DNA of 64,000 bases from an uncultured Dokdonia sp. (GTDB lineage: Bacteria; Bacteroidota; Bacteroidia; Flavobacteriales; Flavobacteriaceae), in contig NZ_CANMDS010000002.1 in NCBI RefSeq assembly GCF_947496725.1, positions 558,001 through 622,000 of the forward strand, in the 5' to 3' direction. Shown in pieces: positions 1-64,000 of this stretch; positions within the stretch are counted from its first letter, which is position 1, and each line of letters starts with the position of its first letter. Position numbers and translations under genes: made by a program. The notes beneath the pieces were generated by a model that was not told the origin of the DNA, did no database searches, and was given only the letters and a program-made list of their open reading frames with translations.

Positions 1-1
1 T

Positions 2-103
2 GATAATGTCTTTGCGCATAGCTCTAATCTGGTCAAGCGCAGTAAAGACCTATTTAATAAAGAAATGATGTTTCCCACGACTGCGCTCGAGGGGATAGTA
101 TGA
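2..103 (+). CDS. 3' end of an unrecognised gene (partial)
   Basis: Frame 2 is open from the window edge to a TGA at 101-103 and encodes about 33 residues ending FPTTALEGIV. If real, it is the tail of a gene convergent with pheS, with only 2 bp between the two stop codons. I do not recognise the sequence. An alternative is a minus-strand gene beginning at an ATG at 17-19 (MRKDII...) and leaving the window; both cannot be right over this stretch. The last codons include the motif CGACTGCGCTCGA, which recurs inside leuS. Confidence 0.35.
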   Translation, partial: DNVFAHSSNLVKRSKDLFNKEMMFPTTALEGIV

Positions 104-105
104 CT

Positions 106-1122
106 TTAAAAAGCAGATTTAAACTGCTCTAAGAAACGAGCATCGTTCTCACTAAGCATTCTAATGTCTGAGATCTGGTGTAATAATAGTGCAATACGAT
201 CTATACCCATACCAAATGCGAAGCCACTGTACTCTTTTGAATCAATACCACAGTTTTCAAGTACATTAGGATCTACCATACCACAGCCCATAATCTCAAG
301 CCATCCGGTTCCTTTTGTCATTTTGTAATCTGTTTCTGTCTCAAGACCCCAGTATACGTCTACCTCTGCACTAGGCTCTGTAAATGGGAAGTATGATGGA
401 CGTAAACGTATTTTACTTTTTCCAAACATCTCTGTAGTGAAGTACTGCAGTGTTTGTTTAAGATCTGCAAATGATACGTCTTTATCTATGTATAATCCTT
501 CTACCTGGTGAAAGAAACAGTGTGAACGACCACTTATAGCCTCGTTACGATATACACGACCTGGAGAGATTGTACGTATAGGTGGTTTGTTATTTTCCAT
601 ATATCTCACCTGTACAGATGAGGTATGCGTGCGTAATAATACGTCTGGATCTGTTTGAATAAAGAAGGTATCCTGCATATCACGTGCTGGGTGATACTCA
701 GGAAGATTTAAGGCAGTAAAGTTATGCCAGTCATCTTCTATTTCTGGACCTTCAGAAACGTTGAAACCTATGCGAGAAAAAATATCAATAATTTGATTTT
801 TTACAATAGAGATAGGGTGGCGTGCTCCTATTTCAATAGGTTCACCTGGACGTGATAAATCTCCGGTAGCCGTTTCTTCTTCGGCGCCTTCTAGCTTTTC
901 TTTAAGCTCGTTTACTTTTTCAAGAGCACTCGCTTTAAGGGTGTTAATTACCTGTCCATACTCGCGCTTCATCTCATTAGGCACATTGCGAAAATCTGCC
1001 ATAAAATCATTAACGAGCCCTTTCTTTCCAGAATACTTAATTCTGAACGCCTCTACCTCTTCTAAAGTTTGGGCATTAAAGGCCTTTACTTTTTCAATGT
1101 GTTCTTTGATTTTATCTAACAT
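106..1122 (-). CDS. pheS: Phenylalanine--tRNA ligase alpha subunit
   Basis: Charges tRNA-Phe as the catalytic subunit of the cytoplasmic alpha2beta2 enzyme. The 338 residues match the usual alpha-subunit length. Residues 1-85 are the charged, helical tRNA-binding N-terminus. The class II catalytic core follows: RTHTSS at 164-169, motif 2 with YRNEAISGRSH at 191-201, and motif 3 FGMGIDRIALL near 313-323. The beta subunit gene pheT is not adjacent. A -7-like element TAAATTTG lies on the minus strand at 1155-1162, about 33 bp upstream of the ATG, so the gene probably has its own promoter. Identification is secure. Confidence 0.97.
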   Translation of the reverse strand: MLDKIKEHIEKVKAFNAQTLEEVEAFRIKYSGKKGLVNDFMADFRNVPNEMKREYGQVINTLKASALEKVNELKEKLEGAEEETATGDLSRPGEPIEIGARHPISIVKNQIIDIFSRIGFNVSEGPEIEDDWHNFTALNLPEYHPARDMQDTFFIQTDPDVLLRTHTSSVQVRYMENNKPPIRTISPGRVYRNEAISGRSHCFFHQVEGLYIDKDVSFADLKQTLQYFTTEMFGKSKIRLRPSYFPFTEPSAEVDVYWGLETETDYKMTKGTGWLEIMGCGMVDPNVLENCGIDSKEYSGFAFGMGIDRIALLLHQISDIRMLSENDARFLEQFKSAF

Positions 1123-1154
1123 AACGGATGATTTTACCCTCTAAAAGGAAAGCG

Positions 1155-1162
1155 CAAATTTA
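1155..1162 (-). promoter_or_regulatory. Putative -7 element of pheS
   Basis: TAAATTTG on the minus strand fits the Bacteroidetes -7 consensus TAnnTTTG. I see no convincing TTG at the -33 position, so this is only half a promoter. Confidence 0.4.
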
Positions 1163-1242
1163 AGAATAAAATTGGGGTGTAGCCTTAAAAAGAGCGTGCG
1201 AAAATAAACACCCACAAAATCTGAGTTTGCTATTAGTAAGAT

Positions 1243-1605
1243 TTAAGAAATAAGTCCTTTTTCTAAAAAGTACTGCACGATGGCATCTTTCATAAGTATT
1301 TGTTGCTCACCAGCTTTAAGTGGTGGTAAGGCTTCTAGTACTTTGTAATGCGGCCATCCATCTGGATCATCATAATCGTACTGGTAGTACCCAAAAGGTT
1401 CTAGTAAACGGCATATGGCTATATGCATCAAGTTCATCTTTTCATCCTTCTTAAAGGTTTTATCTAGTTGCCCTAGCTCTTGTATACCTATGAGGTATAT
1501 AATGCTGTCTAGATCCATCGCTCCCGTATCTCCCTCTGCAAAGCGGTCGGCTAGTTTTTGTACTACCGCTTCATATCTCTCTTTAAGTTGCTCGTCTCTT
1601 GCCAT
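1243..1605 (-). CDS. Conserved small protein of unknown function
   Basis: A 120-residue soluble, acidic protein with no signal peptide or membrane segment. The N-terminal 25 residues look like an amphipathic helix (MARDEQLKERYEAV). The middle is helical and the end carries a Tyr/Asp/Pro-rich turn (GYYQYDYDDPDGWPHY) before a last helix. I recognise no catalytic motif. It lies between pheS and cvpA and is transcribed towards pheS with a 120-bp gap. From memory, small proteins like this occur near cvpA and pheS in other Flavobacteriaceae, which supports a real gene but no function. Confidence 0.8.
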   Translation of the reverse strand: MARDEQLKERYEAVVQKLADRFAEGDTGAMDLDSIIYLIGIQELGQLDKTFKKDEKMNLMHIAICRLLEPFGYYQYDYDDPDGWPHYKVLEALPPLKAGEQQILMKDAIVQYFLEKGLIS

Positions 1606-1784
1606 AAATGTGCATCATCGGGAGTTTAGTCCCGCAGTTGTGATCCTATTTTATTACGAAAATAATGATGGGTCTTACAAGTTAAGATATCCATCAAGTG
1701 TAAGATAACAAAGATACAATGCGTAGGTGAGCTACTTGCACAATATCAAAATTCATTAATCTGTAAAAAACTTATCTTAGCCAT

Positions 1785-2339
1785 ATGAACACAATAGACA
1801 TCGTTTTTGGGATCATTTTGATTCTAGGTTTAGTACAAGGGATACGTAAAGGCTTTTTTGTAGAACTTGCCTCACTGGTAGGTCTTATTGCAGGTATTTA
1901 TGGAGCCATACATTTCTCATATTATGTGGCAGACTGGCTTGTTGAGAAAACGGCGTGGGGAGAGCAAATTATAAAGCTTACCTCATTTGCAATAACATTT
2001 GTAATTATTGTTTTAGTGGTATCGCTCGCAGGAAAGTTGCTTACTAAAGTTGCAAATTTTGCAATGCTAGGTATTGTAAACAAGCTGCTAGGCGCTGCAT
2101 TTGCTGTTATAAAATTTGCCTTTTTACTAAGTGTGGTTCTTATGTTTATAGATGCAGCAGACCGCCAGATAAGTCTCATAGGTGATGATAATAAAGAAGA
2201 GTCTATTTTATATCCTATCGTACAGCCACTTGCTCCTGCATTACTTCCGGCAATTATAAAAACTGCCAAAGATGAGGATATTTATAACCCAGATAAAGAA
2301 AAAGAGCCGACTGAAACAGACGACTCTTCTAGTATTTAG
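1785..2339 (+). CDS. cvpA: CvpA family membrane protein
   Basis: 184-residue integral membrane protein of the CvpA (colicin V production) family. Four hydrophobic segments lie near residues 1-22, 25-48, 65-85 and 98-122. They are followed by a charged cytosolic tail rich in Glu, Lys and Asp that ends in the stop at 2339. The early motif D-x2-FG-x2-L-x-G-x3-G-x-R-x-G-F-F is characteristic. CvpA proteins are linked to envelope homeostasis, but no activity is proven. The gene is divergent from the unknown small gene and convergent with the SulP gene; a perfect 22-bp palindrome separates the two stops. Confidence 0.9.
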   Translation: MNTIDIVFGIILILGLVQGIRKGFFVELASLVGLIAGIYGAIHFSYYVADWLVEKTAWGEQIIKLTSFAITFVIIVLVVSLAGKLLTKVANFAMLGIVNKLLGAAFAVIKFAFLLSVVLMFIDAADRQISLIGDDNKEESILYPIVQPLAPALLPAIIKTAKDEDIYNPDKEKEPTETDDSSSI

Positions 2340-2353
2340 TAATGTTGATAGTT

Positions 2354-2371
2354 ACGCTTTCGCGAAAGCGT
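2354..2371. repeat. Palindrome copy 1 (full 16-mer), intergenic
   Basis: ACGCTTTCGCGAAAGCGT between the convergent cvpA and SulP stops. Symmetry extends to 22 bp (2352-2373), the longest copy in the window. It could fold into an 11-bp stem, but no T-run follows. Confidence 0.95.
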
Positions 2372-2393
2372 AATTACACCCCACATCATCTAT

Positions 2394-4271
2394 TTAATAT
2401 CTGTCTTTTACCTGAGTGTTAAGAGAATTGATGCACTCTTCAAAAGTGTCATAAACCTCTGTTTCTGGTATTAACTCAGGGATGATTTTAATACGTTCTA
2501 GCATATACTTAGGCTGTTTTCTAAGGCCTACAATATGCACATTAATTCCGCCTTGGTTAAGTTGGAGAATCGTGTCTTCTATCGCATATACACCAGACTG
2601 ATCTACATAAGGAACACGCCCCATACGCAAGATAACATCTGATGCTGTTGCAGGTATTTGCTTAGTAAGTGCAGAAAAGTCACTCGTATACCCAAAGAAT
2701 AACGGCCCACGAAGGTGCTTTATAAATACCTCCTCCTTGAGATGATCTGGAAAAATAAGTTCGTCACTCCATAATACTTTATTCTTTTCGGCGGCGCGTA
2801 GGTCAAAAACTTTAGACTGTCTAGCGGTAAAGTCACCCATCTTCTTCATAAACATAAGACACGATAACACAAGACCAATTCCTACTGCAGCCACTAGGTC
2901 CCACACTACAGATAGCACAAGAACCACAAGCATTATAATCACCTCAGAACTTAGTTTAATAGGTCCCATCTTTAAATCCTTAGGAAGGTTAGGGATGGCT
3001 TTAAGACCTTTGTAATCCATCACTCCTATACCTACGGTAATAAGTATACCTGCAAGTACTGCTGCTGGTATTTGTGAAGCGATAGGGCCTAGGGCTAGGA
3101 GTATAAAAAGGAGTAATACACCAGCAATCATTCCTGATAACTTGGTTTTACCACCAGAGTTAATATTTACTACCGTCCTTATGGTTGCACCTGCTCCAGG
3201 AATCCCGCCAAAGAAGGAAGCGATGGTATTTCCTATACCTTGACCTATAAGTTCTTTGTTAGGCTTATGTCTAGTCTTCGTCATATTATCTGCTACAACA
3301 GAGGTAAGCAGCGAATCTATTGCTCCAAGAAACGAAAGCGACAGTGCCGTGAGTATATATGGAGATATGATGCTAAACTTAAAATCGGTAATGATAGAAA
3401 GCTTAGGTACGGGAAACCCACTTGGGATTTCTTGAATTGCTCGGTATTCAAAAGGTGCAACATATGCTACTCCAGACACTACGAGCAGAGCGACAAGCGT
3501 ACTAGGTACAACGGTTGTTATGCGTTTAAAACCGTAAATAATAAAAATCGTGGCAAGCGCTAGCGCAAGCTCTATCCAGTTTATGTTTTGCAAGGCGCGT
3601 CCCATTACTTTAAAAGTACCTACCACCCCAGAAGAAGATGCTTTTGCAAGAGTTACGGCCTCCTTGTAAATGTCGGTATCGTCTGTAAGTTTTGCTCTGC
3701 GTATGGTTTCTTCAAAGTTTTCTAAAACCAAAAGACCTTCACCTGCTTCGTCTTGTAAAATCTTATCGAGCACAATTTCTTGCGCCTGTGGTTTAAAACT
3801 ATCTACATAACTTTCATCTTGATTAGGATAATACCCGACAGCTGGTAAAAGTTGCGTGATAAGAATCATCACACCTATAGCGGTCATAAATCCAGATACA
3901 ACAGGGTAGGGGATGTATTTTATGTATTTACCTATGCCCATTACTCCCAGTACAATCTGGAAGAGACCTGCAAGTAAAAATACGGTGAGTATAGCCGGTA
4001 GTGCCTTATCTACATCGCCATCAAAAGTTGCAATAATACCCGCGATAACCACCATACTCACTGCGGTCATAGGAGCAGTAGGTCCCGAGATTTGAGTAGG
4101 AGTTCCTCCAAAAAGTGCAGCAAAAAATGCTATAAAAATAGCACCATATAATCCGGCACTTGGTCCAAGACCAGAAGACACACCAAAGGCGAGTGCTAGT
4201 GGTAAGGCTACAATACCTGCTGTAATTCCTCCAAAGGCATCGCCTTTAAGGTGTTTAAAGAAGTTTTTCAT
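2394..4271 (-). CDS. SulP family anion transporter with STAS domain
   Basis: 625-residue inner-membrane transporter of the SulP/SLC26 family. The N-terminal transport domain starts with the family pattern KGDAFGGITAGIVALPLALAFG and contains about a dozen hydrophobic helices up to residue 480. Residues 490-610 form a cytosolic STAS domain. A hydrophilic insert (about residues 150-215) between early helices is longer than in the neighbouring paralog. SulP members carry sulfate, bicarbonate or dicarboxylates; substrate cannot be read from sequence. Proximity to a beta-carbonic anhydrase and a second SulP gene argues for bicarbonate. A hairpin terminator at 4321-4347 separates it from the anhydrase gene, so it may have its own promoter. 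Confidence 0.93.
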   Translation of the reverse strand: MKNFFKHLKGDAFGGITAGIVALPLALAFGVSSGLGPSAGLYGAIFIAFFAALFGGTPTQISGPTAPMTAVSMVVIAGIIATFDGDVDKALPAILTVFLLAGLFQIVLGVMGIGKYIKYIPYPVVSGFMTAIGVMILITQLLPAVGYYPNQDESYVDSFKPQAQEIVLDKILQDEAGEGLLVLENFEETIRRAKLTDDTDIYKEAVTLAKASSSGVVGTFKVMGRALQNINWIELALALATIFIIYGFKRITTVVPSTLVALLVVSGVAYVAPFEYRAIQEIPSGFPVPKLSIITDFKFSIISPYILTALSLSFLGAIDSLLTSVVADNMTKTRHKPNKELIGQGIGNTIASFFGGIPGAGATIRTVVNINSGGKTKLSGMIAGVLLLFILLALGPIASQIPAAVLAGILITVGIGVMDYKGLKAIPNLPKDLKMGPIKLSSEVIIMLVVLVLSVVWDLVAAVGIGLVLSCLMFMKKMGDFTARQSKVFDLRAAEKNKVLWSDELIFPDHLKEEVFIKHLRGPLFFGYTSDFSALTKQIPATASDVILRMGRVPYVDQSGVYAIEDTILQLNQGGINVHIVGLRKQPKYMLERIKIIPELIPETEVYDTFEECINSLNTQVKDRY

Positions 4272-4314
4272 AATGGTTAGGTTGGTGTCAAAATAGAAAG
4301 TTAATTCTTTGCAT

Positions 4315-4347
4315 AAAAATAGGGTGGCTTCTTAACGGAACCACCCT
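4315..4347 (-). terminator. Intrinsic terminator after carbonic anhydrase gene
   Basis: AGGGTGG (4321-4327) pairs with CCACCCT (4341-4347), with additional inner pairing. On the minus strand the hairpin is followed by ATTTTT. It would end the upstream SulP/carbonic anhydrase transcript before the 625-residue SulP gene. Confidence 0.75.
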
Positions 4348-4395
4348 ACTAATTTAACATTTTAGTTTGTATGAAGCGTATACTGTTATTAGTTA

Positions 4396-4411
4396 CGCTT
4401 TCGCGAAAGCG
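4396..4411. repeat. Palindrome copy 2 (full 16-mer), intergenic
   Basis: CGCTTTCGCGAAAGCG lies 6 bp beyond the stop of the carbonic anhydrase gene and before its terminator, so it is transcribed in the 3' UTR. Confidence 0.95.
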
Positions 4412-4417
4412 GTTTTA

Positions 4418-5044
4418 CTATACAAATGTTACTTCGCCGTTTGAGATGTCATAAACGCCTCCTACTATCTTGATGTCACCGTCATTTTCCATTTCGGTAA
4501 GAAGTGGGCTATCTGCGCGCATCTTTTCAATCGTTAAGTGTACATTTTTTGTAACCACATCGTTTACAAATGTCTTATTTGCACTAGTGCGGTCTGCAGC
4601 ATCTTTAGGCTCCTCTACTGCGTGTACAGCTGGACGTATTTTTGATAATAATGCGGTGATGTTACCTAGTTGTACATCGTCACAAGCGCCTTTTACAGCA
4701 CCACACATAGTATGACCTAATACGACTACGAGTTTTGACCCAGCAACTTTACATCCGTACTCAATACTACCTAGTACATCTTCGTTTACGATGTTACCCG
4801 CTACACGTGCGCTAAAGATATCACCTATACCTTGATCAAAAACAAGCTCTGCAGGTACGCGAGAGTCTATACAGCTTAGTACTACAGAGTGTGGCCATTG
4901 TCCACCAGTAGTATCTTTTACTTGATCTAGTAGGTTTCTATCTGCTGCTTTTGCAGCAACAAATCTTTTATTTCCTTCTTTTAAAATATCTAATGCACCT
5001 TGAGGTGTCGTAGCGTCTTGTATAGCTTTATTAAATGTTTTCAT
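4418..5044 (-). CDS. Beta-class carbonic anhydrase
   Basis: Cytoplasmic zinc enzyme interconverting CO2 and bicarbonate. In 208 residues it has the beta-class signature: zinc ligands Cys58, His111 and Cys114 (in SCIDSRVP and GHTMCGA) and the Asp60/Arg62 dyad. The segment AELVFDQGIGDIFSARVAGN is typical. It sits 44 bp downstream of the 525-residue SulP gene on the same strand, so transporter and anhydrase are probably co-transcribed. Such SulP-anhydrase pairs in marine flavobacteria have been interpreted as bicarbonate uptake for anaplerotic carbon fixation. That role here is inference from context. Confidence 0.95.
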   Translation of the reverse strand: MKTFNKAIQDATTPQGALDILKEGNKRFVAAKAADRNLLDQVKDTTGGQWPHSVVLSCIDSRVPAELVFDQGIGDIFSARVAGNIVNEDVLGSIEYGCKVAGSKLVVVLGHTMCGAVKGACDDVQLGNITALLSKIRPAVHAVEEPKDAADRTSANKTFVNDVVTKNVHLTIEKMRADSPLLTEMENDGDIKIVGGVYDISNGEVTFV

Positions 5045-5088
5045 AATAGTATGTTGTATATCACAAAAATGTGATCATTAATATTTTG

Positions 5089-6666
5089 TTATGCTGTTTT
5101 AGGTCTTAGTTTAAAAAACTCAATATAACTAGGTGGGTTCTCTACGATACCACGTTCTGAGATAAGCTTGATATTGATGTTTCGGCTCTTTGCTTTAAGA
5201 GCAAAATCTTCTAGTATCTCTATAATATCGTTATCTAAGAATCTTGTTTTACGTACATCTAGTTCAAGGTAAGAGTTTTCTGGAAGGTTGTCAAGTTCCT
5301 TTAAGATGGCTCCTTTGTTAAAGAAAGTAACCTCCTCGGCAAGGGTCATTTTCATTTTTTGAGTACCGTTACTTATATCTTCTTTGTTTAAGAAGTGCGA
5401 GTTCTTGTAACTCTTGTAAAGTACTACTACGATACCTACGGCAAGACCAAGTCCTATACCCCATAAAAGATCGATAAAGAAGATACCTACTACGGTCACA
5501 ATAAACGGTACAAATTGTTTCCATCCTGCTTTCCACATTGCTTTAAAAGTAGCTGGTTTTGCAAGTTTATACCCTACAATAAGTAATATAGCCGCAAGTA
5601 CAGAAAGAGGTATTTTGTTAAGTAAGGTAGGGATTAGAATCACAGAGATTAACAATAAAAAACCGTGTATAATAGCTGCCATCTTTGTCTTACCACCAGA
5701 CTGTATGTTTGCAGACGATCTTACGATTACTTGTGTTACTGGTAGTCCTCCTATCATACCAGATAAAATGTTACCTGTACCTTGAGCAAGAAGCTCTCTG
5801 TTAGTAGGTGTTACTCTTTTTTCTGGATCTAGTTTATCTGTTGCTTCTACACATAGAAGTGTCTCAAGACTCGCAACAAGTGCTATAGTAAATGCTGTTA
5901 CCCATATAGCTGGGTTTGTAATTGCGCCAAAGTTTGGAAAAGCAAATTGCCCTATAAAGCTGTCTACACTATCTGGTACAGGTACACTCACTAAGTGCTC
6001 TGCACTAATGGCATAATCTGTTCCCATTGTGCTTACATAATAGATGATTCCAACGGCTACGGCAACAAGAGGTCCTTGTACTAGCTGGAAAAACTTTCCT
6101 TTTTTAGAAAGCACGTTGCTCCATAAAATAAGAATAGCGAGCGCAATAACTCCTATAAGTGTAGCTCCTATACTTATAGAGCCTGCGATGTTTCCTAGTT
6201 CAGATAAGGTGTTTTCTCCATCCATTTGCGAGAAAGCAAAGTCTCCCTCAGGATCTGCATCATACCCAAAAAAGTGAGGAATTTGCTTGAAAATAATAAT
6301 AATACCTATACCCGTAAGCATTCCCTTAATTACAGAAGACGGAAAGTAATAGCCGATAATTCCTGCTTTTAAGAATCCAAAAACAAGCTGTATTACACCT
6401 CCTAATACTACGGCTACCAAGAAGTTTTCATAACCTCCTAGAGCGCCAATAGCAGTAAGTACAATGGCAGCCAGCCCTGCTGCAGGACCACTTACACCTA
6501 TTTGAGAGCCACTCAAGGCTCCTACTACAATACCTCCTATAATACCGGCTATAAGACCAGAAAATAGTGGTGCGCCACTGGCAAGTGCAATACCAAGACA
6601 TAGTGGTAAAGCAACAAAAAATACAACGACACTAGCGGGTAAGTCGTTTTTTAAATATTTGAACAT
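5089..6666 (-). CDS. SulP family anion (putative bicarbonate) transporter
   Basis: 525-residue SulP transporter, shorter and clearly diverged from the 625-residue paralog downstream. It begins FKYLKNDLPASVVVFFVALPLCLGIALASG, the usual first helix, has about 10-12 membrane helices up to residue 415, and ends in a short STAS domain (about 425-515; YLELDVRKTRFLDNDIIEILEDF). It is first in the pair with the carbonic anhydrase gene. The architecture resembles BicA-like sodium/bicarbonate symporters, but sulfate or another anion is possible. Upstream lie a degenerate palindrome and a small membrane-protein gene on the same strand. Confidence 0.93.
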   Translation of the reverse strand: MFKYLKNDLPASVVVFFVALPLCLGIALASGAPLFSGLIAGIIGGIVVGALSGSQIGVSGPAAGLAAIVLTAIGALGGYENFLVAVVLGGVIQLVFGFLKAGIIGYYFPSSVIKGMLTGIGIIIIFKQIPHFFGYDADPEGDFAFSQMDGENTLSELGNIAGSISIGATLIGVIALAILILWSNVLSKKGKFFQLVQGPLVAVAVGIIYYVSTMGTDYAISAEHLVSVPVPDSVDSFIGQFAFPNFGAITNPAIWVTAFTIALVASLETLLCVEATDKLDPEKRVTPTNRELLAQGTGNILSGMIGGLPVTQVIVRSSANIQSGGKTKMAAIIHGFLLLISVILIPTLLNKIPLSVLAAILLIVGYKLAKPATFKAMWKAGWKQFVPFIVTVVGIFFIDLLWGIGLGLAVGIVVVLYKSYKNSHFLNKEDISNGTQKMKMTLAEEVTFFNKGAILKELDNLPENSYLELDVRKTRFLDNDIIEILEDFALKAKSRNINIKLISERGIVENPPSYIEFFKLRPKTA

Positions 6667-6727
6667 AATTAATAAGATAATACCCCTCCATAGTTGGACA
6701 AGGCGATGATTTAAAAAGTAATAACGC

Positions 6728-6737
6728 TTTCGCGAAA
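6728..6737. repeat. Palindrome copy 3 (10-bp core, one arm decayed), intergenic
   Basis: The left arm CGCTTTCGCG is intact; the right arm reads AAAAGAG instead of AAAGCG. It lies between the SulP start and the small membrane-protein gene. Confidence 0.85.
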
Positions 6738-6786
6738 AGAGTAATGGGTGACATTAACACAAAGTACTCAAAAGATGAAGTAATCT

Positions 6787-7080
6787 TTATACGTAATCTG
6801 GTGGGGGAGAGCTCACATCTTTAATGTGGCCGTAAGAACTGTCTAGGTAGCAATAAAAAGCTAGTACAGGATCATCTGTACGTATAATAGAAAAACTGAG
6901 GTCGTCTGTAAGGAACTTCTCATATTCTTCTAGCTCTTTTTTAGACTCACTTTGTTCCTCTTCAATATCTTGAACAATCTCAATAGAGCTGTCTGATTCA
7001 AAGAGTGCTATAAATGATGGTCCTATTATAGAGAAGGACATCATAAAGGCGAGTGCATATAAAGAGATTGCCTTAAACAA
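6787..7080 (-). CDS. Small membrane-anchored protein of unknown function
   Basis: 97 residues. Residues 1-27 are a hydrophobic segment (LYALAFMMSFSIIGPSFIAL) that could be a signal anchor. An acidic helical stretch (about 32-60) follows and the protein ends in SSPPPDYV. I do not recognise a domain. Small secreted proteins with Pro-rich C-termini are common in flavobacteria. It lies 120 bp upstream of, and on the same strand as, the SulP/carbonic anhydrase genes, so co-transcription is possible but a degenerate palindrome intervenes. Confidence 0.65.
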   Translation of the reverse strand: MFKAISLYALAFMMSFSIIGPSFIALFESDSSIEIVQDIEEEQSESKKELEEYEKFLTDDLSFSIIRTDDPVLAFYCYLDSSYGHIKDVSSPPPDYV

Positions 7081-7216
7081 CGGTTGTTTTTTTAATTAGT
7101 AATAAAACTAGCAATAATTGTGATAATGTGCTTTGTTTTAAAAAAATAAATAGAATTAAAGTAGACTTGCTATAAGTTACTTATAATACCTAGAATAACA
7201 AAAGTAGAACAAATAA

Positions 7217-7981
7217 CTACAACGCTCTTACATCTGTCGTAGGAATCCAGCCAGTTTTACCATCTGCTAGTTTTATCTTGTTCCAGTTATCTACTGTTTC
7301 AAGAATCATCACCTTAGTTCCTTCGTGTAGAATAAAAGCTTGTGTGCTTTTTAAGTTTGGCTCGCTCTTTACTTCAGAAGTTGCAGCAAATACGATAGCT
7401 GGGTTGTCTTTAGAAATTTTCGCGAAAGCGTTATAAGCAAACACAAGTGATAAGAGGGCAAGAAGCAAACTTGTCACCGAACTCACAAAAAATAAACGTT
7501 TCTTGCCAGAGGCTACAGAAAAGTAGTAGCTTATAAATAGTATTACAAATAAGAATACAAATGCGACTGTAGCATATGCCCAGCCGTCTGTAGTCATAAT
7601 ATTGACAATGCTGTTAAACCATTTTTGAAGTGTGTTTTCTGGCAATGGTGTTATGGCATCTATCTTCATCTTATCTGCAAATGAAGCATTGTTTTTTATG
7701 TCACTATCTGCTGGAGCAAGTTGCTTTGCTTTCTCGTAATAGTAAATGCTAGGCGCTACATTATTTAGTTTAAAATGTGCATTTGCAAGGTTATAGTATA
7801 CGGCGGCGCTTTCTTGATTGCTGTCTAATATCTTTTTATAATCATCTATAGCTTCTTGATACCTGCCCTCTGCATAGTGTGCATTTGCAGTTTCAAAATA
7901 TTGCTCTGGAGTTTGAGCTATAACAGGTGTAACTGCAAGCATAAGTACAGTTACCGCGATGTATGTAATCAGGTCTCTCAT
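7217..7981 (-). CDS. batE: BatE: TPR protein with C-terminal SH3-like domain
   Basis: Last gene of the Bat operon. 254 residues: signal peptide 1-22, TPR repeats about 24-100 (EQYFETANAHYAEGRYQEAI), two membrane helices near 135-157 and 163-187, then a bacterial SH3-like domain (about 190-252; VMILETVDNWNKIKLADGKTGWI). Bat proteins are associated with oxidative-stress tolerance and envelope function in Bacteroidetes; the mechanism is unknown. One base separates it from batD. A palindrome copy with only its right arm intact encodes NAFAKI just after the second helix. Confidence 0.92.
   Translation of the reverse strand: MRDLITYIAVTVLMLAVTPVIAQTPEQYFETANAHYAEGRYQEAIDDYKKILDSNQESAAVYYNLANAHFKLNNVAPSIYYYEKAKQLAPADSDIKNNASFADKMKIDAITPLPENTLQKWFNSIVNIMTTDGWAYATVAFVFLFVILFISYYFSVASGKKRLFFVSSVTSLLLALLSLVFAYNAFAKISKDNPAIVFAATSEVKSEPNLKSTQAFILHEGTKVMILETVDNWNKIKLADGKTGWIPTTDVRAL
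7418..7427. repeat. Palindrome copy 4 (10-bp core), inside batE
   Basis: TTTCGCGAAA with the right arm GCG kept (to 7430) and the left arm lost. Encodes AFAK of batE. Confidence 0.85.
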
Positions 7982-7982
7982 C

Positions 7983-9749
7983 TTATAATTGTTTATCTAT
8001 GGCACTTATAACTCTCACAGCTTTATCGTAATCTTGCTGCATTGCCACACTACTGGCTGGGGTATATCTAGCAAACTCGCAACTTTCTAGAAGACTTATA
8101 AACTCTATTGTGGTGTTTTGATCTACATCACGTTCTTTAAGTAATCTTGTTATGCGATCTTTAGACATCTCACTGGTTGTAATGTTAAGTTTTGCTTTAA
8201 GGTAGTTGTGTAGTGCACGCTCCATTGCGATGTAAAACTCTTTTTGACTACCTAGGTTTTTCTTTGCTGTAGCGAGAAATTTTCTAGCAAGCTTATCTGC
8301 CTTGCGTATTCTATTACCCGTGACATCATTTGCATAAGATTCCTTCTTTTTGCGCACAAGTATAGCTATAGGAATCAATAAAAATGGAAGTAGACTAAGC
8401 ATCCAAAATAGTGTGCTCTTAAAGAACTTTTCTTGCGTTACTGGTTTAAGGTTTGCTGTTGTCTTTATGTACTGAAATTGATTATTTGAAGCAACGACTT
8501 GCTGCTGCTTTGTATCATTAGTGTCAGATATTGCACTTGCAGTGTCTGTAGGTCCATTTTCTACTGTAATCACACGCTCTTGTGAGGTGATACGTTCGTA
8601 AGACTTGGTCTTAGGGTTAAAGTACGTAAATGAAAGTGGTGGTATGGGGTAACTGCCCTTAAACTGTGGTACAACTGTATACGTATCTTCCTTAAGGCCG
8701 CTCATACCGGCAAGATTAGTACGTATTTTATCGCTATTTTCTGGCTCATATACTTCTAGTGTACTTGGTAAATTAGGCTTAGGCAACTCAAAAAGTTTGA
8801 GATTTCCTCTTCCTTGTACTTGTAACTTGAGCTGAAAAGCCTCTCCTGCATCTAGTGTATCCTTAGTTGAGGTGACCTTAAAGTCAAACTCACCTACAGC
8901 ACCAGAAAAGTAATCTGGTTTGCCAGCATCTGGTAATGGTTTTACATCTACCGTTCTTATAGGAGCGCTTACTGTAATATTTGCACTTTTACTAAGTATA
9001 CGTCCAAAGATGTCACGGCGGTTAGTAGGGACACTTACGGCAACACTTAGACTTAAAGGTTCTATTTCTAGCTTTCCTGTTTTTTGAGGGTAGAGCACAG
9101 TACGTCTTAAGATAACATAGCGATAATCTTCTCCTTTATACTTGCCTTCATAAATTTTAAACTGCTTCTCGTCTGCGCTTTGACTCCAGAAGTCTGCAAA
9201 CTTTGGTGAGTCAAGCTCGCGCCAGTTATTTACACTTGTCTCTTTTGAGACATAAAGCTTGTAAACAATAGTAAATGCTTCATTAAGATAAGGGCTGTTT
9301 TTTGAAACCTCTGCCACGAGATGTACTTTTTCTTTTGCCAGATAAGTAGGGTCATTTGGGTCTTTTGGGACCTCTACAGCGGCAGTAACCGTAACTGGTA
9401 CAGGTGGTGATTTATAGACTTGACCCCCTACTGTTATTTCTGCCTGGCCTATCTCAAGGTTACCACGCTTAGTGGGTGATAATACATAAGAATATGTTTT
9501 TGAAAAACTACTCTTACCATTTACCCACTGCCTACTTGTAGTCTGGCTAGGGCCACCTACCACGCTAAAACCTTCAAAACTAGGAGCTCTAAAATTATCT
9601 CCATCTTGGTTCATTATAAAATCTACACGTAAACGCTCATTTACACCTAGTCTATTCTTGCTCAACTTTGCATTGAACTGAACGTCTTGCGCAAATAAAA
9701 CTGTCCCTATGAGTAGAAACAGGTAAACTATGTTTGATTTCATCTTCAT
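7983..9749 (-). CDS. batD: BatD family protein
   Basis: 588 residues: signal peptide 1-20, a large periplasmic region of beta-sandwich repeats (about 22-440; the opening DVQFNAKLSKNRLGVNERLRVDF is the BatD start), one membrane helix near 446-464 followed by KKKES, and a cytosolic helical tail. It is probably a membrane-tethered scaffold partner of the VWA proteins BatA and BatB. It overlaps batC by one base and is one base from batE, so translation is probably coupled. Family identification is firm; molecular function is unknown. Confidence 0.93.
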   Translation of the reverse strand: MKMKSNIVYLFLLIGTVLFAQDVQFNAKLSKNRLGVNERLRVDFIMNQDGDNFRAPSFEGFSVVGGPSQTTSRQWVNGKSSFSKTYSYVLSPTKRGNLEIGQAEITVGGQVYKSPPVPVTVTAAVEVPKDPNDPTYLAKEKVHLVAEVSKNSPYLNEAFTIVYKLYVSKETSVNNWRELDSPKFADFWSQSADEKQFKIYEGKYKGEDYRYVILRRTVLYPQKTGKLEIEPLSLSVAVSVPTNRRDIFGRILSKSANITVSAPIRTVDVKPLPDAGKPDYFSGAVGEFDFKVTSTKDTLDAGEAFQLKLQVQGRGNLKLFELPKPNLPSTLEVYEPENSDKIRTNLAGMSGLKEDTYTVVPQFKGSYPIPPLSFTYFNPKTKSYERITSQERVITVENGPTDTASAISDTNDTKQQQVVASNNQFQYIKTTANLKPVTQEKFFKSTLFWMLSLLPFLLIPIAILVRKKKESYANDVTGNRIRKADKLARKFLATAKKNLGSQKEFYIAMERALHNYLKAKLNITTSEMSKDRITRLLKERDVDQNTTIEFISLLESCEFARYTPASSVAMQQDYDKAVRVISAIDKQL

Positions 9750-10639
9750 TACCAGTCTTTCTCCGTTTTTACTTTTGCACCTTTTACCTTCTGCGCATTT
9801 ATCTTTTCTTGGGTTTTTTTCTCTTGGTCTTGCATCGCTTTTAGTAAACTTTGCACTTGTTGAGGAGATAATTGCCCTTGCTTAGGTTGCGGTGGTGGTT
9901 GTTTTTTATCTTCTTCACCCTCGCCACCATCTTGCTTTTTGTCTTTGTCTTTAGGGTCTCCTTTATCATCTTCTTTCTGCTCTCCCTCGTCTTCTTTTTC
10001 TTCGCCCTTATCGTCTGTTTCTTCCTTGTCGCCGTCTTCTCCCTCTTTTTTATCTCCTTCTCCTTTGTCGTCTTTTTTATTTTCGTCTTTGTCCTGGTTT
10101 TCGTCTTGGTTTTCTTGGTCGTCATTATCGCTACCACCACCGCCATTGTTTTCCTTTTCTTTTTTGGCAAGTTGTAAATTATAGCGTGTTTCTTCGTCTG
10201 TAGGATCTGCGCGTAGGGCATTTTTATAGGCTTCTACAGCTCCATCCCATTGTTCTTGTTGAAAGAGTGCATTACCTAGGTTGTGATATGCTTTGTGCTT
10301 TTCTTTTTTAGTTTGGGCAACAGATGCTGCTCTTGCTAGCGCACTTGTGCTTTCTTCCCACTTTTTGTTTTTGTAATAATTGTTTCCTGCATTATATTTT
10401 GCAGGTACACTCTCTGGTGTGAGCGAGATGGCTGCTCTTAGATTTGATTCCGCTTTCGCGAAAGCGTCAAAATCTACAACGCCACCTTCTTGGTTTATCA
10501 TTGCTTCCGTGCCTTCTAGAATATACTCTCTAGCCTCACCCGCCAGCGGATTTTGAAGTGTCTTTCCTTCTTTTGCTTTTTCTTGAGCTATGGCAGTAAA
10601 AGCTAGTGTGGCGAGCGCCAGTGTAAGTAACTTTTTCAT
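9749..10639 (-). CDS. batC: BatC: TPR protein with long acidic/lysine low-complexity tail
   Basis: 296 residues: signal peptide 1-18, TPR repeats about 35-160, then about 85 residues composed almost only of Asp, Glu, Lys, Gly, Asn and Gln (about 165-250), and a Gln/Lys-rich end with LSPQQVQSLLKAMQDQEKKTQEKI. The highly charged tail is typical of BatC and creates long spurious ORFs in other frames. A full palindrome encodes DAFAKA at about residues 58-63 before the first TPR. The gene lies 3 bp after batB and overlaps batD by one base. Confidence 0.93.
   Translation of the reverse strand: MKKLLTLALATLAFTAIAQEKAKEGKTLQNPLAGEAREYILEGTEAMINQEGGVVDFDAFAKAESNLRAAISLTPESVPAKYNAGNNYYKNKKWEESTSALARAASVAQTKKEKHKAYHNLGNALFQQEQWDGAVEAYKNALRADPTDEETRYNLQLAKKEKENNGGGGSDNDDQENQDENQDKDENKKDDKGEGDKKEGEDGDKEETDDKGEEKEDEGEQKEDDKGDPKDKDKKQDGGEGEEDKKQPPPQPKQGQLSPQQVQSLLKAMQDQEKKTQEKINAQKVKGAKVKTEKDW
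10451..10466. repeat. Palindrome copy 5 (full 16-mer), inside batC
   Basis: CGCTTTCGCGAAAGCG encodes DAFAKA in the linker between the signal peptide region and the first TPR. Confidence 0.95.
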
Positions 10640-10642
10640 TGC

Positions 10643-11677
10643 TTAGTTATCATTAAAAAGGTTTAACTTTTTGAGCCAATTAGTCTTACGGTCTAATAGA
10701 AATATATCTAAAAATAAGAACAGTAATCCTGCGCCTAAAAACCATTGAAACTGATCTTTAAAATCTGCAAACTGCTTGGCTTCAAATTCTTTTTTGTCCA
10801 TACCATTGAGCAAATTCTGTACCGTTTCTACCACTGTGGCAGTGCTGTTGCCGTCTATATATTCACCATTAGCCTGCTCTGCAATAGCCTTAAGAGTAGC
10901 CTCGTCTAGACGTGTGATTACGGTCTCTCCGTTTTGATCTTTCTTATAAGATTGTACAATGCCATTGCGCTTGAGAGGTATGGGGCCACCTTCGGTTTTA
11001 CCTACGCCTATGGTAAAAATGCGTATACCTTCTTTATTTGCTTGTTCTGCTAGGCTCGATGCTTCTCCCACGTGATCCTCACCATCTGATATGATAAACA
11101 GCACACGATTAGTTTGCTCCTCATCATTATAATAGGTTTTTGCAAGTTCTATAGCTTCTCCTATGGCCGTACCCTGGCTAGAGAGCATATCTGTATTCAT
11201 CTGGCTTAAAAATAGCTTAGCACTACTGTAATCTGTCGTGATAGGTAGTTGTGGGTATGCACTTCCTGCATAGGCTATAATCCCTATACGGTCGCTACCC
11301 AGACTGTTGATGATTTGAGTAACTAGTTGTTTTGATTTTTCAATTCTATTTGGTGCTATATCTTCTGCTAGCATAGATTTTGAAACGTCTATGGCAAACA
11401 CCACATCTACTCCCTCGCGCTTTACGGTCTCAAGTTTAGTACCCATTTTTGGGTTAACAAGACCTACAACTAAAAATGCAATGGCAATACAGATCATAAG
11501 GACCTTAAGACCTGGCTTAAAATAAGATCTATCTGGGCTTAATTTTTTAAGAAGATTTGCGCTTGCAAATTTCTTTTGAGCACTGCGCTGCCAGATTAAT
11601 ACCCCCATATATAAGAGTATCACCGCAGGTATAGCGAGCAGTAACCAAAACCATATTTTTTCTTCTAATAGATACAT
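10643..11677 (-). CDS. batB: BatB: von Willebrand factor A domain membrane protein
   Basis: 344 residues: two N-terminal membrane helices (about 8-28 and 56-78), a VWA domain (about 88-285) with a complete MIDAS motif DVSKSM (DxSxS near residue 97) and the later SDGEDH, and a C-terminal helix near 310-330. MIDAS sites bind a divalent metal and mediate protein contacts. It is paralogous to BatA next door (29-bp gap). BatA and BatB are membrane partners in the Bat complex of Bacteroidetes. Confidence 0.94.
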   Translation of the reverse strand: MYLLEEKIWFWLLLAIPAVILLYMGVLIWQRSAQKKFASANLLKKLSPDRSYFKPGLKVLMICIAIAFLVVGLVNPKMGTKLETVKREGVDVVFAIDVSKSMLAEDIAPNRIEKSKQLVTQIINSLGSDRIGIIAYAGSAYPQLPITTDYSSAKLFLSQMNTDMLSSQGTAIGEAIELAKTYYNDEEQTNRVLFIISDGEDHVGEASSLAEQANKEGIRIFTIGVGKTEGGPIPLKRNGIVQSYKKDQNGETVITRLDEATLKAIAEQANGEYIDGNSTATVVETVQNLLNGMDKKEFEAKQFADFKDQFQWFLGAGLLFLFLDIFLLDRKTNWLKKLNLFNDN

Positions 11678-11705
11678 AGGTGCCTTTTACAAAAGCATAT
11701 ATTAT

Positions 11706-12710
11706 TTATACAAAACTCTTAAAAACAGTATACTTTAATAATAACTCAATCATAAGTAACAATCCAGCTAGTAAAACTAGAGGCCTGTACTTTTCCTCAT
11801 AATTTGTATACTTAAACTCTTCTACATCGGTACGTTCAAGTTTATCTATCTCGTCATAGATTTCTTGAAGTTTCTTGTTGTTAGTCGCTCTAAAATATTG
11901 ACCTCCTGTGGTTTCGGCGATTTCTTCTAGTAGCTCTTCATCTATAGTAACTTGTATATTTTCATACACAAATGTACCGTTAGGGTTACGAGCATAAGGT
12001 GATAGTGCCGTACCGTTTGTACCCATCCCGATGGTGTATACTTTAATGCCAAACTCTTGAGCGAGCTCTGCTGCGATACGTGGGTCTATCTGTCCTGCAT
12101 TATTCTCACCATCTGTCATTAATATGATAACCTTGCTTAATGCTTTGCTGTCTTTAATGCGGTTTACACCCGTTGCTAGCCCCATACCTATAGCGGTTCC
12201 TCCTTCTATAATGCTGTTGTACTGTATGCCTTTAAGCGCACTTAGTACAATACTCTTATCACTCGTGATAGGTGTTTTTGTAAAACTCTCACCTGCATAC
12301 TCTACTAGTCCTATACGATCGTTAGGACGGCCATTTATAAAACTTGAGGCTACTTTTTTAAGTGCTTCCAGTCTATTAGGACGTAAATCTTTTGCCAGCA
12401 TACTGGCAGATACGTCTATCGCGATTACGATATCTATACCTTTTGTGGTTTTAGTCTTAGTAGATACCTCTACATTACGCGGTCTAGCGAGTGCCACTAT
12501 AATAAGACTAAGAGCCGCTAGTCTCAAAATAAATAGAAGCGGTCTGAGTTTAGGTAAAATGCTAGTGCTCGTTTTAAAACCTTTAATGCTAGATATTTTT
12601 ACCGCAGGTGTTTGCTTCTTGCGTTTCCATAAGTACCAAGCGATTGCCACTGGCAGTGCAAGAAACAACCAGAAAAACTCAGGATTTGAAAATTCAAAAT
12701 TGCTTAGCAT
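11706..12710 (-). CDS. batA: BatA: von Willebrand factor A domain membrane protein
   Basis: 334 residues: helices near 12-28 and 55-78, a VWA domain about 90-290 with MIDAS DVSASM and MTDGENNAG, and a C-terminal helix (about 305-325). It starts with FEFSNPEFFWLFLALPVAIAWYL, the usual BatA opening. Its ATG overlaps the stop of the BatD-like gene by one base. The two VWA proteins share the same membrane topology and probably arose by duplication. Confidence 0.94.
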   Translation of the reverse strand: MLSNFEFSNPEFFWLFLALPVAIAWYLWKRKKQTPAVKISSIKGFKTSTSILPKLRPLLFILRLAALSLIIVALARPRNVEVSTKTKTTKGIDIVIAIDVSASMLAKDLRPNRLEALKKVASSFINGRPNDRIGLVEYAGESFTKTPITSDKSIVLSALKGIQYNSIIEGGTAIGMGLATGVNRIKDSKALSKVIILMTDGENNAGQIDPRIAAELAQEFGIKVYTIGMGTNGTALSPYARNPNGTFVYENIQVTIDEELLEEIAETTGGQYFRATNNKKLQEIYDEIDKLERTDVEEFKYTNYEEKYRPLVLLAGLLLMIELLLKYTVFKSFV

Positions 12711-14374
12711 TACTTCTCTTCTTCTTTTGCTTGCAGTTCTACACTTTGCATCACGCGCTCTGCGATTTGTTTACCATAAGGATCTTCATCGTGCCAGCTT
12801 ATAAATAATTGCTGAATCACACTTTCTGACTGAAAAGTTAAAAATGCATACTCACCAGAGTCCATCATTTCCTTTTCTTCGTCTATAATTTGAGTTCCTT
12901 TTCCAAAGGTTTTAAGACCTTCAGCACCATTAGGCGTTTTGAACTTTTCATTCTTCACCACATCTGCAGAGAAGCCGTTTTGCTCAAACATCGCAAGTTG
13001 ATTTGCAATGAGCTGCTCTACTTTTACTTCGGCGTTTTCTGGAAATTTGAATTGAAATACGAGTATAGAAACATTTGCTGGTACTGTAGACCACGCAAAT
13101 GAGGTTGCCTCCATTTGCCCTTGCGCCTCTGGTGGTAATGCCACTTCTTGTCTTGTAAGAACCTTTGGTGTACTTACAATCATAGATGGCGCTCCATACT
13201 CACTGGTAATCCAAGTACCTTCGGCAAGCTCACGGGTCATATTTCCGAAAACAAAATCTTTAACCTCACTATACCCCTTAACAACTATACCTACGGTGGT
13301 TGCTACAAGTAAGATGGCCAGAACACCACCTATTGCGGTAAGCCATAGTTTTCTTTTACGCTTTCGCGAAAGCGCTTCTCTATAATCCTCCTGCTTCATA
13401 AGTTCTTCTACAGTAGGAGGTGGTAGTGCTTCTTTAGTTTCTTTTACTATTTCTTCTACACTAAGACGGTCTGCTTGCGCCTTACCCTCTGGCGGATTTA
13501 CACGTGCAAATTTTATAAGGTCTGCACGTTTAAAAATATCTTTAAGCTTTACAATAGTCTCCCTGCTGAAGTCAATGTGACCACTGTCGCGCTCCATCTC
13601 AAGACGGGCAATGAGCTCATCTGTTGTGCTCTCCATAGCACGATCATATACCTTCTCATCATAGTAGCGACGTATGGCATCTGTAAGTACAGTGTAGTAC
13701 TCTTTATATTTTGCTTGAGCGATATAATCTTCTTGATCTAGTGCGTTGAGTGTTGCAATAGCTTGCTCAAAAGGAGGCACATATTTTTCTGCCTCTTTTT
13801 GTTTTTTATGACGACGTAGTAAGAACCATAAAAACAAGGCGATGGCAATAAGTACTGGGATGATCCATAACAGGTACTTCCACCACTTGCTATAGTCTCT
13901 AGGTAACTCTATAATAGGTTTAATATCATAAAGACCTTGGTTTACAGTGTCTAGTACAACATTGTTTACTTCTACTAGAAAAGTATCTGTCTCTACAGTT
14001 TTAGTCCCTATGATTATTTTTTGCTTTGGGATGACATAGCGACCACTATCAAACTGTGTTAAACCATATCTCTTTATAAGCTTTACTCTTGCAGATGTCG
14101 AGCTTGCGGTGTCAATCTTATAACTTTCTATAACCTCAAGAGGATTAAAAGTTTGGCCCTCTGGAAAAACCACCGCCTCACCATCATTTGCAAGAACTTC
14201 AATCTTGTAATTAATTTGTTGCCCTATAAGAATACTTGTAGAATCTATGGTGGCACGCACATCATCTTGAGCTTGAGACGATGTGGCAAAAAGAAAGCAA
14301 ATCAAGAAAAACACAAACAAGGCAGACTTAGATATGCCAGCTGTATTAAAGTTATGTTGTCTTGAGGTATTCAT
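12710..14374 (-). CDS. BatD-like membrane protein (second BatD paralog of the operon)
   Basis: I choose the ATG at 14374 (MNTSRQHNF). The longer frame to 14413 begins at GTG and would overlap the DUF58 gene. This gives 554 residues: signal peptide ending near AQ at about 35, a periplasmic domain with BatD-like start (VRATIDSTSILIGQQINYKIEV), a membrane helix (WWKYLLWIIPVLIAIALFLWF), a cytosolic linker, a second helix (LWLTAIGGVLAILLVATTVG) and a C-terminal domain of unknown type. A full palindrome encodes LSRKR just before the second helix. The order moxR, DUF58, BatD-like, batA is usual in Bacteroidetes. Confidence 0.85.
   Translation of the reverse strand: MNTSRQHNFNTAGISKSALFVFFLICFLFATSSQAQDDVRATIDSTSILIGQQINYKIEVLANDGEAVVFPEGQTFNPLEVIESYKIDTASSTSARVKLIKRYGLTQFDSGRYVIPKQKIIIGTKTVETDTFLVEVNNVVLDTVNQGLYDIKPIIELPRDYSKWWKYLLWIIPVLIAIALFLWFLLRRHKKQKEAEKYVPPFEQAIATLNALDQEDYIAQAKYKEYYTVLTDAIRRYYDEKVYDRAMESTTDELIARLEMERDSGHIDFSRETIVKLKDIFKRADLIKFARVNPPEGKAQADRLSVEEIVKETKEALPPPTVEELMKQEDYREALSRKRKRKLWLTAIGGVLAILLVATTVGIVVKGYSEVKDFVFGNMTRELAEGTWITSEYGAPSMIVSTPKVLTRQEVALPPEAQGQMEATSFAWSTVPANVSILVFQFKFPENAEVKVEQLIANQLAMFEQNGFSADVVKNEKFKTPNGAEGLKTFGKGTQIIDEEKEMMDSGEYAFLTFQSESVIQQLFISWHDEDPYGKQIAERVMQSVELQAKEEEK
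13359..13374. repeat. Palindrome copy 6 (full 16-mer), inside the BatD-like gene
   Basis: CGCTTTCGCGAAAGCG encodes ALSRKR at the cytosolic edge of the second membrane helix. Confidence 0.95.
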
Positions 14375-14405
14375 TAGGTATTTCTCTTTGGGGTTTTTAT
14401 CGCTA

Positions 14406-15272
14406 CTAGCCACGTCTTTTAAAGTATCCGAGTAGCTTTTTCACATAGCTTTCATCTGTACGTACATCTATAACACCGGCACCACTGCGCTTAAAGGTTT
14501 CTTTAAAGTAAGCAACACGCTCTTTATAGTATACCTCATAGTTTGTTCTTATCTTTTTTGAACTTGTGTTGATAAGTGCTAGTTCGCCAGTTTCTTCATC
14601 TTCCATCTGTACAATACCTAGGCTAGGTATTTTTTCTTCTCGCTGGTCATAAATACGTATACCTGTAATGTCGTGCTTATTTGCAGCAATTTTCATTGTT
14701 TGCTCATAGCCGTCTGTAATAAAGTCTGAAAGCACAAAAACAATGGCTTTCTTTTTCATCACATTACTAAGGTACTTTATGGCTTGTGCAAGGTCTGTCT
14801 TTTTTGAACTAGGTTTAAACTCTAGTAACTCACGTATGATGCGTAGTACGTGAGACTTTCCTTTTTTAGGAGGTATAAATAGCTCTATCTCATCTGTAAA
14901 AAGGATGAGACCTATTTTGTCATTATTCTGCATTGCACTAAACGCGAGTGTTGCCGCAATTTCAGTAACAATTTCATTTTTGAACTGCTTGTCTGTTCCA
15001 AAAAACTCAGATCCAGACACATCTGCCACGAGCATCATTGTGAGCTCTCGCTCTTCTTCAAAAACTTTAATGTACGGCTCACTATAACGTGCTGTCACGT
15101 TCCAGTCTATATTACGCACATCATCACCAAACTGGTACTGGCGCACCTCAGAAAAAGTCATACCACGACCCTTAAAGGTAGAGTGATATTCTCCACCAAA
15201 AATGTGATCAGACAGCCTACGTGTCTTGATCTCGATCTTGCGTACTTTTTTAAGAAGTTCTTTTGTATCCAA
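14406..15272 (-). CDS. DUF58 domain protein (VWA-like), MoxR partner
   Basis: 288-residue cytosolic protein of the DUF58 family: the conserved GEYHSTFKGRGMTFSEVRQYQFGDDVRNIDWNVTAR block (about 27-62) and a VWA-like fold with DVSGSEFF. The start codon is TTG (MDTKELLKKVRKIEIKTRRL), supported by the conserved N-terminus. DUF58 proteins are regularly encoded beside MoxR ATPases, which may act on them as chaperones. It lies 59 bp after moxR and leads into the Bat genes. A second DUF58 paralog is at 49530-50471. Confidence 0.93.
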   Translation of the reverse strand: MDTKELLKKVRKIEIKTRRLSDHIFGGEYHSTFKGRGMTFSEVRQYQFGDDVRNIDWNVTARYSEPYIKVFEEERELTMMLVADVSGSEFFGTDKQFKNEIVTEIAATLAFSAMQNNDKIGLILFTDEIELFIPPKKGKSHVLRIIRELLEFKPSSKKTDLAQAIKYLSNVMKKKAIVFVLSDFITDGYEQTMKIAANKHDITGIRIYDQREEKIPSLGIVQMEDEETGELALINTSSKKIRTNYEVYYKERVAYFKETFKRSGAGVIDVRTDESYVKKLLGYFKRRG

Positions 15273-15331
15273 TTCTTTTTGGGACTATAATTTATCGCAT
15301 AGTAACTACTCTCACTGTTTTACGAGACTGT

Positions 15332-16336
15332 CTATGGTACTTCTATCTGGTTTACAATTTTGTTTATGATATCTACAGAGGTAATATTTTCTGCCTCTGC
15401 TTCATAGGTAATACCTATACGGTGGCGCAGTATATCGTGTACCACGGCACGTACATCTTCTGGTATAACATAACCACGACGCTTGATAAATGCATAACAC
15501 TTTGCAGCTGTGGCAAGGTTGATACTACCACGAGGCGATGCCCCAAAGTTTATAAGAGGTTTTAAATCTGCCAGGCCATAATTTTCTGGGTAACGCGTTG
15601 CAAAGATGATATCAAGAATATACTTCTCAATTTTTTCATCCATATACACTTCTTTTACTGCCTCTTGCGCTCTTATAATTTGCTCTACAGATACTACAGG
15701 ATTTACTTTTTCATAAGAACCCTTTAAGTTCTGGCGTATGATGAGTTGCTCATCTTCCAGTTTTGGGTAATCTATAACTGTTTTGAGCATAAAACGGTCT
15801 ACCTGTGCTTCTGGTAGTGGGTACGTTCCTTCTTGCTCTACAGGGTTTTGTGTTGCCATTACTAAAAATGGCTTATCTAGTTTAAAAGTTTCATCACCTA
15901 TGGTAACCTGCTTTTCTTGCATTGCCTCTAGTAGGGCAGATTGCACTTTTGCCGGAGCACGGTTAATCTCATCTGCAAGAACGAAGTTTGCAAAAATAGG
16001 TCCCTTCTTGATGCTAAAGTCTGCAAGCTTCATATTATAAATAAGCGTTCCCACTACATCTGCAGGGAGTAAGTCTGGCGTAAACTGTATACGAGAGAAA
16101 GAGCCGTGTACCGCTTGTGATAAGGTGTTTATGGCTAGCGTTTTTGCAAGACCAGGCACTCCTTCTAGAAGAATGTGACCACGACCCAAAAGACCTATGA
16201 GCAATCGCTCAATCATATGCTTTTGACCCACAATTACTTTATTCATCTCCATTGTAAGAACCTCTACAAAGGCACTCTCACGCTCAATTTTTTCATTGAT
16301 TGCCTGTATGTCAATCGATGTAGTATTTTCTTCCAT
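15332..16336 (-). CDS. moxR: MoxR family AAA+ ATPase
   Basis: 334 residues with Walker A GVPGLAKT (about 79-86), Walker B LADEINRAP (about 144-152), sensor and arginine-finger segments (MATQNPVEQEGTYPLPEAQVDRF) and the lid domain. MoxR ATPases act as chaperones for metal insertion or for VWA proteins. It is first in the Bat operon, ahead of DUF58 and batA-E. The start ATG is divergent from the aldo/keto reductase gene across 167 bp. Confidence 0.95.
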   Translation of the reverse strand: MEENTTSIDIQAINEKIERESAFVEVLTMEMNKVIVGQKHMIERLLIGLLGRGHILLEGVPGLAKTLAINTLSQAVHGSFSRIQFTPDLLPADVVGTLIYNMKLADFSIKKGPIFANFVLADEINRAPAKVQSALLEAMQEKQVTIGDETFKLDKPFLVMATQNPVEQEGTYPLPEAQVDRFMLKTVIDYPKLEDEQLIIRQNLKGSYEKVNPVVSVEQIIRAQEAVKEVYMDEKIEKYILDIIFATRYPENYGLADLKPLINFGASPRGSINLATAAKCYAFIKRRGYVIPEDVRAVVHDILRHRIGITYEAEAENITSVDIINKIVNQIEVP

Positions 16337-16503
16337 AATTCTTTATTCTAGTAAGCAGAAACTTCTAACGTCGCAAAGTCTCATTTTATTCCTAAAAATC
16401 TTGTTAACATTTGGTTAAAAAATATTGAAAATAAAGGGCTTCGCACACATTTCTGTAGTTTTAGAACAACTACTTTTAATAAAACCAAATCTAAAAACTA
16501 CAG

Positions 16504-17370
16504 ATGCAATTTTCAAGAATAATTCAAGGCTGTATGACCTGGGGCGTTTGGGGCAAGCAATTTAATGAACGCCAAATGGTTGAGACCATACATCACTGCC
16601 TTGAGCAAGGTATTACCACCTTTGACCACGCAGATATTTACGGAGATTATACGACAGAGGGTGAGTGGGGTAGCTCTTTCGCGAAAGCGAACATCCCTAG
16701 AGAAACCGTACAAATTATAAGCAAGTGCGGTATCCAGATGATGGGTGACAACAGGCCAGAAAACACCATAAAACATTACCAGTACGACAAAGATTACATC
16801 ATAGCCAGCGCCGAAAGGTCTCTTAAAGAGCTGCAAACAGAGTATCTTGATTTATTCTTATTACATAGACCAAGTCCCCTGCTTGCTCCAGATGAGGTAG
16901 CGGCAGCAGTGAGCCATTTAAAAGAACAGGGGAAAATTAAAAACTTTGGACTTTCTAACTTTACGGCTTCACAAACAGCACTTGTGGCATCACGTGTGGC
17001 AGTGAGTGCAAACCAGCTCGAAATCTCCATAACAGAGCGCAGCGCCCTAGATGATGGGAGTCTAGACTATATGATGACTAATGGGATCACACCTATGAGT
17101 TGGAGTCCGCTAGGATCTGTTTTTAGAGAAGAGACACCGCAGAGTGATCGCATTAAAAAAGCGCTAGAGCCGTTATGCGAAAAGTATAATGCCACACAAG
17201 ATCAATTATTACTAGCCTGGTTGCTCAAGCACCCAGCGGGTATACACCCAGTTATAGGGACCACAACTGCGAGCCGCATTACAAATGCTGTGCTGGCAGA
17301 AAAAATAGCATTAAGCCTTAAAGATTGGTTTACCATCTTAGAAGCTAGCGTAGGAGAAGAAGTAGCATAA
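16504..17370 (+). CDS. Aldo/keto reductase family oxidoreductase
   Basis: 288-residue NADPH-dependent reductase of the aldo/keto reductase superfamily, YdhF-like subgroup. The catalytic tetrad is visible: Asp41 and Tyr46 in FDHADIYG, Lys74 in ISKCG, His121 in LFLLHRP. The cofactor-binding end has TTTASRI. The substrate is not predictable. Eleven bases separate it from the next dehydrogenase gene, so the two are probably co-transcribed. A partly decayed palindrome encodes SSFAKA near residues 57-62. Confidence 0.93.
   Translation: MQFSRIIQGCMTWGVWGKQFNERQMVETIHHCLEQGITTFDHADIYGDYTTEGEWGSSFAKANIPRETVQIISKCGIQMMGDNRPENTIKHYQYDKDYIIASAERSLKELQTEYLDLFLLHRPSPLLAPDEVAAAVSHLKEQGKIKNFGLSNFTASQTALVASRVAVSANQLEISITERSALDDGSLDYMMTNGITPMSWSPLGSVFREETPQSDRIKKALEPLCEKYNATQDQLLLAWLLKHPAGIHPVIGTTTASRITNAVLAEKIALSLKDWFTILEASVGEEVA
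16676..16687. repeat. Palindrome copy 7 (12 bp), inside the aldo/keto reductase gene
   Basis: CTTTCGCGAAAG with the right arm continuing CG; the left arm reads TAGCT. Encodes SFAKA. Confidence 0.88.
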
Positions 17371-17380
17371 AGAAAATATT

Positions 17381-18133
17381 ATGAAAACAGCACTTATTAC
17401 CGGAGCCACCAGTGGTATAGGTAAAGCAACAGCCACTCGATTTGCACAAGAAGGGATACGTCTCATTCTTTGCGGTCGTCGTGAGGAGGTATTAAAAGAA
17501 CTACAAAATGAGCTTGGTAAGCACGTGTCTGTGCACACACTTACATTTGATGTACGTAACAATGAAGATGTTACCACTGCGATAGAAAGTCTGCCAGAAG
17601 ATTTTAATACCATAGATATCTTAATTAACAATGCAGGTAATGCTCACGGTCTGGATCCTATACAAAATGGCTCTATAGATGATTGGGATGCAATGCTCGA
17701 CATTAATGTAAAAGGATTGCTGTATGTGAGTAAAGCAATTATCCCACAGATGACAGCGCGTAAGAGAGGTCATATCATAAATATAGGCTCTACAGCTGGC
17801 AAAGAAGTGTATCCTAATGGCAATGTATACTGTGCAAGTAAGCACGCTGTAGATGCTATAAACCAAGGGATGCGTCTCGATCTTAATAAGCATAACATAC
17901 GTGTGGGAGCCATAAATCCGGGGATGGTAGAAACAGATTTTAGTAAAGTACGTTTTAAAAATGATGAGGATCGAGCAGATAAGGTGTATCAAGGTTTTGA
18001 CTGCCTACAACCAGAAGACATTGCAGACATTATACACTTTACAGTCACCAGACCCTATCACGTAAACATTGCAGATCTCGTCGTGCTCTCCACAGCACAA
18101 GCAAGCTCTACGATAGTTAATAGAAATGACTAG
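17381..18133 (+). CDS. Short-chain dehydrogenase/reductase
   Basis: 250-residue classical SDR. NAD(P) motif TGATSGIG at 7-14, NNAG at 83-86, catalytic Ser137, Tyr150 and Lys154 (YCASK). Arg residues soon after the first strand (CGRREE) suggest NADP preference. It resembles YdfG-type 3-hydroxy acid (serine/allo-threonine) dehydrogenases, though SDR substrate calls from sequence are weak. It follows the aldo/keto reductase by 10 bp. Confidence 0.93.
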   Translation: MKTALITGATSGIGKATATRFAQEGIRLILCGRREEVLKELQNELGKHVSVHTLTFDVRNNEDVTTAIESLPEDFNTIDILINNAGNAHGLDPIQNGSIDDWDAMLDINVKGLLYVSKAIIPQMTARKRGHIINIGSTAGKEVYPNGNVYCASKHAVDAINQGMRLDLNKHNIRVGAINPGMVETDFSKVRFKNDEDRADKVYQGFDCLQPEDIADIIHFTVTRPYHVNIADLVVLSTAQASSTIVNRND

Positions 18134-18156
18134 AATATAACAATGCACAGAGCACG

Positions 18157-19293
18157 ATGATTAATAAACGACTTCTTGTAAAAAATCTTCTCGCTCACAA
18201 TGACGAGAACAGTTTTTATGACAAGAAGCGTAAGATTGACATTAGCAATAAGGAGGGCAAAGCAAAATTTTTAAAACATATCTGTGCGCTGTCTAATAGC
18301 AACCCAAAAAACAATTCGTACATCGTTATAGGGGTAGATGATGGGGAAAATGATATTATGGGCGTGCCGTTTTTTGATGATAGTAAGTTGCAAAACCTCA
18401 TAAACGCATATCTAGATAACCCGCCTATTATCTCTTATGAGAACATACCATTTCCTAACCTTCCGGCAGATAAGGTGGTGGGCCTTGTAACCATTAGAGC
18501 ACAAGATAAACTTACAGCTTTACGTCGCAATATTTGGAAATACTGGGGAGGTACAGTCTTTTTTAGAGATGGCAGTATCTCTATGCCTAAGGTCTTTAAG
18601 TCTGATATAGTAGATGTAAACAGTGACATTGTTGCTGCAATAGAGAGACACGCAAAAAATAGTATTAAACTCACACTAGACGGTGTGATGGATTTTGTAA
18701 ATCATCGTCATAAAGATAGGGATAGCACATATAAAGTCTTTAAAGAGCAGTTTGTACTGTGCTGGGCAGGAGTAAAAAAAGTGGTTAAGGGTGAGACTTA
18801 TTACTCAAGAGTAGATATAGAGCTTATTAATGAGCAGGTAAAACTATTTTACTCTTCGCTGGACGAGGTTTCAATTACCTATGATGAAGATTGTTTTAAG
18901 ATTTTAGAGTATGTGCATCTCGGGGTACAAGAGCAGTTTAAATATTACCCACTAGAAGAGGTTGAGATACGCTTTCGCGAAAGCGGAACCTACACCATTC
19001 ATACAAATTTGGTGTTTGAGCCACCTCAGGTAGATAGAAAGACGTTGTATCATATTTTTAATAATAACAATGTTATTTTTTATAAGCTTAAACGTGGTAT
19101 AGCGCTCAATCAAGGTGAGTGGAAGGATTTATATAATCTATCAAACACATATTTAATTTGTTATCTCAACGGTTTTGATAGTGCAATGCAAAAACTAGTA
19201 GAGCTCAAACCTTTTATGAAAAAGATAAGAGGAGGTGCCTACGGTAGATATCGGGAGACAATGCGTATTTTGAGAAAGGTGAGGTATGAATAA
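18157..19293 (+). CDS. AlbA_2 (Schlafen-like ATP-binding) domain protein
   Basis: 378 residues. The N-terminal 170 residues fit the AlbA_2 domain: an N-terminal stretch that marks a bond of about 30 residues, then FLKHICALSNSNPKNNSYIVIGVDDG with the IGV-D-G core near 58-63. The C-terminal 200 residues are not recognised (IELINEQVKLFYSSLDEV, then a Tyr- and Lys-rich end). AlbA_2 domains occur in transcription regulators and in some defence proteins; no helicase, nuclease or HTH partner is seen here, so I assign no function. A palindrome encodes RFRESG near residue 272. Confidence 0.8.
   Translation: MINKRLLVKNLLAHNDENSFYDKKRKIDISNKEGKAKFLKHICALSNSNPKNNSYIVIGVDDGENDIMGVPFFDDSKLQNLINAYLDNPPIISYENIPFPNLPADKVVGLVTIRAQDKLTALRRNIWKYWGGTVFFRDGSISMPKVFKSDIVDVNSDIVAAIERHAKNSIKLTLDGVMDFVNHRHKDRDSTYKVFKEQFVLCWAGVKKVVKGETYYSRVDIELINEQVKLFYSSLDEVSITYDEDCFKILEYVHLGVQEQFKYYPLEEVEIRFRESGTYTIHTNLVFEPPQVDRKTLYHIFNNNNVIFYKLKRGIALNQGEWKDLYNLSNTYLICYLNGFDSAMQKLVELKPFMKKIRGGAYGRYRETMRILRKVRYE
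18970..18985. repeat. Palindrome copy 8 (full 16-mer), inside the AlbA_2 gene
   Basis: CGCTTTCGCGAAAGCG encodes RFRES, a different frame from the AFAKA copies. Confidence 0.95.
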
Positions 19294-19320
19294 AGTATAA
19301 AAGAAGTACAGTTACGATTT

Positions 19321-20046
19321 ATGAGAACATTAATTTTTGGAGATATACACGGTGGTTTACGTGCCCTAGAGCAAGCTATGGAGAGGGCAAAGGTTACAGT
19401 AGAAGATCATCTCATTTTTTTAGGTGATTATGTAGATGGATGGAGCGAGAGTGCAGAGGTTATAGATAAGCTTATGGAGCTTCAAAAATCAAATAAAACA
19501 ACCTTTATACGAGGCAATCACGATGACCTCGTACAGCAGTGGCTAGAAGGTAAAGAGATGTCGCCTAAGTGGCTACAGCACGGGGGACAAAGCACTATAG
19601 ACTCTTACAGTCGTAGGTCTAAAGAAGAGATCAAGACGCATCTAGATTTTTACAAAACGTTTAAAGACTATCATATAGATGAGCATAATAGAATGTTTTG
19701 TCACGCAGGATTTCAGAACCTTAACGGGCCTGAGCACGAGTGGCACACCACAGTTTTCTTTTGGGATAGAACTTTATGGGAAATGGTATGTGCTATGCGA
19801 GATGATATAGCAGAGAGTGATGCTTTATACCCTAAGCGCTTAAAGCTTTTTACTGAGATATTTATAGGGCATACGCCTACTACTCGTATTAATAAAACAA
19901 CGCCTGTAAATAAAGCTAACGTTTGGAATCTAGACACAGGAGCCGCTTTTAAAGGACCGCTTACCGTAATGGATGTGCATACTAAGGAGTACTGGCAGAG
20001 TGACCCATTACCAACTTTATATCCCAATGAAAATGGTAGAAATTAA
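19321..20046 (+). CDS. Serine/threonine protein phosphatase-type metallophosphoesterase
   Basis: 241-residue calcineurin-like phosphoesterase, bacterial PP1/PP2A-like (ApaH/PrpA) group. Two-metal motifs are present: GDIHGG (Asp8, His10), GDYVDG (Asp36), GNHDD (65-69), HAG (FCHAGFQNLNG) and GHTPTTR. The substrate could be a phosphoprotein or a dinucleotide. It lies 27 bp after the AlbA_2 gene on the same strand. Confidence 0.92.
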   Translation: MRTLIFGDIHGGLRALEQAMERAKVTVEDHLIFLGDYVDGWSESAEVIDKLMELQKSNKTTFIRGNHDDLVQQWLEGKEMSPKWLQHGGQSTIDSYSRRSKEEIKTHLDFYKTFKDYHIDEHNRMFCHAGFQNLNGPEHEWHTTVFFWDRTLWEMVCAMRDDIAESDALYPKRLKLFTEIFIGHTPTTRINKTTPVNKANVWNLDTGAAFKGPLTVMDVHTKEYWQSDPLPTLYPNENGRN

Positions 20047-20154
20047 CTACAAGTATCTCATAAAGATGCGGTCATTTTTTTAATAGATATTGAGCGTGTG
20101 TTATAAAATAGTTGGTTTTTGAATTGTCTGTATCTTTAACCCAAATAGCATTGT

Positions 20155-21345
20155 ATGAATTTTAGCGCACAGCCGCATATTGCGAGATGGTTTATTATCA
20201 TCTCATCGCTTATCATTACCACACTCATCTTGTGGAATGTGTCGCTATTTTTTGATCAACTTAAAGATGCAGAGCAGTCTAAGGTAGAGATTTATGCTGC
20301 CGCAATGAGAGCCCTTGCAAATACAAGTGAGGTTGACCTAGAAAGTCGTAATAGAGATACCCGCATATTATCTAATGAGCTTACCTCTTTACAAAGCCTT
20401 ATCATAAGTGATAATAGAACAATCCCATTATTACTGTATCAACTAGAGGCAGATACTTTTGTGCCTCAAAATATTCCAGATGCAGATAAGCTCTCGCAAG
20501 AAGATTTGAGACAGCTAGCCGAAGAGTATGCCCTGGTAAATGAACCTATTGCTATCACCTTTGACGGCGTAGAGGAGCAAACACTATATTATGGCAACTC
20601 GGCTATTATAAACCAGATCAAGTACTTTCCTATTGCCCTTATCGTGATAGTTATTCTCTTTATAGCCTTAATTTACTTTTACTATCTCACCTCAAAAGCG
20701 GGTTCTCAAAACTTACTATGGGCTGGGATGGCAAAAGAAACAGCACACCAGATAGGGACACCACTCTCATCACTCGTAGGATGGACAGAAATTCTCAAAA
20801 CAGAAAATGTAGATCCAGACTATATTGCAGAGATGACTAAAGATATTAATAGGCTTGAGACTATTACAAATCGTTTTAGTAAAATAGGCTCTGTGCCAGA
20901 TCTTAAAAAAGTAGACCTCATTGCAGAGACGCAAGAGGCTTATGATTATTTAAGCAAGCGCAGCTCAAAACTTATCACCTTTACACTAGACATCCCACAA
21001 GGGCAACTACCAGTAATGCTTAATAAAGAACTATATGGCTGGACATTTGAAAATCTCATAAAAAATGCCATAGATGCGATGAAGGGTAAAGGTGCGTTAA
21101 CCATTACTATCACTCGTGATACACGCTTTGCGATTGTTCAAATTACAGATACGGGTAAAGGCATTGCTAAGTCTAAGTTTAATAAAATCTTTGAACCAGG
21201 TTTTACCACAAAAAAAAGAGGGTGGGGACTAGGCCTATCACTCGCAAGACGTATCATAGAAGAGTATCACGATGGCCGCATTAAAGTACTGGAGTCTGAG
21301 GTTAATAAAGGAACAACAATGCAAATAGCTTTACGTCTCGCATAA
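20155..21345 (+). CDS. Sensor histidine kinase
   Basis: 396 residues: membrane helix 12-33, a periplasmic sensing region of about 120 residues, second helix 158-177, then the kinase core. The H-box has His198 (KETAHQIGTPLSSLVGW), the N-box Asn304 (LIKNAIDAM), G1 DTGKGI at 332-337, and G2 GWGLGLSLA at 356-364. There is no adjacent response regulator, so it is an orphan kinase. Its stop overlaps the NUDIX gene start (TAATG), so translation is probably coupled. Confidence 0.93.
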   Translation: MNFSAQPHIARWFIIISSLIITTLILWNVSLFFDQLKDAEQSKVEIYAAAMRALANTSEVDLESRNRDTRILSNELTSLQSLIISDNRTIPLLLYQLEADTFVPQNIPDADKLSQEDLRQLAEEYALVNEPIAITFDGVEEQTLYYGNSAIINQIKYFPIALIVIVILFIALIYFYYLTSKAGSQNLLWAGMAKETAHQIGTPLSSLVGWTEILKTENVDPDYIAEMTKDINRLETITNRFSKIGSVPDLKKVDLIAETQEAYDYLSKRSSKLITFTLDIPQGQLPVMLNKELYGWTFENLIKNAIDAMKGKGALTITITRDTRFAIVQITDTGKGIAKSKFNKIFEPGFTTKKRGWGLGLSLARRIIEEYHDGRIKVLESEVNKGTTMQIALRLA

Positions 21346-21935
21346 TGAGTAATCGAATAAAAAACGTAGCAGAAGAGATCATAAGTGATGAGTGGGCAAC
21401 GCTAAAAAAAGTAACCTACAGTTATCAAAACCAAGACCAATCTTGGAGCGATGTAAAGCGCGAGGTATATGACAGAGGCCACGGAGCCTGTGCCTTGCTT
21501 TATAATGTAAAAAAGCAAACGGTCATTCTCATAAAACAGTTTAGACTACCTGCATATCTTGCTGGAGACAATGGTTTTTTAACAGAAGTGCCTGCCGGTA
21601 TTATAGAAGACGAGGCGCCAGAGCAAGCCATTATACGTGAGATAGAGGAGGAGACCGGTTATGTTATACCAGCACTTACTAGTGTGGGTGATATTTTTAC
21701 CTCTCCTGGAGCGGTAACAGAGCGCATTTTTCTATTTGTAGCACCTTATGATGATGCTCAAAAAGTAACGGATGGTGGCGGTCTAGATAGTGAAAACGAA
21801 GATATTGAGGTGGTTGAGTACGCTTTCGCGAAAGCGTTACAAGACGTAAAAAAAGGTGTTATTAAAGATGCCAAAACAATTATCTTATTACAGCACCTGG
21901 CACTCTCTGGTGTGATGAAAACATCCAATTTGTAA
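21345..21935 (+). CDS. NUDIX hydrolase, NudK-like
   Basis: 196 residues resembling GDP-mannose pyrophosphatase/ADP-ribose pyrophosphatase enzymes. The Nudix box G-x5-E-x7-REIEEETG begins at Gly85, and the preceding VILIKQFRLPAYL and following SPGAVTERIFLFVA segments fit NudK. It would hydrolyse a nucleoside-diphosphate sugar in the cytosol. It overlaps the histidine kinase stop by 1 bp. A full palindrome encodes YAFAKAL near residues 159-165 in the C-terminal helix, at the normal position without changing family length. Confidence 0.92.
   Translation: MSNRIKNVAEEIISDEWATLKKVTYSYQNQDQSWSDVKREVYDRGHGACALLYNVKKQTVILIKQFRLPAYLAGDNGFLTEVPAGIIEDEAPEQAIIREIEEETGYVIPALTSVGDIFTSPGAVTERIFLFVAPYDDAQKVTDGGGLDSENEDIEVVEYAFAKALQDVKKGVIKDAKTIILLQHLALSGVMKTSNL
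21821..21836. repeat. Palindrome copy 9 (full 16-mer), inside the NUDIX gene
   Basis: CGCTTTCGCGAAAGCG encodes AFAKA in the C-terminal helix of the hydrolase. Confidence 0.95.
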
Positions 21936-21955
21936 CGTGCAAGCGTATCACATTT

Positions 21956-22300
21956 ATGAAAACAACTTATAAAACCATACATACGGCTGCCTTGCAGTGC
22001 AACTGCCCAGAGTGTTATAGTAATAGTGGCTTAGAGTTAAGCTTTAAACAGGAGTGGAAAGATACCTTCTGGTCAAAAAAGGCAACAGATGTCGTGAGAG
22101 AAGAGTTGGTTTGTAAACATTGCGATTTTCCTATCTACCCCGTAAGCTGGACCGAAGATATTGAGCGCCTTTATGAGTACCATAATAAGCTTGCCAAAAA
22201 GGAAACGTATAAAAAATTAAAAGCCCAAACCTATATTATAGGACTTGGACTTTTAGTTATTTTATGTGTCGTTATTTATGGAGTAATAACATATTACTAG
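21956..22300 (+). CDS. Small Cys-rich protein with C-terminal membrane anchor
   Basis: 114 residues. Two cysteine clusters, CNCPEC near 15-20 and CKHC near 57-60, suggest a zinc ribbon. A helical charged stretch precedes a single C-terminal membrane helix (about 92-112, YIIGLGLLVILCVVIYGVI), so the ribbon faces the cytosol. No name is recognised. It lies 20 bp after the NUDIX gene and ends 8 bp before the convergent HIT gene. Confidence 0.75.
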   Translation: MKTTYKTIHTAALQCNCPECYSNSGLELSFKQEWKDTFWSKKATDVVREELVCKHCDFPIYPVSWTEDIERLYEYHNKLAKKETYKKLKAQTYIIGLGLLVILCVVIYGVITYY

Positions 22301-22307
22301 TAGTATT

Positions 22308-22697
22308 CTATAAAGCTTTCTTTATATCACTTATAAGCTCCTTAAATTTATCATCTGTAAGAGATACTTTTTTTTCAAATCTTATGTCATCCATATCTTG
22401 TAGCGGGATGAGGTGTACGTGCACGTGTGGTACTTCAAGACCTATGACAGATACGCCTACACGTTTACAAGGAACTGCCTTCTCTAGAGCGATTGCTACC
22501 TTGCGAGAAAAACGCATCAGGTCAAGATACTCTTGTTCCTCTAGGTCAAAAATCTTGTTAACCTCTTTTTTAGGGATACAAAGGGTGTGACCTTTTGCAT
22601 TAGGGTTTATATCTAGTATTGCGATATGCTTATCATCCTCTGCAACAATGTGGCCGGGGATTTCTCGGTTTATGATTTTTGTAAAAATGCTTGACAT
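22308..22697 (-). CDS. HIT family protein (HINT-like hydrolase)
   Basis: 129-residue histidine-triad protein of the HINT branch: N-terminal TKIINREIPGHIVAEDD, then NPNAKGHTLCIPKKE, and the active triad HVHVH at 91-95 followed by LIP. The family hydrolyses purine nucleoside phosphoramidates and similar compounds. It lies downstream of greA and the four-helix-bundle gene on the same strand, an order seen with greA in other Bacteroidetes, but a 137-bp tandem-repeat tract separates it from them here. Confidence 0.94.
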   Translation of the reverse strand: MSSIFTKIINREIPGHIVAEDDKHIAILDINPNAKGHTLCIPKKEVNKIFDLEEQEYLDLMRFSRKVAIALEKAVPCKRVGVSVIGLEVPHVHVHLIPLQDMDDIRFEKKVSLTDDKFKELISDIKKAL

Positions 22698-22701
22698 ATG
22701 T

Positions 22702-22826
22702 AGAAATTGAAATTGAAATTGAAACTGAACTTGAAATTGAACTTGAAACTGAAATTGGACTCGAAACTGAAATTGAACTCGAAACTGAAATTGAACTCGA
22801 AACTGAAATAGAACTTGAACCTTGAA
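22702..22826 (+). repeat. Degenerate hexamer tandem repeat, left arm of inverted pair
   Basis: About twenty imperfect 6-bp units drawn from GAAATT, GAAACT, GAACTT and GAACTC run from just outside the HIT start codon to the end of the four-helix-bundle gene. A higher-order 18-bp unit (GAAATTGAACTCGAAACT) repeats at least twice near 22760-22805. The reverse complement of part of this array appears on the other side of the gene at 23205-23240, including TTGAACTCGAAA. Confidence 0.9.
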
Positions 22827-22834
22827 CAGTTTCC

Positions 22835-23185
22835 TTAATTACTATTTTTAATCCTGGTGACGATAATTCTTATGAGTTGGTCGTTTTCATCTCTTAGCGT
22901 GTTGAGGCTATTTTCAGGTAATATATTTGCTTTTACTTGAATGTTGAGATTTCGCAAACTTTCACTAAGTTCTTTTAAACATATTCTGAGCTTATGAATC
23001 TTATCTTTAGCGGTTCCAGCTCCTAAAGCTTCTCCATAGTTGAGAGCAGAAGAGCAAGAAGAACGTATGAGTTGCTTGGCTAGATATTCTCCGGCAAATG
23101 ATGAAGGCTTATTGTTGTAAAGTATAATAATCGCAGCAGCAAAATCTTCCAGTCGCTCACTTAAATCGAAAGGTTTGTCGCTCAT
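22835..23185 (-). CDS. Four-helix-bundle protein (23S rRNA intervening-sequence family)
   Basis: 116 residues, all helical, matching the S23/IVS family (TIGR02436): DFAAAIIILYNNKPSSFAGEYLAKQLIRSSCSSALNYGEA, then KIHKLRICLKELSESLRNL. Members are encoded in insertions within 23S rRNA genes of several bacteria and also as stand-alone genes in Bacteroidetes. The function is unknown; a relative, bAvd, binds the reverse transcriptase of diversity-generating retroelements. No reverse transcriptase or rRNA is nearby. The gene sits between greA and the HIT gene and is bracketed by inverted hexamer repeats, so its RNA could place the ORF in the loop of a long stem. Confidence 0.88.
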   Translation of the reverse strand: MSDKPFDLSERLEDFAAAIIILYNNKPSSFAGEYLAKQLIRSSCSSALNYGEALGAGTAKDKIHKLRICLKELSESLRNLNIQVKANILPENSLNTLRDENDQLIRIIVTRIKNSN

Positions 23186-23204
23186 ACTATAATTATTTAG
23201 CCAA

Positions 23205-23240
23205 CTTCATTTTGTAACTTCAATTTCGAGTTCAACTTAG
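23205..23240 (-). repeat. Right arm of inverted hexamer repeat pair
   Basis: On the minus strand this reads AAGTTGAACTCGAAATTGAA and so matches the composition and order of the left array (22702-22826). Together the arms flank the four-helix-bundle gene. Confidence 0.75.
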
Positions 23241-23244
23241 TTCG

Positions 23245-23721
23245 TTAGTCTCTAGTGATTGATACTACGTCAAATTTCATTATTCCGCTAGGCACTTGTA
23301 TTTCGGCAACGTCACCTACTTCTTTGCCTAGAAGTCCTTTACCTATAGGTGAGTCTACAGAGATAAGTCCTTTCTTGATGTCGGCTTCATTTTGAGCTAC
23401 TAGTTTGTAGGTCATTGTCGCGCCGTTAGTCTGGTTTTTAATTTTTACGGTAGAGTGTACCAGCACCTTTGAGGTGTCTAGTTGCGACTCGTCTATAATG
23501 CGCGCGTTTGAGGCAAGTTCCTCTAGTTTTGAGATACGCATTTCTAGCATTCCTTGTGCTTCTTTGGCAGCATCATATTCGGCATTTTCACTCAGATCTC
23601 CCTTGTCACGTGCATCTGCAATATCTTGTGATGCCTTAGGGCGCTCTACATCACGTAGGTGATTAAGTTCGTCTTTAAGTTTTTTAAGTCCTTCTGGGGT
23701 ATAGTAATTTACCTTGCTCAT
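23245..23721 (-). CDS. greA: Transcription elongation factor GreA
   Basis: 158 residues. It binds the secondary channel of RNA polymerase and stimulates cleavage of backtracked RNA. The N-terminal coiled coil (about 8-75) has the tip motif GDLSENAEYDAAKEAQ (41-56), matching the functional acidic residues of GreA. The C-terminal FKBP-like domain includes SPIGKGLLGKEVGDVAEI. Upstream, a strong hairpin plus U-run (23780-23801) sits in the probable leader, suggesting premature termination as a control. Downstream lies the four-helix-bundle gene. Confidence 0.97.
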   Translation of the reverse strand: MSKVNYYTPEGLKKLKDELNHLRDVERPKASQDIADARDKGDLSENAEYDAAKEAQGMLEMRISKLEELASNARIIDESQLDTSKVLVHSTVKIKNQTNGATMTYKLVAQNEADIKKGLISVDSPIGKGLLGKEVGDVAEIQVPSGIMKFDVVSITRD

Positions 23722-23779
23722 AATAGATCCGGTTTTTAGTATAATTAGTATTAAAATGATGTGTCAATCTCTCAAACAC

Positions 23780-23801
23780 AAAAAAAGTCCCTCTTCGGGA
23801 C
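23780..23801 (-). terminator. Terminator hairpin in the greA leader (possible attenuator)
   Basis: On the minus strand GTCCC-GAAGA-GGGAC is followed directly by TTTTTTT (23786 down to 23780). No minus-strand gene lies upstream, so the hairpin sits about 60 nt before greA in its own leader. A -7-like TATATTCG on the minus strand just upstream (about 23812-23819) would start transcription nearly at the hairpin. E. coli greA also has a leader terminator, which yields the GraL RNAs. Confidence 0.7.
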
Positions 23802-23879
23802 GTGCCTTACGAATATACGAAATATTTTAAATCCTTTCTCGTTTTATAGTACCTTGCGAGCTTTATAGGATTAAAATTA

Positions 23880-23895
23880 CGCTTTCGCGAAAGCG
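23880..23895. repeat. Palindrome copy 10 (full 16-mer), divergent intergenic
   Basis: CGCTTTCGCGAAAGCG in the shared upstream region of greA (-) and the lipoprotein gene (+), 17 bp before the latter's ATG. Confidence 0.95.
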
Positions 23896-23911
23896 TATCA
23901 AAAACAATATT

Positions 23912-24334
23912 ATGCGTCACATTTGTGCTTTACTTTTTACTCTAGTTCTTATTACTTCTTGTTCTGAAAGTGATGATGGCGGCCAGCGCAATCCCTTCTT
24001 GCTAGATGTAAATTTTTCTACACAACTTAGTGCGATACAGGTGCTCGATCTTGAGATACCTAGTAACCCTATTTATGTGTCTAATGGTGGTTTGAGAGGT
24101 TTTTTTGTAATTAACACCGGTAGTGGTCTTATTGCCTGGGAAGCATCAGATCCTAACCACGCTCCAAACGACTGCTCTAGAATGGTGATAAACGGTATAA
24201 ACGTTTTCTGCCAGTGTGATGATGCGCATAGTTATAACTTATTTACAGGGCAGTCTAATGATGAGGTGTTGCCTTACACGATGCTTAATTACAGAGTAAA
24301 TGAATCTGGAGGAACGATTACCGTGTTTAATTAA
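23912..24334 (+). CDS. Lipoprotein with degenerate Rieske-like domain
   Basis: 140 residues. The signal peptide ends in a lipobox LITSC (Cys17), followed by acidic residues. The rest resembles small Rieske-like lipoproteins of flavobacteria: IAWEASDPNHAPNDCS, then FCQCDDAHSYNLFTGQ. True Rieske proteins bind 2Fe-2S through two C-x-H pairs; here the first pair reads D-x-N-H and the second C-x4-H, so cluster binding is doubtful. Expected location: outer or inner membrane, periplasmic face. It is followed by a perfect 15-bp terminator stem. Confidence 0.75.
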   Translation: MRHICALLFTLVLITSCSESDDGGQRNPFLLDVNFSTQLSAIQVLDLEIPSNPIYVSNGGLRGFFVINTGSGLIAWEASDPNHAPNDCSRMVINGINVFCQCDDAHSYNLFTGQSNDEVLPYTMLNYRVNESGGTITVFN

Positions 24335-24337
24335 ATG

Positions 24338-24370
24338 AAAAGAAGCCATCTTAACAAGATGGCTTCTTTT
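24338..24370. terminator. Bidirectional terminator
   Basis: A perfect 15-bp stem (24338-24352 with 24356-24370, loop AAC), A-rich before and T-rich after. It serves the lipoprotein gene and perhaps the convergent TonB receptor gene. Confidence 0.9.
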
Positions 24371-24464
24371 GTTACAAAGTGTATTACAGTCCCCCAACTG
24401 CTACAAATTGTTGATTATTTGACACTTAAAGTAAGCTAAAAAAACATAAATTCAAAATTTAGTT

Positions 24465-26642
24465 TTAAAACTTCATCGTAGCACCTACTAGAAAGTTAAT
24501 CCCAGCCTGTGGATAAAAGCCTGCTCCCTCTATAGTTGTGATCTCATTTGGTACAGAAAAATCATCATCATAGGTAAAGAAGTAACCGTTTGATACATAT
24601 TCAATATCAAATATGTTATTTACTAGCGCGTTAAACACGATAGACTTAAATACCGGGATATCTTTAAGCTCATAAGTAACATTTAAGTCATTTGTAAAGT
24701 AGCTATCTAGTTTAGAAGTCTCACTGTCTATATTACCTAAGTATTGCTCACCTACATATTTAGATAAAAGGCTTATTCTAAAGTTTTGTGCTGGCTTGTA
24801 AGAAATGGTGTTACCGGCAACTAGGTTAGGCGAGTATGAGATATCTGTATTACCTAGGTTAGTAAGCTCACCGTCTCTCTCAAAAAAGAAATCTCTGTTT
24901 TTATTTGTGCTTATTGCAACATTAGGCTGTACAGTAATTTTATCTGTTATAGCGATTGCCGCGTCTATCTCAATACCAGCTCTAAAGCTCTCTCCACTAT
25001 TTGCACGTATAGGTGCTCCTACGTCATCTAGCGCTCCAGTAAGTACCAGCTGGTCACGGTAACCCATATAGTATCCGTTTACATTAAGGCTTACCTTTTC
25101 TGTATTATGGCGCCATCCTAACTCCCAGTCGTTAAGACGCTCGGGACGTGGTGCTCCGTTTTCAAAATCTGTACGGTTAGGCTCTCTGTTTGCTCTAGCA
25201 AAAGATGCATACAGCTGGTTGTTATCATTTACTCTATAAGAAAGCCCCGCTTTTGGGTTAAAGAAACTATAATCTTCATCTACAATAAATTCGGCAATGT
25301 CAGAGTTAATCCCGTCTGTTGTGTATGAGATAAAACGTTGCTGTAAGTCAAGGTAACCACTCCATTTTGAGTTGAAACGGTAGTTCGCTTTCGCGAAAGC
25401 AGAAAACTCCTTCTTCTTACCAGTTCCAAAATAGTAATCATCACCTAGTTCACTATCACTGGCAAAACGTGCCCAAATCACTTCGCCAAAATGGTCACCG
25501 TCATATACACTTCCGTATAATCCACCTACAAAGTCTAGGCTTGTGTCCTTATAATTTACCGTAGCGTTTGCCACATAAAAGTCATTATCTAGCCAGCGAC
25601 GTCTTATAATATCTGAGGTCTCAAACGTCTCATCACCTATAACTACAGGAGCAATGCTGTAAAATGCGAGATCTTCATCTTCTTTATATTCTTCAAAGAA
25701 GCCGCGACCATACGTGTAGTTAAGGCTAAGCTGTGTACTCCAGTTGTTATCATAACGCTGGTTCCAGTGTAGCTGGTAGTGATCTTGCTTGTAATTATCT
25801 ACTTGATTATCGTGAAAACGCGTTACACCATTCTCATCTGTAAATTGACCAGCTGGGTTAAACGTTCTATCTTCTGCAAGTGTCTCTGCGTCTATGCCAA
25901 ACCAAGATTGATATGTCACCTCAGATCCTGCAAAGTTAACTAACTTAATAAGCGTGTTATCATCTGTATAAGCTGCTTGTAAAAAGTAAGACTTAAGGTC
26001 TGAAGATGCTCTATCTATATATCCATCAGACTTTATTTGTGATAATCTTCCCGATATCTCTATATGATCATTAAGTAACCCTGTGCTAAACTTCACATTG
26101 TGACGACGTGTTGCAAAAGATCCAAATGAGTTAGAAATCTCACCATAAGCCTCCTTAGAAATAGCATCTGTAAGAATGTTAAGACTTGCTCCAAAGGCTC
26201 CAGGTCCGTTTGTAGAAGACCCTACACCACGCTGTAACTGTAAACTCTCTACAGAAGAGCTAAAGTCTTGAAGGTTTACAAAAAACGTAGTTGCGCTCTC
26301 TGCATCATTATAAGGGATACCATTTATAGTTACATTGATACCTTGGTTACCAGTACCACGTACTCTAAAACCTGTATACCCTATTCCCGCACCAGCATCT
26401 GATGTGGTGACAACACTAGGCAAAAAGTTAAGCTGTGTAGCGATGTCTTGACCTAAGTTACGCTGGGCGATTTGTGCCTTTGTAAGGTTAGAGTGCGTGA
26501 TAGGTGAGTCTGCTTTTACTCTTACAGAGCGTACCAGTACTTCATCTAGCGACTCCACTTTTGTGGTGTCAATAACAGTAGTTTGTTGGGCAGTAGCAGT
26601 GATTGCTGCAAGTGCCATCATACTTAATAGGATCTTTTTCAT
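24465..26642 (-). CDS. TonB-dependent outer-membrane receptor, probably for thiamine
   Basis: 725 residues: signal peptide 1-18 (ending TATAQ), plug domain about 45-160 (LNFLPSVVTTSDAGAGIGYTGFRVRG; INGIPYNDAESATTFFVNLQDF), a 22-strand-type barrel, and a terminal Phe (GATMKF). The TonB box is probably within VESLDEVLVRSVRV. A TPP riboswitch and a good promoter precede it, so the gene is predicted to respond to thiamine pyrophosphate. In Bacteroidetes such riboswitch-linked receptors (called Omr1 in comparative genomics) are assigned to vitamin B1 uptake. The substrate remains inferred. A 14-bp palindrome encodes SAFAKAN in the barrel. Confidence 0.92.
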   Translation of the reverse strand: MKKILLSMMALAAITATAQQTTVIDTTKVESLDEVLVRSVRVKADSPITHSNLTKAQIAQRNLGQDIATQLNFLPSVVTTSDAGAGIGYTGFRVRGTGNQGINVTINGIPYNDAESATTFFVNLQDFSSSVESLQLQRGVGSSTNGPGAFGASLNILTDAISKEAYGEISNSFGSFATRRHNVKFSTGLLNDHIEISGRLSQIKSDGYIDRASSDLKSYFLQAAYTDDNTLIKLVNFAGSEVTYQSWFGIDAETLAEDRTFNPAGQFTDENGVTRFHDNQVDNYKQDHYQLHWNQRYDNNWSTQLSLNYTYGRGFFEEYKEDEDLAFYSIAPVVIGDETFETSDIIRRRWLDNDFYVANATVNYKDTSLDFVGGLYGSVYDGDHFGEVIWARFASDSELGDDYYFGTGKKKEFSAFAKANYRFNSKWSGYLDLQQRFISYTTDGINSDIAEFIVDEDYSFFNPKAGLSYRVNDNNQLYASFARANREPNRTDFENGAPRPERLNDWELGWRHNTEKVSLNVNGYYMGYRDQLVLTGALDDVGAPIRANSGESFRAGIEIDAAIAITDKITVQPNVAISTNKNRDFFFERDGELTNLGNTDISYSPNLVAGNTISYKPAQNFRISLLSKYVGEQYLGNIDSETSKLDSYFTNDLNVTYELKDIPVFKSIVFNALVNNIFDIEYVSNGYFFTYDDDFSVPNEITTIEGAGFYPQAGINFLVGATMKF
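25387..25400. repeat. Palindrome copy 11 (14 bp), inside the TonB receptor gene
   Basis: GCTTTCGCGAAAGC encodes AFAKA in a barrel segment. Confidence 0.92.
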
Positions 26643-26810
26643 CCGTAATTAGTTTGGTTACGAATACAAAGGGCAAATATTCCTTAAATGTTAGTATAAA
26701 ACATACCTGTGCTATGCGCACATATTGAAGAGGGTGTGCTATAAAAGCACGTCTCAAGAGTAGTGTTACCTTCATAAAACTACGCAGTTGTAGTTTTAGT
26801 AAGATCTCTT

Positions 26811-26887
26811 TCTCATTCCTAAACAGCATTACCTGTTCTAGGTTCAATGGGTATAATCTCAGCTTATTTAAAAGCACCCCTTTGAGA
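26811..26887 (-). promoter_or_regulatory. TPP riboswitch (THI-box aptamer)
   Basis: Read on the minus strand, the stretch has GGGGTGCT, then GCTGAGA, ATACCC, TTGAACCTAGAACAGG and TAATGCTG-TTTAGGAA, the conserved order of the TPP aptamer. Outer P1 pairs TCTCA (26887-26883) with TGAGA (26815-26811). The aptamer begins almost at the predicted transcription start and ends 168 nt before the TonB receptor ATG. Downstream I see a hairpin at 26776-26797 (AAAACTAC/GTAGTTTT) but no U-run, so control is more likely at translation or by an unrecognised terminator. Confidence 0.95.
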
Positions 26888-26892
26888 TGCCG

Positions 26893-26922
26893 CAAAGATA
26901 TACTAGAGTTTTTGATTATCAA
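26893..26922 (-). promoter_or_regulatory. Bacteroidetes-type promoter of the TPP-riboswitch transcript
   Basis: Minus strand TTG (26922-26920), 19 nt, then TATCTTTG (26900-26893), a perfect TAnnTTTG. The expected start is near 26886, directly at the aptamer's 5' edge. Confidence 0.8.
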
Positions 26923-26993
26923 GCATACTATGCGAGTAAATTTTAAACCAATATAGGTCATAAATACACGCATTACATTACTTATACAAATCA

Positions 26994-27025
26994 AATAGGC
27001 CAGAAATTTTAATTTCTGGCCTATT
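26994..27025 (-). terminator. Terminator of the M36 peptidase gene
   Basis: A perfect 14-bp stem AATAGGCCAGAAAT/ATTTCTGGCCTATT with loop TTTA, 30 bp beyond the peptidase stop. The trailing U-run is weak (TTTGATTTG). Confidence 0.75.
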
Positions 27026-27054
27026 CGGATTAAACAAAAGAGTTGCAATTAGGA

Positions 27055-30000
27055 TTACTCTACAATAAGCCTTTTGGTAGTCAAATTATTAGACTCGTCA
27101 CTTAGTTGGACTAAGTAAATACCAGTATTAAGGTTACTAATATCAAAACTAGTTTGAATTTGATTATTCCTAATCTTTTCAGTAACAATGAGCTTTCCTA
27201 GCATATCATAAATTGTAATACTCTTTAGAGTATTATTTCCCCAAGTGATTTGAACACTTGATGATGCGGGATTTGGAAAAAGTAAAACTTCATTCCTAAT
27301 AAATTCTTCTGTACTTAATCCACAAACATTATCTGGATCTGTAATGTTTACTTCAACAGTACAAGACGTAGCATTACCTGAATCATCTGTTACAGTAATT
27401 ACTACATCTACGTTACTTGCAGCTGCTTGGAGTGAAACATTATCTATCATTGCTTTTGCAGGTCCAGAAAAATCCTCTGGAATAAATGCACTAAATTCTA
27501 GCGTCACTTCTTGACCTCTATAGGCTAATAAGGTAGCCGTCAAATCTAGAGAGATAGATTCATTTCTAGAGGTGACCCCATCTGCAGGAATAAGATCTTC
27601 ATAAATAACCTCAATTTCAGAACCAGAATTGTCATATAGAGCTACTTCAAGTTTTCTACTTTCATTGCCGTTATAATCAAAGTTTGCCACCCAATCAAAA
27701 CTCAAATTAGCTTCAAAGTCATTGTCATTAACAGTAGTAGGTATTAAAACACTCTGAAAAAGTCTATACCGTGTGTTTTCACCACCATCAAAAGAGGTGA
27801 AAGCGGCATAAGAACCGTCTGTGGGAGACACTTCGTCTACACAACAACATATGGTTTGAGAGTTTTCTTCAACTTTCCAGGGTTGAGTACATCCTCCGTC
27901 ATCACTTCCATTTTCAATTGTAGAGGTCCAAAAATTTAAGTCGTTTTCAAAACTTCCGTTTTCAATTATCTCAGTGAGAGATATTCCAGCATATTCATCA
28001 CAAGTAATCTGCGCTGGAGAAATCTCTATCTCAAGATTTGTATCACAATTATCAAAAATATCACCTGTAACAAGATCCTCAGCTGTTAAAGTTACAACAC
28101 CAGAACTATCTAAAACCACGTCTATTGAGGGTAAGCAGTTAACCACAGGGGCAATGTTGTCAATTACAGTAACCGTTGAGGTGCATTCACTCGTGTTTCC
28201 ATCTGCATCTGTTGCTGTTACAGTTACTATGTTTTCACCAATGTTAGAACAATCTAATTGATTAGGAGTTACCGTAAAAGTAAGCGCTTCACCATTGCAA
28301 TTGTCTACAGGTAATGTTCCTAAAAACATTAAGTCTTTTATATCAGAATATGAACCTGTTGGGTTTAAGAGTAAATTAGCCTCTTGACTAGTGAGGTCAA
28401 CAGTGTATATAACATCGCAGCCAAATGTGGAACTCGCAATAACCTTGCCTTGCCCAACATATTCTATACCTTGAGCACTACAGCCACCATTACTTCCAGG
28501 AGTAAAGAAAGAAAATAACTCTGTTACCGTACCAGTAGAGTTGTCAATGGCAAAAAGATTTACTGGGTTAGATCCTGTGGTGTATAGAATTCTATTTTGA
28601 TCAGTATCATAGGTCATTCCAACAGCTCCAGCAGAGTCAACAGTAGCAATAGCTTCTGTATTGCCAGAATCTATATCATAACTGTTAATCTCACCACCAT
28701 TAAACACCATATAGAGTGTTCCGTCTGTCCCAAAGGCCATATCTTGAACTTGATTTGATCCATTTACAGAAAGTACTTCCGAAATAAAAGTAGGTTCTCC
28801 ATCCCCCTCTTGCAAATCAATACTATAGAGAGCTCTACTTCCTGTTTCTGGCACCCTTCTTAATAGATATAGTTCACCAGTTAACGGATTTTGGTCAAAA
28901 CTATAATTTCTATCTGATCCAGTACTATAAGAGTAAGAAGAATCTAGAATTAAGTCATTAGTCGTGGTGTTATAACTATATTTTGCAATGTTTTGATTAC
29001 CAGAGAAAGGATTTAAAGCGTAGAGTGTTCCCATTTCAGATTCGCCAGCAGCACCTAGTAAGAGCGCAGCATCTAGGACAACTACACCATTTTCATCGAG
29101 ATTTACGGTTATATCAGTACAATCTAAATCTGGAATTGCACCAAGTATTTCTATAGTCTGTGTTGCTTGGTCTTGAAGTCCACAAGCGTTAGTGTACGAG
29201 TAGGTGATTTCATAAAATCCTTCTCCTATTGATGGGTTTAGTGTGAAATCTATACCATTATTATTATCGGTTACTCCTGGACCAGAATATACTCCACCAG
29301 CAGGAAACCCTCCTCCCAGAATAATTTCACCTTGATCTAGACAAAATGTGCTGTCTGTTGCAAATGTAACATCAACTGTTGTTGAAACAAATGCTGTACT
29401 TGTGCAAGTTGTTGTGTTCCCTAGACTATCTGTTGCTGTAAGAGTAATTACATTTTCTCCTAAATTAGAACAGTCAAAAGTACTAGGGCTCACCTCTAAA
29501 GTTAAAGGCTCGTTAGTACAATTATCAAGGGGCTTTTGAGAATACAATAATAGGTCCTTGATATTTGGGTATGACCCTGTAGGATTAGCTAGAAGAGACG
29601 TCTCAAAAGAAGTGAGATTTACCTTATAAAGGATGTCACAAGAAGATGTTCCCCCTGCCATTAAAGTGTCGTTTCCTATGTATTCCAAGGCTTGCGCTGA
29701 ACAAAACTCACTAGGCCCTGGTGTAAAAAAGGTTCCTATATTGTTAAAGCTTCCGTTAGAGATATTTACATCATAGATGTTTACTGGTCCAGTGCCTGTA
29801 GCATATAATAAACGATCATTGTCAAAATCATATGTAATACCTATAGCGCCAAAAACATTTATAAACGTAAAAGGAGATGAAGCCCCTGTCTCTGTGTTTA
29901 TAATTTCAAGTTCTCCATTATTATATATGCCGTATAGGTTGCCGTTGTTGTCAAAAGTGATATCTACTATTTGATTACTGCCATTTGACGAGACTAAACC

Positions 30001-33000
30001 AGAAATAAGTAGTGGGTCTTCTGAGGGAGCATTAAGATCAATTCTGTAAAGAGATCTTACTCCTCCAGCCACTTCAGAAGCTACTAAATATACTTGACTA
30101 GTTTCTGGGTGCTTGTCAAAACCGTAATTACGATCTAATCCCGTAGAGTAATTAAAGCCTGAATTAAGTTCAAGGTCACTACTAGTTTGATTAAATTGAT
30201 ATTCAGCGATATTCAATACCCCAGAATTTGGATTTAATGCATACAATGTGCTTTCAAGATTTCCCGTAAAGGTACTTGAGTCAAAAATATCTTCCCAAGA
30301 TACGGTTGCTACTCCCTCGTCATTTAAAGAAACGGTAATATCTTGACAAGATACATCCGGAATACTAGAAATAACTTCTAGTGTAATAGCGGCTGTACCA
30401 TTTATACCACAAGAATTTTCAGATTCATAAGAAACCGTGACAGAACCTTCGCCCGTCACAGATGGGTCAATTGTAAATGTTTGCCCATTTCCATCATCTA
30501 TAACACCTGTTCCAGAATATACTCCACCAGTAGGAAGCCCTCCACCTAAAGTGACGCTAGTTTGATCAGCACATAATACTTCTTCTTGTTCAAATGTTAC
30601 AGAAACATCAGAGATTATAGTAACCGTAGCTGTACAGCTTGATGTGTTACCCTCACTATCTGTTGCAGTTGCTGTTACTATATTTTCTCCTAAGTCAGAG
30701 CAGGTAAAGGTATCAATGTCTAAAGTTACAGTAGTTGCATTTCCACAATTATCAGGAAAACCTCCAGCATTAGGAATGAATGCTATAAAATCATTTGCTA
30801 GAGTAAACTGCGTGCTATTACGTTCATCAAGTACGTAACCCTCGGTGCCGTCAGCATTTTCTATCCCTTGGCTCATTGTCCCAGATTGTATTATTTCAGT
30901 GGTATGTATTTCTATCACTGAACTACCCTCAAACAACTTTAACTGTGTTGTTACTTCTGGAGTAGAATCACAACATAAGGATATATCAATAAAATCTAAT
31001 ACAAATACTCTGTTAGGAGCAGCACCTATTGTCGTGTATTTAACGATTCCATTCCCTCCTGGAGGAAAAAGGTCTGACCAGGCGAAAGCGATATAATTGT
31101 TTATGGCACTTTGACTTGGAATAAATTCTCCAGAGCAACAACCAGAATTACTATTATTTTCAAAAGTTAAAAACCCGTTAGATGAAATAATAGCAGTTGA
31201 GTATGTCTCTCCAAAAAAATTAAAATCAAACCCTAGAGGTACAGGTCCTGAGGTTTGATCATCAGATAAGTTTAAGCTAGTGCCTCCAGTAATATTCTCC
31301 GGTGAAAATATGCCAGATTGATCTATGGTATAACCATCTCCAGGTAAAAAATTAGTCACCACATCTTGAGGAGCGATTTGTGCATTTCCTTCGGCGTCAA
31401 GTGTTACTGTGATGTCTTGACATTCAATAATAGGTTCGTCAGATTTAACACTCAGGATTGCCGTTGCTGTATCGCCTCCATCGTCACAAGTAGAGTCTGC
31501 AACATAAGTAATAACGTGATTATTTATACCAGCTATTGTAGGGTCAAATGTGAAAGTTTGCCCATCTCCATTATCTGTTACACCTGGACCAGAGTATATA
31601 CCTCCAGTAGGTAAGCCTCCTCCTAAAACAACAACATCTGCAGAGAGGCATATAGGCTCTTCATTTAATTGAAAAGATGTTGATGGAGAATCAAAGGCTT
31701 CTACACCATCAAAACGGTTAAAAGAAGAACCTTGACTAGCACTCAACCCTAAACCTCGTTTTGCAAAAGCATCCCAGATACGACACTGATTTGCTCCTCC
31801 ATATAGTGTAAGATCTGCCGCGAGTATTGCATCACGACCATCTATAAAACCTGGATTACAAGGTTGTAATTTGAGTCCTTCTGTAACGAGGGCAATAGCA
31901 ATATTATTTCCGCCAGTACCATTATAAATATCTGGGTCAAAACCGTATTCTTCAATAAGGTTCCAAGTCATCTCCCATAGCATTGCTGCCCATACAGAAC
32001 CTACACCGTGAGGGACAGAAGTGCTTTGAATACTGTTATATGTACGAGGATCTTGAGATAAGTCTGTTGTATAAGGAAAGTCACGTATACCTGGATCATC
32101 AGGCCCTTGTTCGAATAGCCAGTTGCCTACAGGTCTTAAATCTGTTGCAACATCTTCTGGCTTTATTGTCATAACAGCACCATACCAGTCACTCCATCCT
32201 TCTCCCATTTGTTCATCGTTAAATAGGCAGTCAGAATTTGCAGCCCCACCGGTAAGACGTGTAGAGATGCCGTGGCCATACTCGTGTATGATTACTAAGT
32301 TGTCTAAATCTCCGTCTCTAGAGCCACAGGTATACATTTGCATTCTACCTGAAACTCCATCTGGAGAAAAACTAAAGTTTGCATTACACTCACCAGAACT
32401 GTCTTGAGCCTCAGCATTCACTTGGTCATTACCTATACCTCCATTATCATAATTGTTTTCTTGATAGTTACCGCTAGCCTCGTCAAAACCATACTGGTAT
32501 AGTACGTCGTGTATGACATTATTCCAATAAAAAAGATTTGTAATAGCTGCGCTTTCAGATTGATTTCCACTACTAAAAACAGTGTTTAATGGATAATCAA
32601 AGAAAAGGCCTGCTCCTCCATCTGGTTGAAATCCAGGATTATCACCATCTTCATATGCATTTACATTATTTCCTCGTGTAACTGTATACTCAGCACCAGT
32701 GACACCATTTGTATCGTGCCACCCAAACGGTGAGGCAACAGTATTAAAAACTCCAGAAACTTGAGAGCGATCACCATCAAAAGGTGAAGCTAGTGGTAGT
32801 GGATACACTGTATACGTACCCTCCATAAAAGACGCATCCACTGGAGGAGAAGCTTTCAATATTTTATTTTCCGCTTTCGCGAAAGCGGTTTTATGAGCAC
32901 TCTCACTGTGATCGTGATTTACAGTACAGGTTAAGGTTCTATTCTTTTTAGAAAGTATATCACCATTTGTAGCATCAACAAAGAAGTTGTACCAATTTTT

Positions 33001-33549
33001 GCCTTGGGTCTCATTTATAAAAAGTTCCCAAGTAGCAACTAGGGCTCCTTGATCTGTAACAGTAAAGACTTTTTTTACTGGAATAGGGTCACGAGATATG
33101 TACGCATTCTTAAAGGTTCTAGTGTTTGTTTTTGCATCATAAGATATTTGATTTAATCCACCAGATGTGTACCCCATTTTAGTCATCACAGATTGTATTG
33201 CTGCGGTTTCATTAAGTACGTGCGAGGTAGACTTTACACGAGTTTCTATATCCCTATAGAAGTTAATGTGACTCTGTACTGGCTTACCGTTTTTAACGTG
33301 AACACTACTTTCTGTTCCAATAACCTCAATACCATTATACGTTTGTCTAAAATAAATGTGTTGTATACCGCTTGTAGAACTAGTGTGCTCACTTGTTATT
33401 TGGTAAGCAGCGATATCAGAAGGTTTAAGTTGTTGTTTTGCAATGTGAGAAACAAGAATCTTATCAATGTCTCTAGAGGTAGACTGAGCGTTTATGGCAA
33501 AGGAGAATAGACATAGAACCGCTACAAGTGCGCGTAATTTTGTGATCAT
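27055..33549 (-). CDS. Secreted M36 (fungalysin-like) metallopeptidase with T9SS sorting domain
   Basis: 2164-residue secreted protease. Order: signal peptide 1-21; FTP-type propeptide (about 30-200); M36 catalytic domain with zinc site HEYGH (His422, Glu423, His426) and third ligand Glu450 in GEGWSDW; then a long modular stalk. The stalk has three GGGLPTGGVYSGPGV-type Gly-rich modules (near 643, 1003, 1413), HYR-like modules (NIVTVTATDADGNTSECTSTVTV) and a duplicated block of about 240 residues (near 1100-1340 and 1500-1745). The last 75 residues are a type A type IX secretion signal (LFPNPASSSVQITW ... GIYLVQL). Probable role: extracellular protein degradation. A palindrome encodes AFAKA in the propeptide (221-226). 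Confidence 0.94.
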   Translation of the reverse strand: MITKLRALVAVLCLFSFAINAQSTSRDIDKILVSHIAKQQLKPSDIAAYQITSEHTSSTSGIQHIYFRQTYNGIEVIGTESSVHVKNGKPVQSHINFYRDIETRVKSTSHVLNETAAIQSVMTKMGYTSGGLNQISYDAKTNTRTFKNAYISRDPIPVKKVFTVTDQGALVATWELFINETQGKNWYNFFVDATNGDILSKKNRTLTCTVNHDHSESAHKTAFAKAENKILKASPPVDASFMEGTYTVYPLPLASPFDGDRSQVSGVFNTVASPFGWHDTNGVTGAEYTVTRGNNVNAYEDGDNPGFQPDGGAGLFFDYPLNTVFSSGNQSESAAITNLFYWNNVIHDVLYQYGFDEASGNYQENNYDNGGIGNDQVNAEAQDSSGECNANFSFSPDGVSGRMQMYTCGSRDGDLDNLVIIHEYGHGISTRLTGGAANSDCLFNDEQMGEGWSDWYGAVMTIKPEDVATDLRPVGNWLFEQGPDDPGIRDFPYTTDLSQDPRTYNSIQSTSVPHGVGSVWAAMLWEMTWNLIEEYGFDPDIYNGTGGNNIAIALVTEGLKLQPCNPGFIDGRDAILAADLTLYGGANQCRIWDAFAKRGLGLSASQGSSFNRFDGVEAFDSPSTSFQLNEEPICLSADVVVLGGGLPTGGIYSGPGVTDNGDGQTFTFDPTIAGINNHVITYVADSTCDDGGDTATAILSVKSDEPIIECQDITVTLDAEGNAQIAPQDVVTNFLPGDGYTIDQSGIFSPENITGGTSLNLSDDQTSGPVPLGFDFNFFGETYSTAIISSNGFLTFENNSNSGCCSGEFIPSQSAINNYIAFAWSDLFPPGGNGIVKYTTIGAAPNRVFVLDFIDISLCCDSTPEVTTQLKLFEGSSVIEIHTTEIIQSGTMSQGIENADGTEGYVLDERNSTQFTLANDFIAFIPNAGGFPDNCGNATTVTLDIDTFTCSDLGENIVTATATDSEGNTSSCTATVTIISDVSVTFEQEEVLCADQTSVTLGGGLPTGGVYSGTGVIDDGNGQTFTIDPSVTGEGSVTVSYESENSCGINGTAAITLEVISSIPDVSCQDITVSLNDEGVATVSWEDIFDSSTFTGNLESTLYALNPNSGVLNIAEYQFNQTSSDLELNSGFNYSTGLDRNYGFDKHPETSQVYLVASEVAGGVRSLYRIDLNAPSEDPLLISGLVSSNGSNQIVDITFDNNGNLYGIYNNGELEIINTETGASSPFTFINVFGAIGITYDFDNDRLLYATGTGPVNIYDVNISNGSFNNIGTFFTPGPSEFCSAQALEYIGNDTLMAGGTSSCDILYKVNLTSFETSLLANPTGSYPNIKDLLLYSQKPLDNCTNEPLTLEVSPSTFDCSNLGENVITLTATDSLGNTTTCTSTAFVSTTVDVTFATDSTFCLDQGEIILGGGFPAGGVYSGPGVTDNNNGIDFTLNPSIGEGFYEITYSYTNACGLQDQATQTIEILGAIPDLDCTDITVNLDENGVVVLDAALLLGAAGESEMGTLYALNPFSGNQNIAKYSYNTTTNDLILDSSYSYSTGSDRNYSFDQNPLTGELYLLRRVPETGSRALYSIDLQEGDGEPTFISEVLSVNGSNQVQDMAFGTDGTLYMVFNGGEINSYDIDSGNTEAIATVDSAGAVGMTYDTDQNRILYTTGSNPVNLFAIDNSTGTVTELFSFFTPGSNGGCSAQGIEYVGQGKVIASSTFGCDVIYTVDLTSQEANLLLNPTGSYSDIKDLMFLGTLPVDNCNGEALTFTVTPNQLDCSNIGENIVTVTATDADGNTSECTSTVTVIDNIAPVVNCLPSIDVVLDSSGVVTLTAEDLVTGDIFDNCDTNLEIEISPAQITCDEYAGISLTEIIENGSFENDLNFWTSTIENGSDDGGCTQPWKVEENSQTICCCVDEVSPTDGSYAAFTSFDGGENTRYRLFQSVLIPTTVNDNDFEANLSFDWVANFDYNGNESRKLEVALYDNSGSEIEVIYEDLIPADGVTSRNESISLDLTATLLAYRGQEVTLEFSAFIPEDFSGPAKAMIDNVSLQAAASNVDVVITVTDDSGNATSCTVEVNITDPDNVCGLSTEEFIRNEVLLFPNPASSSVQITWGNNTLKSITIYDMLGKLIVTEKIRNNQIQTSFDISNLNTGIYLVQLSDESNNLTTKRLIVE
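28300..30300 (-). repeat. Internal duplication in the M36 peptidase gene
   Basis: Two blocks of about 730 bp (roughly 28310-29040 and 29530-30250) encode related domains starting LYALNPxSGxxNIA and containing SxDRNYxFD. They are diverged at the DNA level, so this is an old domain duplication, not a recent tandem repeat. Confidence 0.8.
32872..32887. repeat. Palindrome copy 12 (full 16-mer), inside the M36 gene
   Basis: CGCTTTCGCGAAAGCG encodes TAFAKA in the propeptide. The remaining 5.8 kb of the gene carries no copy, the longest gap in the window. Confidence 0.95.
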
Positions 33550-33860
33550 AAATATGTTGATTGATTGATGAAATAATTAATGGCTATAAACTTAAGAAAT
33601 TTCTTACTATATAAATGAAATCTTGAAAGTAATTTTTTTTAACGAGTTGTTCTTTAGTTAAGTGAAGTGTTCATTTGATGATATGTTAAGATGTTATCTC
33701 ATCCCGAAAGTAAAGTTATTTTCATCTATGTCGTTATGAATTTACTTAGACCTTGAGGTTGGTTTTATATTGAAATATTTCATTTTAAAGTGCCTTGTAA
33801 TTTTGTTTAAGTTGTTATTGCTATGTTTTCATCGGTCATCAACTCCGTTCTCAAAACTCA
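33550..33860. other. Divergent intergenic region, M36 peptidase / GGGP synthase
   Basis: AT-rich 311-bp promoter region. A perfect 14-bp palindrome TAAGAAATTTCTTA (33593-33606) lies 44 bp before the peptidase ATG and could be an operator. I find no clear TAnnTTTG element, riboswitch or ORF. Confidence 0.5.
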
Positions 33861-34610
33861 ATGAAATCCCTACCTTCGTTTATAATGTCTATACTAGAAA
33901 ACATAATAAGGGCTGCTCAGTATAAAAAGCAATTGCTCGCCATACTCATAGATCCAGATAAGTTTGAGGTGGATGGTGATGAGAAGAGTAGCGCTTTCGC
34001 GAAAGCGTACTTAAAAAAAATCCCCGCGCAAACTACACATCTTTTTATAGGTGGTAGTACAGATCACAACCACAAAACAGAAAAAGTAGTACAACTCCTC
34101 AAAGCCGAAACAGATTTGCCAGTACTATTATTTCCGGGAGATTACACACAAGTTACTCCAGAGGCAGATGCGCTACTGTTTTTATCACTACTCTCTGGCG
34201 ATAATCCGGAGTTTTTGATAGGGCAGCAAGTAAAAGCCGCACGAGTAGTGCAACAAAGCAATCTTGAAGTCATACCTACGGGTTACCTTCTCATAGATGG
34301 CGGGTCGCAAACGGCAGTTGAGAGAGTGAGTAATACGCAACCACTATCTCAAAATGAACCAGAAACTATAATAACGACTGCTCTAGCGGGACAATATCTG
34401 GGCAAAAAACTAATATATCTAGAGGCGGGAAGCGGTGCTAGAAGTGCAGTACAGCCTCATATTATAACATCAGTACGTGAGGCGATTACCATACCCATAA
34501 TTGTAGGTGGGGGCATACGTACAGAGCGTGCTATGCAAGCGGCTTTTACCGCTGGGGCTACAATGGTAGTGATAGGCACGGCTTTTGAAGATAATACCTG
34601 GAATAACTAA
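33861..34610 (+). CDS. Geranylgeranylglyceryl phosphate synthase family protein (PcrB-like)
   Basis: 249-residue TIM-barrel prenyltransferase of the GGGPS/PcrB family, joining a polyprenyl diphosphate to glycerol-1-phosphate. Visible motifs: LAILIDPDKF near 27-36, LFIGGSTDHN, LPVLLFPGDYTQ, GYLLIDGG, YLEAGSGA and the phosphate-binding end IIVGGGIRTERAMQAAFTAGATMVVIGTAFE. Bacteroidetes commonly carry the longer group II enzyme; the lipid product in these bacteria is not well established. The internal ATG at 33885 (MSILENI) may be the real start. A full palindrome encodes SAFAKAY near residues 44-50. Confidence 0.9.
   Translation: MKSLPSFIMSILENIIRAAQYKKQLLAILIDPDKFEVDGDEKSSAFAKAYLKKIPAQTTHLFIGGSTDHNHKTEKVVQLLKAETDLPVLLFPGDYTQVTPEADALLFLSLLSGDNPEFLIGQQVKAARVVQQSNLEVIPTGYLLIDGGSQTAVERVSNTQPLSQNEPETIITTALAGQYLGKKLIYLEAGSGARSAVQPHIITSVREAITIPIIVGGGIRTERAMQAAFTAGATMVVIGTAFEDNTWNN
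33992..34007. repeat. Palindrome copy 13 (full 16-mer), inside the GGGP synthase gene
   Basis: CGCTTTCGCGAAAGCG encodes AFAKA between the first barrel strand and LFIGGS. Confidence 0.95.
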
Positions 34611-34637
34611 CGGTTTAAAACCACTACATTTGTTTAT

Positions 34638-35597
34638 ATGAAAGTTTTCTTCTTAGCCATAGTACTTACATTAACTGCGGTTGTAAATAGCCAAACTTCC
34701 TTTGTTAAAGATGCAGTTACAAAGACGCCGGTTTCTTTTGCAACTATCTCTTTTGGAGATGGGCGAGGTACATTTGCTGGAGAAGAGGGAGAGTTTAGAT
34801 TTGAGGCGTCTAAGTATAAAGACATTGACAGTCTTTACATTTCGGCAATAGGTTTTGAGAGTAAGGCAGTTGCTACAAAGGGACTGATTTCTCAAGTACT
34901 CTTAAAGCCTGCAGCAAGCCAGCTAGAGGAAGTGGTTCTCACCTCAGAAAAAAAAGGAAAGTATAAAAAGAAAAAGCTCAAAGAAACTACACACATCAAC
35001 TATTATAATAGCTGGCTTCCTACAGTAGAAAGTGAGGTGGCTGTGTTTTTTGAAAGGCAAGAGGGTAAGTCTACAAAAGTGGCGCAACTCTGGCTACCTA
35101 TTAATTCAGAAAAGGAGTTTCGTAAAAAGGGTAATATGAAGTTTTCTACTCTTTTTAGAATTCAGTTTTATAAAAATGATAACGGACTACCTGGTGATGC
35201 TATGGTACACGATGATATCGTTTTTCGCGTAAGCGAGCAAGATGATGAGATGTATGAATTAGACATTTCAAAATTCCAAATCTTTATCCCTAAAGGTGGG
35301 TTATATGCATCTTTACAAGTACTAGGCTATGCAGACCCTCAAGGAAAATTGATACAGACTAAAAAATATAATGAGATAGAAACGCCTAGAGGTATACAAA
35401 AGGTATCTATCACTTTTAGACCGCTGTTGCCTTTTACAAATGATCTTCCTGCGCAAAAGACATTTGTAAGAAGGGTGTTTTTTAATAATAAAAAATGGCA
35501 AGTGTTTGATAAATCTTATAACGAGAATTCTGCACTAGTAAAGACAGGTCACGTAAACTATGGGATGGGAGCACTTTTGCACATCTATAATAAATAA
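34638..35597 (+). CDS. Secreted protein with carboxypeptidase-regulatory-like domain
   Basis: 319 residues: signal peptide 1-18, then a domain of about 75 residues of the carboxypeptidase-D regulatory-like type (VKDAVTKTPVSFATISFGDGRGTFAGEEGEFRF ... LYISAIGFESKAV). A Lys-rich linker follows (KKGKYKKKKLKE) and an unrecognised beta-rich C-terminal domain. Such proteins are common in Bacteroidetes envelopes. It starts 27 bp after GGGP synthase and ends 6 bp before the thiamine-binding protein gene, so it may belong to one operon with them. Confidence 0.8.
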   Translation: MKVFFLAIVLTLTAVVNSQTSFVKDAVTKTPVSFATISFGDGRGTFAGEEGEFRFEASKYKDIDSLYISAIGFESKAVATKGLISQVLLKPAASQLEEVVLTSEKKGKYKKKKLKETTHINYYNSWLPTVESEVAVFFERQEGKSTKVAQLWLPINSEKEFRKKGNMKFSTLFRIQFYKNDNGLPGDAMVHDDIVFRVSEQDDEMYELDISKFQIFIPKGGLYASLQVLGYADPQGKLIQTKKYNEIETPRGIQKVSITFRPLLPFTNDLPAQKTFVRRVFFNNKKWQVFDKSYNENSALVKTGHVNYGMGALLHIYNK

Positions 35598-35603
35598 GAA
35601 ATT

Positions 35604-35864
35604 ATGAATATATCTGTAGACCTTACTTTTAGTCCTTTGCAGGATGATTATGAAGGGCATATTATAAATTTTATAAAAAGGCTACGTGACTCAGGCCTCA
35701 CCGTTATAGAAAACCCTCTTGCGACGCAGGTTTATGGTGATTATGATGAGGTGATGGGGCTTCTCACTGTAGAGATGAAGCGCAGTTTTAAAGAAGTGGG
35801 TATAGGCCTCTTTTACATAAAAATGGTAAAAACAGATCGCTCAGACTATGTCGCAGATTTTTGA
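35604..35864 (+). CDS. Thiamine-binding protein (MTH1187/YkoF-like, DUF77)
   Basis: 86-residue ferredoxin-like protein of the thiamine-binding family: ISVDLTFSPLQDDYEGHIINFIKRL, then the diagnostic ENPLATQVYGDYDEVMGLL and a helix EMKRSFKEVG. Family members bind thiamine or related pyrimidines in the cytosol. It overlaps the start of the pnuC gene by 17 bp. With a PnuC-family transporter and a small kinase directly behind, the set looks like a vitamin (thiamine or nicotinamide riboside) salvage unit. Confidence 0.85.
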   Translation: MNISVDLTFSPLQDDYEGHIINFIKRLRDSGLTVIENPLATQVYGDYDEVMGLLTVEMKRSFKEVGIGLFYIKMVKTDRSDYVADF

Positions 35865-36480
35865 TTTCCTCTTTGGGCAATATGCGAGTTATGATACACT
35901 AGATATCGTATTAGAGTTACTTGCCTCTGTATTTACAATAGCATCGGTTATTTATTCAAAAAAGAATAATGTTCTGGTCTTTCCTACGGGGATGATTTGT
36001 ACAGCCATTTTTGTGTATTTATTACTCAAATGGGGTTTGCTAGGTGATATGATGATTAATGCATATTACTTTATTATGAGTGTTTACGGCTGGTATGTCT
36101 GGACCAGAACGGTAGATGGTACAGCAGTCACTCCTATTACCACTACCTCAAAAAAAGAACACATTATCACTGTGGGTATTTTTATAGCCGCGGCGGTATT
36201 TACATATGTGGTATACATCACTTTTGATAAAATTTCACACTGGACATCATATATAGATATGATTACTACAGGCATTTTCTTTGTAGGAATGTGGCTTATG
36301 GCAAAGCGTAAAATAGAAAACTGGATTTACTGGATTATAGGTGATATCATTACTGTGCCCTTATATTTTTATAAAGGTTTAACCTTTAGTAGTATCTTGT
36401 ATTTTGCATTAACAATTATTGCCGTTTTCGGTTATTTAGAATGGAAGAAAAACTTAGACAAGTCCCTAGCAGTTGTATAA
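35848..36480 (+). CDS. PnuC/PnuT family vitamin transporter
   Basis: 210-residue inner-membrane protein with about seven helices and the PnuC pattern: ELLASVFTIASVIYSKKNNVLVFPTGMICTAIFVYLLLKWGLLGDMMINAYYFIMSVYGWYVW, and later NWIYWIIGDIITVPLYFYKG. PnuC carries nicotinamide riboside; the Bacteroidetes relative PnuT is assigned to thiamine. The DUF77 neighbour favours thiamine and the NadR-like kinase favours nicotinamide riboside, so I leave the substrate open. No TPP riboswitch is visible upstream. It overlaps both neighbours (17 and 40 bp). Confidence 0.9.
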   Translation: MSQIFDFLFGQYASYDTLDIVLELLASVFTIASVIYSKKNNVLVFPTGMICTAIFVYLLLKWGLLGDMMINAYYFIMSVYGWYVWTRTVDGTAVTPITTTSKKEHIITVGIFIAAAVFTYVVYITFDKISHWTSYIDMITTGIFFVGMWLMAKRKIENWIYWIIGDIITVPLYFYKGLTFSSILYFALTIIAVFGYLEWKKNLDKSLAVV

Positions 36481-37001
36481 GAGTATGTCTTTTTGGACCA
36501 GAGAGTAGTGGGAAAAGTACGCTTTCGCGAAAGCTATCAGAGCATTACAACGCTCCCCTGGTAGAAGAATTCGCCCGAGAATATTTACAAGAACTTTGGG
36601 ATAAGGAGCAGAAAATCTGTAGACCCAAAGATTTACTTCCCATAGCTGCTGGACAGATGGATTTAGAAAATAAAGCAGCCGCAAGCACAGATAGGCTTAT
36701 CATTTGCGATACAGATGTACTTACTACAAAGGTCTATAGTGAAGCATATTATGATGGGTGGTACCCAGAATTATTAGAGAAAGTAGCGTTAGAGAATCAA
36801 TATGATTTGTATCTTTTAACCTACATAGATACACCTTGGGAAGAAGATGATCTACGAGATAGGCCAGACCGGCGGTTAGAAATGTTTAAAGCTTTTGAAG
36901 GCGCTTTGATAAAATATAACAGACCTTACATTTTAATGAAGGGACGAGTACAAGAGCGAGTGACTGAGGCAACTCAGGTAATTAACACACTATTAGTTTG
37001 A
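36441..37001 (+). CDS. NadR-like P-loop kinase (AAA_28)
   Basis: 186 residues with Walker A GPESSGKST (19-27) and the LFGPESSGKSTLSRKLSEHY opening of the ribosylnicotinamide kinase domain of NadR. The segment IICDTDVLTTKVYSEAYY and a lid with LRDRPDRR also fit. There is no nucleotidylyl-transferase or HTH domain, so it is the kinase module alone. It may phosphorylate nicotinamide riboside or another imported vitamin. A 14-bp palindrome encodes LSRKLS directly after the P-loop. It overlaps pnuC by 40 bp and the next gene by 4 (TTGA). Confidence 0.88.
   Translation: MEEKLRQVPSSCIRVCLFGPESSGKSTLSRKLSEHYNAPLVEEFAREYLQELWDKEQKICRPKDLLPIAAGQMDLENKAAASTDRLIICDTDVLTTKVYSEAYYDGWYPELLEKVALENQYDLYLLTYIDTPWEEDDLRDRPDRRLEMFKAFEGALIKYNRPYILMKGRVQERVTEATQVINTLLV
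36521..36534. repeat. Palindrome copy 14 (14 bp), inside the NadR-like kinase gene
   Basis: GCTTTCGCGAAAGC encodes LSRK in the helix following the Walker A motif, with family spacing unchanged. Confidence 0.92.
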
Positions 37002-38554
37002 AAATAACAGAAGAAGATAAAAAGCAACTGGACCAAAGAGGCATTGCACTAGAGCAAGTACAGAGTCAGTTTGAGAGTCTAACCAAAGGAATTCCTTTTG
37101 CAGATTTAAGGGATGCCGCCACAGATGGAAATGGAATACTCATCTTATCTTCAGATCAAGAAAAAGCACTTGTAGAAAAATTTGATCAATCTAGTAGTAA
37201 CCTCGAGTTATTAAAGTTTACACCAGCCTCTGGTGCGGCAACTAGAATGTTTAAATTTCTCTTTCAGTTTTATGATGATTACAATCCCGTAGAGGGTTCA
37301 ATAAATGCTTACATTAATAAGAAAGGAGTTCCAGAACTACGCTTATTTTTTGTGGGATTAGATAGCTTCCCTTTTTATAAAAAGGTGCGTAAGCGCATTA
37401 AGAAGAGATACAGTGATGGAGAATCACTAGATATAGATGTAAATAGACTGCGGTTTATAAAAATATTGCTCAATGAAGATGAGCTTAATTTTGGAAACAA
37501 ACCTAAAGGCTTATTCCCATTCCACAGGTATAAAAAAAATATTGCTACAGCTTTTGAGGAACACCTATTTGAAGGCGCATCTTATGCGGCAAAAGATGGA
37601 GTAGCGCGTTTGCACTTTACAATCTCTGAGGCACATTTAGAACGTTTTCAAAAACAGTTTGAAAAACGTAAAGACTACGTACAAGAAAAAACTGCCACTT
37701 CTTTTGACATTTCATACTCATTTCAATCTCCAGCTACAGATACTGTTGCACTAGCAAGTAATGGAGAATTGCTTAGGGATAAAGAAGGACAACTAGTTTT
37801 TAGACCTGGTGGTCACGGAGCACTTATAAACAACCTTAATGAGCAAGATGCAGATGTTATTTTTATAAAAAACATAGATAACGTAGTGGTAAGCAAGTAT
37901 CGTAAGAAGGTTGCTCAATGTAAAAAGATGCTAGCAGGTAAGTTGCTTGAAATACAAGAACAATCTTTTGCCTACTTGCATAAACTAGATGATGCCGAAG
38001 CTATAAATGAGCAAGTTATTTTAGAGATTGCTACATTTCTACAAAATGATCTTTTTATAAAGGTTGCATCAGATTTTGAGCGATACTCGCCTAGCTATCA
38101 AGTGGAGTACTTGAGAGAGCTTCTAGACAGGCCACTACGCGTTTGTGGTATGGTAAAAAATGAAGGAGAGCCAGGTGGAGGTCCGTTTTGGGTTCGTCAC
38201 GAAAATGGGAAGGAATGTCTCCAGATTGTAGAGAGTGTACAAATCAACCCTGGTGATAACGCACAGCAGCAAATTGTTACAAATGCTACTCACTTCAACC
38301 CAGTAGATATTGTTTGCGGAGTAAAAAATTACAAAGGTGAGAAATATGACCTTCTCAAATTTGTAGACTATAAAGCCGGATTCATAGCTTCAAAAAGTTA
38401 CGAGGGACAGAAAATAAAAGCACTTGAGCACCCCGGTCTTTGGAACGGAGGAATGGCACACTGGAATACCATCTTTATTGAAGTACCGCTCTTAACGTTC
38501 AATCCTGTAAAAACGGTAAATGATCTCCTTAAACCAGCTCATCAGGTTAGGTGA
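36998..38554 (+). CDS. DUF4301 family protein (nucleotidyltransferase-like)
   Basis: 518 residues, start TTG overlapping the preceding TGA (TTGA), supported by the natural N-terminus KITEEDKKQLDQRGI. The early LKFTPASGAATRMFKFL resembles the P-A-x-G-x-G-T-R-M loop of sugar nucleotidyltransferases, and RPGGHGALINNLNEQDADVIFIKNIDN resembles their later core. DUF4301 occurs widely in Bacteroidetes without known function. It closes the run of overlapping genes from 35604. Confidence 0.85.
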   Translation: MKITEEDKKQLDQRGIALEQVQSQFESLTKGIPFADLRDAATDGNGILILSSDQEKALVEKFDQSSSNLELLKFTPASGAATRMFKFLFQFYDDYNPVEGSINAYINKKGVPELRLFFVGLDSFPFYKKVRKRIKKRYSDGESLDIDVNRLRFIKILLNEDELNFGNKPKGLFPFHRYKKNIATAFEEHLFEGASYAAKDGVARLHFTISEAHLERFQKQFEKRKDYVQEKTATSFDISYSFQSPATDTVALASNGELLRDKEGQLVFRPGGHGALINNLNEQDADVIFIKNIDNVVVSKYRKKVAQCKKMLAGKLLEIQEQSFAYLHKLDDAEAINEQVILEIATFLQNDLFIKVASDFERYSPSYQVEYLRELLDRPLRVCGMVKNEGEPGGGPFWVRHENGKECLQIVESVQINPGDNAQQQIVTNATHFNPVDIVCGVKNYKGEKYDLLKFVDYKAGFIASKSYEGQKIKALEHPGLWNGGMAHWNTIFIEVPLLTFNPVKTVNDLLKPAHQVR

Positions 38555-38568
38555 AATGTTTTTTATTA

Positions 38569-38584
38569 CGCTTTCGCGAAAGCG
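38569..38584. repeat. Palindrome copy 15 (full 16-mer), intergenic
   Basis: CGCTTTCGCGAAAGCG lies 15 bp after the DUF4301 stop and about 100 bp before the cry-DASH start. Confidence 0.95.
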
Positions 38585-38686
38585 AACCACTCAATCTTAA
38601 TGCTAATGTTGTATAATGAGGTTAAAATTTGTTTAATCTTTTTAACAAAACAATAAACAATAGTATCTTTATTCTAAAATTAGGAT

Positions 38687-39985
38687 ATGGATACCGCATT
38701 GGTATGGTTTAGAAATAATCTTAGAGTTCAAGATAACGCGTCACTTACGGCGGCTATTGCTACTGGTAAAAGAGTTGTCGGTGTTTATTATTTTGATCCT
38801 CGTCATTATGAGGAGGGTGATTTTGGTTTTAAAAAGACCGAAAAATATAGAGCTAAGTTTTTTATTGAAACAATAGAAAATCTAAAAGCAAATCTAGACA
38901 AGCTCAATATCACCTTGCTAGTTTATAACCACAAGCCCGAAGAGCATATAACCTCTGTAGTTAAAAGTTATAAAGTAACTAGCCTGCATTCTCAAAAAGA
39001 GTGGACGGCAGAAGAGGTTAAAGTTACAAACGCTGTAGAGCGCGCAATACCTGAAGTAAGTCACGAGCTGGTGTATGATCAGTTTCTATTTCACCCAGAT
39101 GATATTCCCTTCAATACCATAACAGAGGTTCCTAAAATTTTTACACAGTTTAGAAAAAAGTGCGAGAAAGAAAGTAATGTGAGACCTATCTTCAAAGAGC
39201 TTACGGAACTACCGCAAGAAAATATCTTAACTACCGTAACTCCTATACCTACACTAGAAGACTTAAGATTAGACACCTTTGTAAAAGATCACCGCACAGC
39301 ATTCCCTTGGGAAGGTGGAGAAGATGCTGCTTGGGCTCGTCTTAATGACTATTTCTGGACCACACAAAAGCTTGCATACTACAAGAAAACCCGTAACGGT
39401 CTCATAGGTGAAGGTTATAGCTCTAAGCTCTCAGCCTGGCTTGCAAATGGCTCCATATCTACAAGGCAGATTTATTGGGAGGTAAAAAGATTTGAAAAAG
39501 AAGTCAAAAAAAATCAAGACACCTACTGGCTCATATTTGAGCTTATATGGAGAGATTATTTTAAGTACGTCTCTCTTAAACACGGTGATAACATTTTTAA
39601 AATAGGAGGTATTCTCAATAAAGAATACGACTGGAAGCATAACAATAAAGCCCAACGCGAGTGGATTAATGGGAATACAAAATATGATTTTGTAAATGCA
39701 AATATGATTGAGCTCAAAGAAACTGGCTGGATGTCTAACCGCGGTCGTCAAAATGTTGCTAGCTTTTGGGCAAAAGAACAAGAGCAAGACTGGCGTGTAG
39801 GCGCAGCATATTTTGAAAGTATACTCATAGATTATGATGTACACAGCAACTGGGGTAACTGGATGTATAATGCTGGGGTAGGTAACGACCCTCGTGACCG
39901 TAAATTTAACATCAAGAGGCAGCAAGATATGTATGATGGAAGCGGGAAATATGTCAGACTATGGACGCAGGAAGAACTTTTTTAA
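38687..39985 (+). CDS. Cryptochrome DASH / photolyase
   Basis: 432-residue FAD- and folate-binding photolyase-family protein. The N-terminal antenna domain (ALVWFRNNLRVQDNASL) and the FAD domain (GYSSKLSAWLANGSISTRQIYWEV; RDYFKYVSLKHG; GWMSNRGRQNVASFWAK; DYDVHSNWGNWMYNAGVGNDPR) are typical of the DASH group, including the N-W-G-N-W end. DASH proteins repair cyclobutane dimers in single-stranded DNA and may sense blue light. It is first of four tightly packed light-related genes; its stop abuts the next ATG. Confidence 0.95.
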   Translation: MDTALVWFRNNLRVQDNASLTAAIATGKRVVGVYYFDPRHYEEGDFGFKKTEKYRAKFFIETIENLKANLDKLNITLLVYNHKPEEHITSVVKSYKVTSLHSQKEWTAEEVKVTNAVERAIPEVSHELVYDQFLFHPDDIPFNTITEVPKIFTQFRKKCEKESNVRPIFKELTELPQENILTTVTPIPTLEDLRLDTFVKDHRTAFPWEGGEDAAWARLNDYFWTTQKLAYYKKTRNGLIGEGYSSKLSAWLANGSISTRQIYWEVKRFEKEVKKNQDTYWLIFELIWRDYFKYVSLKHGDNIFKIGGILNKEYDWKHNNKAQREWINGNTKYDFVNANMIELKETGWMSNRGRQNVASFWAKEQEQDWRVGAAYFESILIDYDVHSNWGNWMYNAGVGNDPRDRKFNIKRQQDMYDGSGKYVRLWTQEELF

Positions 39986-41521
39986 ATGAAAAAATTACGA
40001 CTTATACTAGGTGACCAGCTCAATCATAAACACTCTTGGTATCAAGAGCAGGACGATGAGGTGGTGTACTTTATGGCAGAAATGCGCCAAGAAACAGACT
40101 ATGTAAAACATCATATTCAAAAGGTGGTTGCCTTTTTTATGGCTATGCGCGAGTTTGCAAGCTGGCTACAAGAGCGAGGTCATAAGATCGTTTATTACCA
40201 GCTAGATGATGCTCGTAACACACAAAGTCTTACAGAAAATCTTGAACAGCTTATAGCCCAGTATGATATTGAGCAGTTTGAGTATCAGTTACCAGACGAG
40301 TATAGACTGGATGAGTTATTAGTACGCTTTCGCGAAAGCGTAAACATTCCCGTACAATCTTGCGACACAGAGCATTTTATGAGTTCGCGCACAGATTTGC
40401 AAGAGTTCTTTAAAGGGAAGAAGCAATTTACAATGGAATACTTCTACCGTATGATGCGCAAGAGGTATGACATTATGATGATAAATGACAAAGATCCAGA
40501 AGGCGGAAAGTGGAATTTTGACCACAGTAACCGCAATAAGTGGAAGGGTGAGACCCTCATCCCACACGAGCGTGGTTTTAGAAAAGATGCACGAGAGATT
40601 GTTGAGCTACTAGAAAAAGAAGGAGTAAAAACCATAGGCCGCGTTACCGAAAAACACTTTAACTGGCCCACTAGTAGAGCAGATGGACTTTCTGTGTTGA
40701 GATATTTTTGTGAGAACCTGTTGGTGCATTTTGGCGATTATCAGGACGCTATGGATCCAGACCAAGCATATCTGTATCATAGTAGATTGAGCTTTGCGAT
40801 GAATAGTAAACTCCTAGATCCTCAAGAAGTAATTGAAACGGTTATAGACTACCGGAGAGACCATAGCGATGATATTTCTATAAGTCAGGTAGAGGGATTT
40901 GTAAGACAGATATTAGGCTGGAGAGAGTATATGAGAGGAATGTACTGGATGCAAATGCCAGAATTTGCTACCGTAAACACGCTAGAAAATACTAATGATT
41001 TACCAGATTTTTACTGGACGGGTAAAACTAAGATGAACTGCTTGAGCTGCAGTATAAATAATAGTCTTGATAATGCCTATGCACACCACATACAGCGACT
41101 TATGGTGACTGGTAATTATGCACTGCTTACAATGTGTGATCCATCACAGGTAGATGAGTGGTATTTGGGTATTTACATAGATGCAATAGAGTGGGTAGAA
41201 ATTACAAACACAAGAGGAATGTCACAATGGGCAGATGGCGGAAAGATTGCTACAAAACCCTATGTGTCAAGCGGTAGTTATATTAATAAAATGTCTAATT
41301 ATTGTAAGAGTTGTCATTACAAAGTGAGTAAGAAAACAGGAGAAGATGCCTGCCCTTTCAACGCTTTGTATTGGAATTTCTTAAGTGAGAAGCGTGCACA
41401 TTTTGAAAACAATAATAGAATGAATATGATGCTAAGCCTTCTTAATAAAATGGATAAGAAGACCTTGCAAGCACACCAAGAACGAGCGCAAGATATTATA
41501 GAGCATCCAGAGAATTATTGA
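39986..41521 (+). CDS. FeS-type (6-4) photolyase (PhrB/FeS-BCP family)
   Basis: 511 residues of the bacterial iron-sulfur photolyase/cryptochrome group. Four cysteines at 352, 440, 443 and 456 reproduce the spacing (88, 3, 13) of the 4Fe-4S ligands known in Agrobacterium PhrB. The start [11 protein letters not shown] and the block [22 protein letters not shown] are family hallmarks. Expected cofactors: FAD, a ribolumazine-type antenna and 4Fe-4S; role: repair of 6-4 photoproducts. A full palindrome encodes RFRESV at 114-119. It starts at the base after the cry-DASH stop. Confidence 0.94.
40325..40340. repeat. Palindrome copy 16 (full 16-mer), inside the FeS photolyase gene
   Basis: CGCTTTCGCGAAAGCG encodes RFRES. 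Confidence 0.95.
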
Positions 41522-43002
41522 GTAATAGTAAACCACATATCACCGTACACTGGTTTAAAAGAGACCTAAGATTACAAGATAACGAAAACTTGTGGCAGGC
41601 ACTTCAACATAGTGAACCTGTAATATTGCTATATATCTTTGAACCTTCTTTACTAAATGATGAGCATTATAGTGAGCGACATTTTAATTTTATAAAAGAA
41701 TCACTTCAGGATTTACAAAACAGGTTAGAAAATTATGGCAGCAAGATACTTGTTGTTCAAGATGAAGTGATACCCGTGTTTAAAAAATTACAGCAGCATT
41801 ACACTATAAAGCGGGTTTATTCTCACGTTGAAACTGGGATTCGAAAAACTTATGATAGAGATATTGCATTTAAGGTCTACCAGCAGTCTCAAGACATACG
41901 ATGGATACAATTTATAAATAATGGAGTAAGGCGCAGTTTAAGCAACAGAGTAGGCTGGGTACAAGGTTGGGAATGGTGGATGAGTGAGCCACAACGCATT
42001 TTTGTGCCGCAATGCGGAGACCTTGTTACAAAGAAAGAAATAGGGGTTCTTGAGCAGTATTTTGAGTGCATCTCTTTACAAACACCAAGAGATACAGTAT
42101 TTCAAAAAGGAGGCACTACAATGGGACTGCGTTATTATGATAGCTTTTTGAAGGACAGAATCAAAAATTATAACGCTCATATCTCAAAACCCTTGCTAGC
42201 TAGAAAGAGTTGTAGTCGCTTGTCTCCATATATAGCTTGGGGTAATCTGTCGGTGCGCGAGGTATGGCAGCGAGCAAAAAAGTTGCGACAAGACTCACCT
42301 TATAAAAGACAGATAGATGGTTTTACCTCGCGCCTTAGGTGGTCTGCCCATTTTATACAGAAGTTTGAGATGGAAGATACAATGGAGTTTGTAAGTGTAA
42401 ATAGAGGCTTCCATAGCTTAAAGAAGAAGTCTAACCCAGTCTATGCAAAGGCTTGGCAAGAGGGTAAAACGGGTTACCCGCTAGTAGATGCCTGTATGCG
42501 ATGCCTTGTAGAAACGGGTTATCTCAATTTTAGAATGAGAGCGCTTACGTTGTCATTTTTTACACACAACTTGTGGCAACCCTGGCAAGATGCCTCAGCA
42601 TTTCTTGCGAGGCAATTTTTAGATTTTGAGCCAGGTATACACTACCCGCAAATACAAATGCAAGCTGGGGAAACCGGTATTAATATGTTGCGTATTTATA
42701 ACCCTGTAAAAAACAGTTATGAACACGACCCAGAAGGAGAGTTTATAAAAAAGTGGATTCCAGAACTACGCGATGTACCGCTGTCATACATACACGAACC
42801 GTGGACGATGAGCCTCCTCGAGCAGCAGTTTTGTAATACAACCATAGGTAAGGACTACCCGCAACCTATTGTAAATATAAAAGAGACCCAAAAATATGCT
42901 ACAGATACAATGTGGAAATACAAAGAGCGTCCCGCTGTAAAGCAAGATGCTGTGCGCATTTTAAAACGACATACCTTAGTAGATAGACAGGTATGGGATT
43001 AA
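41518..43002 (+). CDS. Photolyase/cryptochrome family protein
   Basis: 494 residues, start TTG overlapping the previous TGA (TTGA). The N-terminal antenna domain opens [20 protein letters not shown]; the FAD domain has [72 protein letters not shown] and [25 protein letters not shown]. This subgroup, in which the usual N/D-W-D-x-D region is altered, is often encoded with FeS photolyases and DUF2805 proteins in marine bacteria. Whether it repairs DNA or senses light is unknown. Confidence 0.9.
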
Positions 43003-43027
43003 TAATAGATTACAAAAAAGAAGAAAT

Positions 43028-43312
43028 ATGAAAGAGTTTACAGATAGACAGTTAGATCGTATTATCGAGATGGCCTGGGAAGATCGCACTACTTTTGATG
43101 CGATTCAATTTCAGTTTGGGATAAGTGAGCGTGAGGTTATAGATATTATGCGTCGTGAGATGAAGCCTTCTAGTTTTAGAATGTGGCGCGCACGTGTGCA
43201 GGGTAGAAGTACAAAGCACGCCGCAAAGCGTAACTATGGAATAGATGATGCCCGTTTTAAGTGTAGTAGACAGAAACAGATTACACATAATAAAATATCT
43301 AAGAGAAGATAA
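43028..43312 (+). CDS. DUF2805 / TIGR03643 protein (photolyase-associated)
   Basis: 94-residue basic protein: FTDRQLDRIIEMAWEDRTTFDAIQFQFGISEREVIDIMRREMKPSSFRMWRARVQGRSTKH. The first half looks like a helix-turn-helix, the second half is Arg/Lys-rich, so DNA or RNA binding is plausible. The family is known only by its regular association with photolyase/cryptochrome genes. It lies 25 bp after the third photolyase gene and ends the cassette. Confidence 0.9.
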   Translation: MKEFTDRQLDRIIEMAWEDRTTFDAIQFQFGISEREVIDIMRREMKPSSFRMWRARVQGRSTKHAAKRNYGIDDARFKCSRQKQITHNKISKRR

Positions 43313-43370
43313 GTGCAAACCGCAGTAGGTTAAACTGTGAAGACGCTGTTAAGCTTTTCGTTTTAAGATA

Positions 43371-43397
43371 TTGTTTAATGATTGAGCATTATCTTTG
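43371..43397 (+). promoter_or_regulatory. Promoter of the DUF2452-msrA unit
   Basis: TTG (43371-43373), 16 nt, TATCTTTG (43390-43397). The -7 element is perfect; the spacer is slightly short. The start would be near 43404, placing palindrome copy 17 in the 5' UTR. Confidence 0.6.
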
Positions 43398-43416
43398 TAC
43401 AAAAAATGAGTTGTCA

Positions 43417-43432
43417 CGCTTTCGCGAAAGCG
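43417..43432. repeat. Palindrome copy 17 (full 16-mer), 5' UTR
   Basis: CGCTTTCGCGAAAGCG between the predicted promoter and the ATG of the DUF2452 gene. Confidence 0.95.
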
Positions 43433-43469
43433 TACTTATAACTCCGCTCACCAAGCACGATAATTTAAG

Positions 43470-43892
43470 ATGACAAAGAAAAAACCAGATCAGGTTGTAT
43501 ATAATGAAGAAAAAGGGAAGTATGATGCTGCCTTAACTCCATATGCTACAAACCTAGGTGCTCCAGCCATAGTAACAGATGATGTTACTACCTGGAAAAA
43601 CTCAAATATAAGTAAGGTTAACCATCAATTTAAGACAGAGTATCAAGAGCTTAAAGCGCAGTATGATAAAATGATGGAGCAGTTTGAGTATAATAACCTT
43701 ATATACTCTGCAAAGTTTTCTTTTGAGCCTATAGTAGGCGCCGTTTATCATTTATACAAGAGAGGAGGAGGTGAGCCTTTTTTATCACTCATCTCGCCAG
43801 AGGAATGTAACTGGGACTTTGTAGGCACTTTTGAGCTTAAAGCAGATAAAATTTGGAACCGCATAGACACACCTATAGATGAAGAAGAATAA
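43470..43892 (+). CDS. DUF2452 domain protein
   Basis: 140-residue cytosolic protein matching DUF2452: PDQVVYNEEKGKYDAALTPYATNLGAPAI, KVNHQFKTEYQELKAQYDKMMEQFEYN, FEPIVGAVYHLY, and FLSLISPEEC. Function unknown; common in Bacteroidetes. Its last 14 bp overlap the msrA start, which implies translational coupling and perhaps a related role in oxidative repair, but that is inference. Confidence 0.88.
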   Translation: MTKKKPDQVVYNEEKGKYDAALTPYATNLGAPAIVTDDVTTWKNSNISKVNHQFKTEYQELKAQYDKMMEQFEYNNLIYSAKFSFEPIVGAVYHLYKRGGGEPFLSLISPEECNWDFVGTFELKADKIWNRIDTPIDEEE

Positions 43893-44421
43893 CTTACAAC
43901 AAGCAACCGTAGGAGGTGGCTGTTTCTGGTGTACAGAGGCGGTAGTACAACGTCTCAAAGGAGTTACAAATGTAGTTTCTGGTTATGCTGGAGGGACCGT
44001 GCCCGGTCACCCTACATATAGAGAGATTTGCTCTGGTCTTACGGGTCACGCAGAGGTGATACAATTTGATTATGACCCTACTGTGATTACTTATGCAGAG
44101 ATTCTTACAGTCTTTATGACTACGCACGACCCTACTACTTTAAACAGGCAGGGGGCAGACCGAGGTACACAATATAGATCTGTAATTTTTTATCACAATG
44201 AAGAGCAAAAAGAACAAGCCGAGCAAGTGATAAAAGTTGTACAAGAGTATTATGAAGACCCTATAGTTACAGAGGTGTCTGAGTTACCTACGTTTTATGA
44301 GGCTACGCAAGAGCATCACGATTACTACAACGAAAACAGATTACAAGGCTACTGTAGAGTCGTGATTGATCCCAAAATTGCTAAACTTAAAAAGTACTAC
44401 GAGCATTTACTAGCCTCATAG
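43879..44421 (+). CDS. msrA: Peptide methionine sulfoxide reductase A
   Basis: 180 residues. Reduces the S-epimer of methionine sulfoxide in proteins. The catalytic motif GCFWC has the nucleophile Cys15; GYAGGTVPGHPTYREICSGLTGHAEVIQFDYDP and YNENRLQGYCRVVI are typical, the latter with a resolving Cys. No signal peptide, so cytosolic. It overlaps DUF2452 by 14 bp and follows the photolyase cassette by about 0.6 kb, a cluster of light and oxidative damage repair. Confidence 0.96.
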   Translation: MKKNNLQQATVGGGCFWCTEAVVQRLKGVTNVVSGYAGGTVPGHPTYREICSGLTGHAEVIQFDYDPTVITYAEILTVFMTTHDPTTLNRQGADRGTQYRSVIFYHNEEQKEQAEQVIKVVQEYYEDPIVTEVSELPTFYEATQEHHDYYNENRLQGYCRVVIDPKIAKLKKYYEHLLAS

Positions 44422-44454
44422 AATACTAGTTTTTTTAATATAAAGTGTTTTTTA

Positions 44455-44470
44455 CGCTTTCGCGAAAGCG
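44455..44470. repeat. Palindrome copy 18 (full 16-mer), convergent intergenic
   Basis: CGCTTTCGCGAAAGCG between the msrA stop and the M20 peptidase stop. Confidence 0.95.
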
Positions 44471-44473
44471 GAC

Positions 44474-45802
44474 TTATCTTCTCTCATTTATGAGTCTGTA
44501 AATTAATAGGGCGGTACGTTTAGTAAGCATCTCTATGGTGTTTATGTATACCGTTTCATTTGGCGTGTGTGCTCCTGTTCCCATTGTGCCTAAACCGTCA
44601 AGACAAGCCACATATTCTGCGACAAAAGAGGTGTCTGCAGCACCACGTTTTCCAGGGTCGTATGCAGCCACAGCTGGCCCTCCCATATCGAGGCTTACTT
44701 GACTTAATTTTTCTAAAAGCGCATAATTTTGAGGAGTAGGCTGCATTGCTGGATAACTATCTTCAAACTCAACTACAGCGCTTGTTTGCGGTAAATTATT
44801 TGCAACAATGGCTCTCATTTTATCACGAGCTTCTTCTTTTTGCTCTTCAGATATAAAGCGTAGGCCACCTTGTACGTATGCAGTTTGTGCTACTACATTT
44901 CCTTTGCCAAAGATGCTTCCCTTACTTTGTTTTGCTTCAAGATCCATTTTTGTGCCTCCCAGCATCATACCAGGATTAAAGGATAGTAACTCTGGACCTC
45001 TTACGTCGTTATAAAAACCGTTGAGAATACGTGCAAGTTCAAAATTTGCTCCCGCACCTACGCTTTCGCGAAAAATTCCACTTGAGTGTGCTCTCTTTCC
45101 TGTAACGGTTACATTCCAGTTTGAAGAACCTCTTCGGGCTACGGTTGCATTATCAAAACCTGTTGAAGTTTCAAAACCAAGGGCAATATCTGAGCTCTTT
45201 GCTGCGTCTATAAGATCCTTACGACTTATAGTGAGCGGTTTTCCTGTGCTTTCTTCATCTCCAGTAAAGGCTACTGTGATTTGTGCACTGTCTAGCATCC
45301 CTGCTTCTCTTAGAGCTTTGAGCGCATAAAGCACCACCACGTTACCACCTTTCATATCATTTGCTCCGGGACCTTTTGCTACGGTGTCGTTTATCATTTC
45401 AAATTTTTGAAACTCGCTGTCTTCTTCAAAAACGGTATCAAGATGACCTATAAGTAGTAGCCGTTTACCTTTTGTGCCCTCTGTGGAGGCAAAGAGGTGT
45501 CCTGCACGGTCCATTTCTGTGGGCATATCAATCCACTTTGTGTTAAAGCCTATGTCTGTAAATGCGCTAGAAAAGCGATTACCTACTTCTTTCACTCCTT
45601 TTACATTTAGAGTTCCGCTATTTATGTTTACCACCTCTTCTAGAAATGCGATACTCTCTGCCGAGTTTTTTTCTACTAGGCTAAGTATGCGTTGTTCCTC
45701 CTTTGAGAGATTTGTATTAGTCTGGGCTGTGAGGGTTAACGCTTTCGCGAAAGCAAAAAAAATAAAAACAGCCGTGTATATAATAGAATTGCGGTTACTC
45801 AT
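44474..45802 (-). CDS. Secreted M20 family metallopeptidase (CPG2-like)
   Basis: 442 residues: signal peptide 1-27, then an M20 exopeptidase resembling glutamate carboxypeptidase. Metal ligands are visible in LLIGHLDTV (His), GANDMKGG (Asp), GDEES (Glu-Glu catalytic pair) and GAHTPNE (His). The dimerisation domain lies in the middle. It would cleave small peptides or folyl-type substrates in the periplasm. Two palindrome copies fall in this gene: one encodes FAFAKAL inside the signal peptide, placing a Lys at the end of the hydrophobic core, and a half-decayed one encodes FRESV. Confidence 0.92.
   Translation of the reverse strand: MSNRNSIIYTAVFIFFAFAKALTLTAQTNTNLSKEEQRILSLVEKNSAESIAFLEEVVNINSGTLNVKGVKEVGNRFSSAFTDIGFNTKWIDMPTEMDRAGHLFASTEGTKGKRLLLIGHLDTVFEEDSEFQKFEMINDTVAKGPGANDMKGGNVVVLYALKALREAGMLDSAQITVAFTGDEESTGKPLTISRKDLIDAAKSSDIALGFETSTGFDNATVARRGSSNWNVTVTGKRAHSSGIFRESVGAGANFELARILNGFYNDVRGPELLSFNPGMMLGGTKMDLEAKQSKGSIFGKGNVVAQTAYVQGGLRFISEEQKEEARDKMRAIVANNLPQTSAVVEFEDSYPAMQPTPQNYALLEKLSQVSLDMGGPAVAAYDPGKRGAADTSFVAEYVACLDGLGTMGTGAHTPNETVYINTIEMLTKRTALLIYRLINERR
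45061..45073. repeat. Palindrome copy 19 (10-bp core, one arm decayed), inside the M20 gene
   Basis: CGCTTTCGCGAAA followed by AATT; the right arm is lost. Encodes FRES. Confidence 0.85.
45741..45754. repeat. Palindrome copy 20 (14 bp), inside the M20 signal peptide
   Basis: GCTTTCGCGAAAGC encodes FAFAKA within the signal peptide. Confidence 0.92.
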
Positions 45803-45899
45803 TGTTTACTATGGATTTATGGGTATGATGTACTTGTTATAAATGTAGCAATATGTCGCCAGTTATCCATCAATCTATAAAATTTAATAAATGAGGGTA

Positions 45900-46112
45900 G
45901 GAGTTTTTTTGAGTAGACTGTTTCATAACCAAAGCATTTAATCCTACTAAATGATAGTTGATACCAAGTGTTGGTATATTGTTTTTATTTAAAACTACCC
46001 GACTATGACTTCCCCGAATTCATAATCGGAAACAATAGTTCTCCTACTAGAAGTGTTGTAAATAGAAACATTTTTGAAGAATCCCAAGAAACTTTTGTAC
46101 TTGGGATTTTTT
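45900..46112 (+). ncRNA. Candidate structured RNA with terminator
   Basis: No ORF of note occupies 45803-46322, yet this part carries three hairpins in a row: ATACCAA/TTGGTAT (45961-45977), CCGA-TATGA/TCATA-TCGG (45999-46029, one mismatch) and AATCCCAAG/CTTGGGATT followed by TTTTTT (46080-46112). The last is a typical plus-strand terminator although no plus-strand gene precedes it. The 5' end is not determined; I see no convincing promoter. It does not resemble tmRNA, RNase P RNA or SRP RNA. Confidence 0.35.
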
Positions 46113-46130
46113 CATTTTGAATAGATACGC

Positions 46131-46140
46131 TTTCGCGAAA
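46131..46140. repeat. Palindrome copy 21 (10-bp core, one arm decayed), intergenic
   Basis: ACGCTTTCGCGAAATTC: the left arm is complete, the right arm is lost. It lies between the candidate ncRNA terminator and the tRNA-Asn promoter. Confidence 0.85.
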
Positions 46141-46269
46141 TTCATAATGTAATCACGTAAAAAGCTGTTTAAAAAGTAGTTGTAGATTTCTTTTGTGGGG
46201 GTAGGTTTTTCCTTAAGTTATGAAGGCAAAATAAATCACTAAAAAAAGTGGAAAAAATGTCAATTTTTT

Positions 46270-46299
46270 TTTGATGATTGTAAAAAAGCTTTATATTTG
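46270..46299 (+). promoter_or_regulatory. Promoter of tRNA-Asn
   Basis: TTTG (46270-46273), 18 nt, TATATTTG (46292-46299): a textbook Bacteroidetes sigma-A promoter. Start expected near 46306, 17 nt before the tRNA. Confidence 0.88.
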
Positions 46300-46322
46300 C
46301 ATCCGCTTACAAAAAGTAACAC

Positions 46323-46396
46323 TCCTCAATAGCTCAGTTGGTTAGAGCATCTGACTGTTAATCAGAGGGTCCTAAGTTCGAGTCTTAGTTGAGGAG
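46323..46396 (+). tRNA. tRNA-Asn (GTT)
   Basis: 74 nt. The acceptor stem TCCTCAA pairs with TTGAGGA, discriminator G. The anticodon stem TCTGA/TCAGA encloses loop CTGTTAA with anticodon GTT. D-loop AGCTCAGTTGGT and T-arm GTTCGAGTC are normal. CCA is not encoded. Confidence 0.98.
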
Positions 46397-46407
46397 CTAG
46401 TAAGTAA

Positions 46408-46435
46408 AAGCCACACAGTCCGTGTGGCTTTTTTT
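46408..46435 (+). terminator. Terminator of tRNA-Asn
   Basis: AAGCCACAC (46408-46416), loop AGTCC, GTGTGGCTT (46422-46430), then TTTTT. Confidence 0.93.
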
Positions 46436-46507
46436 ATGCTCAATAGTTTGTGCAGGGTTTTGGTTATAATAAGTTCTTTTGCACTTATCTTTTTTAGAAT
46501 GTGCTAT

Positions 46508-46591
46508 AAACAAAAAAAGCCTCTCCTACAGGAAAAGCTCTTCACCGGATTCAACTACAAATCCTACCACGTGTGACGTGGCCAACACAAC
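46508..46591 (-). ncRNA. Duplicated structured RNA element, copy A
   Basis: About 84 bp nearly identical to 49177-49262. On the minus strand it folds into CCACGT-CAC-ACGTGG, GGATT-TGTAGTTG-AATCC, and an AGCTTTTCC/GGAGAGGCT stem followed by TTTTTTTG, a terminator. Differences from copy B keep the pairing (GGATT here, GGGTT there, both pairing AATCC; GGAGAG here, GGAAAG there). Likely a small RNA; the family is not identified and no clear promoter is seen. It lies beside tRNA-Asn and divergent from the histidine kinase gene. Confidence 0.6.
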
Positions 46592-46672
46592 GATGTTAAA
46601 AGTACTAAAAAAATAGAAACTTCTATTTTATCTCTCTCAGCGTAAGAAATAAACTAGGTACAGAAATTATAA

Positions 46673-46680
46673 TATATTTG
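46673..46680 (+). promoter_or_regulatory. Putative -7 element overlapping the kinase start
   Basis: TATATTTG ends 4 bp before the ATG of the TPR histidine kinase gene, so transcription would begin at or just inside the start codon. Either the mRNA is nearly leaderless or the match is coincidental; no TTG is visible at -33. Confidence 0.3.
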
Positions 46681-46684
46681 GGAG

Positions 46685-48349
46685 ATGAAGAAATACGATC
46701 TAAGCTTCCCTATTTTTTTTCTTACCCTATTTTATCTTTTAATTTTTTCTTCTCACGCCCATAGCCAGACTAAGGAGGTTGATAGCACAACCTTCTACTA
46801 TAATTCTATTATGGGTGCTACTAGTAAAGAATCTATACAAAAGGGTGTGGTTTTCTTTGAAAACGAATTAAAATCTAATACTAAAAAAGAGGATCCACAT
46901 TATAGAGCACAGATTTTTGACCTTATTTCGCTAGGATACTTTAATATGGGTGAGTTTTTTAAAAGCGAAATCTCTGCTATAGAAAGTTATAGGGCTCTTG
47001 ACCTAGCATCACAAACTACAGATAGAGAGGATATCAAAATAAGATTAGGAAACCGTCTAGGTAGACTCTATAGAAGGCTAGGAGATGATGATAATGCACT
47101 AAAGTATTATAAAAATACACTCCCTTTTCTTTCAAAAAACAGAGATAGTTTAATCCTTTCAAATAATATAGCTTCAATCCATATGGATCGTGAAGATTAT
47201 CAAAAAGCAGTAGACGTGCTTGCTCCCTTTGTAATTGATTCAACTTCTATATTAGAAAAAAAATATCTGGCTACTATTTTTGATAATTACGGTTATAGTT
47301 TGTCACATTTACGTCCTCTTGAAGGGCTCTCTTTTATGAAGCGCGCAGAAGATATCAATAAGACGACCGGTTATATGCGAGGCCTATTTTCTGTTAAAAG
47401 GCATCTTTCTCAATATTATCGCAATAATGAAAATTTTCTTAAAGCAAGTAAGTATGCGCAAGAAGCTAATGAAATTGCAAACTCACTAGGAAGTACTACT
47501 TATCAAAAAGAAGCTTTAGGACTTCTCATTGAGGCAGGTATAACAACAGACGCCTTAGCCTATAAGCAACTGTCAGATAGTTTACAGAGTGTGCAAGAAC
47601 AAGTGGCAAATAAATATGTTGCTCAAAAATATGACTACAGTGTTTTTCAAAATGAAGCTCAGGAGAGTGAGTTAGTTGCTCAAAAGGAAAAAACTAAAAA
47701 TAGATTTTATCAGTTTTTAGTCATTTTCTTAATACTTCTTGCTGTTGCTGTATTTGTTATTTCCAGGCTGTTAAACAAGAAAAAAAGGATGGAGGAGATG
47801 TTTAAAACAGAGGCTCGTTTTTCTAAAAAAATACACGATGAGGTATCAAATGATATTTATAAAGTAATGGCACATATGCAGAGCAGTGAGGAGCTGGATC
47901 CTGGTCTTATGGATAACCTAGAAAGTATTTATAATAGAACACGAGATATTTCAAGAGAGACAAGTCCAATAGATATTAATAAAAATTTTCAGACTACATT
48001 AAGTGATCTTTTACTGGGGTATCAAAGTGACTCATTAAATATTGTTACTAGAAATAGTGATGGCGTGAGATGGACACAAATATCTAACGAGAAGAAGAAT
48101 GCTATTTATAGAGTTTTGCAAGAGCTTATAACAAATACAGTAAAACACGGTAGGGCAAGTTTGGTTCTTATTGAGTTTAATCAAGATCATAAAAAAATTG
48201 CAATCAGATATAAGGATAATGGCATAGGATCAGAACTATCTAATAAAAATGGATTGCAGAATGTGGAAAACCGTATAAAAGCCTTTAAGGGAACTATTAC
48301 ATTTGAAAGTGAAAAGAATAAAGGTTTTCAGGCAAATATCCAGATGTAA
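46685..48349 (+). CDS. TPR-containing sensor histidine kinase (NarL-partner type)
   Basis: 554 residues: signal peptide 1-28, TPR-like helical repeats about 35-310 in the periplasm, a membrane helix 341-360, then a HisKA_3-type kinase. His384 in FSKKIHDEVSNDIYKV is the phosphorylation site, Asn484 (LITNTVKH) the N-box, DNGIG 511-515 the G1 box and GLQNVENRI the G2 region. It probably signals to the LuxR-type regulator encoded next, with which it overlaps by one base (TAATG). The sensed signal is unknown. Confidence 0.93.
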   Translation: MKKYDLSFPIFFLTLFYLLIFSSHAHSQTKEVDSTTFYYNSIMGATSKESIQKGVVFFENELKSNTKKEDPHYRAQIFDLISLGYFNMGEFFKSEISAIESYRALDLASQTTDREDIKIRLGNRLGRLYRRLGDDDNALKYYKNTLPFLSKNRDSLILSNNIASIHMDREDYQKAVDVLAPFVIDSTSILEKKYLATIFDNYGYSLSHLRPLEGLSFMKRAEDINKTTGYMRGLFSVKRHLSQYYRNNENFLKASKYAQEANEIANSLGSTTYQKEALGLLIEAGITTDALAYKQLSDSLQSVQEQVANKYVAQKYDYSVFQNEAQESELVAQKEKTKNRFYQFLVIFLILLAVAVFVISRLLNKKKRMEEMFKTEARFSKKIHDEVSNDIYKVMAHMQSSEELDPGLMDNLESIYNRTRDISRETSPIDINKNFQTTLSDLLLGYQSDSLNIVTRNSDGVRWTQISNEKKNAIYRVLQELITNTVKHGRASLVLIEFNQDHKKIAIRYKDNGIGSELSNKNGLQNVENRIKAFKGTITFESEKNKGFQANIQM

Positions 48350-49014
48350 TGTTTAAAAAAGTTCTAATTGCAGATGACTTAGTCAGTATTAACGAAGGTG
48401 TGTCGCATACACTTAGTGGTTTAAATATAAATCGTGCAAAACAGGTCACATATTGTGATGAGGCGTATTTACAAATCAAGAAGGCAGACAGAGATAATTT
48501 ACCTTATGACTTATTAATAACCGACTTGTCTTTTACAGCAGATTATAGAAAGCAGCGATTTTCTTCTGGAGACGCCCTTGCAGAGGTTGTTAAAAAAGAA
48601 CACCCCGAGATCAAAGTAATAGTCTACTCTGTAGAAGACCGCTTTCAAAGAGTGCGTCAACTCTATAATGATGTCCATATAGATGCTTTTGTGTGTAAAG
48701 GCAGAGATGGCATTACAGAGCTTAAGGACGCAATTAAAACCGTTTTTGAGGGTAACCGTTATATCTCACCTAAAGTTGCAATGGCGTTATCTAATAATGC
48801 AAATCTAGAAATAAATGAGTACGACATTACACTTATGAGATTACTCTCATATGGCTACTCTCAAGAAGAAATAAGTAATGATCTTAAAGAAAAGAATGTA
48901 TCACCTTCTAGCGTAAGTGCTATTGAAAAGAAGCTAAATAAGTTGAAAATTCAATTTAGAGCAAATAATGCAATACACCTCGTAGCTCTGGTGAAGGATA
49001 TGGGGCTCATTTAA
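48349..49014 (+). CDS. Response regulator, NarL/LuxR-like
   Basis: 221 residues. The receiver domain has Asp9/Asp10, phospho-acceptor Asp59 (LLITDLSF) and Lys117 (CKGRDG). The C-terminal 65 residues form a helix-turn-helix (MRLLSYGYSQEEISNDLKEKNVSPSSVSAIEKKLNKLKIQFRANNAIHLVALVKDMGLI) of LuxR type, somewhat diverged. It pairs with the upstream TPR kinase. Two hairpins, the second a terminator with a UUCG loop, follow the stop. Confidence 0.93.
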   Translation: MFKKVLIADDLVSINEGVSHTLSGLNINRAKQVTYCDEAYLQIKKADRDNLPYDLLITDLSFTADYRKQRFSSGDALAEVVKKEHPEIKVIVYSVEDRFQRVRQLYNDVHIDAFVCKGRDGITELKDAIKTVFEGNRYISPKVAMALSNNANLEINEYDITLMRLLSYGYSQEEISNDLKEKNVSPSSVSAIEKKLNKLKIQFRANNAIHLVALVKDMGLI

Positions 49015-49077
49015 AAGAAAAAATGTTCTAATTGTGGATTCCCGTAAAGTATAGAAAGTACAATCTTATATACTTGT

Positions 49078-49110
49078 AATGCTTTAAGTTTTTGGGGGGC
49101 TTAAAGCATT
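49078..49110 (+). other. Perfect 11-bp hairpin with G-run loop
   Basis: AATGCTTTAAG (49078-49088) and CTTAAAGCATT (49100-49110) enclose the loop TTTTTGGGGGG. It lies in the 3' UTR of the response regulator, 10 bp before the terminator. Possible RNA processing or binding site. Confidence 0.6.
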
Positions 49111-49120
49111 TGTTTGTTAA

Positions 49121-49149
49121 AGAGCATCTTCGGGTGCTCTTTTTTTTTG
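49121..49149 (+). terminator. Terminator of the kinase/regulator operon
   Basis: AGAGCATC-TTCG-GGTGCTCT (49121-49140), a UUCG tetraloop hairpin, followed by TTTTTTTTT. Confidence 0.95.
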
Positions 49150-49176
49150 TGCTTTACTTTATCCAGAACTTACCGA

Positions 49177-49262
49177 AAACAAAAAAAGCCTTTCCAATCA
49201 GGAAAAGCTCTTCATCGGATTCAACTACAAACCCTTACCACGTGTGACGTGGCCAACACAAC
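49177..49262 (-). ncRNA. Duplicated structured RNA element, copy B
   Basis: Second copy of the element at 46508-46591, same strand and about 90% identical. Its terminator (AGCTTTTCC-TGATT-GGAAAGGCT then TTTTTTT) faces the terminator of the kinase/regulator operon. It starts 13 bp beyond the tRNA-Asp terminator, so it may arise from read-through of the tRNA transcript. Confidence 0.6.
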
Positions 49263-49265
49263 ACT

Positions 49266-49293
49266 GTAAAAAAAAAGCCCACAAATGTGGGCT
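49266..49293 (-). terminator. Terminator of tRNA-Asp
   Basis: Minus strand AGCCCACA-TT-TGTGGGCT (49293-49276) followed by an eight-base T-run. Confidence 0.93.
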
Positions 49294-49301
49294 TAATTAT
49301 G

Positions 49302-49375
49302 CGGTCTGGACGAGACTCGAACTCGCGACCCCCTGCGTGACAGGCAGATATTCTAACCAACTGAACTACCAGACC
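49302..49375 (-). tRNA. tRNA-Asp (GTC)
   Basis: 74 nt on the minus strand. The acceptor GGTCTGG pairs with CCAGACC, discriminator G. The anticodon stem TCTGC/GCAGG holds the loop CTGTCAC with anticodon GTC. T-arm GTTCGAGTC is normal and CCA is not encoded. Confidence 0.98.
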
Positions 49376-49529
49376 GTTCCCTTATGTTATAGACTTGGAG
49401 GTTGTCTTAATTCTTCAATATTTTACTTGCTACATTTCCTTTGTCAAGAACTAACAACTCATCGTTGCTCTGTTGCGGGTGCAAATATAGAACACCTTTT
49501 TAATTGCACCAAATAATTTTTTAAAATTT

Positions 49530-50471
49530 TTATAAAAATTTCTGACGCTCTACTAAAAACGTCGTGAGTATAGGGCTAAAGCCGTTTTCTATAATCGCAG
49601 GAATGTACTTAATTCTATATTGTGCACACTTGATTTGCAGTGTTTTAAAATAAGTTTCTACAGAGCTTTTGTAAATATCACGTATACTATCTGCATATAA
49701 ATTAATAGATGCTCCACTTTCTACATCAACAAACTTTTTTGGGCTATTGTCAAAATCAAAGTTATATTCCTTCTCTTTACTGTAGGTGTGAAACAAAATT
49801 ACTTCGTGCTTGTTGTATTTAAGATGCTGTAAGGCTTCAAAAAGTTGCTCTTGCTCCACGTCATCTTGTAGCATATCAGAAAAAAGAAAAACTAGAGACC
49901 TACGTTTTAACTTCTCTGCAATAAGATGAAGGTGTTTGTAAGTGTCTGTGCCTTTAGGTTGTTCCTTATGTGAGCGAGTAGTATTTATAATACCATTAAG
50001 TTGGTCTAGTAGCATATGGTGGTGCCTATCGCTACCTTTTTCTCCTGTATAAAAATCATAAGTATCACTATAGATACTCATTCCCACAGCATCACGCTGT
50101 TTCTTCATAAGATTCATAATAGCTGCGCTAGCCAGCGCAGAGAAGCTTATCTTGTTAAGCTCTGTTATGCTCGGCTCTTTTACAGCAGGATAGTGCATAG
50201 AACTACTATTATCTACAATAAGGTGACAGCGCAGGTTAGTTTCTTCTTCATATCGCTTTGTATAAAGCCTGTCTGTCTTTGCATAGAGTTTCCAGTCTAT
50301 GTGTTTTGTGCTCTCGCCGGGGTTGTAAATCTTATGCTCTGCAAACTCTGCCGAGAAGCCGTGAAAAGGACTCTTATGCATACCAGATATAAACCCCTCT
50401 ACCACCTGGCGCGCTAGTAGCTCTAAATTACCAAAGCCTGAGGTTTTATGAAGTTCTGATTTTATATCCAT
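49530..50471 (-). CDS. DUF58 domain protein (second paralog)
   Basis: 313-residue cytosolic DUF58 protein: LLARQVVEGFISGMHKSPFHGFSAEFAEHKIYNPGESTKHIDWKLYAKTDRLYTKRYEEETNLRCHLIVDNSSSM, then a VWA-like fold with the DxSxS metal site. It is more diverged from typical MoxR partners than the one in the Bat operon and has no adjacent moxR. Function unknown, perhaps regulation through protein contacts. It is downstream of clpP on the same strand, with a hairpin between them. Confidence 0.9.
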   Translation of the reverse strand: MDIKSELHKTSGFGNLELLARQVVEGFISGMHKSPFHGFSAEFAEHKIYNPGESTKHIDWKLYAKTDRLYTKRYEEETNLRCHLIVDNSSSMHYPAVKEPSITELNKISFSALASAAIMNLMKKQRDAVGMSIYSDTYDFYTGEKGSDRHHHMLLDQLNGIINTTRSHKEQPKGTDTYKHLHLIAEKLKRRSLVFLFSDMLQDDVEQEQLFEALQHLKYNKHEVILFHTYSKEKEYNFDFDNSPKKFVDVESGASINLYADSIRDIYKSSVETYFKTLQIKCAQYRIKYIPAIIENGFSPILTTFLVERQKFL

Positions 50472-50510
50472 CGTTATGCGAGTGTAGCGGTTAGAAATGC
50501 TCTTAAATGA

Positions 50511-50546
50511 ATCGGAACTTGCCCTAAAAGAAGAACAAGTTCCGAT
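50511..50546 (-). terminator. Hairpin after clpP
   Basis: A perfect 11-bp inverted repeat ATCGGAACTTG/CAAGTTCCGAT with a 14-nt loop, 21 bp beyond the clpP-like stop. The U-run is poor, so termination may be partial. Confidence 0.55.
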
Positions 50547-50566
50547 GTGTGATTAGAGTAGCGGGT

Positions 50567-51115
50567 TTATCCTTGGTAAACGCCGTCTACGATACCGTAG
50601 TCTACAGACTCATCTGCACCCATCCAGTGATCACGCTGGAAATCTTTCATTATTTTATCAAAAGTTTGCCCACAGTTATCTGCAAGAATCTGTGCGCTAA
50701 GCTCTTTTGTTTTTACAATTTCTTGTGCAGTAATTTCTATATCAGATGCTTGACCTCTAGCTCCTCCAGAAGGCTGGTGTATCATAACACGAGCGTGTGG
50801 CTGTATAAAGCGGCGACCTTTTTCTCCTACAGAGAGTAATAGTGACCCCATACTAGCAGCTAGACCTGTACAGATGGTAGAGACTGGGCTCTTAATCATC
50901 TTTATAGTGTCATACATTGCAAATCCAGAAGTTACATAACCACCAGGGCTATTTATAAATAACTGAATCTCATCGTGCCCTTGTGCGTCAAGATATAGTA
51001 ATCTATCTATAACGTGCTTTGCGCTCTTATCATCTACCATTCCCCAAAGGAATACCTTTCTATCATTGAGCAACTGGTTGTCAATAGCGTCTTGTACTTT
51101 TATTTTCTTTTCCAT
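50567..51115 (-). CDS. ClpP-like serine protease subunit
   Basis: 182 residues of the ClpP family. The catalytic triad is present: Ser88 (GLAASMGSLL), His113 (VMIHQPSGG) and Asp162 (RDHWMGADESVDYGIVD). It is shorter than the main bacterial ClpP and starts KIKVQDAIDNQLLNDRKVFLWGMVDDKSAKH, so it may be a second ClpP in this genome rather than the housekeeping one; clpX is not adjacent. Function would be degradation of unfolded proteins with a Clp ATPase. Confidence 0.88.
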   Translation of the reverse strand: MEKKIKVQDAIDNQLLNDRKVFLWGMVDDKSAKHVIDRLLYLDAQGHDEIQLFINSPGGYVTSGFAMYDTIKMIKSPVSTICTGLAASMGSLLLSVGEKGRRFIQPHARVMIHQPSGGARGQASDIEITAQEIVKTKELSAQILADNCGQTFDKIMKDFQRDHWMGADESVDYGIVDGVYQG

Positions 51116-51215
51116 AAATATCGCTGCTCTGGCAGCTATTAGTCATTTTCGCTTGCGCAAAAATCTATTGGTGTTAGACAATATAAATTTCATAAATAGT
51201 AAAGTGTGCATTTTA

Positions 51216-51231
51216 CGCTTTCGCGAAAGCG
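51216..51231. repeat. Palindrome copy 22 (full 16-mer), intergenic
   Basis: CGCTTTCGCGAAAGCG between thioredoxin and the clpP-like gene. Confidence 0.95.
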
Positions 51232-51317
51232 TACACCTTCTATCTAATGCTTTAAAAATACAAAAAGGCTCGGCACTGTGCCAAACCTTTCTGATAATCT
51301 TATTAAAATAGGGGAGA

Positions 51318-51635
51318 CTATAAAAGTCCGTCTATTGCTTCAGTATAAGTAGCCTTTGGAGCAACACCTACTTGACGTCCTACTACTTCACCGTCTTTAA
51401 ACATAAGTACTGTAGGGATGTTACGTACACCGTATTTTGCAGCAAATTCTTGGTTTGCATCTACGTCTACTTTACCTACGATAGCTTTACCTTCGTACTC
51501 TCCAGCAATCTCTTCGATAACTGGCCCTACCATACGACAAGGTCCACACCAAGCAGCCCAAAAGTCTACTAATACTGGCTTATCGCTTTTTAATACTTGT
51601 TCTTCAAATGTTGCATCTGTGATTTCTAATGCCAT
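51318..51635 (-). CDS. trxA: Thioredoxin
   Basis: 105-residue cytosolic thioredoxin. Redox-active WCGPC has Cys30 and Cys33; [20 protein letters not shown] and the cis-Pro segment [16 protein letters not shown] are standard. It probably has its own promoter: TAACTTTG lies on the minus strand at 51674-51681. Whether it is the main thioredoxin of the cell cannot be decided here. Confidence 0.96.
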
Positions 51636-51673
51636 AACTATATCGTGTTAAATTGTTATTCTAATTTGTAATA

Positions 51674-51681
51674 CAAAGTTA
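51674..51681 (-). promoter_or_regulatory. Putative -7 element of trxA
   Basis: Minus-strand TAACTTTG, a perfect TAnnTTTG, 39 bp before the ATG. The TTG positions upstream give non-ideal spacers. Confidence 0.5.
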
Positions 51682-51778
51682 GTCAATAATAATTCCAAAC
51701 CTTACAATGCGCATATCAGGATTGACTATCGCGTCATTGTGGCAGGTTATAGTAAGTAATTAACTACTATATAGTCTT

Positions 51779-52480
51779 TTATCTTCTACTTCCAAAAACT
51801 TGTAGTGCAAAATATAAGAGAGTGGCAAGTGATCCTAAAGCGGCAACAAGATAGGTGCGTGCTGCCCATTTTAAGGCATCCTCTGCACCATCATACTCTT
51901 CTGGTGTTACCATATTTTCGGCTTTGAGCCAGGCAAGTGCTCTATTACTTGCATCATACTCTACCGGAAGTGTGATAAGGCTAAAGAGTGTTCCCATTGC
52001 ATAAAGTGCAAGACCTATAATGGCAACAGTACCACCTATCTTAGTAGTAGCCATAAGTGCAACACCACCCATAATTACCCACATACTCATCTTAGAAGCA
52101 ATATTTACCACAGGTACGAGCTTAGATCTCATTTGTAAAAAGCTGTATGCTGTAGCGTGCTGTATAGCGTGACCTACCTCGTGGGCAGACACGGCAGCTG
52201 CTGCGGCATTGCGCTGGCTGTAAACAACCTCACTTAAGTTTACCGTTTTATCTCTAGGGTTATAGTGGTCTGTAAGCTGGCCTGCAACAGAGATTACTTT
52301 TACATCTGTAATTCCATTATCTGCAAGCATTTTTTCGGCAATCTCAGCGCCAGACATCCCGTTGCGTAGTTGTAGGTTAGAATAATGTTTGAATTTGCTC
52401 TTAAGCTTAGAACTTACAAGTCCGCTTATGAGTGCAATGGCTCCTACTATAATGTAGTAACCCATAGATCCTGCTAGCAT
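51779..52480 (-). CDS. Membrane zinc metallopeptidase (YugP-like, Zn_peptidase_2)
   Basis: 233 residues: N-terminal helix 6-24, a zinc site HEVGH (His100, Glu101, His104) within AAAAAVSAHEVGHAIQHATAYSFLQMRSKLVPVVNIASKM, and two or three further helices (about 130-170 and 205-228). It matches the YugP family, whose substrate is unknown. The start could also be the Met at residue 6 (MGYYI). Confidence 0.92.
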   Translation of the reverse strand: MLAGSMGYYIIVGAIALISGLVSSKLKSKFKHYSNLQLRNGMSGAEIAEKMLADNGITDVKVISVAGQLTDHYNPRDKTVNLSEVVYSQRNAAAAAVSAHEVGHAIQHATAYSFLQMRSKLVPVVNIASKMSMWVIMGGVALMATTKIGGTVAIIGLALYAMGTLFSLITLPVEYDASNRALAWLKAENMVTPEEYDGAEDALKWAARTYLVAALGSLATLLYFALQVFGSRR

Positions 52481-52637
52481 AGTCGTTTATTTTTTTAGTT
52501 GTTTTACGTTTTTAAAGTTACAAAAGTATAGCGCATAAACTACGCCAAAATATAAAACGACATTTTCTCACCTCTTTCGTGTCAATAGTCGGTAGATCTA
52601 TTGCTTTAGTGGAGTGATAGGTCTATAAAGAGTTTTA

Positions 52638-52653
52638 CGCTTTCGCGAAAGCG
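52638..52653. repeat. Palindrome copy 23 (full 16-mer), intergenic
   Basis: CGCTTTCGCGAAAGCG lies 16 bp beyond the ald stop. Confidence 0.95.
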
Positions 52654-52668
52654 TACTCAACCTCCTTT

Positions 52669-53775
52669 TTAAATCGCTAGTGGTGTGTATGGGATATCAA
52701 AAACCTCAGAGATTTCTTCATAAACCACGTTTCCGGAAACAATATTCACCCCTTTTTTAAGAACCTCATCTTGTGCACAGGCTGTTTTCCAGCCTTTGTC
52801 TGCTAGTTTGAGCACATAGGGTAATGTAACGTTTGTGAGAGCTACCGTAGAGGTGTAAGGCACTGCTCCCGGCATATTTGCAACACAATAGTGCACCACA
52901 TCATCTATGATAAAAACTGGATCTTGGTGTGTGGTAGGTTTTGAGGTTTCTACACAGCCACCTTGGTCTACCGCTACATCTACTATTACGGTACCAGGTC
53001 GCATCTCCTTGAGCATATCACGTGTGATTAACTTAGGTGCTTTTGCTCCAGGTATCAATACACCTCCTATGATTAAATCGTGTGTTTTGATATGTTTTCT
53101 TATGTTGAATTCGTTTGAGAATTCTGTAACTACGTGTGGTGGCATTATATCATTTACATAGCGTAGTCGCTTCATACTTATGTCAAGTATAGTGACGTGT
53201 GCGCCTAGACCTGCAGCCATTTTGGCTGCCTGTATACCTACTACGCCTGCACCCAGAACGAGTACTTTACCAGGGCTCACGCCTGGTACACCACCTAGTA
53301 GTACACCGCGCCCTTTTACGGGTTTTTCAAGATATCTTGCTCCTTGTTGTATAGACATACGCCCAGCGACCTCGCTCATAGGGGTAAGAAGTGGTAGAGA
53401 CCTATCTGCTTCTTCTACCGTTTCATATGCGATACAAGTAGCGCCGCTAGCTATCATTGCTTTTGTGAGTGGCTCGCTAGAGGCAAAATGAAAATAGGTA
53501 AAGACAATCTGGTCTTTTTTAATAAGCGTGTATTCTGGAGCTATAGGCTCCTTAACCTTTACAATCATTTGAGCAATTGTATATACCTCTTCTATGGTGT
53601 CTAGTATGTTTGCTCCAGCATCTATGTATTGCTGGTTTACAAAACCACTGTTTACGCCAGCATCCTTTTGAATATATACTGTATGACCGCGTTTTGTGAG
53701 TTCATATACACCTCCTGGGGTGATGCCCACTCGGTTTTCATTGTTTTTAATCTCAGTGGGTACCCCTATAACCAT
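52669..53775 (-). CDS. ald: Alanine dehydrogenase
   Basis: 368-residue NAD-dependent alanine dehydrogenase, converting L-alanine and pyruvate/ammonium. The N-terminal signature VIGVPTEIKNNENRVGITPGGVYEL, the catalytic Lys and His regions (IVKVKEP; YFHFASSEPL), the NAD loop VLGAGVVGIQAAKMAAGLGAHVTILDIS and the late block HYCVANMPGAVPYTSTVALTNVTLPY are conserved. Cytosolic hexamer in the family. It stands alone on this strand. Confidence 0.96.
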   Translation of the reverse strand: MVIGVPTEIKNNENRVGITPGGVYELTKRGHTVYIQKDAGVNSGFVNQQYIDAGANILDTIEEVYTIAQMIVKVKEPIAPEYTLIKKDQIVFTYFHFASSEPLTKAMIASGATCIAYETVEEADRSLPLLTPMSEVAGRMSIQQGARYLEKPVKGRGVLLGGVPGVSPGKVLVLGAGVVGIQAAKMAAGLGAHVTILDISMKRLRYVNDIMPPHVVTEFSNEFNIRKHIKTHDLIIGGVLIPGAKAPKLITRDMLKEMRPGTVIVDVAVDQGGCVETSKPTTHQDPVFIIDDVVHYCVANMPGAVPYTSTVALTNVTLPYVLKLADKGWKTACAQDEVLKKGVNIVSGNVVYEEISEVFDIPYTPLAI

Positions 53776-53900
53776 CGCTTAAATTTTTGCGGCAAGGTAG
53801 CAGAAATGTAAAAAATGAAAGCTGATAAAATATTAAAAATCAGGGGTGTAAAAAGTGATATTATTAAAAATAGACTGCCATTTTTAACAATATGTAAATG

Positions 53901-54170
53901 CTAGTTTTTGCCGTATTTGATTTTAAAATACAATAGTAAAAATGAGGAGATAACTGTAATAGCATTTGCCAGTATGATAGATAGACTTTCTTTAAGCACT
54001 CCATAAATAAGCCAGAACACAATGCCTACAAAAAACATTGTAAACATAGGTAAGCTCAACCCTGATACATCCTTAGTTTTCCAAGTTTGATATACTTGGG
54101 GTAAAAAGGCTGCAGTGGTAAGTGTAGCAGCAATGAGACCTATGATCTCTATATCATCTATTTCAGACAT
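53901..54170 (-). CDS. SemiSWEET sugar transporter
   Basis: 89 residues with three membrane helices (about 8-26, 40-60, 64-84) and the PQ-loop LPQVYQTWKTKDVSGLSLPMF. This is the size and pattern of bacterial SemiSWEETs, which dimerise to move sugars down their gradient. The gene lies 56 bp after leuS, on the same strand. Confidence 0.93.
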   Translation of the reverse strand: MSEIDDIEIIGLIAATLTTAAFLPQVYQTWKTKDVSGLSLPMFTMFFVGIVFWLIYGVLKESLSIILANAITVISSFLLLYFKIKYGKN

Positions 54171-54226
54171 TAGTATGTAATTAAATCTTGCCCATAATAT
54201 GACTTACAGGCAAGAGTATATGTGTG

Positions 54227-57106
54227 TTAACCCACTATGTTTACAATCTTACCAGGCACAACAATCACCTTTTTTGGTGTGCGGCCATCAAGATACATTT
54301 GTGTTTTTTCGTGTGCCATCACGGTTTTTTCTATCTCATCCTTACTCATATCTAATGGTAGCTCAAGGGTGAATTTCATTTTACCATTAAAAGAGATAGG
54401 ATAGTTTTTTGCACTTTCTACAAGGTGCTTTTCTTCAAAAACCGGGAAGCCAGCTTCAGAAATACTTTCGGTGTGACCCAGCTTACTCCATAACTCCTCT
54501 GCAATGTGTGGTGCATAAGGTGCAATAAGAATAGCAAGTGGCTCAAGAACTTCTTGTGAAGTGCATTTTTGAGCACTTAGCTCATTTGCTGCAATCATAA
54601 ATGTAGATACAGAGGTATTAAAAGAGAAATTCTCAATATCCTCTTGTACCTTTTTTATGGTTTTATGTAGCGTTTTTAAGCTGTCCTTACTTGCTGGTGT
54701 ATCTGTAACATTAAAAGTAGCCTCTGCGCCATTATGATATAACTTCCAGAATTTCTTTAAGAAGTTATGTACGCCCGTAATACCTGCCGTGTTCCAAGGT
54801 TTTGCTTGTTCGAGCGGCCCTAAAAACATCTCGTACATACGTAAGGTGTCTGCTCCATACTGCTCACAAATCTCATCTGGATTTACGACGTTGTACTTAG
54901 ACTTAGACATTTTTTCAACCTCGCGGCCTACTTTGTAAACCCCATCCTCAAGGATAAACTCTGCATCTTTAAATTCTGGTCTCCATTTTTTGAAAGCTTC
55001 TACATCTAGCTCATCAGATGCATTTACAAATGCTACTGGAGCGTGTATAGGTTGTACCTGCTTGTCTTTACTTAATCCTAGTGACAAGAATGTATTGCTA
55101 TTCTCCTCTCTGTAAACAAAAGCACTCGTCCCCAAGATCATCCCTTGGTTAATCATCTTTTGGAAAGGCTCATCTACAGATACGTGACCTCTATCTTTTA
55201 AGAATTTTACCCAAAAACGCGAGTATAATAAGTGACCGGTACCGTGCTCAGATCCTCCTATGTATAAATCTACATTACCCCAGTAGTCCATCGCTTCTTT
55301 TGAGGCAAAGACAGCATCACGCTGTGCTTTTTCCATATACCTAAAGAAGTACCAGCTACTACCTGCCCAGCCTGGCATTGTGTTTAATTCTAATGGGTAA
55401 ATTCCATTATCCTCGGAGTTCTCGACTGCGCTTGAACGAACAAGGTCATTTGAAACAACTTTATTAGTCTTACTATCCCACGCCCATACATCTGCACGGC
55501 CTAGTGGTGGTTCTCCATCTTCTGTAGGGAGGTATTTTTCTATTTCTGGCAGCTCCAGTGGTAAGTGTTCCACATCAATCATATGTGGCATCCCGTCTTT
55601 GTAATATACTGGGAAAGGTTCTCCCCAATAACGCTGGCGGCTAAAAACCGCATCACGTAATCTGTAATTTGTTTTACCAGAACCTGCACCTACTTTTTCT
55701 AACTCATAGATGGCAAGTTTTACTGCTTTCTTATACTTTAATCCGTTTAAGAAATCAGAATTTGCAATGACGGTAGCTGCCTTATCTGCAAAGGCTTCTT
55801 CAGAAATATCTACCCCTTCAAAAACATTAGGAATAGCAATCCCAAAATGCTTTGCAAAGTCATAATCACGCTGGTCACCACAAGGTACTGCCATTACCGC
55901 ACCTGTACCATAACCGGCAAGTACATAGTCACCTATCCAGATAGGTATAGGCTCTTTTGTAAATGGGTGCTCTGCATAGGCTCCTGTAAATGCTCCCGTG
56001 ATTGTTTTTACATCTGCCATACGCTCGCGCTCAGAACGCTTTGCGGTAGAGGCGATGTATGCATCTACTTTTTCTTTTTGCTCTGGAGTAGTAATCTCTT
56101 GTACAAGATCTAGCTCTGGAGCAAGTGTCATAAAACTTACACCAAAAATAGTGTCAGGGCGTGTGGTAAATACTTCTATCTTTTTGTCGTGATCTTTTAA
56201 GTTAAAAGATACAGTAGCTCCTACAGATTTACCTATCCAGTTGCGTTGTGTTTCTTTTATAGACTCACTCCAGTCTAAGCTGTCAAGCCCTTGTAGTAAA
56301 CGCTCTGCATAAGCAGAGATGCGCATAGACCACTGTGTCATTTTCTTGCGCACTACAGTATGCCCTCCACGTTCTGAAACGCCGTTTACAATCTCATCAT
56401 TTGCCAGAACAGTACCTAGTGCTGGACACCAGTTTACTTCTGTTTCGGCAAGGTAGGTGAGGCGGTATTGTAGGAGTATGACTTGTTTTTCGTTTTCAGA
56501 AAAGTCGTTCCATTGTGCTGCGGTAAATGGCTCAATGTTATCATCACAAGCAGCGTTTATATTTCCATTTCCTTCTTTCGCGAAAGCGGAAACTAGAGTC
56601 TCTATACCTTCTGCTTTATTTGTGTCGTAATTGTACCACGAGTTAAATAGCTCTGTAAAAATCCACTGTGTCCATTTGTAATACTCAGGATTTGAGGTGC
56701 GTACCTCGCGACTCCAGTCAAAAGAGAATCCTATTTTATCAAGCTGGTTACGATACCCGGCAATCTCATTACCTTGGTTATCTACACCGCCCTCTATATT
56801 AACCTTTGTAGTTACGGCAGGGTGCTGTCCCGTTTGTATTGCATATTGCTCTGCTGGAAGTCCAAAAGAGTCATACCCCTGCGGGTGCAATACATTAAAG
56901 CCTTTAAGGCGCTTGTAACGCGCATACACATCACTGGCAATATACCCTAGCGGGTGCCCCACGTGCAGTCCTGCTCCAGATGGATAAGGAAACATATCTA
57001 GCACATAATATTTAGGCTTGTCACTGTTGTTTGAGGCGTTAAAGGTGCCCTTATCTGCCCAGTATTTTTGCCATTTGGCCTCTATCTCGTTAAAGTGATA
57101 TTTCAT
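54227..57106 (-). CDS. leuS: Leucine--tRNA ligase
   Basis: Class I synthetase. I place the start at the ATG at 57106 (MKYHFNEIEAKWQKYWADKG), giving 959 residues. The frame continues to an upstream ATG at 57148, but the added 14 residues (MSTLSRKRIYNTLT) are encoded by a palindrome copy and do not belong to the family. Motifs: HVGHPLG (HIGH) and KMSKSKYNVV (KMSKS), editing domain between. Two unusual insertions are visible: one around a palindrome (SAFAKEGNGN) and one around CGACTGCGCTTGA (VRSSAVENSEDNG). Confidence 0.95.
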   Translation of the reverse strand: MKYHFNEIEAKWQKYWADKGTFNASNNSDKPKYYVLDMFPYPSGAGLHVGHPLGYIASDVYARYKRLKGFNVLHPQGYDSFGLPAEQYAIQTGQHPAVTTKVNIEGGVDNQGNEIAGYRNQLDKIGFSFDWSREVRTSNPEYYKWTQWIFTELFNSWYNYDTNKAEGIETLVSAFAKEGNGNINAACDDNIEPFTAAQWNDFSENEKQVILLQYRLTYLAETEVNWCPALGTVLANDEIVNGVSERGGHTVVRKKMTQWSMRISAYAERLLQGLDSLDWSESIKETQRNWIGKSVGATVSFNLKDHDKKIEVFTTRPDTIFGVSFMTLAPELDLVQEITTPEQKEKVDAYIASTAKRSERERMADVKTITGAFTGAYAEHPFTKEPIPIWIGDYVLAGYGTGAVMAVPCGDQRDYDFAKHFGIAIPNVFEGVDISEEAFADKAATVIANSDFLNGLKYKKAVKLAIYELEKVGAGSGKTNYRLRDAVFSRQRYWGEPFPVYYKDGMPHMIDVEHLPLELPEIEKYLPTEDGEPPLGRADVWAWDSKTNKVVSNDLVRSSAVENSEDNGIYPLELNTMPGWAGSSWYFFRYMEKAQRDAVFASKEAMDYWGNVDLYIGGSEHGTGHLLYSRFWVKFLKDRGHVSVDEPFQKMINQGMILGTSAFVYREENSNTFLSLGLSKDKQVQPIHAPVAFVNASDELDVEAFKKWRPEFKDAEFILEDGVYKVGREVEKMSKSKYNVVNPDEICEQYGADTLRMYEMFLGPLEQAKPWNTAGITGVHNFLKKFWKLYHNGAEATFNVTDTPASKDSLKTLHKTIKKVQEDIENFSFNTSVSTFMIAANELSAQKCTSQEVLEPLAILIAPYAPHIAEELWSKLGHTESISEAGFPVFEEKHLVESAKNYPISFNGKMKFTLELPLDMSKDEIEKTVMAHEKTQMYLDGRTPKKVIVVPGKIVNIVG
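55423..55435. repeat. CGACTGCGCTYGA motif, copy in leuS
   Basis: CGACTGCGCTTGA; the related copy at 78-90 reads CGACTGCGCTCGA. It lies in a leuS loop that appears longer than usual. Confidence 0.55.
56575..56586. repeat. Palindrome copy 24 (12 bp), inside leuS
   Basis: CTTTCGCGAAAG, right arm continuing CG; encodes SAFAKE. Confidence 0.88.
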
Positions 57107-57125
57107 TGTAAGTGTATTATATATG

Positions 57126-57141
57126 CGCTTTCGCGAAAGCG
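57126..57141. repeat. Palindrome copy 25 (full 16-mer), leuS 5' leader
   Basis: CGCTTTCGCGAAAGCG, 20 bp upstream of the chosen leuS start; it creates the spurious N-terminal extension. Confidence 0.95.
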
Positions 57142-57246
57142 TACTCATCCCTATTTAAGGGGGCAAATTTACAATTAATTATGTGGATTAATAAGTGCTT
57201 GCTGTGAGAGTTGCTACAACACCTTTGAGTAATGAATAAATAGACT

Positions 57247-57894
57247 TTATAAACCGTACACGCAGGTAAAACCTTCAAACTCCATAAGATAAATTGCATA
57301 GGTTGAAGATGCTCCATTATAGACCACTCTTGCTGTAGTTTGTGAGGCGTCCATCTCAAAGTCTTGCACATCTATATGTTTTAAGAAACTCAACCCCTCT
57401 TGATTATATAGTTTATATAGCGATTCTTTTGCTCCCCATACATAGGTGAGTTTACGTATGCGAGCCTCAGAGCTGGTGAGGGTGTAATACTCCTCAATAG
57501 GTGTAAACTTATGAGCGATGCGTAAAATCTTATCGCGCTGCTTCTCTATATCTATTCCTACTGGGTTATCACTTATAATAATAGCGGTAAATGTGTAGCT
57601 ATGTGTTATTGAGATGTGCTTGCCATCGTGCAGGTGAGGCTTGCCAGATGGAGAGTAATATAGGTCAAAATCTGTATAACCCGCCTCTGCGAGTAGGTGG
57701 CGTATGCTCATAAAGCCACGCTGGTGCAGGTCAGACTTCATACTGTCAAGTCTTTTTTGGCAATGCGGTGTAAGGATGTGGGTTTGTCCTTCGCCTAAGG
57801 GTAGGGTAGATTTAAGCGTTTCTAGACTTTCCTCAATCTTCCAGATGTACACTTCTGTAGTAGGGGAAACTGTTATCGTTTTGTAAAGAGGCAT
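57247..57894 (-). CDS. 4'-phosphopantetheinyl transferase family protein
   Basis: 215 residues. Transfers phosphopantetheine from CoA to carrier proteins. The two signature motifs are present: GIDIEKQRDKILRIAHKF (Asp/Glu magnesium ligands) and WGAKESLYKLYNQEGLSF. SITHSYTFTAIIIS precedes them as in Sfp-type enzymes. The target carrier is unknown; in Bacteroidetes such genes often sit next to ahcY, as here, divergently with 72 bp between starts. Confidence 0.93.
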   Translation of the reverse strand: MPLYKTITVSPTTEVYIWKIEESLETLKSTLPLGEGQTHILTPHCQKRLDSMKSDLHQRGFMSIRHLLAEAGYTDFDLYYSPSGKPHLHDGKHISITHSYTFTAIIISDNPVGIDIEKQRDKILRIAHKFTPIEEYYTLTSSEARIRKLTYVWGAKESLYKLYNQEGLSFLKHIDVQDFEMDASQTTARVVYNGASSTYAIYLMEFEGFTCVYGL

Positions 57895-57915
57895 TAGAGT
57901 GTCTAAGTTATTGCG

Positions 57916-57923
57916 TAAATTTG
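57916..57923 (+). promoter_or_regulatory. Putative -7 element of ahcY
   Basis: TAAATTTG (perfect TAnnTTTG), 43 bp before the ATG. No TTG is seen at -33. Confidence 0.5.
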
Positions 57924-57966
57924 CACCGCCTTAACGGGTCTATGAATTTAAGATAAAGATAAGAAA

Positions 57967-59283
57967 ATGAGCAATAAGACAGTACCGTACGTACCGTACA
58001 AAGTAAAAGATATTTCCCTTGCAGCTTGGGGACGTAAAGAGATAGAACTAGCAGAGGCAGAGATGCCTGGGCTTATGTCTTTACGTGAGGAGTATAAGGA
58101 CGAGCAACCACTTAAAGGATCTCGTATTGCTGGATGTTTACATATGACTATCCAGACTGCAGTACTTATAGAAACTTTAAAAGCACTAGGAGCAGAGGTA
58201 ACTTGGTCTTCTTGTAACATCTTCTCTACGCAAGATCAGGCTGCTGCAGCAATTGCAGATGCTGGTATCCCAGTATATGCTTGGAAAGGAATGAATGAAG
58301 AAGAATTTGACTGGTGTATCGAGCAAACACTTTTCTTTGGAGAAGATCGCAAGCCGCTTAATATGATTCTTGATGATGGAGGAGATCTTACTAATATGGT
58401 ATTAGATCGTTACCCAGAACTTGCAAAAGATATCAAAGGACTTTCTGAAGAAACTACAACGGGTGTACACCGTCTTTACGAGCGTGTAAAGAATGGAACG
58501 TTACCTATGCCAGCTATAAACGTAAATGATTCTGTAACTAAGTCTAAGTTTGATAACAAATACGGATGTCGTGAGAGTGCGGTAGATGCTATACGTCGTG
58601 CTACAGATACTATGCTTGCTGGAAAGCGTGTAGTAGTATGTGGATACGGAGATGTAGGTAAAGGAACTGCAGCATCTTTTAAAGGAGCTGGATCTATCGT
58701 TACAGTAACAGAAATCGATCCTATCTGTGCACTTCAAGCAGCAATGGACGGTTTTGAAGTTAAGAAACTAGAAAACGTAGTAGGTAATGCAGATATCGTT
58801 ATCACAACTACAGGAAACAAAGACATCATACGTGGTGAGCACTTTGAGGCAATGCGTGATAAAGTAATCGTTTGTAACATAGGGCACTTTGATAATGAGA
58901 TCGATATGGCTTGGTTAAACGGTAACCACGGCGCTACAAAGGATGAGATCAAACCTCAAGTAGATAAGTATACTATAGATGGTAAAGATATTATCGTTCT
59001 TGCAGAAGGTCGTCTTGTAAACTTAGGTTGTGCAACTGGTCACCCTAGTTTTGTAATGAGTAACTCATTTACAAACCAGACACTAGCACAAATCGAGCTT
59101 TGGAACAATAGCGAGAAGTACAATAACGAAGTTTATATGCTTCCTAAGCACCTAGATGAGAAAGTAGCAGCATTGCACTTATCAAGACTAGGAGCAGAGC
59201 TAGAAACACTATCTAAAGATCAAGCAGATTACATCGGCGTGACAGTAGAAGGGCCATTTAAGCCTGAGTACTACAGATACTAA
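57967..59283 (+). CDS. ahcY: Adenosylhomocysteinase
   Basis: 438 residues. Hydrolyses S-adenosylhomocysteine to adenosine and homocysteine in the methyl cycle. Conserved stretches: [69 protein letters not shown], the NAD loop [13 protein letters not shown], and the C-terminal KPEYYRY. The coding sequence follows strongly biased codon use, suggesting high expression. Followed by a decayed palindrome and a clear terminator. Confidence 0.98.
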
Positions 59284-59317
59284 GAGCGAGTCGTATAGAC
59301 AGAACATTTTTTTTCGC

Positions 59318-59327
59318 TTTCGCGAAA
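59318..59327. repeat. Palindrome copy 26 (10-bp core, one arm decayed), 3' UTR of ahcY
   Basis: CGCTTTCGCGAAAATG: the right arm is lost, but flanking AACATTTT (59303-59310) and AAAATGTT (59325-59332) form a second, offset inverted repeat. Confidence 0.85.
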
Positions 59328-59336
59328 ATGTTAAAT

Positions 59337-59368
59337 AGAAAAACCCACGTTTATAGCGTGGGTTTTTT
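59337..59368 (+). terminator. Terminator of ahcY
   Basis: AAACCCACG/CGTGGGTTT (59341-59349 with 59357-59365), then TTT. Confidence 0.93.
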
Positions 59369-59425
59369 ATTGCCGTAGATTTATTTGAAACTGATTACTT
59401 TTGCTGCTCACTCAAAAAACAACTA

Positions 59426-59929
59426 ATGAATTTAAGATTTCTAAAGATTGCAGTACTATTAATAACATTTGGCTTCATAACAAGCTGTGGTGATGATGAA
59501 GGACCAGCAGAAGCACCTAGCGTAAAATTTAGAGCCTCTGTAGGTGGCGCGGTATTTCGTTCAGACACCCCGACGGCAGTATTAAGTAATGACGGTAAAA
59601 TCTTTGTAGTAACCGCTACAAACGATGTAGGAAGCGAGACATTTACTCTCACAGTAGGCTCTTCAAATCCAGATGCGCCCTTAGTGATGGAACAGTCTTA
59701 TAACACAGCAAATGAAACATTACCAGCTTCTATACAATTTGAAACAGGAGGGGTGACTTATAGAACTAACTTAGAAACTGTAGGTGCAATAAACCTTAAC
59801 AGTTTTGACCTAGACCTTAATTTTGTTTTTGGTTCATTTACTGGAGATCTTGAAAACGTTGCCGTGCCAGATGAGTTGCTATTTGTAACAAGCGGAAATA
59901 TGACAGGTATAGAGATAAGCGTGCAGTAA
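59426..59929 (+). CDS. Putative lipoprotein of unknown function
   Basis: 167 residues: signal peptide with lipobox FITSC (Cys21) followed by GDDEG, which favours surface or outer-membrane lipoprotein export in Bacteroidetes. The rest is a beta-rich domain resembling small flavobacterial lipoproteins of the DUF6252 type (FRASVGGAVFRSD ... VTATNDVGSETFTLTV). Function unknown. It is bounded by the ahcY terminator and its own terminator, so it is monocistronic. Confidence 0.8.
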   Translation: MNLRFLKIAVLLITFGFITSCGDDEGPAEAPSVKFRASVGGAVFRSDTPTAVLSNDGKIFVVTATNDVGSETFTLTVGSSNPDAPLVMEQSYNTANETLPASIQFETGGVTYRTNLETVGAINLNSFDLDLNFVFGSFTGDLENVAVPDELLFVTSGNMTGIEISVQ

Positions 59930-59953
59930 AAACACATACCTCTTTTAAAGTCT

Positions 59954-59985
59954 AAAGCCCTTATGTTTTATAACATAAGGGCTTT
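59954..59985. terminator. Terminator, lipoprotein gene
   Basis: Perfect 14-bp stem AAAGCCCTTATGTT/AACATAAGGGCTTT with loop TTAT, between two convergent genes; works in both directions. Confidence 0.93.
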
Positions 59986-60004
59986 ATTAATTTTGGAAGT
60001 GTGC

Positions 60005-60883
60005 TTATTGCTTTACAAGTGTAAGCTCTGCTTTTTCACCAGTTTTGAGGCTTGTCCTTGTGGTTATAAGACTTGGCCCGTCTTTTACTTCTACCTTCAC
60101 TGTGTTAGGTGATGAGGTTCCTTCGGTTATTGCCTCTACACGCACGACAGCGGTTTTATTTGTAATAGTTACGGGTATGTTTTTCTTCTCACGAGTGATA
60201 GAGTAGTTTTCTAGTATAAGCTTGTCATCTACGTATAGATTAATGCGATCATCATCTACTTTTCCAGAGTCGTATATAGATACCATAATCTCTTTGCCCT
60301 TTGTAAAGATGTTAAGGTTCTCGTCTTTCTTTACAATACTCATTGTAAGTGTGTCAACCAGCTTTCTAGCCGAAATCTTATCCTTGACCTCTTGGCTTAC
60401 CTTTTTTGATTTTTGAATCTTGCGGTCCATTCTATCTATTCTTTTCTGTACTTCTTCAGACGCAGACATTATGAGCATACCATCTAGACAAGGATTTTTG
60501 TCAGGATAAAGCCCTTGAAATGGACCGCTAAAGGCCTTGCTACGCTCTAAACTTCTCAGACCTCCTGAAAAGTTTACAAGACACATATCAATTTCTCCTA
60601 AAGGTGATTTTGTATACACAATATCATACTCTGCAAATGAGAGTTCTTTTTTGTCACTATCATAAGTCCCCTTTATATTAGACTTGGTCTCGTGCTTACC
60701 ACCTAGATCAGACATAGAGTAGCCTTGTATCTTCCCGTCTAACTCTTCAAAGGCTAGCTTGTATGATATAAAGGCGGAGTCATTAAGCTTTATCACACCC
60801 ATATATTCATAATCTTCTAATTGCCCAAAGCAAATAGCTGTAATTAAACAATTGAGAAATAGTAGTATATATTTAAAGGGCAT
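60005..60883 (-). CDS. Secreted protein of unknown function
   Basis: 292 residues with a signal peptide (1-20, ending FGQ). The N-terminal 120 residues look beta-rich (MGVIKLNDSAFISYKLAFEEL). A coiled segment with alternating Lys and Arg (about 143-175) follows, then a beta domain (about 185-290) resembling an Ig- or CBM-like fold (YVDDKLILENYSITREKKNIPVTI). No homology is recognised. It is divergent from the TM2 gene across 48 bp. Confidence 0.7.
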   Translation of the reverse strand: MPFKYILLFLNCLITAICFGQLEDYEYMGVIKLNDSAFISYKLAFEELDGKIQGYSMSDLGGKHETKSNIKGTYDSDKKELSFAEYDIVYTKSPLGEIDMCLVNFSGGLRSLERSKAFSGPFQGLYPDKNPCLDGMLIMSASEEVQKRIDRMDRKIQKSKKVSQEVKDKISARKLVDTLTMSIVKKDENLNIFTKGKEIMVSIYDSGKVDDDRINLYVDDKLILENYSITREKKNIPVTITNKTAVVRVEAITEGTSSPNTVKVEVKDGPSLITTRTSLKTGEKAELTLVKQ

Positions 60884-60931
60884 AGTATTTTTTTAGTAAA
60901 TTAGATTCGTCTAACAAAATAAAATCAAAAA

Positions 60932-61276
60932 ATGAGACTCAAAATTACACTATTATTTGCGTTTGTAATGCTAGCCGTTACAAATACTTATGCTGGATTT
61001 CCAGTACAGAGAACTGCAGTAGCAACAGTAAACGGGGTAACCCTTGCTGAGGAGGATACTACAGAGGTTCTTACATCACCTGCCGCTACTGCTGCAGACA
61101 AGCAAGTTGTTGCACTATTGCTATGGTTCTTCTTAGGACTTTTTGCAGCTCACAGATGGTATTTAGGAAGTCCAATAGGATGGAATATTCTATACATCCT
61201 TACGCTAGGAGGTTTAGGAATCTGGGCTATTGTAGATCTTATCGATCTAATCACAAAGAACTACCCAGGACTATAA
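60932..61276 (+). CDS. TM2 domain protein
   Basis: 114 residues: signal peptide 1-21, a short linker, then a TM2 domain (about 47-110) with two helices around the conserved turn FAAHRWYLGSPIGWNILYILTLGGLGIWAIVDLIDLI. Function unknown. A terminator with the stem AGCCTCTCA/TGAGAGGCT follows. Confidence 0.92.
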   Translation: MRLKITLLFAFVMLAVTNTYAGFPVQRTAVATVNGVTLAEEDTTEVLTSPAATAADKQVVALLLWFFLGLFAAHRWYLGSPIGWNILYILTLGGLGIWAIVDLIDLITKNYPGL

Positions 61277-61300
61277 TTTATAGTTTCTTTAAAAAAGTAA

Positions 61301-61328
61301 AGCCTCTCATTTTTGAGAGGCTTTTTTT
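61301..61328 (+). terminator. Terminator of the TM2 gene
   Basis: AGCCTCTCA (61301-61309), loop TTTT, TGAGAGGCT (61314-61322), then TTTTTT. Confidence 0.93.
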
Positions 61329-61351
61329 ATGAAGTATATATAAGCTCTAGT

Positions 61352-61822
61352 TTATATTTTTATCTGTCTGTCTATTTGCTGGTCTAGGGAGATAAAGGTT
61401 TCTGTACGAGAAACCCCGTCTATAGCTTGTATTTTCTTGTTAAGTAAGTTCATAAGATCCTCATTGTTTTTACAAAGAATCTTGATCAAAACAGACCAGT
61501 TACCTGTAGTGTAGTGACACTCTATTACCTCTGGTATATCTTTAAGTTGTCTTACGGCTCTTGCGTTATTTGCAGCGCGATCTAAGTGAACTCCTATAAA
61601 AGCCTGCGTGCGATAGCCTAGTACTTTTGGGTCTATAATAAATTTTGAACCTGCAATGAGTCCAGATTTTTCTAGTTTACGTAAACGCTGGTGTATTGCA
61701 GCACCAGAGATACCCACTTTACGAGCAATCTCAAGTATAGGTTTACGAGCATCTTCCATAAGCTGGCGCAAGATAATTTTATCTATACCATCTATAACCA
61801 GTTCGTCTTTAACTATTTTCAT
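61352..61822 (-). CDS. Lrp/AsnC family transcriptional regulator
   Basis: 156 residues: N-terminal helix-turn-helix (DKIILRQLMEDARKPILEIARKVGISGAAIHQRLRKLEKSGLI, about 14-56) and a RAM ligand-binding domain (TQAFIGVHLDRAANNARAVRQLKDIPEVIECHYTTGNWSVLIKI). Usually responds to amino acids. The saccharopine-dehydrogenase-like gene just upstream on the same strand is a possible target. Confidence 0.95.
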   Translation of the reverse strand: MKIVKDELVIDGIDKIILRQLMEDARKPILEIARKVGISGAAIHQRLRKLEKSGLIAGSKFIIDPKVLGYRTQAFIGVHLDRAANNARAVRQLKDIPEVIECHYTTGNWSVLIKILCKNNEDLMNLLNKKIQAIDGVSRTETFISLDQQIDRQIKI

Positions 61823-61898
61823 CGCTTGTGATTGTAAATTGAAAGAGAAAGATACGTAATAACTGGTAATGTGTAATTGAGTTGCGTGTTTTTTGTGA

Positions 61899-61914
61899 CG
61901 CTTTCGCGAAAGCG
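61899..61914. repeat. Palindrome copy 27 (full 16-mer), intergenic
   Basis: CGCTTTCGCGAAAGCG in the 97 bp between the saccharopine-dehydrogenase-like stop and the Lrp start. Confidence 0.95.
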
Positions 61915-61919
61915 TAAAA

Positions 61920-63290
61920 CTATCCCCCTACATTATCTGGGTTGTAACCTAGGTAGTCTACCTCGTACTCTTTAAAGGTGATGCCATACTCTTCTAGCTC
62001 TTTGAGAATAGGCTCATACACCTCACGATTAATAGGTAGCTGAACGCCCGGTGTGGTAATCTCACTATTAAGTATACGTAGCGTGGCCATCGCCACTGGG
62101 AGTCCCACGGTCCTTGCCATTGCAGTTTCTACTTGATCTTCTCCTATGTTTACCATAGTCGCATCTATTTGCTTGCGAGTACCATTGAGCTCGTAGCCAA
62201 ATTTATGATACATTACAATCATATCTTTATCTTCTGGAGCGAGTGTCCACTTGTCTTCTAGTATGCGTTGTAGTGCTTGTGCTGGCGTAGCGTTTGTAAG
62301 CCCTAATTTTTTTGAAGGATTAAAAATGTCTAGTTCTAGTAATTTATCCCATAGCAAGTCATCTTGGTCAATTTTAAGATAGTGACGTAGCTTGAGCTCT
62401 ACAGAGTCTGTAGGTGAGTAGGGTAAGAAGAGATTTGTATAATCACGATAGCTCATTGTCTCTGTGTCTTGTAGGGTATAACTATCATCTGTCATACCTA
62501 GTAACACAAATAATTGCCAGGCACGTGAGAAGCCTACTCGACGTATGGTACCTCGGTAAAGCGTAGGGATGTCATCCAGGCCATATATAGAACGATACTT
62601 AAGGGAGTTACGGTTTGCGTATCCTTCAAATCTTCCGTGGCCTTCTATTTCTAAAAATTCTGTACGTCTAAAGAGTCTTTGGTAAGGGATGTATTTATAA
62701 GTACCTTCTTGTATAAATTCTGCCGCACCACCTTGACCGGCAAGTACAACATTGCGAGGGTTCCAAGTAAATTTATAGTTCCAGAGGTTTGTGTCACTCT
62801 CTGGCGCAACAAGGCCTCCAGTAAAAGACTCAAAAAGTATCACCTTACCGCCTTTATCTCGTATGCGATCTAGCACCTGCATAGCACTCATATGGTCTAT
62901 ACCTGGGTCGAGCCCTATCTCATTCATAAACACAAGCCCTTTTTCCTTAACAGCGGTATCTAGGGCTTCCATTTCTTTTGAAATATAAGATGCGGTCACC
63001 ATAGACTTATTAAAGGTCACACAGTCTTTTGCCACCTCTATGTGAAAACGTGCGGGTAGCATTGAGATAACGATGGTTGCTTCTTGTATGGCTTGCTCTC
63101 GTTGTGTTTTGTCAAAAACATCTAGTGAGATGGCTGTCCCGTTATCGTGATTATTTATAAGCTTTTGAGCATTTTCAAGAGAGAGGTCACCTACGGTAAT
63201 GTGCAAATCTTCTGCTGCAGATTTATTGAGTAAATAGTTTACGAGTTGGCTAGTAGATTTACCGGCTCCTATGACTAGAATCTTTCGCAT
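61920..63290 (-). CDS. Saccharopine dehydrogenase-like oxidoreductase
   Basis: 456 residues from the ATG at 63290 (MRKILVIGAGKSTSQLVNYLL). The open frame extends 22 codons further, to 63356, without family support. The NAD(P)-binding start IGAGKS-x-S, the block MVTASYISKEMEALDTAVKEKGLVFMNEIGLDPGIDHMSAMQVLD and GFSRAWQLFVLLGMTD match the Bacteroidetes saccharopine dehydrogenase family. It may act in lysine catabolism. It shares the same start site base with the divergent ORF containing DUF423. Confidence 0.92.
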   Translation of the reverse strand: MRKILVIGAGKSTSQLVNYLLNKSAAEDLHITVGDLSLENAQKLINNHDNGTAISLDVFDKTQREQAIQEATIVISMLPARFHIEVAKDCVTFNKSMVTASYISKEMEALDTAVKEKGLVFMNEIGLDPGIDHMSAMQVLDRIRDKGGKVILFESFTGGLVAPESDTNLWNYKFTWNPRNVVLAGQGGAAEFIQEGTYKYIPYQRLFRRTEFLEIEGHGRFEGYANRNSLKYRSIYGLDDIPTLYRGTIRRVGFSRAWQLFVLLGMTDDSYTLQDTETMSYRDYTNLFLPYSPTDSVELKLRHYLKIDQDDLLWDKLLELDIFNPSKKLGLTNATPAQALQRILEDKWTLAPEDKDMIVMYHKFGYELNGTRKQIDATMVNIGEDQVETAMARTVGLPVAMATLRILNSEITTPGVQLPINREVYEPILKELEEYGITFKEYEVDYLGYNPDNVGG

Positions 63291-63370
63291 TGATGGTGTA
63301 TTTTGTAGTTTTGTGTTTGATTTATGCAGGTTTAAATGTACACTTTTGCAAAGCATATAATAGTAAGATT

Positions 63371-63751
63371 ATGGATAAAAAGTTACGTATAGCGGGTGCG
63401 ATATTTGGGTTAACGGCTGTAGTTATTGGTGCCTTTGGGGCTCACGGGCTAGAAAAAGTTCTTGATGCAGATGCACTTTCTACATTTGAGACAGGTGTAA
63501 AATACCAGATGTATCACGCCTTATTGCTATTGCTCATATCTGTTTTCGCTTTAAGCGAAAAGTCAAAGAGGATACTTCTCATACTTACGGTTATAGGTAT
63601 ACTATTCTTTTCTGGCTCTATTTATGGGCTTGCTACTAATGATTTGACCAGTTTTAACTTCACAAAAATTGCTCTTATCACCCCTCTAGGAGGTACTTTG
63701 CTCATTGTGAGCTGGGTAATACTCCTAGTACAATTCATAAAATCTAAATAA
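63371..63751 (+). CDS. DUF423 family membrane protein
   Basis: 126 residues from the ATG at 63371 (MDKKLRIAGAIFGLTAVVIGAFGAHGLEKVL). The frame is open further upstream, but the family starts here. Four membrane helices (about 6-28, 47-65, 70-88, 98-122); the GAFGAHGL motif and the YHALLLLL segment are characteristic. Function unknown. Confidence 0.92.
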   Translation: MDKKLRIAGAIFGLTAVVIGAFGAHGLEKVLDADALSTFETGVKYQMYHALLLLLISVFALSEKSKRILLILTVIGILFFSGSIYGLATNDLTSFNFTKIALITPLGGTLLIVSWVILLVQFIKSK

Positions 63752-63788
63752 AACAGCGAAAACGTTATAGTACCTAGATTAGACTTCT

Positions 63789-63796
63789 TACTTTTG
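63789..63796 (+). promoter_or_regulatory. Putative -7 element of pckA
   Basis: TACTTTTG fits TAnnTTTG and lies 30 bp before the ATG. The -33 position reads TTATAG instead of TTG. Confidence 0.45.
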
Positions 63797-63825
63797 TGTC
63801 ATAAAACAACACAAAACTCATTGGT

Positions 63826-64000
63826 ATGGTCGCAGATAGCTTAGCATCGAAGACACTCTCATTAGAAAAAATTGGCATAAAAAATGCCAAAATCAACTAC
63901 CAACTTTCTCCCGAAAAACTACATCAAATTGCTGTAGAAAATGATATGGGTAAAACCGCATCATCTGGCGCTCTCGCTGTAAACACAGGTAAGTTTACAG
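63826..64000 (+). CDS. pckA: Phosphoenolpyruvate carboxykinase (ATP), 5' part
   Basis: The ATG at 63826 opens 58 codons to the window edge: VADSLASKTLSLEKIGIKNAKINYQLSPEKLHQIAVENDMGKTASSGALAVNTGKFT. The order L-x2-GI-x-N, Y-x-LSPE-L, SSGALAVNTGKFT matches the N-terminus of Bacteroidetes PckA, where GRSPKD should follow. The enzyme converts oxaloacetate and ATP to PEP, CO2 and ADP. It is cut by the window end, so catalytic residues are not visible. Confidence 0.85.
   Translation, partial: MVADSLASKTLSLEKIGIKNAKINYQLSPEKLHQIAVENDMGKTASSGALAVNTGKFT

Follow-up and report, generated by a model that had tools for sequence, protein, structure and literature searches.

A genome-wide palindrome in Dokdonia (Flavobacteriaceae) as a possible self-DNA uptake signal

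Introduction

A palindrome with the core TTTCGCGAAA recurs along a 64,000-nucleotide stretch of the genome of an uncultured Dokdonia sp. (the window), which raises the question of what role so many copies of a long symmetric sequence could have. The original prediction listed a DNA-uptake signal, a binding site of a nucleoid, segregation or ParB-like protein, a methylation target, or a self-spreading repeat. It was made without knowledge of any description of the motif, and none was found in the open-licence literature searched, as judged by title and the start of the abstract. Among these roles, the sequence evidence presented here favours a DNA-uptake signal.

Results

Occurrence of the palindrome

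All 27 TTTCGCGAAA sites predicted for the window were found at their positions, against a mean of 0.04 and a maximum of 1 in 100 dinucleotide shuffles. As had been counted before, 17 sites keep all 16 bp and a further three keep 14 bp. The G+C content of the window (38.6%) is close to the 38% that the prediction had assumed. The sites are as follows (strand "." throughout); G016 is a relative at 95% identity.

2355..2370, 16-bp palindrome, convergent intergenic
4396..4411, 16-bp palindrome, intergenic
6728..6737, 10-bp core, left half complete, intergenic
7418..7427, 10-bp core, right half complete, in ORF 7217-7981
10451..10466, 16-bp palindrome, in ORF
13359..13374, 16-bp palindrome, in ORF
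16677..16686, 10-bp core, in ORF; full 16-mer at the same place in G016
18970..18985, 16-bp palindrome, in ORF
21821..21836, 16-bp palindrome, in ORF; one T>C in G016
23880..23895, 16-bp palindrome, divergent intergenic; one C>A in G016
25387..25400, 14-bp form, in TonB-receptor gene; retained in G230, of another genus
32872..32887, 16-bp palindrome, in 2164-aa ORF
33992..34007, 16-bp palindrome, in PcrB-family gene
36521..36534, 14-bp form, in ORF
38569..38584, 16-bp palindrome, intergenic; alignment gap and shorter spacer in G003, G005, G007 and G008
40325..40340, 16-bp palindrome, in DPRP-family gene
43417..43432, 16-bp palindrome, intergenic
44455..44470, 16-bp palindrome, convergent intergenic
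45064..45073, 10-bp core, left half complete, in peptidase M20 gene
45741..45754, 14-bp form, in peptidase M20 gene
46131..46140, 10-bp core, left half complete, intergenic
51216..51231, 16-bp palindrome, intergenic
52638..52653, 16-bp palindrome, intergenic
56576..56585, core, inside LeuRS, A-F-A-K frame
57126..57141, 16-bp palindrome, annotated 5′ end of LeuRS, probably intergenic
59318..59327, 10-bp core, left half complete, intergenic
61899..61914, 16-bp palindrome, intergenic; gap in G005, G007 and G008, retained in G003

The window is typical of its genome rather than exceptional. The 3.29-Mb genome holds 1,045 10-mers, 905 14-mers and 711 16-mers, compared with 19 copies of the reversed control of the 10-mer and none of the 16-mer control. 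Such strong genome-wide over-representation is expected of an uptake signal of the USS/DUS type. Intermediate forms were few: 108 sites were perfect, 30 had one mismatch (26 of them at the outermost bases) and nine had two. The inner TCGCGA showed no enrichment outside the 10-mer (26 copies, where composition predicts about 61).

Symmetry of the motif extends to 22 bp. Beyond it, the 5′ flank on each strand is keto-rich (G/T) and poor in C, with 1-12% C at positions -3 to -19 from the 14-mer and a weaker depletion to about -27. The flanks do not pair beyond what their composition predicts, and pairing falls below expectation at positions 4-6 and 10. Therefore, the two halves appear to be read independently, which fits binding by a protein rather than a hairpin. 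An RNA or cruciform stem is disfavoured on the same ground. An intrinsic terminator is also disfavoured: TTTT followed within 12 nt at 8 of 120 strand-sides, compared with 544 of 4,000 intergenic positions drawn at random, so that T-tracts are depleted.

Placement along the chromosome

Compared with the recurrence about every 2.3 kb that had been predicted, the mean interval over 464 kb is slightly wider (10-mer, 2.9 kb; 14-mer, 3.4 kb). In the same 464 kb the coefficient of variation of 14-mer spacing was 0.51 versus 0.99 by chance, an evenness reached in none of 2,000 simulations, and one gap below 500 bp was seen where 18 were expected. Site counts over 84 chromosome stretches were uniform around the chromosome (variance/mean 0.49, p = 3e-5), with no bias towards ori (6.6 per 20 kb nearby) or ter (5.8), which speaks against an ori/ter function. 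An even and unbiased spread of this kind is likewise a property of USS/DUS-type signals.

The claim that 13 sites in the window are intergenic is fair. A simple ORF caller places 12 of the 27 in non-coding DNA, which makes up 10.5% of bases (binomial p = 7e-6), and site 57129 (57126..57141) is acceptable as the thirteenth because most LeuRS homologues match only from about residue 8-16 onward. In a larger sample, 53 of 115 sites were intergenic, against 9.1% of bases, about half of the sites lay inside genes, and density was greatest between convergent genes. Stretches lacking a close counterpart in G016, i.e., without an alignment of ≥1,000 bp and 88% identity, carried five sites in 41.1 kb where 15 were expected (p = 0.003; one genome pair), a scarcity also expected of a USS/DUS-type signal. 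This count leaves out both ends of the fetched stretch, 7.8 kb on one side and 0.4 kb on the opposite one; with them included, there are six sites in 49.2 kb (p = 0.001).

Conservation between relatives

Sites are retained far better than other short sequences. At 95% identity (G016), 146 of all 152 aligned sites were kept versus 781 of 1,192 control 10-mers. In four comparisons at 76-79% identity, the sites retained were 17/20 (at 79%), 11/14, 9/12 and 9/12, whereas nearby control 10-mers were kept in 15/145, 14/103, 12/87 and 9/91 cases; retention comparisons dropped alignments below 150 bp. Third-codon divergence was 0.34% in cores and 11.2% in flanks. When counting was limited to sites whose 60-bp flanks also aligned, and alignments below 1,000 bp or 88% identity were dropped, 140 of 146 were kept at 95% identity; the six changed sites were all single substitutions, with no core indel. 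In the comparisons at 76-79% identity, alignment gaps cover some of the changed intergenic sites: site 38572 (38569..38584) in four of four relatives and site 61902 (61899..61914) in three of four, with shorter spacers. Some intergenic sites may thus have been gained or lost through indels.

Divergence was expected to drop close to sites, and the outcome was mixed. For the G000/G016 pair, the paired third-codon test, which excludes gaps with too few third positions, gave p = 0.011 for gaps of 3.5-9 kb (28/37) and p = 0.048 for 2.5-9 kb (47/79); all positions together gave p = 0.12 (51/79), and three shifted controls were null. The mean was slightly negative in three further pairs of genomes, which offered 6, 7 and 10 gaps (alignments below 400 bp dropped). 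Since the gradient was not reproduced there, it was set aside as proof of uptake and is not relied on.

Distribution across taxa and phages

The motif was abundant in all 17 genomes of the same genus that were searched. Across the family, only 3 of the 237 genera sampled had it in abundance, and 197 other genomes from the rest of the phylum held 0-4 copies each. A dialect with a different centre, GCTTTNNNNAAAGC, was sought in relatives and rejected, as it reached at most 61 copies per genome in 229 genomes outside the three motif genera. The motif state changed at least three times on one gene tree. In LeuRS of genus g11, the motif occupies the same loop as site 56576..56585, but in another frame (R-F-R-E-S). 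The LeuRS set has 85 members; it omits ORFs of ≤850 aa (L112 and L113, each divided between stretches) and does not include L067 or L076, and the odd ORF L109 was omitted from the tree.

Eleven viral contigs carried two or more 16-mers, and in phage contigs the motif recurs at spacings of a few kb (host and life style mostly inferred). A search of the ORFs of three viral contigs found virion proteins in all three and an integrase in one.

Competence genes

Within the Flavobacteriaceae, one report describes a preference of Riemerella columbina for its own DNA (PMC7965970). According to another, R. anatipestifer requires ComEC as well as a DUF5689 protein whose gene neighbours that of an outer-membrane protein (PMC8459023). 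Both ComEC and a DUF5689 gene are present in the window's genome, the latter adjoining a predicted outer-membrane protein gene. As receptor candidates, ComEC and DUF5689 are both present with and without the motif in the genomes compared. The DUF5689 C-terminal type does not follow the motif either, so that no receptor emerged from these comparisons: the Dokdonia group and g11 share one type with genomes that hold few copies or none, and the other type is that of G230.

Discussion

We give about an even chance to the reading that the palindrome is a self-DNA uptake signal spread by transformation. It is favoured by the even spacing, the intergenic excess, the phage contigs, the fewer copies in non-shared DNA and the lack of ori/ter bias. 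On this account, a dsDNA-binding protein with sequence specificity, probably dimeric, symmetric and located in the cell envelope, would bind TTACGCTTTCGCGAAAGCGTAA and the C-poor 5′ flanks on free DNA and favour uptake of fragments carrying the palindrome. Imported fragments would then recombine into the chromosome, by which lost copies would be repaired and new ones fixed (molecular drive), and about one site per 3 kb would be held wherever DNA or protein tolerates it. Selection on each single site would account for the conservation equally well.

USS and DUS consist of a core plus preferred flanks, like the palindrome here. Further likenesses to the USS of Pasteurellaceae and DUS of Neisseriaceae are the very many copies, the relatively even spread and the scarcity in non-shared DNA, which a report on USS describes as drive predicts (PMC7811141). 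Accumulation in prophages may be another; a second report states that nearly all Pasteurellaceae prophages accumulate USS, while large, likely lytic phages do not (PMC6776037). In contrast to USS/DUS, the palindrome is perfect, 16-22 bp long and from Bacteroidota, and its role as an uptake signal is a prediction from sequence. The uptake signals known to us are asymmetric and part of type IV pilus systems, and we know of no pilus-based receptor of the USS/DUS type in Bacteroidota, nor of any earlier uptake signal that is palindromic or from this phylum.

The main rival, which we consider rather unlikely, is a nucleoid or condensin-type protein occupying some 1,000 palindromes about 3 kb apart, with selection keeping each site. 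The even spacing, the uniformity around the chromosome, the deep positional conservation and the symmetric dsDNA motif with long flanks would all suit it. Against it stand the recurrence of the motif every few kb in phage contigs and its scarcity in DNA without a close counterpart. Abundance in just three of the sampled genera, with repeated changes of state, also looks more like a preference that can change than like a core organiser. An unlikely extension would have a dedicated dsDNA-binding protein use the palindromes, without ori/ter polarity, as a ruler to organise the whole chromosome, and phages would have to carry sites to be tolerated; to our knowledge, such a ruler has no counterpart. 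Noc, ParB, MatP and SlmA are dimeric proteins with palindromic sites, but these number in the tens and are biased towards ori or ter, unlike the roughly 1,000 unbiased sites here. The ParB-like segregation role raised by the original prediction is also disfavoured. Whether or not they carry the motif, 15 of the 16 genomes searched have a single ParB-family match, and no extra ParB/Noc protein was found among the 16 (G141 alone has three matches, one of them broken).

It is improbable that the palindrome is a HIP1-like product of an orphan methyltransferase or of methylation-linked repair bias acting on TCGCGA or a longer core. Like HIP1 (GCGATCGC) of cyanobacteria, it is a highly iterated palindrome with mismatches mostly at the outer bases, as PMC4390886 reports for HIP1. 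Yet it is twice as long, the inner 6-mer alone is not enriched, and an even 3-kb spacing is not expected from a mutational process alone. Besides, 16-22 bp far exceeds the methylase sites known to us. We see little probability in a Chi-like site that works in both directions to halt a RecBCD/AddAB-type nuclease, although even spacing, presence in phage contigs and G/T-rich 5′ flanks on both strands, which would aid RecA loading, agree with it. Known Chi sites have comparable density and spread, but they are 5-8 nt long, asymmetric and read on one strand, and such a role leaves the intergenic excess and 22-bp symmetry unexplained. Least probable of all is a mobile palindromic repeat (REP/RAYT type) or a transcription terminator. 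Symmetry, the intergenic excess and the top density between convergent genes point that way, and REP elements of RAYTs are indeed short palindromes in many copies. Against both stand the unpaired flanks and the many sites within genes, and against a terminator the rarity of T-tracts after intergenic sites. As for a self-spreading repeat, the gaps at 76-79% identity and the Y1 transposases of genus g11 (G027, G281) support it, yet it is disfavoured by the single substitutions at 95% identity and by the absence of Y1_Tnp matches from five own-genus genomes (G000, G016, G005, G007, G003) and from G230. Y1 genes also occur in the motif-poor genomes G024, G031 and G071.

If the palindrome is an uptake signal, no earlier one with this symmetry, and none from Bacteroidota, is known to us. 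It would then serve as a probe for the Flavobacteriaceae DNA receptor, mark DNA exchange among common marine bacteria, and allow molecular drive to be tested on an independent case. Otherwise, it would point to a genome-wide organising protein. Furthermore, the motif helps in tracing phages and possible gene transfer between genera.

Results

Abundance, anatomy and placement

The original prediction claimed 27 copies of the 10-mer core TTTCGCGAAA in the window (G000:C2:558001-622000), and all 27 were found where it had placed them; 17 keep the full 16-mer CGCTTTCGCGAAAGCG, as claimed, and 20/27 at least the 14-mer GCTTTCGCGAAAGC. Shuffling the window by dinucleotides left a mean of 0.04 10-mers (maximum 1 in 100 shuffles). 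The whole-genome count it had proposed as a check upheld this abundance, as the window's own genome (3,291,590 bp, 121 contigs) holds 1,045 10-mers against 19 for the reversed word, together with 905 14-mers and 711 16-mers (reversed controls 0 and 0).

The 183 TCGCGA sites found in 464 kb give the consensus TTACGCTTTCGCGAAAGCGTAA, in which the outer palindrome bases reach 75-91%. Hamming distances of 0, 1, 2, 3, 4 and 5 from the 16-mer were seen at 108, 30, 9, 18, 18 and 53 sites, respectively, and 26 of the 30 single mismatches lie at the two outermost bases. On either strand the 5′ side is C-poor (1-12% C at -3 to -19 from the 14-mer; 270 half-sites), C climbing gradually past -19 to 12-23% beyond -28; these flanks are G- and T-rich, with a G-over-C excess detectable to about -27. 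Left and right flanks showed no complementarity beyond composition, and pairing fell below expectation at positions 4, 5, 6 and 10 (lower tails about 0.006-0.03, uncorrected, 30 positions). This anatomy looks like that of a dsDNA target recognised by a symmetric protein, with a sharp recognition threshold.

The proposed check of spacing revealed regularity: 14-mer gaps have a CV of 0.51 versus 0.99 for random placement, and none of 2,000 simulations reached so low a value. A single gap is below 500 bp where 18 were expected, and gaps of 2-3.5 kb are the most frequent. In the complete genome of a close same-genus relative (G016), 518 10-mers over 84 stretches of 20 kb gave a variance/mean of 0.49 (p = 3e-5). 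The ori/ter check found no strong excess: the 29 stretches near its GC-skew origin (about 0.68 Mb) average 6.6 sites per 20 kb, and the 18 near its terminus (about 2.45 Mb) average 5.8. The predicted intergenic excess also holds, 12/27 10-mers in the window being non-coding versus 10.5% of bases, as are 53/115 14-mers versus 9.1% of bases in G000:C2:1-400000 of the same genome. Density is highest between convergent genes (14 sites in 27 regions of at least 20 bp), with 11/42 in divergent and 17/78 and 9/68 in co-directional regions. Within genes every reading frame is used (31/19/15), most commonly GCT-TTC-GCG-AAA.

Conservation and distribution

The window's genome and G016 share 94.6% identity over 415 kb, and 146/152 aligned sites are unchanged versus 781/1,192 control 10-mers lying 30-120 bp away. 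The six altered sites carry single substitutions, with no core indels, and third-codon divergence is 0.34% in cores versus 11.2% in flanks. At 76-79% identity, four relatives keep 17/20, 11/14, 9/12 and 9/12 sites and, in the same order, 15/145, 14/103, 12/87 and 9/91 controls. There, an alignment gap meets site 38572 in 4/4 relatives and site 61902 in 3/4, and spacers are shorter where it does; therefore, some intergenic gains and losses may be indels.

All 17 same-genus genomes searched carry the 16-mer (138-704 copies). Any 14-mer occurs in 80/397 Flavobacteriaceae genomes (237 genera), and only six exceed 19 copies. The own genus supplies two of these six (905 and 857), another genus, g11, supplies three (578, 664, 609) and a third genus, g210, one (408). 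A phylum sample of 198 genomes gave 13 with a match, the window's genome and twelve with 1-4 copies. Variants with a different 4-bp centre were not abundant in any other genome examined.

On a LeuRS tree (85 rows), motif carriers are the own genus, G230 (a genome of another genus) next to Leeuwenhoekiella, and g11 separately, so the motif label needs at least three changes; as the tree covers a single gene and its support values are SH-aLRT only, these changes are a lead. The best-ranked named LeuRS match is Dokdonia sinensis (81%; eight 10-mers within a 23-kb locus), and on that basis the window is probably from Dokdonia. No 10-mer occurs in 22.9 kb of the uncultured isolate L018, whose LeuRS also matches at 81% and which is sister to the own genus. 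Contig L022, binned as Crocinitomix (LeuRS match 82%), carries the palindrome and a LeuRS falling in the Dokdonia clade; that bin assignment is probably wrong. The LeuRS variable loop itself reads GCT TTC GCG AAA in the own genus and CGC TTT CGC GAA AGC in g11, the same loop in a different frame with different residues. The motif is in this loop in 9/86 rows and absent in 77, including G230, which looks like an independent origin at a position that tolerates change.

Non-shared DNA and islands

DNA without a G016 counterpart, defined as lacking any alignment that reaches both 1,000 bp and 88%, in the genome's stretches and the window, holds 5 sites in 41.1 kb versus 15 expected (p = 0.003). 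Giant ORFs occur in nearly palindrome-free stretches:

Window 27055-33549: 2164 aa, within a 6.9-kb stretch without G016 counterpart
L181:2646-15677: 4343 aa

Small motif clusters of other genera sit in mutually related islands (blastn; at least eight genomes, one per genus). Related islands L157-L164 and L172 (G118, G127, G141, G254, G376, G386), which several Flavobacteriaceae genera have in common, hold a few copies each, and four of these islands have a pair 933 bp apart. The translated ORFs of island L159 appear by eye to encode proteins of metal-efflux, TolC-like and copper-oxidase types. It is as if the islands' palindromes came from a motif-bearing lineage. Olleya and Hyunsoonleella loci (L021, L085) have other repeated words, e.g., TCTCGATACA, TTCACTCGAA and GTTCTCGATA, which may represent a further repeat in this family.

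Discussion

A search of open-licence full text found no published description of the palindrome, and to our knowledge it would be the first of its kind. We give about an even chance to its being a DNA-uptake signal, a reading favored because, among known systems, transformation-maintained signals predict most of the observations; its palindromic form is, however, unlike the uptake signals known to us. Passages of PMC7811141 describe USS as abundant, relatively even and sparser in non-shared segments, and state that drive can explain the pattern (citing Maughan 2010). Divergence between the window's genome and G016 grows with distance from sites: paired tests gave p = 0.011 and 0.048 at third codons and p = 0.12 when all positions were used, and shifted controls were null. 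This gradient was absent in three smaller genome comparisons and could be due to accessory genes in long gaps. An organiser protein with each site under selection is the rather unlikely alternative; site-by-site selection would also yield conservation and even spacing.

Members of the family Flavobacteriaceae can be competent. Sections of PMC7965970 report that Riemerella columbina prefers its own DNA and list A- or T-rich words as its most frequent of 7-10 bp. R. anatipestifer, per parts of PMC8459023, requires ComEC, DprA, ComF, RecA and four proteins of unknown function, one a DUF5689 protein whose gene adjoins an outer-membrane protein gene. ComEC was found in 16/16 and DUF5689 in 33/34 genomes searched, and DUF5689 does not covary with the palindrome across the genomes compared. 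In the window's genome, the DUF5689 gene adjoins one for a 925-aa predicted outer-membrane protein (L122:1998-6208), like the Riemerella pair in DUF5689 match, gene order and translation reading; the arrangement resembles that of the R. anatipestifer pair, which is reported to be required for its transformation. Separately, G141:C1:2364602-2366734 holds two further ParB-family matches, one of them with internal stops, unlike the other 15 genomes searched.

Parts of PMC6776037 report that USS accumulate in almost all Aggregatibacter and Haemophilus prophages and that the phages above 150 kb, which are all likely to be lytic, carry few USS. Scanning a viral collection with the 16-mer gave 41 stretches, 11 contigs having two or more. 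Four viral contigs share a 10-mer pair exactly 4,480 bp apart; repeated motif places were seen in L248, L251, L252 and L264, and in L254 and L271.

PHROG matches among 20 ORFs from three viral contigs
L264: portal, major head, tape-measure
L242: integrase
L254: terminase, portal, tail sheath

Thus distributed, the palindrome might be usable for assigning phages to their hosts.
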